Shown: positions 1 through 64,000 of the stretch, one piece after another
How positions within the stretch are numbered: the stretch's first letter is position 1
How the letters are laid out: each line of letters begins with the position of its first letter
Source of the DNA: Beroe forskalii
Taxonomy: Eukaryota; Ctenophora; Nuda; Beroida; Beroidae
Length of the DNA: 64,000 nucleotides
Assembly: GCA_011033025.1 (NCBI GenBank)
Contig: WFMF01000697.1
Location: forward strand, 1 to 64,000
Reading direction: 5' to 3'
Made by a program: the position numbers and the translations under genes
The notes under the pieces: model-generated
What the model was told of the DNA's origin: nothing
Database searches by the model: none
The model's input: the letters and a program-made list of their open reading frames with translations, nothing else

Positions 1-112
1 CCTAACCAGGGGTGTCGCGAGGTGGAGCAAGGCGCGGTGGAGCAAGGCGCGGCGCGCGCGTAAAACTAGGGATCTGGTTAGAGCAACTCGCTTATTACTA
101 GCACAAGTTTCA

Positions 113-183
113 TCTGACCCCTTTCCGCCTTCGGCGGACGCGCGCGCTTCGCGCGCGCGCCCGCCGAAGGCGAAGGGGTCAGA
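113..183. repeat. Very stable GC-rich hairpin
   Basis: A near-perfect palindrome starts TCTGACCCCTT and ends AAGGGGTCAGA. Inside are CCGCC/GGCGG-type arms and a (CG)n core around a TTCG loop. It lies inside the fold-back element and is probably a structural part of it. Confidence 0.8.
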
Positions 184-316
184 CAACGTCTGACAAGGCC
201 ACCATACCCCTCCTCCAGAAATCAGCATTTTCATTGAAAATCTTTTCTGTTATCAATTTTATGCCCTTTTTCTCAAATATGGAAAATCTAAGTCAAAATT
301 CTAAAAAATCGGGTGA

Positions 317-560
317 GTCTCCCATATAAACGGGAGCCTTCATTATCTATGACAATGACGTCACTCAGATCAGAAAAATATAATTAAGCGCACCTAGCGC
401 TTTAAGGACTAGGGTTAGGGTCACGATTAGGGTCAGGATTTGTTAGGGTTAGGGTTAGGATTAAGGTTAGGGTTTTGGTTAGGGCTATGGATAGGTTTAG
501 GATACAGAAAAATTGACGTTTAGATCTGTGACGTCACTCAGAGCCGTTTATATGGGAGAC
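317..560 (+). mobile_element. MITE, copy A, with internal TTAGGG-like tract
   Basis: The ends are inverted copies of GTCTCCCATATAAACGG. The interior holds TGACGTCA boxes near both ends and a run of degenerate GGTTAG/TTAGGG units at about 408-490. A second copy in reverse orientation lies at 898-1138. No coding capacity. The two copies show that this is a discrete repeated unit. Confidence 0.75.
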
Positions 561-897
561 ATACCAAAAATCGACTATTTTTAAGTGAAAAACTACTCAA
601 ATTGACAAAAAATTGCATAAATGCAGACAAACACCCCCTCCCCCTATGTCCACATTAACTTCTGCATTGCCCAGACTCCCCCCTCTTTGCAGACTCCCTT
701 TATGCCTTTATGGGTGGCCCCAAACATAGTAAATAATAATAATAATAATTTAAATTTAAATACACCAATTACACCACTATACTATTAAGAAAGATCTTAT
801 ACTCTTTTTCAATCAAGCGGTCTGCAAAAATTGCTCTAACCAGATCCCAAGTTTTACGCGCGCGCGCGGCGCCTTGCCTAATGCCCCTGGTCTTGGT

Positions 898-1138
898 ATC
901 TCTCCCATATAAACGGCTCTGAGTGACGTCACAGATCTAAACGTCAATTTTTCTGTATCCTAAACCTAACCATTGCCCCAACCAAAACCCTAACCTTAAT
1001 CCTAACCCTGAACCTAACAAATCCTGACCCTAATCAGAACCCTAACCCTAATGCTTAAAGCGCTAGGTGCGCTTAATTATATTTTTCTGAGTGACGTCAT
1101 TGTCATAGATAATGAAGGCTCCCGTTTACATGGGAGAC
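898..1138 (-). mobile_element. MITE, copy B, inverted relative to copy A
   Basis: Reverse-orientation copy of the 317-560 unit: same CTCCCATATAAACGG end, same TGACGTCA box, CCCTAA-like tract in the middle, and a GGGAGAC end. Copies A and B together could pair over about 240 bases. Confidence 0.75.
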
Positions 1139-1151
1139 GTACCCTGGTCTT

Positions 1152-1536
1152 CCCCTAACCAGGGGCGTCGCGTAACCAGGGTCCTGGTTAGGGCAATTCC
1201 CCTGGTCAGGTTTTTCTGACGTCGTCAGGGCTCGACGGACGTTGCCCCGTCTATTTCTTCTGACTGGATGGTTGCACGGTGACGTCCAAATGTGGAACGT
1301 TGCGCCGCGCGCGAGGGTAGGGTAACATCCTACGATGTCAGGGCCGGTCTGGCAACGCCTGTCAAGGTCAGGTTAGGGTTGCCCTAACCATTCCTAAGCC
1401 CGCATAGGTGTGCGTACGCGCGCCGCGCTACCCTACGCGCAACGCAGCCAGACAAGGATATACGTGTTAAGCAACCCTAACCAGGACCCTGGTTACGCGC
1501 ACGGGGTGCGCGGCAAGCGACGCCCCTGGTTAGGGG
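1152..1536. mobile_element. Small TIR element with perfect 20-bp inverted ends
   Basis: The 20 bases at 1152-1171 (CCCCTAACCAGGGGCGTCGC) are the exact reverse complement of 1517-1536. The GC-rich interior contains CGACGGACGTTGCCC and TGTGGAACGTTGCGCCGCGCG. A related interior recurs at about 34797-34900 in an ABCA intron, so this is a dispersed family. No ORF. Confidence 0.7.
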
Positions 1537-3799
1537 AACTGAGCTGCACATTCATGATCATGGGATAAATTTTGCTAAACACGACAATTAACACGTATAT
1601 CCCTGGCCCTGTGTGGCTCGCGCGCGCGGTGCGTACATTAAACACCTCTAGCTCAAAAAGCAAGCTGGCGCGGCGCGCATGCATTCCTAATTGCTCGACG
1701 ACGCCGCGCCCGGCCCCTGATTAAACTTTAACTTCCTAAGCCCGCATAGCATAGGTGTGTGTCATGTGTACGCGCCGCGCAACGCAAACAGCGGGTATAA
1801 CTATACGTGTTTAGCTGAACTTTAACCAGCGCAGCAAAATACGAAATAATCGTTAGAGTCAGAAAATAGATAAACTGATATCGGGGGAATAAATTTGAAA
1901 TATTATTATTAACCATATGTAATAACAAACAATTGACAATAATGAATGAAATCATAATCAATGTTCAATTCAAAATTTTAACTCAACCAAATGTGTTATT
2001 GTGTCCCCAGGCCCGAATAGAAGGTCTATGTTACTGTAAGTGTAACTATTTGAATTTCAAGATCCAAGATTGTTTCGCTTCTTGATCATGATCATAATGA
2101 ATGTACATAAACTTAAATTTTCAAAGTTCTGATATATGCTTCAGAAGATCACTTGGAGGATCCTCAATCCTCATCCATCAATTTTCAATCCATCATCACG
2201 TAGGAGTCGCAAAATTAAGATAGAGGAATCGGAATCTTTCTGAAATTTCCGTTTAGCGCGGCATCATGATCATGTTAAATCAGTAGATTTAACATTAGCA
2301 CGCACAAAAACTTATGATGGTCGTGTGGAAATTTCAGAAGTCTTCATCATAACTCGCGGCAACTAATAGTAATTGACCTGAACCGTGGGACACAGTTACC
2401 AATACCAAATGGGAACCCACAATCCATATTGTTATCTAAAATTTAATCTAGGGACGGGGCGTTAAGAAACACATTAACTTCAGCCTAAATCCCCTCATTT
2501 ATCAATTTTCAGGTAATACAATTACCTTCGAAACGATCTCAATTAGAATAATTATTGAGACATTGAGTAATAGCTGCAGCTATGATTGATGCATTGGTGT
2601 ACTGAAGAATAATGGACCTTTCATTTATCAAGTAAATATCATAATCATGTAATTTAAATTTCAGTTTTCTAAAATCATCCAAATCCAAATTAGTAAAGAA
2701 CACTATATATACGCACACTAAAAACGGTAGAATAATCATATTTGTAAGATGATATGAAAATATCATGGCACCCGCACATGCGGGTGCCTGAGGAATTTTA
2801 ACTATAAGAAACATATTGAGATAGCAAAATTCGATTCATTTCAATGCGGCGTTATCAGAGCACTTAATTAGCATACGTTTAAAGGCCCTGAAGCAGGCGA
2901 TATAAGCGCCATTTTTGGTTCAAAGTTGTTGATTAAAATGACTCAAAGGCGCCAATTTTCTGCGTACGGCCAGTAAAAGTATGTTTTAAATTTCTGACTA
3001 GATATAACCAAACAATACCATGTCTAATTCTACATATAATAGATGTATTAAACAACAATCAAAATTGATTGACAAGATCGGGACACATATATTTTATCAA
3101 TTTACTTCAGTGATAAGATAGTTCATAATATATTATATATAGTCGTGTGAAAAATTAATGTGTGTTATTAGACCAAATGAGGGTTATCAGGCCAAAACCG
3201 AGGTATTGTAGGATTTGTAAATACGAAGCCGTATCAGTATATATACTTTTACTAAGTTCGAAGTGACATTCGTGAAGTGCACTGAACGCCATGGTTTAGT
3301 GATCTGACATCTTCCTTTTCTTGCTCGGATTAGATAATTCCTTCTTTTGCTTGGAATATATAATGTTTCTCGAATAATTCATAAATTCCATATTTTAAGA
3401 TTTTTGGCCTTTTCAATTAGCTAATTCGCAGCAAGCATGCCATGTTACAAGTGAAAATGCCAAGAAACACACCACAAGTAACACTAACATGTGCTATGTG
3501 CATGCCTTTAAGTTTACACGTTTGCTAGATTTTAATTCGTACTTTTTTCTTCGTGTCACGTTTTTCATGATTATAAGTGTCGTCTTGTTCGTAAATTTTA
3601 TGTTCTTTTCATATGTTAGAAAATGAATCGGCTTTGAACTGAAGAAAAAAAGGAGGGGGTCCCAACACACAAACAACACTCACTGGAAAAACAAATGTCG
3701 GCTTTTATCATTAGGTAGTATATCATTAACACAATATGAAACTATCATAGAGTCCCACCAAAACCATACCATGTACAATTGTTACCGCGCGTTACGCTG
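1537..3799. other. Noncoding stretch, no gene seen
   Basis: AT-rich sequence downstream of the DUF4139 gene. At 1737-1830 there is a partial repeat of the 1400-1480 segment (shared CTAAGCCCGCATAG and CGCGCCGCGCAACGCA). The rest shows only short chance ORFs. Confidence 0.6.
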
Positions 3800-3900
3800 C
3801 ACGTGCAAATTGCGATTTGCATCACATGACACACGTGGAATGCTTAGTTACATCACGTGACATATACCACGTGACAATATCACGTGCTATAAACCACGTG
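3800..3900. promoter_or_regulatory. Cluster of six CACGTG E-boxes
   Basis: CACGTG occurs at 3800, 3832, 3854, 3868, 3881 and 3895. The last four are spaced 13-14 bp apart and lie in near-repeats of the type CACGTGACATAT. TCACGTGAC is the core preferred by MITF/TFE-type bHLH-zip factors (known biology). The cluster sits just past the stop codon of the DUF4139 gene, so it would be in or near its 3' UTR. Whether it regulates anything is inference. Confidence 0.5.
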
Positions 3901-3936
3901 ACACATTTCTGGTGGGGAATGGAACCTACGTATCGT

Positions 3937-6900
3937 TTAAATGAGGCCCGACACGTCCATACTGATGGGGTACTCGACCGAATACCTGAGTTTTATCTTG
4001 GCGGTACTATCGGCAGGGATCTCCACGTTCCACTCAATGTTGTTCTGAGAGTTGAGCCGCGCGACAGCGTCCTTCTTCTTCTTAACATCAGGCTCGTGGA
4101 GAATAACCTGTGAGGTTAAATTAAGTAATGGGCGATTTAAGTTAGATTCAGGGTGAAAATTGGGGTGAAATTTACGAATTTAGTCATTTTGGGATTTAAA
4201 TGAACCAAATCCCTCTGCCACGAGGAATGACCGTCATTTAAACGCCCGAGGAATGACCGTCATTTAAACGCTCGAAATTGCTCTCGAAATCGTACAAAAG
4301 TCTGCGTGTTGAAGGGAGTAGGGATGATTAGACGGATAATAATATGATCGGTTATGATTTGACAGTGGTAATGAAATGATAATACGACGACAACAAAACT
4401 TGGCAGCACTAGCCACTATTAACTTAGCCCGCAAAGGGCCAAAGAACTTAGTCATCAACCTTCCATATTGAACTATGAAAGTGGCTTCATCCAAACCGCC
4501 AACCTTCTTGGGCACTTAGCGCGCATCGTGTATATGTGTTATTATGTGCCACTACCCCTCTCGTGTTATTCCAAGAACACAACCAAGAAAGGTGAATGAC
4601 GTAATGATTAGCACAATGATCAAAGCCAGCGTTTTGTGGTGGCTAATAATACTGAATGGGCGGCAATGAGAGTTGCTAGACATCCCCAATGAAATATGAT
4701 CATAGATCTCCTTCAATCGTCCAATTACTGGCAGTTCTGCTTGCGAGGAATCCGCTTCTCGTTTTAACTTTGTATATTATTTACATAATCTGCATGCAGT
4801 ACGTCGTCATACAAATAAATCAGATTTTCATTAGTTTAATATTAACATCACTCGACTCTTGTAGCTGTGTTTAGTTTGCATATGATTACAACGACACGTA
4901 CGGGCAGTTAGGAAATGGTGCAGGACTAACTCAAGTATAATAATATGTTTATACTGGCTTGGATATTTTGTTGATTAAATATTTATGATAGGTAAGCAAA
5001 TTATTAATAATACAAAAATTATCCCGTATAGTTGTTAATAAACGTAGCCTCATGAGAGAACGACAAATTTCCTTTCTGAAGACGGTAGCCTCGTGCCCTA
5101 CTCTGCTCTAGCTGCACTCCTTACTCGACGTCTCCTCGTGCTATCAACCATATTATGTTTGCATATGTATCGGGTTGATTAAGGGACATGAAGGGTTTGA
5201 TAAAGACGCGCATTTTACAGTGCGCGCAATTTAATTTTTATAGAATTTCTGTCGAAAGTACGGTATTTTACACGTTTTTATCGATAGATCCACGTATGGG
5301 TAGTAGCACTCGAAGGCAGCTAAGCAGGCCCGTAGCCAGGATTTTTTTCCGGGAGGGGCCCTTGCATCTCGAGCGAAGCGAGCAAGCTGCGGCAGGGGTA
5401 TGCGGCACAGCCCTCAGCAGGGTCCAGGGGCGGAGCCCCTGCCAGGGGTTTAGGGGGCGGAGCCCCCGGAAAATTTTAGGGAAATTAGGGTGCTGTAGGA
5501 TGATTTTTACAATAAAGAAATGTACAGGACGCTATTTGTCAAAATCAGAGCATTGAAAAAGTATACAATGAACTATAAGCGAGCTATAACAGTCAGAATA
5601 AGATTAAACTGCCACTATTTAACCAATCCAAAGTGTATAATTATGATTATCAGTCAAATAAATTTTATTCTAACTATTTTTTTTGAAATGGTACCTTTTC
5701 TTCCGAGGGGGGCTGCAGCCCCCCTAGCCCCCCCCCCTCTGTCTACGGGCCTGCAGCTAAGGAAGGAGTGATATTAAGAGGACGAGGCTACCGTCTTCAG
5801 AAATTTGTGTATCTCTCATGGGGCTATGTTCTAGTCAACTGATTTTACGGATCGGGTTGTTGAATAAGAGTCGCATGATTACAGATGATGAGTAATTTAT
5901 TTATTCTCTTTTGACTCAATGGTACAAGTACAAATGTCAAACAACCACATAGTTTACATTTGTACTTGTACCATTGAGTCAAGAGATAATAGATAAATTA
6001 CTCATCAATTATTACGTTAATTAACTTTATATTTCAACAACAATGCGGGCTAATTGTTGCATAACGAACGAGATAAAATATTCCGAGCGAGGATAAAACT
6101 TCAAAGTTAGATTGTAAGTAGATTTACTTCGCATTGCATGAGTCGCCTAGGGCGTTGTACGTTAACCAAGGCCAGAAGAAGGTAAGAAGGGGGTAGTGCA
6201 AGTAGAACCACAAAGACAAATGATCAGACCAGGAGCCCATCTTCTTGGCTTTCCAAACGCCGGGAGAGATCGACATAATAATACAAATAACCCTTTAAAA
6301 GCACCACACAATAGGCATATAAAAAGTAATAGCAGATCGGGATAAGTAAAACACGAAAAGTCTGTGACTAATGGGGTTCAGGGAACCACAGGGACTGTCA
6401 AGACAGTTCACATACCTCTCTCCCCAGGCTCCAATACCCGCACTCCAATCATCTTCATTCTCATAACGTTCTCATAGTTATGCAGGAGTAGAGAAGGAAA
6501 GGGCGCAATCAGCGGGTATTTAACAAAAGAGGAGACCATATTGTATTCTTAGCATATATTCTTCTCATTGTCTTCCGATTTGAAACGTGTCCGTTTGTGT
6601 GGTATAGGAGCACAGGTTCCCATTTTCTTTGGGCTTTGGCTTTTCATTTTATTTGCTGTACGCAGTATGTATAGTGTATATACCGTGTTGTCTAATATAG
6701 GGTAAATAGGTAGAGGTATATAGTTGTTTATGTTATGTTATGTAGTTTGGTAATGACTCAGTCTTGAGCGCCAGAATGTAATAAACACTTTCTTCTGCTT
6801 TATTATCGAAAGATTGCGGTATTTAGAGGTCGAGAAAAGCCACGTATTATGAAACTGAAAATAGTTTACCTACGCTACAAGCTCACAGCACGCTACAAGC

Positions 6901-9900
6901 TCAAAGCACGCGGCAAGTTGAGGGATGCTCGCGCTCTTATTGGCATCTACTCTCAGCAAACTTGGGTAACCTAACAACCAGGAGGCACGCTGGTTCGAAT
7001 AACAAACTTCTGTGAGGCGATAAAATTGACAAAACGGTACTGCAGCAGTTTCACAGAATAATTTGTTTCTATATTATTTTCATTGAATGGTCGAATCTAA
7101 ACTTACCTTGACTTTGTCATCATTGCTCTTCGGGAGCTGATCCAGCACCATGATGTTGACAGGGTCAGAGCGGATGTTCTTTAGATCCATGTCCTGAAAT
7201 GGCAAGAAACGTGAGCGGGAAATTGAGCAGTTGAAATCGGGCAGAATACTTAGATATTGGAATGTGGGAGGCCGGAGGGACGTTAAGAAGGGAACAGAAT
7301 GGCCAAACTATGTATAAGGCCATGTATATGGTATACCTCCCTTTTATTTCTAGCATAAGCATTTAAACTTATAACCGATGATAAAATGAGCTAGTTTTAT
7401 TCTTTATTAAATCACGAATAACTGAGTCACATCTAGGGTGTTAACTTTTTAAAATTCATGTCGTTCATGGTAGGTTGCTTTCCTCAACAAAGTTTGTCAT
7501 CCGAAGTCACTTTGCCGAATACAAGTGTATTATTACGTTTGTCGTTCAATTTGTCATCCTCACTCAGTATGATGTAAGAAAATCAAAGCTGGTGATGGTG
7601 ATGTTTTTGAATTTTGCTGCGGAAAAATTAGATGCAAATTTCTCGAGAAGGCCTTTTACAGTGTATTTTAACTTTAATAAACGACCTCATAATCCAATAG
7701 TATATTTCTTGGAGCAATCTGTTCACAACAACATTTTCTAACAGATGGTCCTATTATGTGTTGAACCGAAATGTGAAGTAGATATATCAAATAGCAGAAA
7801 TACATTGATTTTCTCAGAATAAGTCATACTACGTCACTAGTACTAATCATTAGAATAAGATATCTCATATTCTATTTATCCTAATATAAATAAAATTAAA
7901 AACATTCGCCTATCTTTCCTGCCATTGTTGTATTAACAATTCGACGGTATAACATTAGGCAACCCATATAGTGAGGTGAGCCTCGACCAATTAGCGCACA
8001 GGACTCGGATGATACTGCCCTTTGATTGGTCGAGGAGGCAGTGGTGTGGGGTAACATTGTCGCCCCCATTATATTATATAGTAGATAACACAATGTAGTC
8101 GTGACATTTGATCTGCAGCAGCTACATACCGTCACTTTCGATTGTAATACTCACTTTATATACTCAATATATACTAAAAAGAGAATTGTACAGCACAAGG
8201 TTGTAGTGTGTACATTATTCTACGTTTTGTTGTAGTTTCGTCGTTTCTGTTGTAGTTTGTAATTGTCATGATATAGGACCGCTGTTGGTTGTTTTCGTTG
8301 TTTAGTTGGTAACCCCTAAGAACACCTTCAACGTAGCAACCATTCAAAAATAGAAATTATATAAATAACAACCAATCAAAAATCGTTCGTGATGGCAACA
8401 TTTCAACAAGATATAAACATTTCAACAAGGTATAAAATTAAGCCATACTTAAACAAATTTTTTAACAAAATTTGTTCTTTGAGCGTCAACATCACGCTCT
8501 CAATATGTAGTTTAAAACATTGATATTATATAGCCAGTGCACCCTCTGTAATTTGTTTGGAGTTGAGAGGTACGCTCGAAAGGCTGGAAGTGCCACTGGG
8601 ACTGGAAAACTGAACTATTTAATTACTCGTAATTAAGTTCTTAGAGCTATCTTTAGAGCTTTCTGTTACATCGAGGAACTTGCAGTTGTGCAGTCAAAGT
8701 TTGTAAATTGTATTGAAGTTTGAGTCATATATTTAGGTACGAAATGCATTTTTAATCAGTTTTGGAACTTATTAGGGGCTGAAAGATCTGTGTTGCCAAT
8801 AAGGTTAATAACGCTTGTATGCTCATATAAATGCATCTCAAATCTCAATTCATCGGCCACCGAAGAGGGACGTGACCGGTTTCCATCCACAGTCCCCAAG
8901 TGTTATACAGAGCCCTGCTGCTCTCAACAATTCTTAGTTAAAGGATTTCCAGGATAGACTCGGTCAGAGTGGCTTTGAATTCAAAGTTCATTTATGCACC
9001 ATTAACTTGTGCACATGCTGTCGTGGGGTACATTGATCCCCTGCGGCTTCCCCAACCCCCTTTTGTTAGTGGTAGTACATTTGCCTGGGTACGAGAAGCT
9101 CCTTTAACCTGTGCTGCCTTTTGTTCGGTATGAGCCACTTTGTTCGATATAATTGTACTGCCTGTACAAGGCATACCAACACCGCATAATCATGAAGTGT
9201 ATCAATTCACCAATCTTGTTCTCGGAACTGAGTCATGTCTCATTGTATTTTGATTAGAGAATGAAATTTTTCAATTTTTAATACTACTTAGCATAGCAAG
9301 CACAAGTCATAGTCCCAGTTTACATTTCTTCTTAATTTTACGGACACCGATTTTAAAAACGATATGAAGTTTCGGCTAATTATGGCTTATGCAATTTAAT
9401 GCATATCTAAATGTGTCGATTTGTTTGTTTTAATAAAATATTTTCTATCATCCACGTTTCGGGCGTTAATCGATCGTTAACTCCTCAACCTTCGGTCTCA
9501 GATTTATCTCCAATTATCATCTCGGGCTTCGCACCCGATGATAATTTAGCGATTAACACCTTTTTCTACGAACGTATTTTGGACTTTGAAGATAAGGACT
9601 ACATTTATCCGGCATTAGGTACATCATGGCATGGTCAAAGCACCATTGCTCATAACCTCGTGGCTTTTAATGCGTGAGATAAATCTAATTCCAATCTATG
9701 TAGGTCCTTGAACAATACTTCTTTTACTAATTCTACAGAATATCATTGACCGGAATACACAATAATTCTAAAGACCAGTCACACGTAGTTTGCCCAGAAC
9801 TACCGCGGAACGGTAATGGAGAAGTTCATTATATCAATAGGCATATAATATACATACTGCCAGGAAGCTCTTGTACTGTACTAATGATGATAATCTGAAC

Positions 9901-12900
9901 TGAGTTAATAGTTGATGAACTGAGTGAATAGTCGATGTTTTGATTCTTGATGCATACAATTGTCTGGAATTATAACAAATAGTACCTTCTCATTTTGAAA
10001 TATAACGGCCGTGCCGCGCGAGGCTTTTTCCACACCTTCTCAAAACGAGAAGGTATTATTTGAAGGTATTATTTTCGACAAATGGCAGTAGCTACGTTCT
10101 TCATCGGACAAGTGAGCCGAGTTATTTGGTTGACAGCGTCCGGAAAAAATCAGCTATAATACCCACAGAGCCATATTCAAACTCGGCACCAAGATCCAGC
10201 GTTTCTACTTTTACTCTTTTAGCAGGTTTTATGATTGAAGTAGAGGTCGTTAGTTCTAGGAACAGTTCAAATGCCGGTTTCGAGGCGGCCATTCCCTTCT
10301 CCCTAGAATAAGTAATAACAACCACTCTATTGTCACAATGCTTCAGATCACGGTTTCCACCTTTAAGGGGCACCTTTTCAAACAGCATAGAATGTCAATA
10401 CTACGTATTATATATACATCAAAATGTCCATATTTCCCACAGTATTATCCTACCAAGTCCAAACGGTTGATTTTCCCTCCACCAACTTACTAAATTTTAC
10501 CGTCTGCTCATGAGATACGTAATTAGATTTTAATTTTATTCGCAGGATTCCGTATTCTATCTCCCACTGTATAAAGCACGCTCCTGCTCACTCCATGATG
10601 TATATTCTTCTCACTGTTGTCGTTTGTTCAGGCCTTTCTTCCTCTCTGGTCATTTCTCATGGTCCTATGATCTATATGATTTTGTCTTGGAGATAGAGAT
10701 CATTATTGTCGTCACTCTGAAACCGTGCGAATCCTCATTGGGCCTTGTTTGTCTGTTTTTTTTTCGTATGATTTTGTTGTTTAGTAAATTCATACGGAGA
10801 GCTTTAACTGTCTTGAGCACGAAAAGGGGGACTAAATTTGTCGTTATTAATAAAACATGCGTCAGAAGGGGAAGATCCCAGGAGACACCGAGACAGAAAG
10901 GTAAAATGAATGTGGAGTTAATTTCCATAAAGACGCGAGGATTTGCAGGTGTCATAAGTCTTTATAATGGTGCACTTGAAGGACGTGTAGTTGAAGGTGT
11001 AGTTACAGGGATTATAATAATCACATGTATTAGCATTAGCATCCAATAAGGACGAGCCTCGGGGACTATTATTTCACAGTCAGGCGTCAGGATTTCAGGA
11101 ACATGTATTATGTAAGAGCTCTTCCCCTCTGGAGAGCAATTCCCACATTGGCTATCGCATATTTTGAGTTGCTCAGAGTGAGTTGTAGTTGTAAGTTGTT
11201 CAAAGTGGGTTGTAGCTGTTAGTTGATGGTAGTGGGCTGTAGCAGTAAGTTGCTCGAATTGGCTTGTATATGCAGCTGTAAGTTGCTCAGAGTGTGTTGT
11301 AGCTGTATGTTGCTCAGAGTGTGTTGTAGCATGCCGTGGAGGGTGCAGACATGGACTTGACTTTTTGTTTAGAAGTTACGTTTAAGGCCGGTGATTTGGG
11401 AAGATTGTGCGGTTCCAGAGTACTGACTGATGCATTATAAAGTTACTGCAACAGTGCAAAGATACTGAAATCGTTTAGATTAATCTCATTATACCCTTGA
11501 TTAAACAATTAATGAGCTTCATGATTACCCAACGAATTTAATAAAATAATTATCTTATCCACAAATACCGTTTCTTCAAATTTGAGCGTTGAGACTCTTA
11601 CCATCATGTTGATGCTCACGATGATGAGCAAGATCAATGATGACTGCTCCAATCCCGACTCTATTAGGGCGGTGGAAATGGACGGACGGGCGCACGAGAA
11701 ACGGCCGACGAGCAAGTTCGTGGCGGTGGTAAAGAGCACGTGGTACACGGTGGCTATTCTGCTGCTGCTGTTCGGGGCAGCGGTTATCTTCATGGGGATA
11801 GAGGGGAACGCTCAGAAGTACGCTAACTGCGCGATAGAGGAGGAAAAGGAAATCTTTAACAGGACTCTTTACGAGGTGCAGTTACCGGTGTTTTATTGTA
11901 GTCGAAGATTATGATTATCGAATTAAAATTGTTTAATTGGGAACGACAAGAAGCATTTTCACAAACACTCCTGAGATAAGTGGCTGAGCATTTTTGTCAA
12001 ATCATTTGCCAAGTTGTAGCTACATATTACTGGATTAAACATGTATTGTTTCAATCAATAGGACCTTAAACTACAGAAACTAAATCCATTGACTATCTTA
12101 TCATCGCAGTGGCTGCGAGGGCCGACTCCTGGGGCTGTGAGGCTCCGAGAATCAATCGGTGTGACGGAAGCCACGAGCTTTGAGAAAAGTGAAGCATTAT
12201 TAGCGGCACAGTTCGATGTGAACTACACGACGATACAGAAAGTGCTGGAACTGAAGTGTATCAACGCTTCTATTACCCTTAACTCGTGGGACAACAAGAC
12301 CAACGGGGATGCTGTGATGTATGCAGCGAGCATCATTTCAACTGTGGGTGAGTCGTCTTCACAGGATGATGCTATGAAAGGTTGTTATTAACTGGCGATG
12401 ATGTCAGCCATTTTATGAAGTTTAAAGGATTCTAAAAGTTCGCATTTCACAAGTTTAAGTCTCAGTAATGGAAAATTTCCCCAGGGGAGTTGGCAATATT
12501 CCAGTCAGTCATGAGAACTTTTAAGCTTTTAGTTCTCAGTTAATCAGTTATCCTTTACCTCCAGTACTTTGTTCACACGTTCCTTTGTCACAGGATGGGG
12601 CAGGTACTACCCCCGATCTAACTTGTGTCGGGTTATCACGATGCTTTACGCTGTCTTCGGACTCCCTATTTTCGCAGCAACATGCAGTGAGTATTGTACA
12701 TTCCAAGTATTTTCCGATGATTTCTCATTAAAATCCCTTTCGTGACTTAAAATGAAGTGTTAATAAAGCTAATTGTTCACAATATGTCTTTCTTGATATA
12801 GCACAACTATTATTCTGAGAGTGAGATGTTAGCTAAAAATCTGTAAATGAGTAGGCTACTGTACGCCAGTTCACACTGAGACAGTGGGCTGGTTTTAATT

Positions 12901-15900
12901 AGTCCTGTATTCAGCTCTATCTTGTATTCAGCTCTATCATGAATCGTCCTAATGACTATCAGATATAGACACTTGAGCTCAACCATCTCTCATTAAGACA
13001 GAGTTTATGAATATGACATCAGCAGGTGTTAAACTGGCTATGTCTATCCATATCATCACTATTCACTATTAGATTTTTATTTATTTTATGAAAATAATGA
13101 TGATAAAAATATGGTGGTGATGTATAAAATTATTATTCCTATATGCCGCTCCATGGTCAGATATGAAAATAGTCAAAATACGGCAGCAATTTAATTATTC
13201 TACCTATTTATACTTATTAAACTTCTTGAGAATAAACTTGTAAAGAATAAACTTCTGGAGAATGATTGCCCATTCCACAGTAAATTTCATGTGGTGTTCA
13301 TGTGGTAAACACATTAAAATGACATCATTTCCCCGTCAGACTGGTTTATGCTCGGCATTCGCTATACGGAGAAAAAGTTGAAGAAAATAATTGATTTAGA
13401 AAAACTCGTTGGGACTGATAAGCTCTACATTCCATTAGCTACCTTAGTCATCGTTCTTTTCACCTTGTTCAATGGTAAGATTTCTTAATCCTATTGTTAA
13501 AGACCTAAGCAGAATATTACACGGTGTTGGTATCTTTCAAAATCGTTGCTAATTCAGAGTAACAATAATATGTTGCTGACATCAGTTAATTTCAACCCCC
13601 CTTTCAGCCGGTCTAGTGTTCCTGCTAGTGGAAGTAACGATGCACAGTCGCTTAGTTCCGCTCCTAATCGACACAGACAATGAGGACGACTGGTCCTTCG
13701 GCACCTCCTTCTACTACACAGCCATCACAGTAGCCACCATAGGCTTCGGGGACTTGTACATCTGGAGTCCAGGACACGTTATAGTCACTGTTAAAACTGT
13801 AGTTTGTCTCTTTATTTCGAGCATTCTTATTGCCATGTTTTCCATTGCCTTCTCACGGTTGCAGGCCTACTTTGAGAAAAAGGTCGAAAAGGACGTGAAT
13901 AAAACGAACAGTGAAATCAGAAACAACAGGAAAAAAGCGAAGTTGGCACCAGTGTGAAGACTGACGAGGCAATAATTGCGATGCAAAATTTCGATTCAAA
14001 TGTCCTCGTTACAGAAGTTATAGCGGTACTAATATCCTCAATAATCGTGATGGGTTCCATTGCCTTGAGTTCTATTTAAAAACATTGAAAGTGGGAATTT
14101 GCATGTATATTTATTAGCATTGTTAAAGATGTCCGGTTGTATTGTCCATGTTCTGTCTAGAACTAGCTAACTTGAACAGTGTTCAATAAACACCTTGCAT
14201 ATTACAATATGTGTCATTACAATTAAATAGCATAATCTAACTCAAATTCTAGCATTCCAGATTTAATTCGAGTTTAATTCTATAATATTTGTATCTTACA
14301 AATGCATTTAACTATCTAATTTATTTTCAAATTTTCACCGTACAGTTATAAAATAATTGTATGGTTTTTATATCAGAAGAATTTGAGTTTTATCCTAAAA
14401 GCTGCCGTAATTAGTCGAGTTAGAATCAAGCCTTAGGGTACAAAGGGCACACAGCGGCAAAGTTAAGAGAGCCTGAGGAAATTTTCAAAACGAGTAAAAG
14501 TAGGTCCAAACGGAATAGACCACCGGAAAAGACAGTTTAAACGCATCCCTGTTGTTTACTGTTCATCGGTCATTCGTCAAAAGTGGGCACCGAAGCACCA
14601 GTTTTCTTACCTTGGTCATTGCTTGGGTATTACATTGTGGCGAATGACAGCAACGCCGTAATCGACGAAATTAAGGCATACTCATGGCTAAAAATGCAAA
14701 TCCACGCTGACACACAGAACTGCTGTCTATTCGACAATAACAAACATGATTTGGAAGAATTAAATCGGCATTTGAAGATTTCGCCACTGAATTGAGCGTA
14801 ATGCGAGTAGTTTCAGTTTACATACCGTTAAATAGTGCAAACCAGGCCAAACCCATTCTAATATATCATACACTTGCCACTTTTACAGGGGTAATGGGGA
14901 TTAACAGGGGTAGTAGCGATAAGCCTACCAAATTGGAAAAATCAGACCCTGTTCAAACGTTTCCCTCTCCACTGTACCTGTGTATAGGATATGAGATGGG
15001 TTTTGCTTCCTGTTTCCTTGTGCCTGAGTAGAGGTCTGTACGCCACTTTGATTGTAGGGTCCGACCCAACATCAACCTCGAAATCTTCAGTCGGACACAC
15101 GTCCTTCATTGCAGCCTGTAGGGAAATCAGGGGTGGTTGGTTCAGAATACGTATATCAGAGCCAGATAAGCTATTTTAGGTAAATTAGATGGGCAAATGC
15201 ATATTTGGCGGGTATTTTCCTAATTTAAAACATGTGCTTCGCATGTGGGTGTTCGTGCGCGGCTCAAAATTTCGCGCGAATAATTAAGTTTCAATAACAA
15301 TGAAGAGTAGCTGGAATAAAACATTCGCGCGTTCCATAAAAAACCTCCGTAGTAGCGTTGCCAATTTGTGAAACTGACCTTGGTACAGAAGTTTCCATCA
15401 AGGAAGACATCAGCTTGTCCAGCCAGTAGAGCATAAGCACTGTCATTCCTGGCAGTTATCTTGAGGAATGCGTGGGGACACACCCGGGGACAGCTGGTGT
15501 AGAAGAAAGCAGCGGGTAGGTCTATCTTGGCTATGTGAACCTGAAGATGAAAGACTGGTGGAAAAGAGACGCATATCTAACTACTTTCCGGTAATGACAG
15601 CTGTCATACCATCATTTCTATTACGGATAGCTTATGAATCATCACTTGATTAGTTATTCATTATCGTTTCACCACCCTATACTCCTATAATGAAGTGTGC
15701 AAGTCTCTGGGCTTTTTAAACAGGTTGTTGGGTTCGGGATATACAAAATAAAAACTTTGTTAAACTAGGTCATGAAATATAGAAAAATTCCCTCGTAGAT
15801 ATGAATTTTCAGGAAAGGAAGGCCAATTTCATTTGCTGCGCCATTACCTTTTCATCTTTTTTATGTGCCTTGTTTTAATGTACACTGTTTCCCATTTATG

Positions 15901-18900
15901 AATGAAACCCCTTGCACTAACTCACTAACAAGCACGCATCTCTATTTAACATTAGTTCACTTATCATCAAAATGCTAATCAACATCCCTTACATTGCATT
16001 GTTCCCTCTCATCATCCCTTAATTAGGTATGAATCATAGGATCGATGTAATTAAGTTTTAAGTAGTGTCATTAGGAATTTCATTTTCTGCGAAACAATGA
16101 ACACAATTCAAGTGCAGGCTACTTGCCTCATGAATTTATTAATACCACAATGCACAATTATCATCATCTTCATAATGGTGTACTACAATTAAGGGTGAGT
16201 GAGTGAGTGAGTGAGTTGTAGCTAGAGACTTAGAGAACGAAGATAGTTCCCCACCCTACCTCAATGTACAAAGCTGTGTGAACATACCTACTGCATTGCT
16301 CCAAGGATTCATAGAATGATGTGATGTAGCGTTTTATTTGAGATAAGACCTATAACTAATAAGTATGATCTTAAATAGTTAAATAATGGTAATGTATTAC
16401 ATTCGCCACCACGTAAATCCGATGTTTCTGATGTATGCGAATCCTTGTAATTGAGTAAGCCTATAAATACACATATGACGGCATCAATATGCACTGAAGT
16501 ACTGATGTTGTAATTGGACATTGTCATCAAGTTAATAAGGATTCCCAACTCTCCAGAACAACTACTCTATTCCGATTACTATATACCAACACGAAACATA
16601 ATGTCTCTCTGACCTTACCATGCTTCACTTACTAACTCAATCTGTTCTCTCATCTAGAAATTCACTTTTAAGCCCAATGCTCACTACTCCAGACTCCAAG
16701 GTAGGTGAGCTGATACACACAACCTGCCTTAGAATCTTCAATTTACAAACGATTTCCCCGTTTTACAGCGCTCACAACACTAAGCTACTCACATCTTTAC
16801 CAAGCTACTTAACTCGGAATTGTCAAACGGAAATTGCAACATGACAGCTGGAAAAGTGAGGGTAAATTGCTGTCAAATTCTACTCACATACTCAGAGAGT
16901 TGATATGACAGAGTGTCACACGATGAGAAGTATCTTTCCAGGCTTACACTACTATCAGATAAAATAGCATGATTTTCGAAAGCTTCTCTTCGTATTATTC
17001 AAACGTTTTCAACTTACTCCTTAGGTAACTCCAGTCTTATCATAAACTCATCATCATACTGAATACCACATTGATCCACCTAGAACTGTCTGCGGTTAAC
17101 TTGCAAATGTCACCAGTTATAACCTGTCTCGACTTAATCACTATGATAATCGAAAAGTTACAAATCCAGTTGAGACCATGTTTGTTATTGATTTGATCAT
17201 TCTGAGTACGAATGAAAACAGGTTGAATCATACCGGCCAACTGTCCAGCAATCAACACATGCACACACCTACCTCCTTTTAAACATGTACTGTAATGAGA
17301 TGATAATTAACCAAATGCTCTCAGCAAATAGACCGGTAATTAATGTTAAAATTACTAAATCACCGCTCTGTTACGTATTATCATCACACCAACTTGTGTC
17401 ATAGTACCAACTATCCCTGTACTTGGTTTAATGAAACTCACTCATGAAATTTATTTGTCAGTATTTGAAGTAGAACAGTGGAGGAAGTAGAGTTTATTCC
17501 ATAAAAGGAATAATTAATACAGATCAAGTCTTGTGTCGAGAGATAGATAGGTGAGAGACTGTCCTCCAATCATGGGCGGGGGAGTTTGTGACGTCACTAT
17601 CAGGGCTTATAACGGTGAATAGATGACATACGACCGCCTATTATTCATCATACACAGCGTACAGTGAGTTAGTGTTGTGTATTACGTCGTGTGAATTCTA
17701 CAAATATCTGAAGTGGATTAACAGTGTACAGTTAAATGTTAATTAACGTGGCTGAGCAGTGTGGGATTTCCCAAATACTAATGATAATTCAGGAATTCAC
17801 TTGTCGTCTACGTTGATGTAATGATGCCAAACATACAGACAGGCAGATGGTTAGGCATGTGCAAACGATTCGAATTAGGCACAGCAACTTAGCAAGTAAA
17901 CTGTGTAATAAACTCTGAAATCCTACTTCTAGCCTGCAGTCTACAAAATATCACACAAACACATGCAAAACTGCAGACAGTAGAAACCTCTATGTGTAGT
18001 ACTATTATACACGAAACACACAGATAGATTTTCACATACACACATAAATTCACACATACATTCACATAGTCACATACACAGAAAGTTCCACAGTCACTCT
18101 CAGAGATTCGCATGATAATTATGATAATAACCGGAGGCGAATTACTGGTAAAATACACTAATATATTCCACTTCGTCTGATGAATTGTGCACTGATGTGC
18201 GCTTCATACTAAACCATATTCTGTAATGCCATAGAAACGAAGGCTTGTAAATTCATGTAGGTTAGAACATAGAAGTAGACAGTAATAAAGGTTGTACGCA
18301 GACAAAAAGGACGACAGTCGATTTGGCGCCATCAAATATCAGGTAACTTTCACCAGTATGATAGTGGTCTCAGGTCTAAGTGTCTAACTTAAATAACAGT
18401 TTGTGACGATATTGAGGTAGCGATAAAATGGGACAGCATTACAGTGCGAATCACCTAGTAATATTTTAATGCGACTGCACGACAGATCTCCATTGCAACT
18501 AACAAGGGCTATTAAATGTTTTATATTATTTAAATGTGTTGGTTTTCCCTGCCAGTATCTTGCTGGGCTCACGGAGAAAAAGTGATCTCATGCTAACTTT
18601 TTAAGTACAAAATACCATCAGACGTGCGACAAATGTCATGTACCAAAGCAGAAGTACATCTCATGTACCAAAGGATGCAAGGATACAACTAAAAAACTCT
18701 GATTCAAACCTTTTGAAGTTTTGAGCACTTGACACAATCGCACACTCAAATTTATCTACCATTTAATTTGCCTATACTTATACTATGAATTTCTGAACGA
18801 GCGTAGATTATTAATCTGTCAACTATGTAACTAATAACTATAATATTCGGGCATCACTGATTAATAATACTATTATCCATTATATTAAATCTTGTCAATA

Positions 18901-21900
18901 AGTCCTTTAGTATACGGAGTGCACAACACTCACCTCTCCACATACATTTCCCACAGTTACAGACTGGTAATCTCAGAGCACTTTATGGACTTCAATAGTT
19001 TACTATAACTACACTGCAACTTGAGCTATTGCAATATAGATAGGAACTGTCAAAGTTATATCATGCCAGCCTTGCAGTGTAGCGACGCGAAGTTTCACCC
19101 AAATTATATCTTAAAATTTAAACGACGAAACCGCCCTAAAATTCCTATATTGTTTTACAAATCATTTTACAGTCTTTGACATAATAATTAGGTACACTTG
19201 GTATGTAATTGTAATGATTTTAATAAAAGTATGGCTTCGCTGATCACTCTGAATTCCGAGGCTATGCTATGTGCAAATATTCTTTCCATATTTCTGATCC
19301 TATGATGGCCAATAGCAGCAACATATTGGACGTGTAAAGTGTACGGGTTGCTAGCAAGCTGTCTCATTGTGAGGCAAGTTTCAGTTTCAATAAGTTATGA
19401 TAGTTTCGATAAAGAGCAGTAGAATAATGCCCGGATAATTCATATACTGCTTGCCTTGTCCTGGAGATTAGGCAGTCATTATGTTAATTATCATGCATAA
19501 TCCAGATTATTCATTGCAGACAGAAATGATTATTTGCGATTCGTTACAAGGTTACAAGAGTGGGAATTTTGTTGCAGTTCAAGTAATGGAAATTTGTTCC
19601 TCATATTATAATCTCATAACAGAAATGTTTAAAGAAATGGCTTTGAAAGGGTGAGTAAGGAAACGCACAAATTTTAATTTTCAATTTATGCTTATCTAGG
19701 ACTAGTTGATTCCCCTACAAATTACAATGCCTGGCTGGGTTTGGTTTCGGCAGCACTTTGGAACCTAAAACCACCGCCTTTATGAGAAGCCATTTACACA
19801 AAATGATCACAGCATTGACAACAATACTAATGTAGTTACTAAGTAACACCTAGGCAATAATAAAAGTTGTACAAAGTGAGATGTGTATAAGATGTGTATA
19901 TTATTATATTTAATGAATTTTGTGCACGGATAATCTACATTTAATAAACGTAATATAACTCGTCCCCTTTATTTAACATAAGATAATGACGCCACTCAGA
20001 CTGGCCTGCAGTTCCAACACAACCGAAAGTGTGATACAGTTCATAGCTAATAAGCTAATAAATACAGTTTATAGATCTAATAACTATATTATCTGTGCCA
20101 ATACCAATCGCACACAAGATGATATATACTGAGACACTGTGATGCTGTGTTGTGTGTAGGTATCATTATATGGCTCCCAAGCCCTTATTTGCTATCATGT
20201 ACATAGTAGTATTGAAGGGTTACTAACCTGAACCAGGTTAATAACCCTTTATATTGAGTCCCTGAGACGGGTTATTAGTCCAGATCGACCGAATAACCCC
20301 AACGACATTAAGAGTAAATTTTATCAATTGAACAATCTTGGCTGCATAATCACATTCGTCGCAACAGCAATTAGAGCTTCTCAAAATCAGAGGAGTCAAA
20401 AATTAGGTGCTCTAAATCAGTCTTAACTTAATCCATGATAGCAAACGGCGATTGAAACACATACTGTTCATCCGGGCTTACAATTTATTTCCGGTACCAC
20501 GGTTTGACATGACTCTGTACTCGAGAATCGAGATTCGAGATGAATCATGAACCACAATTAGAATGTTAAAACTTTCTGCCAAACAAATTAGCGGTAGACT
20601 CTTATAGCGTCATTATCATGCGTATAAACGTATAAGTAGCGAATTCAAAGTACCGACCAAGCTCCCTTATAATTATGTGATAGCCCAGGCTAATTCTGAT
20701 GGAATTTTAAGAATTACCATGATGTTCAGGTGAAGAGGAAAAGGGTATCGCTTCATTAAGTTATCGATTCAACGCATGAAGATGAACGAATTATCTAAAC
20801 ATCTAACTATAATCCGGTGTAATTCATTTTCATTCGGCCTGTAAATTCTGTACTGCATATTTGAGTATTCGATTCTTTAAAAACTTAATGTAATCAGCCC
20901 TGTGAATAAGATTACCAATGGCTCTTGCTTGCGGAAGTCTGCAGCTCCTATCAAAAGACCATTATTTTCCAATTTCCATGTTTTAACTACGTTTTTAATG
21001 AGTGGTTTCGCCATATAATATCACTATTAACCTTAGTAGAGATAAGTAACATCTAGTTTTGAACTCGGCTTCGCCTCGTACAAAACACATCATTATTGAA
21101 CTCGGCTTCGCCTCGTACAATAATGCATATATATGTCGCTCGCTGGCGCTCGCAACATATATCATGTTACTTACCTCTACTTCGGTTAATAGTTCTATAC
21201 TGCTACTATACTCACTACTCAGTGTATGATATACAGTACTTAGGAAGTTAGTACACTGCTTTGCAATACTTCAGTACGCTATTACTCAGATACACACGCC
21301 AAAGACCGCACGGAAACAAACTACGCCCAGGTCGCACAGTGAAATAATACGTGGTTGAGTGACGTCATTATGATGGTTTGAAATAGTGAATTGATGACGC
21401 TTTAGCGCCTACTTTTGCGCACGACATAATATCTAGGGGCACAGCCATGTTTTGTTCAGGGAAATACATGCTTATAAAATCACAAGATACATGCACATTG
21501 CACACTGCAATGTCTTAGGTTATTAAGAAGATTACAGGGCATGCCAGGGTTTGAATAGCTCAATTAGCCAGCGATTCAGAGCCTAATTTAGCAGTTTGAG
21601 GAAGAAGTTCCTATCTAATCTGGTGAATTTCAATATCCCATTGTCTTGAAATAATGAAATGCCTCAAATGCCTCCTTGTTTCCTACAAGACATCTGGGGA
21701 TTTCTAATTACGCGGAGTAAACAGCTAAATTATAATTTCCTACATTCGTCGCCAACTTAACCTGGATATATGCTCGGAATTTGGAGGATTCTTAAGCACT
21801 CCCCCACTGCTAAATGAGGCTGAATGACTAACAAAATACCGTTTACATACTTAGATATTGTACACTGATCAGGATAATGATCTGATGTGTAAGACTTCAA

Positions 21901-24900
21901 GATATTGTAGGAGTTTGGAACGGCTACTACTATCTTACATTGTAGAACATGCTCACTTCTGAGTGATGTGTCATTGACTCTTTCGACTCATGTTCCAAGT
22001 TTAACAGAAGGAGAGTGAGAGTTGGATGAGGGTCGTGTAGGAACCATTGGCGGGTGGAAGTGACGTCATTATCATGACACTGAATACTAAACTGATGATG
22101 TGAAAGAGCTGATCGCAGCATGCAGTGACGCAGCATGTTCTGAAGGTGACTAGAGACAAGTGTCCAAGGTAGTGAAAGGGACAGTGTGTTTGTGCAGGCT
22201 GAGTGTTATATTTGTGAGAACTTGTCAGTGAACACAGAATGTACATTATACAGGGCACTAGTGTTTCTATACACTGCACACGGATTAGTCTTGGCTCTTT
22301 CCAATCCATCTAAAAGACCATGGACCCTGCACTGTATGTTAAGATACACCACCTACAGCTCATGCTCCTGTATACAGTGCAGAACCTTGCATTTATAGTA
22401 ACTCGTGGTGATAAGTCACTTCTCAGTTCGTGCACGTATGAAGTTGAAAAAATTCTAGTGTTTGTCAATATTGTAAATCTAGATGAGAAGTTTTAAAATT
22501 TTCTGAGGATATATCTGCAGCAACTTTTTAACGGAAAATATATAACGAAACGAGATGTAACTGATTACAACTTTCATACATACATATTATATCTATACAT
22601 AGATCTATATTCCTATCATACATGAACATGCGCACACTGCCACACGGTAGATAATTGGTAGTTAACTCTCGGGTAGTGGTAGTAGGAAAGCGGGTTATAT
22701 AATGGGTATTGGAAATGACTTGTACCGTGGTCGCAACCTTGCGCAGTATACATTTCATGCACTTTTTGTAGGATTATACATACATGTGTACACAGCACAT
22801 AGTAGTGTATTCTATAATGAAGTCGTATGCAAACGTAATGTATTACATAAGAAAATTTAATAAGTAACCCAACAAAATAATGCGAAACTTAATAAATAAT
22901 GCTTTTTGTCGCTGAATATTCAATAGTTCTACATTCATTTCAGGCGACATTGAACTCAGTCAAATTGACAAGACATCATTTTACGTTTAGTTTTTTCAAG
23001 GCTAATGGTTTTATTATATATGGCACATTATGACATTGGAGCAAAAGGAAGAGCGTGACATTTCATACTTCGAAAACTTAAATCATCTTCTAGAACATAT
23101 GCCCAAAAACTGGTTGAAATCCGAACGCATACATTTACCGTACTAGCACGAAATTAAATTATTTAATCAGACCAAATCATGAAATTCCAGCTGAAATTAC
23201 TAAATTAGGACTTATGAGCGTATGGTATCATCAACATGCTTATCATTTTGCATCATACAGTCTCTACTTTCAGCCTCGTTTTTTGAAAGTTTGAAGGTAA
23301 AACCATGGGGCCACAATTCAAATGAAATCTAATCAGACCAAAACTCTAAGCCATAATTCCACATACACCCCTCCCCCGTATATTTTGGCAAGCTACCCCT
23401 ACGACTTGAACCTAACTCACCTTCAGTTGTTATAAACTTAACAACACTACTAATTACAATCAAATTTGAGAGCTGAAGATGAAGTTGATCATTGAAAATA
23501 TTTTGATTAATAACCCCGTGTTTCACTTAAACGATCAATTGAACCAACTCACCTTGGTGCCAGGTTTGCAACTCAGCCCTACCCCCCTTGGTGCCGGGTT
23601 GTCTAGTGGCTAGCCTCCTTGGTGCCAGGACGCCAACTAACCTTGGTGCCGGGTTTGCCGGACGCCACCGTGCACTCCTCACTGGCAGCCCCGTAGGTGG
23701 TGCTGATTACCATGGGTCTGTTGTCCAGGGAGGCCGGACTATCCTCCAGACTTATCTCCTTGAAGTCAACAACCTGACGGTGTGGGAGTTACCGAGGTGG
23801 GAGTTGAGGTGACAGTAGAATGGGGTTGTGAGACAGATAGTTGCGTGATTAGGGGGTTTCCAAAAAATCGAAAACACCACTATATTTAAAATAGGCGTTG
23901 AAAATTGTGGAGAGATTCATGGTCACTGACGCGAATTTTCGACATCATCAATATTACTCGACAAGGCCGAGTCACCATTTGATCTGCTAAAACGCACGAA
24001 ACCTTCAAGGTTTTTAAGAGTTATATGACATGCAAATTCCACGCAGGAGCAATGAAATCAGCAAGACCTAAAGTTAAAGGTGTCCAAAACCCAGACGGAC
24101 TGAAATCTTTGATTCTGAAAATAAGTAATAACCCGTTCATAAAGAGAGACACAATCCCATAATTTTCATGACGAGTGAGTCAAAAAGAGGACCAAGTGCT
24201 CTTCACGTTCACTAGAGATAATATGGTGCCTTCAGGGGGAAAACATGCAAAGACCACTGAAATCTCGATGCAAATTTGATTGAACACCACCCAAAATTAA
24301 CTTTTATAACGGTTGGATAGTATTTTTGTGCAGGAGTGCAGCAACATCCATGATAGCTTTGCGGTGCCTGAAAATTAAGTTAGTAGGAGGAATCTGTAAA
24401 TGAGGAAAGTCTGAATGAGGAAGATGATTCGATTGTTTTCACTGGAAAACGGAAAGTAACCGTAATATAAGCCAAGAAAAAAGAGGGTTTATCATTAAAG
24501 TTTTTAATGTGAATCTAACAGTTGAATCATTAGAAACTGTTGGCATATTGGGGATGTTTTCTGGGATCACACCATGGATGGTGGATCACTGGATCAGTGG
24601 ATCACCCTACCCATATACCCAGGGTGGTTCGGACCCAGGATTATAAATCTGAGGGGATCTTCCAAATTCTAGAGAGATTTGCTAATTCCGACAAATAATA
24701 CCCTGAAGATGGAACATGAAGGAGATTAAACACGCACCGAGTAACTCACCAAGTTCTCCTCACTTCCGTCTATTCCGTTCATCTTGAGGAGACCGCCGGG
24801 TTCTGTGGCTGTGTCATCGTCAATGTTAGCTGCTCCTCCGACACCCATCTCGGAGGGCGTACCACGGACAGACTTGTCTGGCGAATAGCAAGGGGGCGTT

Positions 24901-26956
24901 ACCATGGTAATGAGAGGACGACGGGAGTTACCATGGTTACTAAGGGTGCGTTACCATGGGGCCATGTTACAAAGGGTGGTTAACGAGTAATCATGGTTGC
25001 AGGGTGTGTGACCCTGGCAACAAGGGGCTGGTATCATTGCTACCCTGTTACCTGTCACCTAAGAAGTTAGTACCTGCCCCATTAATTACATCCATATCTT
25101 TTCTGATTTGAAGTTACGATCTATTTTCAAGAAATGTGGACACTGTTCAACAATAAAATTGTAAGCTATTGAATGAAAGGTTTGATTAATGATAAATATT
25201 TACTCGGTGTGTATTTCGTAGCATATATAATTTTCATTACTAAAATTAATGTTCGTACAATGTACATGGTCACCGTCTGAGTTGTGTGCACACTCAGCGT
25301 TTTTTAAGTTTTTAATCTACACATTGAAATGCACAAAAAGTTATAAACGTAGTGTGAGCCAGCCAATGTATATGGGCGGTGTATTGCCAATAAAAATAAG
25401 TGAAATCGTCTGAACTTCAGTAAGTAGTGCATGCTACTTTCAAACACTTCAAATCAGTGAACTTTTTATAAACTAGTATTACAATTTGTAAATACATAAG
25501 TGCGGAAATAAAGTTATAACGCGCACTCTGATTAACAAAACTTATTGTTATGTACGTTCATCCTTGATCAATGAATTGCCATTCATCAATCAATTATACA
25601 GCACATCATTGATCAATGATCATTGACAATTTCTATAATGAATGAGTTCAGCTAATATACAACAAAGCTGAGTTATAGTTTTAATATAATATTTATTAAG
25701 TGTCATTCAAAGTCCATCCGACTTCTAACTTTCTAATCTGATTTTCACTTTCTAGCATAGAATGATAGAAGGTACGACCCAATGCCAATTCAAATTTGAT
25801 CGTTCAATTTCATGAAGAAATCATTCCTTTTCGTGTGGAGGTGGCTAATATTTTGCAATTAGCCACCTCGGCCACGATAACTAACTTCTCGTTCTCATTC
25901 ATCATCTGAGATAAGGTTCCTGTTTTTTTATCATTAGGAGGGAAGTAGTTGTGATATAACAAACGTGACAACACGTGCCACACATTCCATATCCCTAGTA
26001 AGACATTGGTACTGAGTACTTATTACTTTATTAGTATGTCTAAACACTATCTCACAATTAATCCTTTAGAAACACAGTTTGTAAGTGCACTGCATAGCTT
26101 GAGTACCTAAGTACCTCCAGTTTGTTCATGGGAACTATGCCACGTGGGTACGCGACCAATAAAAACATTGCAAACCCTAGTCAGGAAATCGAATTTATGC
26201 TTCTATGATGGTTTTTCCTAACTTGAGTGTTCTAAGTTTCAAGTTTCTGTTCGAACAGGAACTAGAAAACAGAACATGTTCTGTTTTCTACCTGAAGACA
26301 GAATAAGGACTAACTAACTAGCATCAATAACAAAGCCAAAGAAGGTCCTTTGTAGCACTCTTGTTCCGTTTGTCAAAGCTACTTCGAGAAGTAGCATTTT
26401 ATCTCATAAGTCGATTGATGAGAGGGGAATAACATACACATTTCATACTCTTACAACTGAACAAGTCATTGAATCTTACTATCTTAGATCTACACTCACT
26501 CACATGTACACTAACTCCAACACTTCCTACTCAGAGCTACTAAAACTTAGTATTGAGAGTGTAACAAAACTCAGAATAATATGTGAATTGTGAAATTGCA
26601 TTATACTTTTACCACTTTCTCACGAAAAAAAGGCCACATTTTTAAGCACAGATGTCTGTGAAACTTTTCTTAAGCCAATCCAAAGGGCAAAGCTCTCTAG
26701 CAGTCCAACCCACCATGTATCTCTAGACATGGTGGAAAGCTAGAGCTTTCTGAAGAAAATCGCGATTTCTTTTGATAATAATAGGAATTAAGGAATATTA
26801 TAAAGTTATAAATTCGATATTCATTGTTCATTGTTCACCCACCTGATTTCTTCCTTCTGACGCTAGTTCCCTGTCTGGATCTCTTGATTTGTCCGGGGGT
26901 ACCGGGCATGGTAACAGGGCGACTGTGTAGCTCGTGTGTGCCCAGAGTAGGGATGC
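3937..26956 (-). CDS. DUF4139-domain protein (C. elegans F37C4.5-like), C-terminal half
   Basis: Seven exons join in frame: 26843-26956, 24750-24877, 23642-23773, 15379-15540, 14978-15115, 7107-7193 and 3937-4107 (TAA stop at 3937-3939). All have GT-AG borders. The first visible exon needs phase 1 upstream, the next junction is phase 1, and all later ones are phase 0. They give about 309 residues. The first 80 or so are a low-complexity, basic then acidic linker. From exon 23642 on, the protein has the DUF4139 signature: a hydrophobic strand ending IDLPAAFFY, then PHAFLKI, LLAGQADVFLDG, DVGSDPTIKV, VMVLDQLPKS and the C-terminal IEWNVEIP / YSVEYP. Family members usually have an N-terminal DUF4140 domain and a coiled coil; I could not find these, so the 5' end is missing or unseen. 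The biochemical function of the family is not established. A K2P gene lies antisense in the 14977-7194 intron. Confidence 0.9.
5044..5828. mobile_element. Older TIR element interrupted by a hAT MITE
   Basis: The arms at 5044-5095 and about 5781-5828 are inverted copies of each other: both carry CATGAGAGA, CAAATTTC and CTGAAGACGGTAGCCTCGT. The enclosed unit has no ORF of its own beyond the inserted 5325-5753 element. This is a nested insertion, so the outer element is the older one. Confidence 0.7.
5325..5753. mobile_element. Nonautonomous hAT element (MITE) with 8-bp target-site duplication
   Basis: The element starts CAGGCCCGTAG and ends CTACGGGCCTG. It is flanked on both sides by the identical octamer CAGCTAAG (5317-5324 and 5754-5761). 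Eight-bp duplications and CAGG-type termini are hallmarks of the hAT superfamily. The 5' part carries GGGGCGGAGCCCC-type palindromes and the 3' part ends in a G/C homopolymer-rich run. No transposase is present. Confidence 0.88.
5887..6006. repeat. Fold-back element, 51-bp near-perfect inverted arms
   Basis: The arms 5887-5937 and 5956-6006 are inverted repeats with very few mismatches, separated by 18 bases. The arms begin GATGAGTAATTTAT and end at ACAAATGT. It could form a long hairpin if transcribed. Confidence 0.85.
6007..7106. other. Intronic sequence of the DUF4139 gene, no gene seen
   Basis: AT-rich intron. Only a short direct repeat (GCTACAAGCTCA / GCACGCTACAAG around 6878-6915) is notable. 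Confidence 0.6.
7194..11160. other. DUF4139 intron; hairpins but no supported gene
   Basis: It holds an 11-bp inverted repeat CCTCGACCAAT/ATTGGTCGAGG (7985-8036), a hairpin around CGGGCTTCGCACCCG (9512-9546), and ACCTTCTC/GAGAAGGT fold-backs (9983-10055). Overlapping ORFs on both strands at 10060-10388 and 10624-11049 match no family I recognise, and I do not call them genes. Confidence 0.5.
11161..11340 (+). repeat. Degenerate minisatellite upstream of the K2P gene
   Basis: About six diverged units of roughly 27 bp with the core GTTGTAGCTGTAAGTTGCTC. Several units contain GTAAGT. It may lie in the 5' flank or 5' UTR of the K2P gene. Confidence 0.65.
11606..13957 (+). CDS. Two-pore-domain potassium (K2P) channel
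   Basis: Five exons with correct phases: 11606-11875, 12110-12347, 12594-12686, 13340-13474, 13608-13957. They encode about 361 residues, normal for the family. ATG 11606 is the first of several in-frame ATGs; 11612, 11621 and 11624 are alternatives. Layout: short N-tail; TM1 (VAILLLLFGAAVIFMG); extracellular cap with several N-x-S/T sites; pore loop 1 with filter T-V-G-W-G, split by an intron between the first G and the W; TM2 (ITMLYAVFGLPIFAA); TM3 (LATLVIVLFTLF); pore loop 2 with TIGFGD; TM4; basic coiled tail. K2P channels form dimers and carry background K+ currents in the plasma membrane. The Trp in filter 1 replaces the usual Tyr/Phe. The gene lies inside an intron of the minus-strand DUF4139 gene. 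The K2P identity is secure; the subtype is not assigned. Confidence 0.93.
14185..14190 (+). terminator. Candidate polyadenylation signal for the K2P gene
   Basis: AATAAA lies 228 bases past the K2P stop codon, in GTTCAATAAACACC. Confidence 0.45.
15541..23553. other. 8-kb DUF4139 intron without a supported gene
   Basis: AT-rich. It contains a GTGA microsatellite (about 16195-16215), three TGACGTCA-bearing patches (17588, 21358, 22060) with partly similar surroundings, and one small fold-back element (21023-21193). ORFs are short and unrecognisable. Confidence 0.6.
21023..21193. mobile_element. Small fold-back element with CTTCG hairpins
   Basis: The ends ACTATTAACC and GGTTAATAGT are inverted, and the arms continue with GTAGAG-TAAGTAACAT. 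The interior holds a direct repeat of GAACTCGGCTTCGCCTCGTA and a CGCTCGCTGGCGCTCG hairpin. About 171 bp, no ORF. Confidence 0.7.
23554..23668 (-). repeat. Four tandem copies of a DUF4139 exon end and its donor
   Basis: CCTTGGTGCC(A/G)GG occurs four times between 23554 and 23653. Read on the minus strand, this is the exon end GGCACCAAG followed by a donor. The innermost copy has the donor GTTAGT; the outermost copy has a better consensus, GTGAGT. Reading past the inner donor meets a stop codon, so use of the outer donor would truncate the protein. Confidence 0.8.
26263..26290. repeat. Perfect 28-bp palindrome
   Basis: A perfect palindrome centred on AGAACATGTTCT. The centre resembles steroid-receptor half-sites but without the usual 3-base spacer, so I do not call it a receptor site. 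Confidence 0.7.
26689..26749. repeat. Compound hairpin
   Basis: Outer arms AAAGCTCTCTAGC / GCTAGAGCTTT and inner arms CCACCATGT / ACATGGTGG with a loop of ATCTCTAG. Confidence 0.7.
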
Positions 26957-29869
26957 CTGAGGGGAGTAGTGAGATAACAGAAGCATTATAGGATGCCTGA
27001 GGGGAAAACCTACATTGATGGGGGGAAGGGTCACGGAGGGTATCCAGGAAGGAAAAGGGGCAATTGAGGGAAGGGGGCTGTGGAAAGATGTATGAGCTTT
27101 ATTCTTTCGCTAATTCACTATCCCAAACTTCACGTAAGCAGGGATTTTCACTGCACGAAGTCATTATACGGAAATTCAAAATACGGCATATAGCTGGTTT
27201 ACATGTCTACACGGCTTACATTGTGACAGGAACACCATGAGCTAAGTATTTAATAATTTGCACAGCTTGTAACAGGGAATAAGGGAGTTATTTAAACGCC
27301 TTATTTTGAGGTTTTCAGGTAGTAATTAACGTTTCGTGACAGAGCTCAGCTCTGATCGTGGGCGTCTCTTGGACAGGGATATTCCTGTACAAGTGTAGGA
27401 ATATGTAGATTGTAGAACTTACTTGGAAATCATATGTACATCCAGCTTTCAATGTGTTCCTGGATGAAATACGCTAGGGGCGTCACGCAAAAATGCTTTT
27501 TAACGCAACCAATTATCAAATTAAATCATAATGATGACATCACTTTCGCCTGGTCATCATTAGCTCACAGCGCGTAGGGAGGGAGGGAGGGATTATATAA
27601 TTTATGGAATGACATACACATCATATCATGTTAAATTACATACAAACAAGGTACATGTTAAACATGTGTCACAACTGTGTGGGATCTACAGAGCCGGTAG
27701 ACTAGCTCATTCTTTGAAAATACGCGGTGTTATATTATGTAACATCATCGAAACACCATTCTGATTCCTGATAATGACGTCATCAGACACCACTCTAGGA
27801 TCCCTGATAATAATCTTACGCGCAAACGTTACTTTAGCGCGCGCTCAATCACTGATGATGATGCTGTGTTTGTCATAATGTGACTTGGGTTTAACTCCCT
27901 GGTTACTGTCATCACAGATAATGTTAATAAGGGTGAGATCATACAGAAATCTAACAAAAGTAAGACAGTAGGGAGTGAGATAATTGGCTAAATTTACTGG
28001 AAATAGCTAATTAAAATGATGCCGTCGTTCATCCTGAAACTTAATTGGTTACAAGGAATTGGAAAACCAGTACGTCTCCATTCTGTGATGAGCTCAGTAG
28101 TAAGTATCATGATCATCGGCATGATTGGAGTTGCTGAACTGAGAAAAAGCAGTTATGAAGCTGTGAACTTCATATTTGGATTAGTCCTTCAGCCCTTGGT
28201 AACTCCCCTTGCTTCCATAACTGTTATAAACAACTTCTGTAAAACAAGCCCATTGACTGAGCTTGTTTAAATAATGTAATTTTCATTTCAAAAGTTCAAA
28301 AGTTTAAATTGATACCGATGACAATGGGTCTCAGAGGAAATTCAAAATTTTCTGGATGTAGGTACTTTTTGCGAGCGAAGCGAACGGGGCACAGAAAACG
28401 GAAAAATTGGATTAAATGGGAAAAATTTTGGCCCCTACCGGGAAGAAAAATTCTTTTGAAAGGTAAGGTACACACATTTAAATATAATAAATCCTAAAGT
28501 TTACATATTAACGTGACAGAATCACACAGAATAACGTATGCAAAAAACCGTGACTTGTGACAAAAGCATCAATACTGTGGACATTGTCTCATTGTTTCGT
28601 TTGCATCCAAAGTACGGCCATTAATAGCAATTGTCCCCATTGGGCATTGTATTTTTTCTCATTTTCAACTTTCCATGCCGCATGGGATGATTCAAAGTTT
28701 TACAGACCATTGTTTTCCAAATCTCATAAAATAGAAGAATTTCCAGCACACGCCAGTATGTGATTCCTTCCGACATAAGCTCACGTCGCCGAGCGGTTTC
28801 CTTGTTTTTGCATGTTTTAGCGGAGGTCTCCAAGGAGGCTCCTCTCACCGTAGAATTTAAAGAAGTAAAGAGTAGGAGGCAAGCCTTAGCCTCAATCCTG
28901 ACGCATATTGGAGGCTATAATAGAGGCTACTCAAGATGATAACATTGAGACCACCATCATCTTTATAAGTTTATAACCTTCCTTTATATGTCTGTATCAT
29001 GTGTCATGCAAATCGTAAACCCTGGGTGAATAGTGTCAATATAATGAATACTGACGCATATCAAATTGTATTGATGTGCCGAGCCCTGTGCCAACAAGAC
29101 AATAGTTGAGAATTACCGCTGTAAGCTATTAGGGTCATTGTGGAGTTGTGAGTGAGACTAATACACAATAACAAGGTAATCAGGGGTCCTCGCAACCCTC
29201 TCTACGTAGGGATTTAGCTGTAGAATGTAGACCTTTCTTTTCAGGGTGTATATAATGATCTCCTGAATATTTAAACACAACAAATTGTCCTGGAAGATAC
29301 CTTTGATATGGTGATCAATTGATGCGATTTGTATGTAGTATGTTAGTATAGTACAGAACATAATTTGTGCAACGCTGATTTGAGATGGAAAGCATGCCTA
29401 AACAATGATTTAGATCAAGATGTAATACATCATTATATTCTTCGATACCGGTAATCAAAGTACGAACAGCTATGGTGTCAGATGTTGGTATATACAAAGT
29501 GTGTTTCTCAACACAACCCTAGATTGGTCCATGAATTACGCTACTAGTGAAATTCATTTTCCTTCTTCAGATCTTCAATATGGATGAGTTGATGTAACTT
29601 ATTTGTAAATAGCATCACTAGCTTTCACACAAAGAATTTCATAAAAATCGTTAAAATTCATAAACTGGCCTTCCTCAATTAATATACAGCTCCCTTTCCT
29701 CAACGTAGCTTTGTGCTCCCGATGCCAAAATTCTTCCCATTCACAACCCATTTAGCTAATTATCGACTGCATGAAAGTTTTCCCATAGAGCACTTTGTAG
29801 TTAGACCAATCAACACAGGATTCTTATGATACTCCGAACCGATTGTTCAAACCATGCAGTGCTGAGGGT
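26957..29869. other. Upstream DUF4139 intron/intergenic, no gene supported
   Basis: The acceptor-side motif GGATGCCTGAGGGG of exon 26843-26956 is duplicated at 26991-27004. A GAGGGAGGGAGGG run sits at about 27580. The N-terminal DUF4140 exons expected here were not found on either strand, nor were ABC transporter NBD2 motifs. Confidence 0.5.
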
Positions 29870-30190
29870 AATACTTACCACCAGTGCTGGGGGTTGCAGT
29901 GTTGTGGGTAATACTTACCACCAGTGCTGGGGGTTGCAGTGCTGTGGGTAATACTTACCACCAGTGCTGGGGTTGCAGTGCTGTGGGTAATACTTACCAC
30001 CAGTGCTTTGGGGTTGCAAGTGCTGTGGGTGTGGCACCACCAGTGCTGGGGGTTGCAGTGTTGTGGGTAATGCTTGCCACCAGTGCTGGGGTTGCAGTGC
30101 TGTGGGTAATACTTACCACCAGTGCTGGGGGTTGCAGTGCTGAGGGTAATGCACCACCAGTGCTGGGGTTGCAGTGCTGTGGGTAAATGT
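29870..30190 (-). repeat. Minisatellite of splice-competent 22/23-nt units
   Basis: Eight or so units of about 38-48 bp. On the minus strand each typical unit reads acceptor TTACCCACAG, then CACTGCAACCCC(C)AGCACT, then GGTG and donor GTAAGTATT. The array is therefore a row of potential micro-exons of 22 or 23 nt separated by introns too short to splice individually. It lies upstream of the first visible DUF4139 exon. Translations in all frames are simple repeats and are not called as protein. Confidence 0.8.
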
Positions 30191-31599
30191 AACTGGAAAA
30201 CAAGAAAAATCGACACAAGATGATAACAAAACTGGTGGAAGTGTATTGTACTCATTGTTATTGTAGTGCTGTATGGTATTATTGAAATGTGAAACGTACA
30301 GATATGATATCACGTCTATTCATAATGATATCGGAATATATACTTGACTCTTGATTGGATCATTGAATCTTCTTTTCATTTATGCACATGATTTTACATT
30401 GTATTACCACAACTACCACTCACAGGTGTGATCTAAAATTTCTCTCTAAAAATTAATGATTAATCAGCAAAACGCTTTCATTATGATATAAAACTGGTGT
30501 TAGTAAGCTCTCACGCAGTCTATACGAGAGCGCACAAGGAAGAACTGACGTCACAGCGTAATTTATTTATTTAGCTCTCACACGCGATAGGAAGGGAATT
30601 TGATTACCGGAATTTCACAGAAATGCTTAGTAACACGTACTTGACATATGATTTGAATATGAGGATAGGTTAATTTTAAGTACACTCGTCCTTTAACGAT
30701 ATTACAGGGCAACACAAGATTAAAGATAAAATACCTTTGGTTCTACGTTGTTTGCTTTCCTTGTTCAGCTTGAGATTGCTGTCATGAAGTGAGTATGAAA
30801 CTTAAACCAGTTGTGAGTCGCATGTTTGTCAGTTTCTTATTATTTAACATGCTTTTCATATATTTGAGTGATCTTATTTTGAGTTTGGTTTCAGTTCGGG
30901 ATGGATGCAGTGCAGTGTGCTCACTGTCTGTGTCCATGGCTCCCGGGGGTGTAGGTTTCTTGGGCTAGGGAGCCGAAAAACCGTGTGCGGTACATTTGTG
31001 CCTCATAATCACCCTTGCCCAACTGATGACCCCTTGTTAGCCCTGAGCACTTGTTGGTTTTAGGCCTTAAATTATTATTAACCTCATTGAACCTTTCTTA
31101 TTCATTCCAGTATGAAGCTTGCATAAATCTATGAGCATGTTATGAGCATGATTTTCAATTCATTATTATTATTATTATTATTTTTTGCCTACTAACCTTA
31201 AAGACATGGACTGATCAGGGTACAGCAATTCTGTACTGTGGTTAGTAGATAAAAATAGATAAAAGGAACACTCTCGTATAAACTTAAATGGCGCCACCCA
31301 GACACACTTGATAACTCCATCAGTGATTCTGTGTTTCAATGTTTCTTTATCTTGTGTTAGAGATATTATAACGCAGATTTGTGGCGCCATATATAGTGTG
31401 TATTGCTCCCTTTTATCAATTTCATTTGCATTATTTCTGTGCGCCGTCATTTCTATCTGTCAGTCTTCGTTTCTTATTTCAGACCGGGATGAAGATTATG
31501 ATTATGGCGCAATACTTATTGTTCAACTGAGAAGTTCAAACATACATATTGATACATTCTAAAGATTTAGCTGATTACATTCACATGTGATCGTGTTTT

Positions 31600-32912
31600 T
31601 CTTTAAGGGCAGATGCCAGATTCTATACGAGAACCGCATAAGATTGTAGCTTTTCGTCAGGTCTGACTGGGTGCAGAGTGGTGTCAACGTCATAGAGTTG
31701 GTATGTGCACGGAACGCTATTCGTCATGCTTGATTGGGTGCTGAGTGGTGTCAACGTCATAGAGTTAGTATGTGCACGTAACACTATTCGTCATGCTTGA
31801 TTGGGTGCTGAGTGGTGTCAACTTCATAGTGTTGGTATGTGGAATGTGCATACGTCGCTGTTCGTCATCGATGACTGAGTGGTGTCAGCCGGCATATATA
31901 AAGACCTGTGTTGCAGTTCTCGTCATTATTTCTTTCAATTTTCTTGTCTAAGTTGCCTTGTTTTCTTGTCATGTCTTGCTTAATTTGTTGTCAATAAGGT
32001 GCCGCTGTAAATAAGGTGCCACTGTAAATACGGTACCGCTGTAAATAAGGTACTGTTGTAAATAAGGTACCGCTGTAAATAAGGTACCGTTGTTAACGAG
32101 GTACCGTTGTTAACGAGGTACCGTTGTTAACGAGGTACCGTTGTTAACGAGGTACCGTTGTTAACGAGGTACCGTTGTTAACGAGGTACCGTTGTTAACG
32201 AGGTACCGTTGTTAACGAGGTACCGTTGTTAACGAGGTACCATTGTTAACGAGGTACCGTTGTTAATAAGGTACCGTTGTTAACGAGGTACCGTTGTTAA
32301 TAAGGTACCGTTGTTAACGAGGTACCGTTGTTAATAAGGTACCGTTGTTAATAAGGTACCGTTGTTAACGAGGTACCGTTGTTAACGAGGTACCGTTGTT
32401 AACGAGGTACCGTTGTTAATAAGGTACCGTTGTAAACAGGGTACCGTAGTGAACAAGGTACCGTCGTCAACAAGGTACCGTTGTTAACGAGGTACATTTG
32501 TTAACAAGGTACCGATGTTAACGAGGTACCGTTGTTAACAAGGTACCGATGTTAACGAGGTACCGTTGTTAAGAAGGTACCGGTTTTAAGAAGGCACCGC
32601 AGTTAAGAAGGTACCGTTGTTAACGAGGTTCCGTTGTTAACGAGGTTCCATTGTTAACGATGTTCCGTTGTTAACGAGGTACCGTTGTTAACGAGGTACC
32701 GTTGTTAACGAGGTACCGTTGTTAACGAGGTACCGTTGTTGATAAGGTACCGTTGTAAATAAGGCACCGTTGTTGTTAAGGTACCGTTCTAAACGAGGTA
32801 CCGTTGTTAACACGGTAAGGTACCGTTAAGGTACCGTTGTAAATAAGGCACCGTTGTTGTTAAGGTACCGTTGTTAACGAGGTACCGTTGTTAACACGGT
32901 ACCGTTGCCCTA
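31600..32912 (+). mobile_element. Promoter-plus-satellite unit, copy 1
   Basis: It begins with about three tandem units of roughly 75 bp (core TGCTGAGTGGTGTCAACGTC), then a TATATAAAG box (31895-31903), about 100 bp of unique sequence, and then an array of about 55 units of 15-17 bp with the core GAGGTACCGTTGTTAAC. The same arrangement recurs at 49085-51265 with very similar flanking sequence, so the whole unit has been copied. No ORF. The mobile class is unknown. Confidence 0.75.
31895..31903 (+). promoter_or_regulatory. TATA box of promoter-satellite unit, copy 1
   Basis: TATATAAAG is preserved at the same place in the second copy (49358-49366). Transcription would start about 30 bp downstream, near TGCAGTTCTCGTCATT, and run through the GGTACC array. 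Confidence 0.5.
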
Positions 32913-32956
32913 AATATGCCAACTGGCAATGCAGCATAATTGGAGCATTAACCCAC

Positions 32957-35900
32957 CTCAATAACGAGGACTATGACGAATGCGATGACTCCAATGAGGA
33001 AGAGGGCCAGGAGCTGGTTACCGATAGCACTGGTCTCCATGGTATACACGTCCGTCAGTTCCAGCCCTATCTCCTTGCAGAGTGTCTCGCTGCCTGTGTT
33101 CTCCAAACAAAGGAACCAAATCTCACGCCGGATTCCGTTACTGTAGATGTTAGCCAGCCCTTGGATGAAACTGAAAGAAGCAGGGATCAGTGAAGTGATT
33201 GAGAGGGGCCTCAAGAGTGCAGATGAAAATAGTAAATGTGGCAAAATTTCAGGAACACCAAGAGTAGCGTTTTTGCTCGAGTTGCAATTAATGTTTAAAC
33301 GGCGATAGTGCGATGATGCTATAATTGGCTTAGATTTGAACTGTCCTAATTATTACACAATCCGTGTGACCAATTTTCTCTAAGATAAAAGCAGTTAATG
33401 TTAAAACTCGGAAGTAATAAACTACTTGTAATTAGGGAGGAAGAGGAGTATCTTCTCGAGAGTTGGCTGGAAGTCACTTTGTTGGAATATCAGAATGAGA
33501 TTAGCGATGAATCCAGCCTAAAGAAAGAGAATGCGAGTCTAAGAAAGGAGAATGTGAACGATCTAAAAACAATAGATTTTCAAAGTTCAAACATAATCCT
33601 AGTTAGGAAATAATTACCTATTGAGTAAGAAATAAAGTATGAAGGTTGTGCGGCGATTTCGCTGCATTGTGTACTCACCAATCCAGTGATGAAGGTGAAG
33701 ACAGCAGTGATAGCAAAGGCCATGACAGGGGAGGAGAAAACCAGGGAACACAGGTAGACGAAGGGGATGCTCGCAATGCCGTATAACAGCTGAGGATTTT
33801 ATTATTTCAGAAAACGAAAATAAAATAGATTTTGATAAAATAAAAAGCAATAAAAACGATGAACAAGAGAAAATTATACTTTAAACTCTGAATAATCTGA
33901 GTCTATATCCTCGTACCATCAAGACAAAGACCGCTCCGATCTGCTCGTCCTTGAATCCCTGGACGTTGAAGATAGCAAAGAATATGGCTACCACCACAAT
34001 GGAAATGAGGTAGTTGATCAGGTCCCAGATGAGGGTCCCAAACCAGTACACCACGCCGTTAACTCCGCTTATTTGTTGTAAGTGTTTGCTCTGCGAGGAG
34101 AAAATGGAGTGAAGTTATCAGTAAACAATTCCCATTTTCATGTGAGATACCTCTTTTGAAACTGACATCTGCCAGATCTGGAGGAATATATCACCCCAAG
34201 GAGACACATATTTTAATTTCAAATTCTTTGAGTGGGTTACCTTGTTTTCTCTCTCCTCTACAATGAATAGGAGGAATGAAGCAGTGAGGAAGGAGAATCC
34301 GAGCAACATGAGGATGGAGAGGTTGCTGCCTTGTAAGTTAGCTCCTGACATCTCAAACTGAGGGGGGAAAAGTGAATTGTGATAACCTGATATAATTCTT
34401 GAAATGAAGTTGAAAATAAGATAAATTCATGCATCTGAATTGTTAATAAATTAAATTGATGTGATATCCGCGTTTAAAACTGTCTCCATGACACTCCGCG
34501 TTGACACCACCCACTCACCCTGTCGATGAGAGACTTAGGAAGAGGTTTGTTGCTGGTAACGATCCTCTTGTCACTGCTAGCCTTGACGAAGAGCATGTTG
34601 CTCAGCACATTCTGAACAGCCGGTGCCAAGTGGAGGCCCTCGTGGGAGAACCAACCAGTCAACATGAACTGGTCGCTGGCTGCCGTGGTGGTGTCCAGCG
34701 TTCCCAGAGTGTAGTCAGGGTCAGTGACGTCACGGTACGGGGTGCTGTCCTGACCGATCTGAGGGGGAGGTGGTTAGTACATACCGCATGCTATGGGTCC
34801 CTGTCCGACGGACGTTGCCCGCAAAGTTAACGTCCCCATGTGGAACGTTGCGCCGCGCGAGCGAGGGTAGGATAACATCCTACGAGTCCCTGTTTGCTAG
34901 GGTGTGAGCCCTTTTTCTCACGCGCCGAAAATAACAATAAGGCTCCGCAGTTCATGGAGTAATTGTAAGCTGGTGGATAGTGATAAACTGCAAAACAACT
35001 TCCTGAGATAAATCGGGCTCTTCCAATCTTAGCTTACGATCATTCTAGTTTGAGCTATGAATATCTACTCTGAGACCATTGGGAACCCATGACGTACCAG
35101 TGAGACAAAGTCTGGCACTTTGGAGTACGTGAGCGCCACTTGGTTCTTCCTGTAGAACTTGACATCCCCGTTGATTTGGCCCAGGAAAACGTTAGTGAAG
35201 TAACTCAGATCATCCGTGGTGTACTGCGGGATAGCTTGATAGTAAACCCGCTGCAGGGGAACTAACAAACAAAGTTGAAACTAATCTAAAGACTAATGAT
35301 TAAAAAAAGCATATTCAGCGATTGTAATCGGTAGAAAATCGACGATTTGAGGGATTCACAAGAACAAAATCAAGCCGAATATCCAGTCTCACATATCACG
35401 TGATAGTCTCGCAAGGTGGATAGTTCATTCACCATACCTTGGTATCGGGGAGAGGTCGGTTGCCACACCCTTCATCGTTCTGCGGAGGTATGAAGCACTT
35501 GTCGTAACACGCGTGATAACCCCAGCTGTCTTCTGCGGTACACGTCTCCCAGTTCGAACGCTGTCCTCCTGGGTGGAAGTGTGGTTGTTAGTAACAAGGA
35601 ATAGTGAAAAAAACGGACAAAACACGCTTGTCATGGATTATTGCCTCCACTCATACCCGAATGATGGAGGATGCTATATCCCAAACATGCGTTGATGCTT
35701 ATTATCAATAAGTAGGCATAGTTATAGTTGCATATACACGGTATTACCTTTATCAGCACATACACCGGCTAGTTGAAGTGCTGGATCCGCACAACAGTCA
35801 TACGAGACTCCAGCATTAGCATACGCTGTTTCATTGGCTTTAACATCGGCTGTCAGTGACTTGTGGTTCAGGTGGGCGGTCTTCAGGTAGTCCGTTACTG

Positions 35901-37252
35901 ACGACTGGGTGAAGTAAGGTTAATATCTAATTATTGATTGCGTGGGACGTGTCTCGTTGTATGAGCAGAAAAAAGTCCTGGAATACTCATGCAAAAGTGC
36001 ATCTCAGGTTTGGTTAACGAGTAGGTTTTAATGGCTCTCATGGATTCGCCGCCTCCATCTTCTGACTAGATACTTACTGAGAAGTAGTCAGCGGAAGGAG
36101 AGAAGTCCCCAAGGAATGCGAGTCCCTGGATGCCTTTACCGGGGTAGCGGGACAGGTCCATGACTCTGATATCCTCACTACCTGACTCCGGAGAGAACTT
36201 CACCGCAGCCAAACCTGGGGAAAGGGGACAAGTTATCCAAAAGGCTGTCTGTCTCAGGTTATATCAGCCATTTATAAATGTCACTTAATCAATGAAGTTG
36301 GCTGTTTAGCCAAAAAAAGTTCCAGCAAAAAAGTAGGCTAATCAAACAGTAAGAATTTCTGTATCGTTTGATGACTCATTCGGAAAACAAATTAAACTAG
36401 AGCTATAGAGAACCGCGCGTTGATTTACCTAAAACAGCGAATATGACAGGTAAAATGAGCTGGACGATGAGACCCTTCTTGTATCGTTTGGAGTTGATGA
36501 ATCGCTTGGTTATCATGGCTTTGAGTTGCTGAGCCAGAAGTGTCATCCCCGAATTCAGATCTGATGGGATAATTACTCAAATTAAGTTTTTGTTGGAGGG
36601 GATATCCAATGAGATAAAAAAAGAATAAGATAACTCATTAACTCAACATATTTCTGTTCTTTCATTCACAGTAATACCAATGTGATTAAATTACCAGAGG
36701 ATTCAAACAATGCCAAGTTTATAAATTGAAATAAGATTCAGTCCGTGGTGCTAATATCAATTAAATAAAAGAGAACCAATACATAAGCAATATTGACAAA
36801 GAGCAATATCTGAGGCTCAGATCGTTGGGTTTGAAGACTCGGAACTGTGTCTTCATGTTGGGGTCTGGAGTTTCAATGTCCTTGTTTTCCATCGTGTGAT
36901 GGCTGCCTCCGTTCTGCTGAGTCAAGGGCTCCTCTTCTTTCTCTTCGGACAACTCACCTACCTGTAAATGGTATATTAGCAGATCTAGAACGTTTATCTA
37001 TTCTCTTTTGAAATATTTTCTTATTTAAATTGATCTGTTTCAAGGCATTTTTTTCAGGTGTGAAAATTTCTTATGTCACAAAAGCCTGTGGTCAATTTGG
37101 CAAAACATAGTATTAGAGAAAACGCGAATTGTCGTTCAGTGAGGTTTTACAAGTTCACTGGGAAATGCCACCTACCTTCATGAAAACTTCTTCGAGAGTA
37201 GTGAGAGATAAGCCGAAACTGTTGATGTTCACACTGTCTGCACTATTCTTAT
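32957..37252 (-). CDS. ABCA regulatory segment and second transmembrane domain (TMD2)
   Basis: It starts with the [15 protein letters not shown] motif that closes ABCA NBD1. A charged linker ([10 protein letters not shown]) follows, then TM helix [15 protein letters not shown], a long cysteine-containing extracellular loop ([16 protein letters not shown]), [31 protein letters not shown] and the membrane helices [13 protein letters not shown] and [14 protein letters not shown]. The last exon ends GAG followed by GTGGGT; if unspliced, a TAA follows after two codons. Joint 36823/36560 lacks a standard donor: the texts AACGATCTGA and CAG-ATCTGA overlap, so the exact boundary is uncertain. Confidence 0.9.
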
Positions 37253-40200
37253 CTGAAAGTGGTACGAATTCAGGAAATCGATAATATGATTTGGAAATGA
37301 TATTAAGGACCAAGCAATTTGATTTGGTAGTTATCCTTTCATGACAAAATGGAGCGGTATACTTAACTTTTTGTGGACTGTGACCAATGACTGTTGTTAT
37401 AAAAATGTTGCTGAAACATTTTCCTTCAACGCCGACGTTTGAAATTTGTCACACATCCAAAATAATAGTCTAAAGCACTCCAGATTGGGTATGATGATAC
37501 CTGAAGACTAAGATACACCATTGTTTTGAGAAATAGCACCCAAATTTTTGCTTAAATTATCTTGATAGCCTCAGACGATACCTGAAATAACAGGAACAGC
37601 CCAATATAACAAACATGCGATTTTTTACACAGAAAAGCAGGTCAATATAACTCCATCAGTTGATACTATGATAATTCCTCCATCAGGTGATAATTTCTAG
37701 TACAATGGAACAGGATGAATAGGATCATATTTAAAATCTAGGTCTGCTGTGTGACACGTAGAAAGATGTTGGAACTTCAAACAATTAATGAAAGGCAGCA
37801 ATGATTGCCCGATTATAACCCTAACCCTAGCCCTAACCTAACCCTAACCCTGTATGATACACGGAAAGCTGTTTAAACTTCAAACAATTAATGAAAGGCA
37901 GCAATGATTGCCCGATTCTAACGCCTCAATCAGCCACGAGTAGACGAAGACACAAGTAATTACAATAGCAGGAAGAGAGCATTCCGTTAAATAGTTTAGC
38001 TGGAAAAAATGAATAGCTGAAACATCTTTTACGTTCCAATTTGAGAAGGGCTGGAAACGTTGAGAGAATCCGTTGAACGATGGCCGATCCTACCTGTATC
38101 CAGTGCCGAAACTGGATCGAGGGTTAGGAGGTCGGTATCTCGACCCGAATTATTATCGGACATCTCTTGACAAGCGGCCTGCCTCGCTGTTTGAATGGTT
38201 TGTTGGGCACCATGTAGCGTTAATAAGATGGAGCATTTTCCAAACACAAGTTTATCCCAGTTCGTGTATGTAAATGTTGACCTTCAATGTTCACAATAAA
38301 AGAACATGAACGTACATGAATTAATGAGTAATTAAGTAAACAGATAGCTAAGAACCTGAAAGTGAACAGGATTCCCTACCTTCTAACTGTTTGAAGAGGG
38401 GAACAAAGTTATCCACTTCAGTTTGAGGAAGGATGTAAACCAACTCAGCACCAACATCGCTGATTTTCTGAGCAGACGACACGTGATTCCTGGAATCATA
38501 GAAGGGTTCACACGAGGGAAAACAATAAATTAGTAAACAAATTAAAAATTCCATGTCGCAACTGGCAACTTTCATACTCAATACTAATTCCAATGATCGC
38601 GTCCCTCAAACATGCATGGAAGGGCGTCTATGCCCACTTCCCACCCACTTGATTAACTAGTTCACCAGTGGAAGGATACCCTACTTCCCACTCACTTGAT
38701 GAACTAGTATCCCACTTCCCACTCACTTGATGAAGGTGTCTACCGCCCCCACCTCGCACCCGTACGCCTTGACTAGAGTCAGGTGGTACCCCACTCCATA
38801 TCTCTTCTTGAGGAAGAGGGAGGACCCCGAGCAGACAAGTCTTCCTGAGGCCATGATGGCCACCCTGTCTCCCAGAAGATCAGCTTCGTCCATGTAGTGG
38901 GTAGTCAGCAGGATGGTCCGGTCTTTCTGGGGGTGGGATGCGGGGTAACATAGGGCAGGATTATCAAATGAGATGGTCACGGGATTAACAAATGGGAAAC
39001 CAGACGAGTATGGGGCAAGAATGCGGATTTGAAGCAACCATCAACTTCAAGAGCACGAAAATCAATTGTACTCTACACTCGCTACTTGTTTTATGGACAT
39101 TGTAATGACCACATCCAATGAGCCATGAGCTCACCTTGTTCTGGAGAATGAGGTCCCATGTAGCACGTCTAGCATAGGGGTCCATGCCTGCAGTAGGTTC
39201 ATCCAGTATCACCACCTTAGAACCCCCCGCAAAGGCAATAGCCACACTCAGCTTCCTCTTCATGCCGCCTGACAGCTGGTCAGCCTTGGCGTTCTTCTTG
39301 TCCAGCAACTGCAACATCTCTATCATCTTCCTGGTCTCCGCACTCACATCCCCCTCGTAACCCTGAAATACGGCATGTTCACTGTTCAGTGGCACTCACA
39401 TCCCCCTCGTAACCCTGAAATACGGCATTGTTAAATGGCACTCACGTCACCCTCGTAACCCTGAAATACGGCATGTTATCAGGGGTCGTAACCCTGAAAT
39501 ATAGGTTCATCCAGTATCACAACCTGAAATATGGCATTGTTAAATGGCACTCACATCCCCCTCGTAACCCTGAAATACGGCATTGTTATCACATCATCCT
39601 CGTAACCCTGAAATATGGTATGTTCACTGTTTCTTCTTGTCCGTAACCTGAAATATAGCAAAATCTCTATCATCTTACCCTTGAAATATGTCTGTAAAAT
39701 GGCACTCACATCCCCTCGTAACCCTGAAATATAGCATTGTTAAATGGCACTCACATCACCTTCGTAACCCTGAAATATGGCAAGTTCAATGTTCACAAAG
39801 TATTTTCGTATCCCCTAAACTTAAAACATGATCATTGATCATTGATCAAGCTTTTGATCTTAGCGTAGTTTGCAACAAAGTGACGAAGCAGGGATTAAAG
39901 AAGAACCCTTGAGCTTTATGAAGAATTCCAGGTGTTCGGTGACTGTGAGCCGGTCAAAGAGGACGTTGTGCTGAGGGCACATTCCCAAGCTCTCCCTGAC
40001 ACCGTCCATGTTGTTGAGGATGGAGTGTCCGTTCACTAGCGCATCACCCCCGGAGGGGGAGAAGAGTCCAGTCAGCATGGACATGGTGGTCGTTTTACCT
40101 GAGATTCAATTAAGTTTTTAAATGGGGAAATTAAGGCTGGCCCGAACCAGCCCCCATGGTGAAACTTAACGAGCTTAACAACTGCTCTAGTAGAGACAGC

Positions 40201-43200
40201 TCTGGAAACTGTGTTAGCTTACCCACTCGATTCAACTGTAAAATTGTAATCTGATTGGTTGACTATGATTTGAGGACCCTTATCAGCCGCTCCTACCAGC
40301 TCCGTTGTGTCCGAGGAGGGAGGTGATCTGGTCCTCGTACATGTCCAGGTAGAGACCGTCCACCGCCGTCATCTTGCCCTTCGGAGTGCTGAACCGTTTG
40401 AGGAGGCCCCTGATGGAAATGCCGGCAGTCTTGTCCCGAGGCCCTGTCTCGTGCTCACCTCCTCCTTCAGACAAGATGGCGCCGTTATCCCCGTTCATCT
40501 TACCCAACTCCAACCCGTCCTGAAGGATGTTATATTAGCTGAGGGAGAGAAGCATTATATGCCTTGAATTATAGGCAGTCTTCACTCTTCAAAAACTTAT
40601 CATCAGAAGTTGAATCTGGGATTTTATTCAACATTTAAACTTTTAATAGAATAGAATGAGCTGTGATATTCATTGAGACACATAGCTTTCGCCAATGAAC
40701 ATTAAACACCCAAGACACTGCATTACATGCATTGATTGATACACTGCTTTCTAATCGATGGTAGAGAGTACAATTAACAAGCCCTGAGAGCTCTGGTAGG
40801 TAGCATCATTAATACACAGATTAGAGGCGTACAACAGCTGCAGCAATGCACGCAGCTAGAAATAAAATTATGTCACTACCACCAGCAATTATAGGACAAG
40901 GCCAGTACTACACACATTGATACAACACAAATTACACCACCACTACATGCAATATATTTATATATATATACTGGGCCAATTAACGGGAAAATTAACAACT
41001 ACTTTAAACCTAAAACGTAATAATTAATCCGATAGGCAACCATTATTAGTGCAATTAAACAATACGTTCACAATTTTCCGTAGCATTATCCTGCCACAAC
41101 AAACCGTACTGACATTATCGCTTTTTGGAAAGCAGTCGATAGTCAGGTCTGGCGTGTACAATTACACGGAGCAGTGTGCTGCTTGTTTTCAGCTTGTATT
41201 GTGAGGCTTCGTGGTATAATCATTGGGCGATGTTTCAGGTTAAAGGTAATTGATCGAAAGGTATTTAACCACCGTTGATTTGTAGTTCGATTTCAAGGCA
41301 CGCGCACGGTAGTGGATACATTTCTTAAGTTGATGTTACCCAAGTTATCGCTATGATTCATACTTCATAGTCACTTTGACTGTTGACCATCTCCTCAAAT
41401 AGGTCCTGATCTCACTTTGACCATCCTCTCCATCATCATATTATCATTCCCCTGATGATCATGTCACTTTTGACCCTTTGACCCTCTCCTCAGATAGCCC
41501 CCATCATGTCACTTCCCCTGATCTCACTTTGACCATCTCCTCAGATAGGTCCATCATGTCACTTCCCCTGATCTCACTTTGACCATCTCCTCAGGATAGG
41601 TCCATCATGTCACTTCCTCTGATCTCACTTTGACCCTTTCCCCATCATGTCACTTCCCCTGATCTCACTTTGACCCTCTCCTCAGATAGATCCATCATGT
41701 CACTTCCCTTAATGTCACTTTGACCATCTCTTCAGATAGGTCCATCATGTCACTTCCCCTGATCTCACTTTGACCCTCTCCTCAGATAGGTCCATCATGT
41801 CACTTCCTCTGATCTCACTTTGACCCTCTCCTCAGATAGGTCCATCATGTCACTTCCCCTGATCTCACTTTGACCCTCTCCTCAGATAGGTCCATCATGT
41901 CACTTCCCCTGATCTCACTTTGACCATCTCCTCAGATAGCCCCATCATGTCACTTCCCCTGATCTCACTTTGACCCTCTCCTCAGATAGCCCCATCATGT
42001 CACTTCCCCTGATCTCACTTTGACCATCTCCTCAGATAGCCCCATCATGTCACTTCCATGATCTAACTTTGACCTTCTCTTCAGATAGCCCCATCATGTC
42101 ACTTCCCCTGATCTTTCCTTTGACCCATCTCTTCAGATAGCCCCATCATCAGATAGCCCCTTATCTCACTTTGACTCTCTCCTCAGATAGCCCCATCATG
42201 TCACTTCCCCTGATCTCACTTTGACCCTCTCCTCAGATAGCCCCATCATGTCACTTCCTCTGATCTCACTTTGACCCTCTCCTCAGTCCTCAGATAGCCC
42301 CATCATGTCACTTCCCCTGAGCTCACTTTGACCCTCTCCTCAGATAGCCCCATCATGTCACTTCCCCTGATCTCACTTTGACCCTTTCCTCAGATAGCCC
42401 CATCATGTCACTTCCTCTCAGATAGCCCCTCATGTCACTTTGATCCCTCTCCTCAGATAGCCCCATCATGTCACTTCCCCTGATCTCACTTTGACCCTCT
42501 CCTCAGATAGCCCCATCATGTCACTTCCCCTGATATTACTTTGACCCTCTCCTCAGATAGCCCCATCATGTCACTTCCCCTGATCTCACTTTGACCCTCT
42601 CCTCAGATAGGTCCATCATGTCACTTCCTCTGATCTCACTTTGACCATCTCCTCAGATAGCCCCATCATGTCACTTCCCCTGATATTACTTTGACCATCT
42701 CCTCAGATAACCCCATCATGTCACTTCCCCTGATCTCACTTTGACCCTCTCCTCAGTTAGCCCCATCATGTCACTTCCCTGATCTCACTTTGACCATCTC
42801 CTCAGATAGGTCCATCATGTCACTTCCCCTGATCTCACTTTGACCCTTTCCTCAGATAGCCCCATCATGTCACTTCCCCTGATCTTCTCCCTCCTCTTCC
42901 TGCCCTCGCTCTCTGACAGCTCTACTGTGGTGGAAGCTCCTTCCTCCCTCTCGCAACTGGAAACTGCCACCTATAAAGCCTTCAACGTTACCTTTGACGG
43001 ACTGCTGGTCCTCTCCGAGGATGAGGAGTTGAGAGACGCGTACATGGAGGCTGCTAAGATGGAGAAAGAGGACCAGATCGTCAGCAAGGCGCTGGTAGTG
43101 GTTGCCATCATGGCAGGAACTGTCATAGTGTTTGGTCTGGCTTACTACGCTAAGCAAGGCTACTGCACGAGACCTGTCGCCTGAACGTTTGAGAGTGTGC

Positions 43201-46200
43201 GATGGGTTGGTCTGTGAGCGGAGTTCTGTGAGAGTTTCATTCTGACATCAGAGTGAGATAAGAGTTTCATTCTGACATCAGAGTGAGATAAGAGTTTCAT
43301 TCTGACATCAGAGTGAGATAAGAGTTTCATTCTGACATCAGAGTGAGATAAGAGTTTCATTCTGACATCAGAGTGAGATAAGAGTTTCATTCTGACATCA
43401 GAGTGAGATAAGAGTTTCTTTCTGACATCAGAGTGAGATGAGAGTTTCATTCTGACATCAGAGTGAGATGAGAGTTTCATTCTGACATCAGAGTCCTTTG
43501 TAACGCCTCAGCGAACCTTCGTACACTGCATTGCTGAAGTGACGTGATGTCATCGAGTCTACATTAATCATTTCTAATGAGTAGTGTTCACTCGGTGACA
43601 TCAACAACAACAATCATGAATTTCCGGTGAATTTTTAATCCAAACATTTTATTTTTTCCACAAGTGAAACCTCTTAGAGATGAATCCTTGATAGAAGATG
43701 TCTTTTCTTTTTATAACTAGCTGCAACTTTTAATAATACCTAATCCTTCTTATACAACCATCCGTGTGCTTCCATCTCAAGGTTGAAGACACTGCCGAAT
43801 TTCTTTGGCCATAATATTACTTTTCTTTTAGGGTCTTTTAGATGCGAGTTGCAACGTTTTATGACCAGGTTATTATTTTACACGATTTATTTTGTACTAT
43901 ATAAGCTGTTTTGACTGAGTTACTGAAAATAGATGAGAATGTATATACGTAATGTAGATGTGTACTTATATACACGACATGTTAAGATCGTGACGAGAAT
44001 GCAAACTACTCATTTCTCACTTTTAAGCATGTAAGCCATAACTTGTGTTATCCTAAACTTGTGTATTCTAAACACACCGGTACAAAACGCTCACAGGAAT
44101 GTATAACTCTAATGATCAGGACACAAAACACTCTGCCTGTCAAAGAAATTACAAGCTTCATGAACAGTCAACTGAGACTCACATTCGAAAACATTCAAAA
44201 GATTCACCATGATTACATGAAAATATTGGAACAAGTTTTAACATCGATTTTCAAATTAGGAACACTGAAAACATCAAATCAATTCGATTTCGGGGATGCA
44301 CGATCTCATGCTGAAAGAAGGTTGATATCAATGTGTAATAAGAAAGTTAGAGTTTCTTAGTTGGAATCATGCTACATTCCCACGAACACGCTAGATCACA
44401 AGAAATAGGCGGTTCGACGGATAATAAACTTTTCATTACGAGATGGGAATAGTATTTACTTCATCTCAAACCGTCTATTGTTAGTGAAAAACTTGCAAAC
44501 ACAAACAAACGACATCCACCACCCCACACCCACCCGCCCCATCCACCCCCAACCCCCACATTCACCCCCACCCCACAACATCCACCAGCCCCATTCACCC
44601 CACACCCCCCACCCAGCCCCATTCACCCCATTCACCCCCAACCCCATTCACCCCCAACCCCCACATTCACCCCCACCCCACAACATCCACCAGCCCCATT
44701 CACCCCACACCCACCCGCCCCATTAACCCCACACCTACTCACCACATTCAACCCCACCCCACCACATTCACACACCCACCATTGGAGAATCTACCAAGAC
44801 ACAACTTGACAACTTACAGAGGGGAGTTTACACTCATCTATGTGGTAGGAGTTGGTTAGAACCACATCCGTCTTTTTCTGTAACAAAGACACAGATTATT
44901 CTCCGGAAGGTAAGGTTCAGGTTTGGAACATTCAACAACGATGAACATCATGGCCTAGATTTGTTAGATTATAAAAAGAAAAGAAATAATAACCGCAGAA
45001 AATAATAGCTATGACAGTTCATCGGGGTCTTCACCTATCAACTATAATTAAACACTTAAAATTTTTACTTTTTAAAGTCAACGAATGATCCAAAAAAGGA
45101 GCTTAAAACACATGGAAGCTAACACAACATAGTTACCACGTCGAACCAAAATGGGCTACTTATACAGTTAACACTGATCTTAATGAAACGTTAATGAGCA
45201 ATTACAAAGTGGCCCATTCCTTTTCCATCGATCAGCAGGGGCCTATCAGCAGGGGCCTATCAGCAAGGGCCTATTCAGCTGTGTCGCATATTATTGTCTC
45301 TCTGGTTTAACATAAGGGAAAAAACCACGAGAGCTAGAATCTTTCCCTTCAATCGTTCAGCCTTTCTTCAGTTAAAGTTTTCTATGAAAATCTGTCGTGC
45401 AAATCAACGCTTATGTTGAATGGAAATAGTGAATATAGCAGTACAATCAAGCATAATCTTATGTAGTCTTAATCCCCGATTGAAGGGATAAGAAGAGGTG
45501 CTTTTATTTTTTCTAATTGATACCATGTGACATATTCCCGAAATTGTAAAGCCATGCTATGATCTGATGGATAGTGGCAACGAGTGCAAACAAACCAAAT
45601 AGAGGTCCCAGCATTATTGCCGTGTATCTCATACCGTTAAAATGTTACAGATTTTCAGCCGAGTGTACTGCTGACAGAACGAGGATTTTAATGTCATTTG
45701 AGAAAACAAATTCGTTAAAGTTCATTATTAACAATTTATTATTGCTTCAAGGCTTTCCTATTCGATGGATTCAAATTTAATTTCCTAGAAGTTAAAAATG
45801 CTTCACAGTTCACGTGAACTTGATACACAACTTCAACTCTCCGTAATAACACGGATGTTCTTACCCTAAAGCTCATATTATTCCGAATGTTTCGTAACCA
45901 GGGAACAACCTCTACCATCTTTGAGTTCTCGGAATGCTATAACACGGTTAGCAAAGAAAAAAGGAGGAAGCTTCTTAATCTTTAAAATAAAATAATTTTT
46001 ATCGGCCCATGCGATTTGCAACGTTATTCGGACTTTAATTTCATTCACCTGTTCCGTTTCTTGGAGGCTCCAAACCAGTACTCTCTTGTAACGAAAAACC
46101 AGGGTTTTTGTTTGATCCCATATTCCCCGGGGAACACTGCCTCAACATACCTGAAGATACAACGTCAATATCGAATATTTTTGCGCTGGAATGGGTAACA

Positions 46201-49200
46201 GGTGTGGACTTGGGAACAGTGGAATTTACTTCGTTTATTGGGGCTCCTGTCACCCTTTGAGAAATTTAAACGTTTTAAAGCTGTCGAGACCCAACACACA
46301 TACCATGTCATGAGGGAGTAGAGTATGATGTCAATGAATAGCATCAACATCACATCGCCCATCGTGAAGAGGTCCAAGTCACTGGTCTGCTTACCAACGT
46401 TATTGGGGGAAACACGTTCAACGTTACGGGGGGGAAACAGGGTTAACATCTTAGAACTGGTGGAAACCCCAGAAAATAAATAAACCATAGGTAACCTTTA
46501 TTTTTTCCAATTACGATCAAATTTGTCGAAGACCCCGAAAGAGTTGCCAACAGCGCATAATAAAATAACGTACTTGAACTGAAGTCCCTCCTCCATGGTC
46601 TCCCACTTGGAGATGATGTTAGCTCCGAAACCCATGCAGGTCGAGGCGAGGAGACAGCTCATGTACCGCGAGTTACTGCGAGGGGAGGAGAAGTGAAGCC
46701 TCCAACAGAGGGTGTAAACAGGGGTGCATATCATTATGCGATGTGATTCATTGAACGTCATTTTGTATCGAATAGACTTGTGATAAACTCCTGAACTTCA
46801 AGAATGCCTTACAAAAAGGTTCACTTACTTGGACATGTTATCGAACTCGTTGCCGAGGAAGAAGTAAGGCACGTAGAGCATGAAGTATCCGAGCATAGTA
46901 CCCGCTATAGCAGTAGTGGTCTTAGAGAACAGCGTGCTACGGGGGTACGGGGGTTAATTTAGGTGAGAAGAAGCATCAGTCGAAAGAATTGCTGATCATA
47001 AAAGTAACGCCATGAAACTCAGATTTAACACTAAATTCATTGCACAACATCTCAAATGGCAAATATCGAGCTTGTCATCAGTAAGATGACAGGCTGAAGG
47101 TGCAATCAACTGACAATGAGTCTGCTGATTAGGTTACCTGAGGCTGAAGGTGCAATCAACTGACAATGAGTCTGCTGATAAGGTTACCTGAGGCTGAAGA
47201 TGCAATCAACTGACAATGAGTCTGGTGATGAGGTTACCTGAGGAAGAAGCAGAAGCACATGACAGTGACAGCGTACTCAAAGAGGAAGATAAAGAGGATG
47301 GCAGCGTTGGTGTGTATGACGTATCGAGCTAGTTTCATGACCAGAGTCATGAGGAAGACGGTGAGCAACATGAGTACTACCCGCTGTACCACCCAACTCA
47401 ACCAGAGCACCCAGTTAGCTAACCCCATCATCTTCATCGTCTCCTTCATACGGCTAGCCTTCTCTCCTACCAGCTCCTGTCAAAGAGTTATTACATCATA
47501 ACAAGGCTAACAAACCCTCTTAATTCAACATCACAAATAGTATACACAACAAATAATACATTGTAAAATCTAAAATAATACATTGTAAAATAATACATTG
47601 TAAAATCTTCCATGAAACATGAGGGTGCTCCAACCAAATGACGGCCATACCCATCATATCATACACCAGTCCTACAGAAGAACGTAGTGACTAAGGACAT
47701 GAATTTATTCATATTCTACACTGTACACCCATACAAATTGTAGCGTGTAAACTTTACAAACCTTGCTGATAGAAGCTCCAATCCAGAGGAAAGATATCAC
47801 AATCATGAGAGGCAGACTGTTCCGAATAGCATTCGCAAATCCGTCTTCTTGCCACATTGGATAGGGCAGTTGCTGAAAAACGTAGGTTTAAAGATGTCAG
47901 TGATAACTTTTATCCAGAAGAAATCGATATGGAATTGAATGTGCCATTTCATTCAGCATAGATTAGGACGTAAGTCCAATGTTTAAGTCGAGAGAGCAGA
48001 CTACTCACCCGGATAGCCACAACAGGGATATCACTAGGGGGCACTCCCTCATGGAGTAGAATAGCTCGGTCAACCAGTTGCTGCATCCCTACCCATCCTT
48101 TCTTGTAACCACTGTTAAAATATAGGCATTAGAGTGATCAAATAACTGCAACAATTCGTCATTACTATCCTTGATTCCTTGCCACATTGACACCAGATAA
48201 ACGCTTTGTACAAACATCTCACCTCCTGTACTCAGGGCCCGGACTGAAGTATCTGGCGTAGTCCCTGTCTGTGTTGTATTGACTCTCGGGTGCCAGATTG
48301 CTCTGCATGCGTAACGTGTACTCGATCTTGTCGTCAACTTGAGTAAACTCAACCGCTGCAAAACGCACATTGAAAACTTTTGTATTTGACATGCTTGAAG
48401 GAGCATGGATCTAAGATCCGTATTCCACTCAGGCCTGCCAATGGCCTAATTCAGCTTTGTTCCAGGTCCTACGCCTGCGTATGGCCTGTATACGCCAAAC
48501 GGGATACGGATATCGGATCTATGCATAAGTAAACTAAAAACTCTACAGTGTAAAGGAAAATGAAATATCAATCCATCATTCAGCTATTTGGGTAGTATTT
48601 AGACAACATTATCAGTACGTGGTTATTGGTTAATCATCATTTGTACTGATAATTAGAGTGCAAAGGGCCCCTTAATAAATTGGCAAAATAGCCCAAATAA
48701 ACAATCAATGAGAAAAACCGCCGTACGTGTGAAATGCGCGCGAGCCGCGCAAATTTGATGCCGATACAATAAGAAAAAACAATTCGCTATTTGCGCCCGA
48801 CACGAAGACTGCTAAGATTCACAGTATGTGACCGTGTCATGCATCTGATTCTCTGATTCAGCGTGAATAACTGCTTTGATACTACTGCTTTCCGATGACC
48901 GAATGATTTACGATTACGGAACACGGGAATTTTGCCAAAACAATGACATTGATTTGAAGCGTTCATACCTTTTTAATGTTTTATATTCACAAATTACGCA
49001 TTATGGATGAATGATAGATGCATGAAATGAGTGAAAAAGGGGGCTCTTTTTATGGTAATAAATGTGTTTGCTTTCAATGTCATCGATTTGGTAAGTGCAG
49101 TAACATTTTTCGTCATGCTCGATTGGGTGCTTAGTGGTGTCAACGTCATAGGGTTGGTATGTGGAATGTGCAAACGTAGCCATACGTAACGCATAATATG

Positions 49201-52200
49201 GTGCAGAGTGGTGTCAACGTCATAGAGATGGCATGTGCACGTAACACTATTCGTCATGCTTGATTGGGTGCTGAGTGGTGTCAACGTCATAGTGTTGGTA
49301 TGTGGAATGAGCATACGTCGCTGTTCGTCATCGATGACTGAGTGGTGTCAGTCGGCATATATAAAGACCTGTGTTGCAGTTCTCGTCATTAATTCTTTTA
49401 AGTTTCTTGTCTCATTTGCCTTGTTTACTTGTCGTGTCTTGCTTAATTCGTAATAAATAAGGTACCGTTGTTAAAAGGTACCGTTGTTAACAAGGTACCG
49501 TTGTTAACAAGGTACCGTTGTTAACAAGGTACCGTTGTTAAAAGGTACCGTTGTTAAAAGGTACCGTTGTTAAAAGCTACCGTTGTTAAAAGGTACCGTT
49601 GTTAAAAGGTACCGTTGTTAAAAGGTACCGTTGTTAAAAGGTACCGTTGTTAAAAGGTACCGTTGTTAAAAGGTACCGTTGTTAATAAGGTACCGTTGTT
49701 AACAAGGTACCGTTGTTAACAAGGTACCGTTGTTAACAAGGTACCGTTGTTAACAAAGTACCGTTGTTATCAAGGTACTGTTGTTAACAAGGTACCGTTG
49801 TTAACAAGGTACCGTTGTTAACAAGGTACCGTTGTTGAGGTACCTTTGTTGAGGTACCGTTGTTGAGGTACCTTTGTTAATAGGGTACCTTTGTTAATGA
49901 GGTACCGTTGTTAATAAGGTACCGTTATTAATATTAGTTAATAGGGTACCTTTGTTAATGAGGTACGTTAGTTAATAGGGTCCATTTGTTAATGAGGTAC
50001 CGTTGTTAACAAAGTACTGTTGTTATCAAGGTACTGTTGTTAAAAAGGTACCTTGTTAAAAGGTACCGTTGTTAAAAGGTACCGTCGTCAACAAGGTACC
50101 GTTGTTAATAAGGTACCGTTGTTAACGATGTACCGGTGTTAATAAGGTACCGTTGTTGTTGAGGTGCCGTTGTTAACGAGGTACCGTTGTTAATTAGACG
50201 CCGTTGTTAATAAGGTACCGTTGTTAATAAGGTACCGTTGTTAATAAGGTACCGTTGTTAAAAGGTATCGTTGTAAACAAGGTACCGCTGCTGAAAAGGT
50301 ACCATTGTTCACAAGGTACCGACCTTAATAAGGTACCATTGTTAACGAGGTACCGTTGTTAACAAGGTACCATTGTTCACAAGGTACCGTTGTTAATAAG
50401 GTACCGTAGTTGATAAGGTATCGTTGTCAATAAGGTATCGTTGTTGATTAGGTACCGTTGTTAATGAAGTACGGTTGTTAATGAAGTAAGGTTGTTAATA
50501 AGGTACCGTTGTTAATAAGGTACCGTTGTTAATAAGGTACCGTTGTTAATAAGGTACCGTTGTTAATAAGGTACCGTTGTTTATAAGGTACCGTTGCTAA
50601 TGAGGTACTGTCGTTAATAAGATACCTTTGTTTATAAGATACCGTTATTAATAAGATACCGTTGATAATGAAGTACCTTTGTTAATAGAGTACCTTTGTT
50701 AATGAGGTAACGTTGTTAATAAGGTACCGTTATTAATAAGTTAACGCTGTTAATAAGGTACCGTTGCTGAAAAGGTACCGTTGTTCACAAGGTACGTTGC
50801 TAACGAGGTACCGTTGTTTACGAGGTACCGACCTTAATAAGGTACCGTTGTTAATAAGGTACCGTTGTTAATAAGGTACCGTTGTTAATAAGGTACTGTT
50901 GTTAATAAGGTACCGTTGTTAATAAGGTACCGTTGTTAATAAGGTACCGTTGTTAATAATGTACCGTTGTTAATAAGGTACCGTTGTTGATAAGGTATCG
51001 TTGTCAATAAGGTATTGTTGTTGATTAGGTACCGTTGTTAATAAAGAACGGTTGTTAATGAAGTAAGGCTGTTAATAAGGTACCGTTGTTAATAAGGTAC
51101 CGTTGTTAATAAGGTTCCGTTTTCAATAAGGTACCGTTGTTGATAAGGCACCGTTGTCAATAAAGTATCGTTGTTGATTAGGTACCGTTGTTAATGAAGT
51201 ACGATTGTTAATAAGGTACCGTTGTTAATAAGGTACCGTGTTAATAAGGTACCGTTGTTGATAAGCCCCGCCCCCTCAATGGCCCTAGTTCTGGATATCA
51301 TTTGCCTAATAACCAATAACTTTTATAGCAAGTGATCTTCACGCAGATAAATCATAATGGAAACGGCAGTGAGACACCATAAAACCATGAGGTCAACGAT
51401 AAAGCTTACTTAACACTTTAGTTTTGTCATGAACATCACCTGAGACGTTTACTTTCGCTTTACTAATAAAGGATAAGCAACCGACCGACATTATCTCTTT
51501 CAGAGAGCAACAGTGCGCTCTTTGAGCAGCCTTTTGATGAACACCTTAAATCAATGTGTCAAAGTGCTAAATGGTTAAACGTTCAATTTACGCATCAATA
51601 CGCATGTGACATGTCAAAACTTTTTAAAGGAACCATCGTGCAACGTGCAATTATTGATTTGTCGCAACTCTCAGTTAGTTTTTGCAATGAGAAACTTTTT
51701 GAATTTCTGTCTAGGCTAAAAGTTTCAAATTTCTTGATAAATAAACAATTAAGTTCTTTTTGATATATCAGAAGAGTTTCTTAATTTTTCCGAGGTTCCA
51801 AGCAGATTTTTAGACAGTTTCTCATCAAAAGAAACTGAATGTGTCAATATCGTCAATAAGCGTATAACACAAGTCACAATTTTTGACCCAAAAAATGCGA
51901 GATCAAAGAAAGCCATTATTAACTATTAACCTGCTGAGAAGAATTGTGAGTTTTGGATCAAGGTGTCCTGCAGATCTTCAATGGTGGGCATCACGGCTAC
52001 TTCCTTTCCAGAGAAGCCGTAATCAGTGAACAGCTTCGCAATGCGTTGCGGTAACGTTCTGAAAGGAAGAGGTATCAGGAATAAATAAATATTTCCCATA
52101 TGAAATCAGACAAACATGAAATCAGACAAACGATGATTTTTTTAGGTCAACAAACTAAATCTTTAGTCTTTACATAGAGGTATATTACTTTCGTAATACT

Positions 52201-55200
52201 GACATCATCAGAGCCTTTAAAGGAATCTCAAAATTAGGTACATTGTAGAGGTATCAATAATTCCATGTATATTCAATACTTATACTAAATTTTTGTCAAG
52301 TTATTTCCAAAACCATGACGAAGAATTGTATCCCCATGTTACAACTTGGCTCAATTCCCCCAAAGATTCGATGAGAATCTTTTGAGCAGTAAACGCTGAA
52401 CAATGAATGATATGCAACATAACATAATAATGTTTGTTATGCAGTGATTGCCAGAACATATAAAAACATCATTATCGACCAAGTTTTATCGCTATTAAAT
52501 AATATATATTTACTAGCTTTAGCACACTACTTAGCATTCATTGTACATGGAATGTTTACATACTGTGCTTGTGAAGCGTTTTGAGCATGCTCTACTACGA
52601 TTACTTTCCAACCATAATGGAGTGGGTTATAGTAATAATAATGGAACATTGAAGTTACAGCAGCATAACGACTATAGCTTCTTTAGGCAAGATAATGCAT
52701 TAGATAATGCGAGATAATGTAAGATAGAGAGTTTCGTAGACATACAAAGAATCGTCATCGAATGCCTGGATGATGTTGTTGATTTCTTGCTGAGTGTACG
52801 TCTTGACGGTGTAACCAGGGATGAAATCCTGCTGCTTCACCATCTCAGCAGCGATGTCTCGAACTGAAAATAAGGGAAGATTAGAAATGTCCCTGAAAGA
52901 AAAGTATGCGAAGATTAGAAATGTCTTGAACTGAAACATTGGGAGATAAGAAATGCTGTCTCTCCATTTCACATAGTTCATCCCAATTCTGATTTGCTAT
53001 AAGATTTGGCAGGAGATCTCATATGGGCAAATAAGTGGTAAAGAAATCTGTCGAGTTCTGATCTAAAGAGTGCAGTAGTAATCTTTCTTCAATTTGTCAG
53101 GAGACACAGATTTGTCTCTGACGCAGATTTACTTTTCACACGTACTGGGAGCATGCTGTGTGCCTTTATTTCACATTTGAGCGTTAACTACTAAACCATG
53201 TTTATAATAAGTGGCATCTGCTGTGTTTTACTGAACTCTATCATTATACCCACGTGGATACACACAATATAGCGTATTTGTAAAATGTATACATGTATTT
53301 CACAATGAAATTCCTTCAAATTTAGCATTTTAACATCCACTTATGCCTTTTTCGTGGTGCTTTGGCAATATTTCAGAAAGTTAGCTCCAAAAAAGCACAT
53401 CATTTGACATTTCTGATTCAGAGAAAAGTAATGTTCCAATGAACTGATTTGAAGTGTCATACACTAAAAACATTAAACTCTCCAATATATAGTCGGAATA
53501 TCAATGAATCCATCATCTCGACTATTTTTAAGACTTTGAAAGAGTATGTATAATATAGCACCTTTATATACTGTACCAGTATATGAGGCATATAATAGTA
53601 AAGATTAAGGAAGTTTCCCAGAAGTAACAACTTTAATGGCAACACACCAGGACAGGTCAAGAAACATTGAATGTACATAATCCCCGCTATAGCAGCATTA
53701 AAGATGCTTCTTGTGGGTGTTTCAATACGACAAGTATATAATGTGATTGACTGATTGCCGATTTGTACGTAGAAGTAGTCAATTGCATAACTGCATGATT
53801 CTCATTACATAATTTCAATTCTTCAGATATATGGCCCAGCAATGTTCGCAACAAAGTGTGCAGTAAAACCTACCGTATTGTGTATCTGGGGCCAGCCCGA
53901 TGACTGACAGCGGATCGTATTGGTTGGAGAACCGAGCAGGGTTCATCGGCTCGAAGTACGCTGAAATAGTTCCCACGTTAATCCCTTGTCTGTGGAAACG
54001 CTCCTCATTCTTACAATCTGGCGTTATTTGATAATAATCAATTGTGAGGTTATTACCTCATTAAGTTATTACTTTATTATTGAACTATCTTTGCCCACGA
54101 AGTTTTTAATTGTTATTTCCCATAGTGCTGCAATGAGCTATTTTTTATGATAACAGTTGGCATAAAAGTATAAAGCTACCTATTATTCAAGCATAAATTC
54201 TGATAATTAGGCATCTCAGAGTGATATTCTGCTCATTTTGTTCTGTGTGAGTGTTGAGAATTCAATCAGAGATCTTATTTAGGAATGCGCAAAACTGAGA
54301 GAACAATAGTACCATGTACAATGTACAATGTACAATGTACATGGTCATGAGATGCATCAATTTACAATGCACAAAACTGAGTGTATCATGTGAATTGTAT
54401 ACTTGTATAATGTACTTTGGTCAGGAAATGCATCAAGAAATGTGGAACCAGCATGAAGCACAGCCGTCATTGAAGGCTGTGCTTCATGCTGGTCCTTCGA
54501 TCACATTAAATTCAAATTATTTGAAATCATGTTCTATAGACTTGGTTGTTATACATGTATTTTCAATTTGAATGTTATGATTAAATTATGTAGGACTTCC
54601 AATAATGTACATATTATATTCATTTATTGCAGAAATTCAAATGTTAGAATTTTCAAAAGGAAAAAAATATTGAACTTACAAAAGCAATGATCAACTATGG
54701 GCGATGTTAACCTGAAATCAACAAACATGTGATCAGTGACCCTGAATTGAGTTGTAATCTCACACAACAGCATTATCATTAAACACAAATATTTTCTACT
54801 TTACATGATAATTGTTTCGTATTTTCATCAACATACCACAGTTATTCACATAGTATTGACAGCTAACAAGGCTGATATTAAAATCATCAAGGAAATCTTT
54901 AACCATGCAGCCATCACAGGCACTTCTTCATCATCATTATCATAGAATTTGGAGCTAATTGATCTGCAGATTGCTCAATTTTCTATCTTTAGATTTTCAG
55001 AAGACCTTAAAGCAACAGGTTGTCAGTACCTGACCATAGATATGAGTCCTAGGAAGATGCATGGTAGAAGTAGCTCAACTAGGGCCCCAACAGGTCTTCT
55101 CATCTGAAATTATGGTGATGTGTGTTCGTAATCAGTACAGTGAAAGTTGTTCACCTTACCTGGAGTACCAAGCACAATTTCTAAATTACAACTTTACAAA

Positions 55201-55556
55201 TACGCCAAGCGCAAACCTAATTATATACACAGAGCAGAAGTGGATCAGAAATCTGTGAGCACCGAGCAGTGAAATCAGTGAAACAATGCGCACAGATACT
55301 GCTTATAATACTCTCTGGACGTTATGGACCGTATATTTGATAATGCTCAAGAGCTTTCAACAAAATTTCCAGGCTCTCTTGATCCGATGTTAAAATACGG
55401 TTCAGGCGTCAATAGGATTGCATAGATAAGCCATAAGACTTACGGGAATTAGTCAAGGGAGCCAGGAAAATTAGAAGGTTCTGTTATCACAAAGGTTACC
55501 TGTAAGATGAAGTTTTTCTTAATGAGTAACCCAAGTTGAGACAGTAATCGAGGCAT
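32957..55556 (-). CDS. ABCA-family lipid transporter, ABCA3-like, lacking a visible NBD2
   Basis: About 34 exons read by phase: 55500-55556, 55030-55103, 54680-54711, 53874-53960, 52746-52863, 51931-52058, 48223-48355, 48009-48111, 47762-47872, 47238-47476, 46829-46936, 46574-46675, 46304-46386, 46049-46150, 40297-40519, 39907-40098, 39135-39362, 38727-38926, 38380-38489, 37176-37252, 36823-36961, 36429-36560, 36078-36214, 35748-35904, 35438-35568, 35098-35250, 34519-34758, 34241-34357, 33917-34090, 33679-33789, 33426-33517, 32957-33170, with possible small exons at 44818-44877 and 39710-39723. The start ATG is at 55556. Together about 1,460 residues, against roughly 1,700 for vertebrate ABCA3. 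The order is TMD1, NBD1, TMD2. ABCA proteins move phospholipids and sterols across membranes. Four joints remain unresolved: the 46574/46386 acceptor, the linker before 40519, 39907/39362 and 36823/36560. The gene ends after TMD2 with a donor or a read-through stop. Confidence 0.94.
34797..34930. repeat. GC-rich dispersed repeat fragment in an ABCA intron
   Basis: It shares CGACGGACGTTGCCC, ATGTGGAACGTTGCGCCGCG and GATAACATCCTACGA-type blocks with the element at 1152-1536, with modest divergence. It is a fragment of the same family. Confidence 0.65.
37773..37917. repeat. 42-bp direct repeat with telomere-like tract at the junction
   Basis: 37773-37814 and 37876-37917 are nearly identical direct repeats. 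Between them is a CCCTAA-type run (about 37816-37851). Tandem duplication with telomeric repeats at the joint resembles a repaired double-strand break. Confidence 0.75.
38380..40519 (-). CDS. ABCA first nucleotide-binding domain (NBD1)
   Basis: Exons 40297-40519, 39907-40098, 39135-39362, 38727-38926 and 38380-38489. Visible motifs: Walker A GHNGAGKTTT split by an intron; Q-loop region [10 protein letters not shown]; signature [10 protein letters not shown]; Walker [14 protein letters not shown]; switch [11 protein letters not shown], all intact. A linker rich in G/E precedes it. The exon ending at 39907 is phase 1 while the exon starting at 39362 needs phase 0. A 14-nt minisatellite-derived micro-exon (39710-39723) would fix this. 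All catalytic residues look competent. Confidence 0.93.
38630..38740 (-). repeat. Tandem copies of the donor of ABCA exon 38727-38926
   Basis: Minus-strand TCATCAA followed by GTGAGTGGGAAGT occurs at the real exon end and is repeated twice more, once with GTGGGT. Each copy therefore carries a plausible 5' splice site. Confidence 0.8.
39340..39790 (-). repeat. Tandem copies of the acceptor and 5' edge of the ABCA signature exon
   Basis: About seven copies of ATTTCAG-GGTTACGA(A/G)GG(T/G)GAT-GTGAGTGCC lie upstream of the true exon start at 39362. Each copy has an acceptor and, 14-15 nt later, a GTGAGT donor, so each is a potential micro-exon encoding GYEGD. The copy at 39710-39723 is 14 nt; the others I checked (39446, 39552, 39770) are 15 nt. 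Confidence 0.85.
40520..41379. other. ABCA intron, no gene seen
   Basis: Contains only a short TATATA run (about 40960) and no recognisable exon. Confidence 0.6.
41380..42866 (+). repeat. 50-bp minisatellite derived from the 5' edge of a plus-strand exon
   Basis: About 28-30 units of roughly 50 bp. A typical unit holds CTTTGACCCTCTCCTCAG (a good acceptor) then ATAGCCCCATC, ATG and TCACTTCCCCTGATC. The final unit runs directly into the ORF at 42867. In a typical upstream unit the ATG opens an 8-codon frame, MSLPLISL, ending in TGA. Two classes (ATAGGTCC and ATAGCCCC) are interspersed. Confidence 0.9.
42867..43184 (+). CDS. Predicted small single-pass membrane protein (possible terminal exon)
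   Basis: A 105-codon ORF from ATG 42867. The N-terminus ([19 protein letters not shown]) looks like a cleavable signal peptide. Next comes a roughly 60-residue acidic ectodomain with one N-x-T site, a helix [21 protein letters not shown] and a 10-residue tail. No family recognised. It lies antisense within an ABCA intron, and GC content and codon pattern are exon-like. The start codon sits in the last unit of the minisatellite, and a CTCAG acceptor precedes it. It could be the whole coding region or the last exon of a longer gene. It is also possible that it is not expressed. Confidence 0.45.
   Translation: MSLPLIFSLLFLPSLSDSSTVVEAPSSLSQLETATYKAFNVTFDGLLVLSEDEELRDAYMEAAKMEKEDQIVSKALVVVAIMAGTVIVFGLAYYAKQGYCTRPVA
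43231..43492 (+). repeat. 30-bp minisatellite, nine near-identical units
   Basis: The unit is AGAGTTTCATTCTGACATCA plus GAGTGAGATA. Units differ at one or two positions, so the expansion is recent. It lies immediately downstream of the small membrane-protein ORF, in its presumptive 3' UTR. The minus-strand translation is a simple decapeptide repeat and not a gene. Confidence 0.92.
43500..44512. other. ABCA intron, no supported gene
   Basis: AT-rich. The ORF at 44043-44360 matches nothing known and has no exon-like support. Confidence 0.5.
44513..44790. repeat. C/A-rich low-complexity tandem repeat
   Basis: Built of CACCCCCA, CCACATTCACCCC and CCCCACAACATCCACCAG blocks, with a larger internal duplication. 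Strong strand bias (C-rich on plus). Confidence 0.9.
44818..44877 (-). CDS. Candidate ABCA linker exon (weak)
   Basis: 60 nt between a TTACAG acceptor and a GTAAGT donor, open only in the frame that gives [20 protein letters not shown]. That frame is phase 0 on both sides and fits the NBD1 exon at 40519. The upstream exon ending at 46049 is phase 2, so a further exon of length 3n+1 would be needed. Confidence 0.3.
46049..55556 (-). CDS. ABCA N-terminus and first transmembrane domain (TMD1)
   Basis: Exon 1 gives [19 protein letters not shown], and exon 2 continues [17 protein letters not shown], the classic ABCA N-terminal helix. A 32-nt micro-exon (54680-54711) is required by phase on both sides. 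The extracellular loop is followed by [17 protein letters not shown] and [12 protein letters not shown], then the conserved cytoplasmic KETMKMMGL, a run of TM helices and EAVFPGEYG / [11 protein letters not shown], the segment that leads into NBD1. The acceptor of exon 46304 is not canonical: homology suggests the exon should start near 46399, where no AG is found. Using CAG at 46387 instead requires the weaker phase-0 donor TAC|GTTATT at 46570. Confidence 0.92.
47085..47245 (-). repeat. Three tandem copies of the donor region of an ABCA TMD1 exon
   Basis: A unit of about 52 bp carrying minus-strand CCTCAG followed by GTAACCT. The innermost copy is the true donor of exon 47238-47476 (CTTCCTCAG then GTAACC). 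The other two copies keep the donor but lack the coding context. Confidence 0.82.
49085..51265 (+). mobile_element. Promoter-plus-satellite unit, copy 2, in an ABCA intron
   Basis: Same layout as 31600-32912: TGCTGAGTGGTGTCAACGTC repeats, a TATATAAAG box at 49358-49366, about 95 bp of near-identical leader, and then a GGTACCGTTGTTA array (49457-51265, about 110 units). The units are mainly 15 or 17 bp and mostly of the AAGGTACC type, whereas copy 1 is mostly GAGGTACC, so each array has been homogenised separately. It is antisense to ABCA. Confidence 0.78.
52863..52945 (-). repeat. Three tandem acceptor copies at an ABCA exon start
   Basis: On the minus strand TTTCAG followed by TTC(A/G)AGACAT or GGACATTTCTAATCTTC occurs three times. 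The last is the real acceptor of exon 52746-52863. The upstream copies would add short in-frame or shifted extensions. Confidence 0.75.
54444..54495. ncRNA. Perfect 19-bp hairpin, miRNA-like or fold-back
   Basis: Arms ACCAGCATGAAGCACAGCC and its exact complement with a 9-nt loop (GTCATTGAA); one bulged A extends the stem. It lies in an ABCA intron. The size fits a short pre-miRNA-like stem, but a perfect stem also fits a recent inverted duplication. Confidence 0.3.
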
Positions 55557-56661
55557 GGCTTATGTCTTTATGAGATCTTCTTTTCTCTCCTGAAATCATG
55601 ACTGTATCATGAATAAGTCAATAGATTGGTTTATGGTGATCAAGGGCGATTCAGATTTGACATTGCTAGGGGTATAGAGGTATAGTTTTGATAACTGCAC
55701 TATTTCTATGATGATGGGGAACGATGGAATGGGTCAGATCGTGATATGAATCGGAATTTTAAAGTAGCAGTAGGTACCAACCTTCAGTTACGGAATACAG
55801 CAATGAGTGTTCTGTACTTATCGGCAGATGATGCCAGTAAGTAATTCCTCAGATTGAGATTAAGAAGTGGAGGCAGTATTCTCAGATTCACCACGACACG
55901 GTGCTACCGATGTATCAACCATAGAATAGACATATTGCCCTGGTCATAAGGTGGCACATTTTAGCAAGTCACTCAAGCAACATAAAATTATCGAAAATCA
56001 AACACTTAGTTCAAAAAACTATGAAACTGTGAAAAGTAGTAGAGCAGTAAACCAGAAACTAGGAAATTTTTCGAATACAAGACCGAAAAATGAAATAAAA
56101 ATGCAACATACTATGAAAGTAAAAATAAGTTTGTTAAATTATATATTGGTCAGTGGTCACTGTAAAATTATCATGTTAAATGTAAATAGAGGGTCACTCT
56201 TGAATAGAAATTTAAAAATTCATATAACACAATTCCATGAAATTATATTAAAAAAAACTCAGCCATCAAAATTAACCAGAGCATGTAAAGAAGTATAGAG
56301 ACGTAACTTGCTCATTAAACAATTTAATTTTTGGACATAGATAGAACTGGGAAAGTTATTGTTCGAAATTCTGAAAGCCAAAAGTAGCATGATACCCTGT
56401 TCGATCAATTTATAAGTTGATATCAATCGTCCAAGTTAATATTATAATCTCAACGAATATAAAAAATGCACCCTTTTTTCTTACTGTATTGAGTGCTTCA
56501 TGTCCATCTCCCGACTCAAATCGTTATGGAAATTCATGTAACAATGGGTCCAAATGATAAATGACACTCATACGTGATTTTGATACTATATTACTATTAT
56601 AATATGTACTCAAGTGGCTCAGCATTATTGCACGAGTGTTTCATTGAGTGCACAATTTGAT
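55557..56661. other. Intergenic, presumed ABCA promoter side
   Basis: AT-rich sequence upstream of the ABCA start codon, with no clear TATA box or recognisable gene. An ORF at 55951-56298 has no family match and is composed of A-rich codons. Confidence 0.5.
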
Positions 56662-56922
56662 TACCTTAGTACCAGAAATATAGGCGACAAGAAATTAAGG
56701 CGATTTTGGAAAAATCGCCTTAATTTCTTGTCGCCTTAATATCTAGTCGTCTAAATATCTGGTCGTCTTAATTTTTTAAAAAACTTTATTTTTCCTCCCC
56801 AATCGACTTTTTTCAATTTAGCAACATAATAAATCACTCAATAGCCAGTTATCAGTGCAATTAGCAGCAAAAACAAATTGAAATACTGATTTAATAAGTT
56901 GAGAAAATATTCAAGTATCATT

Positions 56923-57477
56923 TTAGTGCAAATCTTCTTCATCTGATTCATATATGTCTGGCAGTTGCAATCCATATCCTAGGTCCTCGTCCTCTTCATC
57001 AGCCTGGTCTGTTGGTCCTAGAAATAGCTGCTTCAAAATAGCATCGGAATCATCCTTCAAACTATTTTCGCTGCAGTACTTCTCTTCAATTAACTTCTCC
57101 AACAGCTTTATTCCCTCCTCATTTGACCATGTAGCAATAACAGTACACTTGATCTCCAATCCTCCCTGCGTTAATGGAGAACGTACTGGTCTTCCTTCCA
57201 GGACTTTGATATTGTAGGAACAACCATGCTCGATCGAAAAGTAAATAATTCGTGATATTTCTATTGGAACATGTCCTACAACGATCGGTGCAACCTTGTC
57301 AGACAATTTAGCTTTTACTGCAACAGCAAACGTGTCGTAGGGGTTATTTTTTTCCTGCTCGAATGATAACATATCGTCTCTTAATGGTTTTGTCCAATCA
57401 TTTCGGTAAAAGTGATATCCTCTCACGCCCATGACAAACGAGGTCTCCGGCATGTCAATTGTCACCGTTGAACACAT
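56923..57477 (-). CDS. HIRAN-domain protein encoded by a DNA transposon
   Basis: An intact ORF, read here from the internal Met at 57477 (about 184 residues). It is open further up to 57681, but that N-terminus looks like spurious or intronic sequence. The HIRAN domain fills the first 120 residues: GVRGYHFYRNDWTKPL, EKNNPYDTFAVAVK, VVGHVPIEISRI and LTQGGLEIKCTV. The C-terminus is strongly acidic (ADEEDEDLGYG, YESDEEDLH). In HLTF the HIRAN domain binds 3' ends of single-stranded DNA, and stand-alone copies are numerous in some invertebrates (known). It lies between the transposon's TIRs, opposite to the transposase. A role in transposition is inference. Confidence 0.86.
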   Translation of the reverse strand: MCSTVTIDMPETSFVMGVRGYHFYRNDWTKPLRDDMLSFEQEKNNPYDTFAVAVKAKLSDKVAPIVVGHVPIEISRIIYFSIEHGCSYNIKVLEGRPVRSPLTQGGLEIKCTVIATWSNEEGIKLLEKLIEEKYCSENSLKDDSDAILKQLFLGPTDQADEEDEDLGYGLQLPDIYESDEEDLH

Positions 57478-57803
57478 TGCTTGAAACGTTGGCGATGCGT
57501 AGACAAAAGAGAAGAGATAGGTACTATAGAGAAGTGTTTCAGAATACGGACTGATTGATTGAATGTGTATGTTAAATCTCATTATGTATGGAAAATACGG
57601 CATTTTTTGTGCTTTGCTAATACAAATTGGGATGTTTAAATTTTTAAAAGATCCTGTTAATAACATTGTGGTATTCAACATACCAAAGAATATGGATGAA
57701 AACTCAGTCTCAAACTCGCATATTATATTATTATCATCTCATGATATCAAGATCTAACGCTCATAATTTGAATATCCATTTTGCGGTGGCCATTCTCTAA
57801 ATA

Positions 57804-58421
57804 CCTTAGTGGTAGAAATTAAGATGCGTACTATTTAAGGCAGTAAGCGATTTTACTGCCTTAAATAGTACACACCTTAAATTCTACAAATCTTAATTTC
57901 TACCTACCGTAATTTTTACAATACCAAAATTTTATAAGATTCTGTTAAAATGAAGATTAATCGGGATTTATGCCTATCTTTTCTTTCAGTACAATATATT
58001 TAAGGCATTATATTTTAAAAATGTAGGTACAGTTTCAGTGAAAGCACCAGTGCAGACAGAATCAAATTTGATATGATAAAACATATCACTCGATAGAATT
58101 ATAGGCATTTCTTCTTTGTCTTGCTGCACATCTTCCACCTTGAGCCCAATAGAACCATCTTCGATATTTTCATCAGGCCTTTAATAAAATTTCAACGAAA
58201 CGCCTCTTATTACTTTTGTCAATTTTATAGATCCCAAATAAATTGAATTCATTGGAAAAATCTACCCCTTGCTTGTTTTCAGTCCGGTATTTTGGGTTGA
58301 AAAGAGGTGAAATTAATTCCCAGATTTGCCTGATTTCTGAAGAAATTTTGCTGCCTTAATTAGTACACTTCTTAATTAGTACGTCCTTAATAAATACACT
58401 TCTTAATTTCTACCACTAAGG
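57804..58421. mobile_element. Nested nonautonomous element related to its host transposon
   Basis: Ends CCTTAGTGGTAGAAATTAAG, inverted, with TA on both sides. Subterminal TTAAGGCAG and TTAATTAGTAC motifs; a left-end palindrome of 19-bp arms (57828-57846 / 57853-57871). The first bases (CCTTAGT) and the palindromic left end copy the layout of the 56664-60476 element, so the two probably use related transposases. No ORF of note. Confidence 0.82.
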
Positions 58422-58781
58422 TACCCTGACATATTCTTGATCCGGGTTTACAGCTTGTAAATTGTAGGATTCTGCAGTCCAGACGTTGCTGCACTGTGCA
58501 GTTTTTTAGTGCCGTCTTTCCATCCACACTTCGAAGTTTGCCTTGATTACGTAAATATCAAATGTACAGAATTAAGCTACCTAACAACTCCTATGAGCCT
58601 ATGGTAACTGGCCACCGTTGACTGTTCTCCAAATTACCGTTAATGTTTTATTGGATTTATCTAGTCGTACATTATGTCTTTAGAAAGAGTAATTAAATCA
58701 TTTGAAACTCAGGGCGTGTATTGCTAAACTGCCCCCAATGAAGTTTTCCTTGATTAACTTAACACTTTGACCTGAACAGGG

Positions 58782-60010
58782 ATGACGGGTAGGAATTTGC
58801 TTGGTTTTTACATGCGGGAGAAGGATAAGGATGCTGAAGCTCAAACCAGTGCAAATATCCCATTATTCAGTTTGCCAACACCTAGCAGGTCAGGCTTGAC
58901 TCAATCTCAGATGGAAAGTGTAGCTGGTTGTCTAAGTATTTCCAAGGCCAAGACTAAGAAACGTGAAACGTACACTCCTAAGGAAAAGGCAACTATCGCC
59001 CGCTATGCTACTTCTAATAGGCTTGCTGATACAGTATCTCACTTCAAACATCAATTCCCTTTTCTAACTGAAAGTTCGGTGAGGAGATGGAAACGAGACT
59101 ACAGCAAGATTTCGGGATCAGATGGGTCAGTTCCCGAAGCATTGCCTGTAGGAAAACGCGGGAGACCTACATCGCTACCATCTGAGCTAGATGCTGATTT
59201 AAGAAAACTACTGGTGGCTATGAGAGAAGCAGGAGGTGTGGTGAATGCGACAACAATACGCGGATGCCTGCTGGGATTGGTGAATGCTGACCTTACCAAG
59301 TATGGTGCTTACTTGAAATTTGGTGACACGCTCCTGGCTAACATCATTGTATGTTCGTATGAAGTTCTCTCAAAGGAAAGCAACAACGTCTCGTCCTCCT
59401 GTTAGTATTGCAGCATATGAGGAAATCGCTGCGATACCACTTGCAATTCAAAAGGTCGTAGACAAATATGATATCCCCGAGGAGCTCATTATTACACTGA
59501 TCAAACTCCAACAAAGTTTTTTAACCTAAGTAACACGACCATGGAGTAAAACAGGAGAAAGTCGCACCGCTGTAGGCTCACAGTGATGACAAAAAGAACA
59601 ATCACTGCTACTCTTGCCATCACACTGTCCGGGGACATCCTGCCCTATCAACTCATTTATAAAGGAACAACTAAGAGGTGTTTACCATCAGCAGATCTAC
59701 TTCCTCCAGGTTTTCTACTTTCTTTTAACAAAACTCACTGGTCTAACACCGAAGAAACTGTTAATATACTGGAAAATGTTATTAAACCTTATGTTGAGCA
59801 GACACGGAAAACTCTTGGAAAGCCCAGCCAGAAAGCACTTCTCATATGGGATGATTTTAGTAAAGCATAATGCACCAAGAGTTGTGCATCTACTCCCAAA
59901 CCTCGGAATCTGCACGGTCGACATTCCAAAAACTTAACTCACCTTTGTCACCACTAGATCTCACTGTCAATAAAAAGCTTAAAGCTTTTTGAGCAGGATG
60001 CATGTGCCTC
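58782..60010 (+). pseudogene. Degenerate pogo/Tigger-like (DDE_1) transposase
   Basis: Fragments of one protein in different frames. 58782-59405: leader, a helix-turn-helix region (KEKATIARYATSNRLADTV, VRRWKRDY), KRGRPTSLPSELDADL and EAGGVVNATTI. Frame change near 59320-59529: SLYVRMKFSQRKATTSR and VVDKYDIPEELII. Next frame 59583-59870: KRTITATLAITLSGDILP, QLIYKGTTKRC and LLIWDDFSKA, the DDE core. About 59938-59990: a relict PLDLTVNKKLKAF. At least two frameshifts and several stops make it inactive. Confidence 0.86.
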
Positions 60011-60476
60011 CCACGTAAGCCGTAATTTAGCCGATCACATTCAGCGTAATTTAATGTAGGAGACTTCTGCTGGATATCCGCTTGTCGGTGCTGAAGCCTT
60101 TACACGCCAGTACTCTGAGAAAGTCCTTCGAGTTCTTCAAGAGTGTGGAAGGGAAGAAGTTAATTTCTTCGGGTTGGCGTACTTCTGGTATCACTGACGC
60201 TGTGTACGATGTAAAGATGGTGGCATTGACTCTAGAATGTTGATTGACCGTTTGAAAAGCTCAGGATCTGATTTACTATATTTTGAAGGCCCATTCAACA
60301 AGAAATTTTCTGCATTTTTTGTTCAATTTTATATTCATTTCATAGCCATTTTCAATGGAAAAATCGTTTATTTTCGGAAAAACTTCACTTAAACTCCAGG
60401 AAAAAATCGCCTTAATATCTGTCGCCTTAATATGTTGCGCCTTAATTATTAGTCGCCTATATTTCTGGTACTAAGG

Positions 60477-61428
60477 TAGTTGATTTAAAACCTGCATTGA
60501 TTCACATTCTTGTGGGTTATTCCCTGAGATCTTCAGCAGCATTCTCCATTTAACGTTGTGTTTCATTTTCCAGAGTTTTCAGTTCAAGAGTTTTAGCTGC
60601 ACATTCATTCTATCAGCTTTGTTTTTTCTTTTTCTGTGCCTAATTTTCTGTACCTTTTGATGAATCAAAAAAAGATCAATCAAGATTCAAGGTACACAGT
60701 GGATTTGATTTGGAATCATGCAAGATCATTTAAACGAGGAAAGTTTTAATTTTTATGAAGGTGCCTATTGATAATTTAGAAATTCATGGCATATTTCTAC
60801 AAAATTTGGTAATGCTTAGAGCTGGCATTTGTTTCAGATTTAGACTTTTAAAAAAGTATGGATACATGCAGAAAGTATACAGATAATCCCCACAATTAGC
60901 ACCATCTCTACTAACCCTTCCTCAATGCCTTTCGGTAAAAAATAGCAAATTGAAGAGGTAAAATCTACTCTGCATCGTGATTGAACTTAGATCTCCTTAG
61001 CATGACAACACACTCAACATCGAACATAACGAAACGCAATTTCAGATAAAACTTGAATAAACTTTTGTCAGGAAAACAGTAAAGGATGAGAAACTGTTTT
61101 GTAAATTCATAACATTTGCAGACGTTTCAAATGTTATACAATCCAATTGTAATACAGTAATAACTTACTAACTTAAAACAAACATATTATTACTAAAATA
61201 AATTAAGATTGATTTAATGTATTATTCAAGATCACAATATGTATCAAATACTGCATTTCTCAAAAGGTATAAGAATTACTTCATGCATCAATAAAATGTA
61301 AGTGTCATTAAAAACAAATTGATTTCAAAGAAATCTGTAACAACTATTTAAAAAACATAATAAAAATAATAAGTACTATTAAAAGATTGTGAAACCGTGA
61401 GTATGATACTATTATTGGTTATGATGAA
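60477..61428. other. Intergenic/3' flank of XPC, no gene seen
   Basis: AT-rich; no exon-like segment found. Confidence 0.6.
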
Positions 61429-64000
61429 TCACAGCTCCTCCTCACACGCAGACATGGGAACTATAAGACCACAAGAACACTTCTGTACCTTTTCCCCAGT
61501 TACCTTGTCCTTGCCTCGTGGTGTGAACTTGTGGATGTGGCCAGATGATGTGCCAGCTTTACCACTCTTACCAGATAAACTGGCATATTTCTTGCTGATC
61601 TTTTCTTTTATAAGTAAAGATCGAATGAGGAGCTTCCAATTGTCATATATCTTCTTTACACGTTTGTCCTGTGGATCATATGGGGGTGAAAATGCTTTTA
61701 ATATTTTATTGCTTTAATTGCTTTATAGTGTTGAGCATATTATGGTAGAGTTGTAATGGGGGGGTTGAAGATTATATTTTTAACACTTAGCCCAAGAATC
61801 GTAAAAGTAGGCTGAGGCTTTGGTCTTTTGATGCAATCCATTGACCATAAGTATACTTAATAAGAACAGGTTTTGATATTCATTTCTGAGTATAAAACCC
61901 CTGATCTGGTAACTTCTTGCAATGGGCCAGTTCAAATAGTAAGCCAATGAAAATTTGCTCAAGTTTCACAACATGAATAACCAGTGCAACAAGCTTACTT
62001 TGAAATTATGAAAAAAAATCTCACCTCTGCCTTTTGGATTTGAAGAGCATTGTACTCGATCCATGCATTTTCCAGAGCTTTTGCGTGCTCCTCACAAACC
62101 ACAACACCTCTCATTACTGGAACTGCTCTGCAGCGAGGAAACTCAAAGCCTACAACTGCATGAGCAGCATCTATATTGAGACGGCGAGCTAAGGCATATG
62201 ATCCTGCCAAATCAACATGTTTTGTTCCCTTGGGTAGCATCCATGGCTGAAAAAGTTCTACATTCCCGAACTCATTTCGAGGAACAACCCCACCCTCGGC
62301 TGTGGGTGCCTTGTACCACTCTGTTTGCCAGTCTCCATAGAGTGGCAGATCTTTCCATCGGTCATCACCTGGCCACCGATCATAAAAGATTTTGTTTTTA
62401 ACAACCTTGTAGGGAACTTCGCCATCCCTTACTGCTCGACCTTCCTTCTTGATAACAATGATTTGTTTGAGTGCTTTAACATTATCTCTGCTGTAAATGT
62501 TGTGTGATTTGAAAGTTCCTAAAACAGGAGCATCTCGAGGATATATTGCCTCTATTTTGAGGTTATCCTTTTCAAGGGCAAAAACGAGATTGTGCTTAAA
62601 ACCACCTAAACTTTTGGGAAAACCTCTACTAATCATCACTTGTTTCATGAACGAGTTGTGTGTTTTTAGAGCAAGTAAGTGTTGAGGCTGATCCACTATG
62701 AATTTATCCCAAAAGTCAAAATTAAGCAACCTAGCTTTCCTATGTATTTCAGGCCATTTGAGTGAATATTTCGGTGTTGAATCTAATATGGCAAGCTGAG
62801 GTGTAATAGCAACAACATAGCAAGGTGGTTTTTCATAGAAAGCTTCATCAAATGCATCTTCGCAAGACACACTATTCACTACATCAACTGCAAGAAGTTT
62901 TTCACCATCTTTAACTTCAAGCCAGAAAGTTGGATTGCGTGTTTTACATTTTGAGGACGTTTTGCTATTGTTCTTTGCTACTTTATCCACTGATGGGACA
63001 TACAATGAACCAACAAATCTGACATCAAGCCCAAAAATCCGAAGAATACAGTAAAAGATAGCCACATGAATATGTTCAAACTTTGTTCTCTGAGATGTTA
63101 TGTGTTTCAAGAGGAGGAATCTATTATAAAATTCAATTTTCTCTTCTGATTCATTTGTGTTAAGAATAAATGTGTCATTATACCAATCAAGTAATGAGGC
63201 AATATGTCTCTCTGTACAGTTAATCTGAAAATCATGAAGTTTTTTAGGTATAAGAGACAGCAAAATAGCTAATATTGAATTGCATGAAGCACATATCACA
63301 ATATTCCTCAGGAAAGCCACACCCATTACCAGGGCACACTGCTCTAAGCAACTATCTCGATCTTTGAGACATCTTTTTGTGAAACGTTGAATTTCTTTTT
63401 CTTCTTCAGTCAATTCAACTTTTTGTGAACTAACACCTGAACCCTTACCAGAATTCTTTTTTGAAGGTTTTATTTTCTTTTTCTTAACAACTGAAGAATC
63501 AAGTTCAAAATCTGAATCACCTGACGCTTTTCTGCTTTTCTTTATCTTTGGTGTGGAATTTTCATCAGAAGTTTCCATCTTTACTGCTTTAGCAATGCCT
63601 CTGTTCTTTGTGGGTTTTTGTGTAATTTTTCTTTGATTTCTTTTATCTGATACGGTTTTCTTGGGAGATGGCACTCTTTCCCAATCATCAGCATCATCAG
63701 AGTCTGATTTCATCTCGGTGATCTGTAAATCATCTTCATTCTCAATAAGCATTTTTAGGATGTCATTATTTGCATTACTTGCAAGAGGTATTTCAGTTAC
63801 AACTTTGCTATTCTCCTCTGATTTTTCTGGAACTGTTTCACTATTCATGTTACAAATCCTTTCAAAATCAAGACAATCAGATGATTCTTCAACAAAATTT
63901 TCATCACTGTCAGAATCGTTCTCTTTTGGGACAACTGCATCATCATTCAAGAAATTGTCATTGCAAGCAGCATTTGTAACTTCAATGATAGTACTTTCTT
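61429..64000 (-). CDS. XPC: XPC / Rad4 DNA damage recognition protein, 5' end beyond window
   Basis: Two exons. The upstream exon occupies 62025-64000 and is still open at the window edge. The last exon is 61429-61678 at most, with the best start at 61668 after a CACAG acceptor, ending TGA at 61429. The junction is phase 0. The acidic and basic N-terminal region (SDSDEN, KKKKIKPSKK) is followed by the transglutaminase-like domain (TFWLEVKDGEKLLAVDVV), BHD1 (YPRDAPVLGTFKSHNIYSRD), BHD2 (GDWQTEWYKAP, PRNEFGNVELFQPWMLP) and BHD3 (ALARRLNIDAAHAVVGFEF). The last exon gives NWKLLIRSLLIKEKI, as in other XPCs, and a short tail with a CSC motif. XPC starts global-genome nucleotide excision repair in the nucleus with RAD23 and centrin. 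All landmark motifs are intact. Confidence 0.96.

Follow-up and report, generated by a model that had tools for sequence, protein, structure and literature searches.

The window analysed here, a stretch of 64,000 nucleotides, carries two modelled genes on its minus strand in which exon edges, together with their splice sites, have been copied into tandem repeats. The ABCA3-like transporter gene is described by a splice-consistent model of 29 exons (53960-32957); its closest match in protein similarity is ABCA3 (7w01, E 9.1e-198), and its second nucleotide-binding domain was not found within the window. The model has some irregular junctions, at exons 11/12, 13 and 18; a 14-nt microexon taken from the array was considered as a remedy for the phase problem between exons 13 and 14 and dropped, since the homologues already agree with the stretch that it would lengthen. 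The second gene is represented by three modelled exons (26956-26843, 24877-24750 and 23773-23642), the edges of which were shifted by a few bases from the model output before the placement test discussed below. The window also contains a modest XPC-like match (175 bits) in a single 667-aa open frame. No match was found in Rfam at the gathering threshold, in viral contigs to a 20-base or 31-base element pattern from the window, or in prokaryotic genome contigs to the 20-base pattern.

Nearby direct repeats (offsets 10-250, +1/-1.5, score >=15) were sought in an unbiased scan. It returned 472 segments, which fall into 37 loci, and no segment at all in three Markov-1 control sequences. An earlier note on this DNA had listed at least eight tandem repeats containing a copied splice junction of the adjacent exon, and each of the eight coincides at least in part with one of these 37 loci. 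The stricter Tandem Repeats Finder reports only four of them even at score 30 (29855, 39340, 41476 and 47091); those absent from its output are short or degenerate. As for the junctions, six of the eight places lie at modelled exon edges, while those at 29.9 kb and 41.4-42.9 kb have no verified exon (Table 1). Five of the six exon-edge copies are given by the unbiased scan and the sixth (52.9 kb) by a junction-based scan. At exon 14 the copied acceptor stands, but the accompanying 'donor' is not a copied one: the GTGAGT belongs to the codons of exon 14 (GAT GTG AGT GCG). The earlier note knew of no name for such a pattern; it has one, since comparable arrays in lancelets have been described as 'mirages' (PMC3087553, PMC3902484).

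Table 1. Host gene, exon-edge arrays and arrays without a placed exon in the window, with the content and position given by the earlier note
Feature	Coordinates	Strand	Junction or context	Earlier note
Degenerate mirage, 4 copies of the GGCACCAAG exon end	23544..23658	-	donor of exon 23773-23642 at 23642; own-intron score 42, control maximum 0	donor, 23554-23668
Two-copy mirage, 15-bp TCCCCTCAG/GCATCC (exon border at slash), 40-bp offset	26951..27005	-	acceptor of exon 26956-26843 at 26956; score 30, control maximum 15	acceptor, 26951-27004
40-bp minisatellite, 8 scored copies, donor-like GTAAGT and acceptor-like CAG motifs	29855..30186	-	from repeat scans; no exon placed	acceptor and donor, 29870-30190
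ABCA3-like transporter gene	32957..53960	-	29 modelled exons; hosts four mirages	
Mirage, 3 copies, offsets 31 and 47 nt, unit TTCATCAA/GTGAGTGGGAAGTGGGAT (exon border at slash)	38633..38734	-	donor of ABCA exon 15 (38727); score 39, control maximum 15	donor, 38630-38740
Mirage, 9 scored copies including the real edge, ~46-bp unit of acceptor plus 22-23 nt of ABCA exon 14	39340..39793	-	acceptor 39362; score 75, control maximum 15	acceptor and donor, 39340-39790
50-bp minisatellite, 29 scored copies, unit of CTCCTCAG, 5' leader, ATG and first codons	41383..42886	+	mirage-like, putative acceptor	acceptor and start codon, 41380-42866
Mirage, 3.1 copies of 50-bp unit, 96% matches	47091..47249	-	donor of ABCA exon 7 (47238); score 65, control maximum 15	donor, 47085-47245
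Degenerate mirage, three acceptor-like copies (52930, 52892, 52863)	52863..52945	-	acceptor of ABCA exon 2 at 52863; score 38, control maximum 14	acceptor, 52863-52945

The copies are specific to their own introns. At a score of at least 24, a junction-spanning copy was found in the own intron for 6 of 61 modelled junctions (a set that excludes the exon 1 acceptor, the exon 13 donor and the exon 18 donor), as against 0.03 expected from other introns, and the six are therefore not splice-consensus look-alikes. At the laxer score of 18 the count is 7/61 against 0.51 expected, the seventh being a weak, previously unclaimed copy at the exon 2 donor. The six (scores 30-75) comprise three donors and three acceptors and are distributed over both genes. 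Only short pieces of exon are included, 6-23 nt in the five loci that count as exon contacts in the random-placement test; in that test a gap of 4 nt separates the exon 2 array from its exon. AG or GT is present in many copies, not in all: at 23.6 kb the nearest copy reads GTTAGT and the farthest GTGAGT, and the two middle ones have no GT. Concerning the arrays without a verified exon, that at 29.9 kb contains splice-like motifs, but no exon could be placed there to which a copied acceptor and donor might belong. The unit of the 42-kb array includes an ATG, as the earlier note had stated, and the array reaches 20 nt into a plus-strand ORF of 105 aa (42867-43181), with AG and ATG each kept in 27/29 copies; its acceptor, to which no upstream exon could be assigned, is a plausible candidate.

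The array at exon 14 has a more composite structure. Besides its repeated unit it carries three segments of the interior of exon 14 (39676-39658, 39642-39631 and 39525-39502; 18/19, 12/12 and 23/24 identical), in the same orientation and order as in the exon, whereas 3893 bases of other exons yielded a single 11-nt match. This was the only one of ten arrays scanned to contain fragments of a neighbouring exon. Because the three other exon-14 pieces are present in order, the array does not appear to be the product of pure slippage, and their arrangement suggests several rounds of template switching, either in the repair of a break or in replication; microhomology at the seams, judged by eye only, amounts to about 0-4 nt. 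An older, larger duplication followed by deletions could also have supplied the pieces.

Lancelet mirages, as presented in their descriptions, occur in the Adh3, globin (BflGb6, BflGb9), TnC and PGBD5 genes (PMC3087553, PMC3902484), at both boundary types, with units of 10-72 and 150-160 bp and with AG/GT in many copies (PMC3087553). The arrays in the window share these features: they are tandem repeats across intron/exon boundaries, they involve donors as well as acceptors, their units belong to the same range of tens to ~160 bp, and AG/GT recurs in many copies. They differ in that six cases occur in two genes of one window, that one array holds deeper exon pieces and that they are known here from one sequence. 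The lancelet definition also covers undisturbed splicing, established by RT-PCR, and length instability, between alleles or somatic (PMC3087553). The hosts in these papers are cephalochordates, which is no part of the structure itself. The generating mechanism is called unclear there (PMC3087553, PMC3902484); a literature search on minisatellites in ctenophore introns found nothing related. Other systems are more distant. In a potato RdRp gene, as reported, a duplication over an intron-exon boundary also supplied splice signals (PMC4974935), but the copies in the window lie within existing introns. Human segmental duplications have variable internal tandem repeats, minisatellites averaging 30-bp units, some at exon-intron borders; according to that report they change the transcripts and are associated with recently duplicated genes (PMC2812944), whereas the copies in the window, if used, would break the frame. 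Insertions and tandem duplications ascribed to polymerase theta in C. elegans helq-1 mutants likewise combine several short stretches of flanking DNA through repeated primer-template switching, but they were described at deletion junctions of mutant worms (PMC8654963), while here the patchwork is confined to the exon-14 array and is read from sequence.

The repeats containing exon edges are thus real and recurrent, and are further cases of the known mirage pattern. The explanation we favour, at a probability of roughly three in four, is that they are mirage-type minisatellites, in other words tolerated local duplications of junctions followed by expansion or decay of the array. A short local duplication (about 30-50 bp) would by chance span a splice junction, and would be tolerated because the intact exon keeps a functional junction beside it and all additional copies are intronic. 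From two copies onwards the array could grow or decay by slippage, unequal exchange or renewed copying in repair; repeated template switching may have contributed at exon 14. Splicing would remain at the exon-proximal, frame-preserving copy; it is the reading frame that points to the use of these proximal sites, as all 17 listed alternative copies would break it and, if used, yield stops or a frameshift. The distribution of the repeats is also the one expected if copies survive only where no coding sequence is added: none of 800 sampled positions in exon interiors has repeat copies, and many intron positions do.

Whether borders are also preferred targets depends on the null used, and both the nulls and the region were picked after the data had been seen. 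The earlier note had argued that chance placement would seldom straddle exon borders and had suggested a process that duplicates DNA there, for which transcription-linked breaks, R-loops or base-composition steps, followed by end joining, could be responsible. Under unconstrained random placement of 15 repeat loci no excess exists (5.5 exon contacts expected, 5 observed). With at most 25 nt of exon overlap allowed, 0.8 contacts are expected (P 7e-4), and with at most 40 nt, 1.43 (P 0.009), the capped nulls as a whole giving P 5e-5 to 0.009; in this test exon 27b lacks one base and the ends assigned to exons 13 and 18 are guesses. A null based on repeat units, with lengths set from repeat tables and by eye, corrects exon 27b only; it predicts 1.48 loci (P 0.01 for 5, 0.0015 for 6), a three- to fourfold post hoc excess by locus count, but P is 0.13 for the transporter gene alone. 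By base coverage, junctions (6/61) are not richer than all introns (26% of sampled positions), and compared with introns outside four large arrays (5%) P is 0.10. The results under unconstrained placement, by base coverage and for the transporter gene alone speak against the suggested process. The number of loci at junctions exceeds what tolerance alone predicts and leaves room for some targeting, and donors and acceptors are both affected; a preference for borders seems unlikely, though it is the strongest competitor.

Tolerated duplication is likewise to be preferred to a view of the arrays as intermediates of intron gain or intron sliding, whose copied junctions later turn into new introns or exons. 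The anatomy does match the model drawn for lancelet globins (PMC3087553) and the potato case (PMC4974935), as outlined there, but the stops and frameshift that the alternative copies would introduce make this reading improbable. Selection fares worse still, whether for backup splice sites, as the earlier note had also suggested, or for decoys, with a role in buffering or regulating splicing. It can draw on the retention of AG or GT in many copies (27/29 at 42 kb, 9/9 at exon 14), on the copy at 52892, which outscores the used site (6.1 versus 5.3, with generic splice weights), on the copy at 23553, nearer to consensus than the used site by eye, and on a C. elegans study that links intronic minisatellites to alternative splicing in the account given there (PMC4039745). 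Against it stand the frame-breaking copies, the loss of GT at 23.6 kb and the conservation within units: AG/GT scores 1.0 against 0.95 for the rest of the unit at exon 14, the only verified junction of the three arrays compared and of low power, and splice-like motifs score 0.948 against 0.951 at 42 kb and 0.969 against 0.944 at 29.9 kb, again with low power. Conservation of this kind, not clearly above the background of the unit, would be consistent with neutrality of the arrays, and the pattern looks like tolerated copying, not like a set of spare splice sites. An origin in chance resemblance to splice consensus or in misassembly is very improbable despite irregular model junctions and arrays that are hard to assemble and whose copy numbers may be wrong, as the own-versus-other-intron and Markov controls exclude the former and differences among copies argue against simple assembly duplication.

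Arrays of this type matter since they indicate that surplus splice junctions, even in large number, can be accommodated by a genome, and it has been proposed that new introns arise from them. With six mirages in two genes, the window is densely supplied, and the mixed exon pieces at exon 14 hint at how such arrays originate, a question left open in the published description. More speculatively, and with the odds somewhat against it, the window may belong to an animal outside the cephalochordates in which mirages arise by microhomology-guided template switching, a process copying the junction together with parts of its exon in their original sequence. Mirages would then be of general occurrence, and repair would through them supply decoy splice sites and the material from which new introns could form.

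The arrays at 42 and 43 kb gave 65 and 30 further matches, respectively, above their shuffled controls. The best ten of each are inverted and lie between these two arrays; they were set aside, and the idea that the arrays are inverted copies of each other was dropped, as the matches score at most 12.5.

The DNA of the window is eukaryotic, and two of its minus-strand genes host the confirmed exon-edge minisatellites. For the ABCA-like transporter, whose exon peptides also match ABCA1, ABCA4 and ABCA7 structures, 29 exons were placed using splice consensus, phase and open frame. The model reads through in frame over exons 1-11, 14-18 and 19-27, while exon 27b, placed by splice motif within an open frame, reconciles the phase of exons 27 and 28. 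Three joins are irregular: a piece is missing between exons 11 and 12, exon 13 is without a good donor, and exon 18 is without a GT donor. In the region 36828-36560, no GT stands at the end of the exon 18 homology, and by eye ATCTGA occurs at both ends of the intron. The model stops after the second membrane domain (32957 downwards); neither motif nor tblastn with the first domain revealed a second nucleotide-binding domain in the window. The second gene has no Pfam match.

Features of the window, with copies and pieces of exon edges
Feature	Position	Strand	Remark
ABCA3-like transporter gene	53960-32957	minus	exon peptides match ABCA3 (7w01, E 9.1e-198)
Second gene	three exons between 26956 and 23642	minus	modelled exons
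XPC/Rad4 C-terminal region	61998-63998	minus	single 667-aa open frame
HIRAN-domain ORF	56926-57738	minus	
Ion-channel match (Ion_trans_2)	13580-13954	plus	
Exon-14 internal pieces	exon positions +34; +60; +146		18/19 identical; 12/12; 23/24
Alternative copies	exon 7; exon 15; 23553; exon 14; exon 2; 26996		two; two; one; nine; two; one

A gene-blind scan found 37 local direct-repeat loci in the window, against none in three Markov-1 controls. Fifteen fall in the two gene spans (the 49.1-51.3 kb element counted as one), and five of them reach across an exon edge, sharing 6-23 nt with the exon: 23544-23658, 26951-27005, 38633-38734, 39340-39793 and 47091-47249. A scan centred on junctions added the exon 2 acceptor at 52863 as a sixth case, so that at 6 of 61 junctions the adjoining intron itself contains a copy spanning the junction, with scores of 75, 65, 42, 39, 38 and 30. 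When the same junctions were compared with other introns of the same kind, 0.03 copies were expected at score 24; because own-intron copies far exceed this expectation, the six are real exon-edge copies, and splice-consensus look-alikes are ruled out as their source. At the laxer score of 18, seven junctions have a copy (0.51 expected), the seventh being the exon 2 donor. Of the eight exon-edge arrays claimed in an earlier note, these six thus stand; the other two (29855-30186 and 41383-42886) are real arrays whose exon is unverified. Tandem Repeats Finder at score 30 picks up just four of the eight. At its end, the unit of 41383-42886 takes in the opening codons of a 105-aa ORF; AG and ATG are each kept in 27 of 29 scored copies.

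The observation is good, and the pattern is already known yet little studied. In the structural features tested here, the arrays agree with mirages, the minisatellites spanning intron/exon boundaries of lancelet genes. The literature found on exon-edge mirages concerns lancelet cases, and among the paper titles listed none was seen to report them from outside lancelets. The word mirage also turned up in nematode and other papers, of which those on nematodes may refer to a transposon so named. PGBD5 has been added as a lancelet mirage case, with TnC cited (PMC3902484), a duplication of this type becomes a new intron in potato (PMC4974935), and minisatellites are reported at human exon-intron borders (PMC2812944).

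One unusual array, built on the acceptor unit of ABCA exon 14, bears on the mechanism of mirages. It holds nine scored acceptor-unit copies and, within 39363-39793, three pieces from deeper within the exon, these in the same orientation and order as in the exon; as a control, 3893 bases of other exons gave one 11-nt match. By eye, each piece is preceded by a TATTTCAG-like intron end. The pattern looks like repeated template switching, by which the array would have formed, and a repair pathway may lie behind it: it can be likened to the patchwork insertions that polymerase theta leaves in helq-1 mutant worms (PMC8654963). Alternatively, the pieces could be what deletions have spared of an old and larger duplication. 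When ten arrays were each scanned against 1500 bases on either side, seven had no match; those at 42 and 43 kb gave 65 and 30 matches, all of at most 12.5 points, and the best ten for each were inverted matches between these two arrays.

Whether junctions are hit more often than by chance placement, which the earlier note had doubted as an explanation, depends on the null chosen. Unconstrained random placement predicts 5.5 exon contacts (5 observed, P 0.72). Limiting the exon overlap to 15, 25 or 40 nt lowers the expectation to 0.44, 0.80 or 1.43 (P 5e-5, 7e-4 and 0.009). If single units are placed and any that land within an exon are dropped, 1.48 of the 15 loci are expected at junctions (P 0.01 for five loci, 0.0015 for six), and for the transporter gene alone 1.29 against 3 observed (P 0.13). 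By base coverage, every sampled position being compared with one side picked at random, 6 of 61 junctions (9.8%) are covered versus 25.8% of 2500 sampled intron positions. Outside four large arrays the intron value is 5.2% of 1874 positions (P of six or more 0.10); outside the junction arrays as well, a circular exclusion, it is 1.9% of 1771 (P 0.001). None of 800 sampled exon-interior positions is covered. Exon interiors are protected and exon edges behave as introns do; a modest junction excess by locus count is possible, although it was sought post hoc in a region chosen for the pattern.

Nothing points, at low power, to selection for backup splice sites, the other explanation offered earlier. 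All 17 listed alternative copies with a matching splice motif break the frame (exon 14 being translated in the frame that its own start sets); 16 meet a stop within the extension, and the one at 52892 shifts the frame and reaches a stop after 18 codons. In three multi-copy arrays the conservation of the splice dinucleotides is much like that of the remaining unit, a comparison of low power: the exon-14 array gives 1.0 v 0.95, and the splice-like motifs of the two arrays without a verified exon give 0.948 v 0.951 at 42 kb and 0.969 v 0.944 at 29.9 kb.

Elsewhere in the window, 31649-32907 and 49100-51265 are two copies of one element in the same orientation. Their common leader, with 87.6% identity across 354 nt, carries a TATATAAA motif and is followed by a satellite of a 17-bp GGTACCGTTGTTAAYAA unit in ~52 and ~108 copies, respectively. 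Inside a transporter intron, a small plus-strand ORF (42867-43494 region) begins, by eye, like a signal sequence and has a single membrane-like stretch, and 3′ of it lies a 30-bp repeat of 8.8 copies with 98% matches. A duplication at 103-bp offset (37747-37922) encloses telomere-like TAACCC repeats, and TTAGGG-like runs occur at 410-501 and 959-1051.
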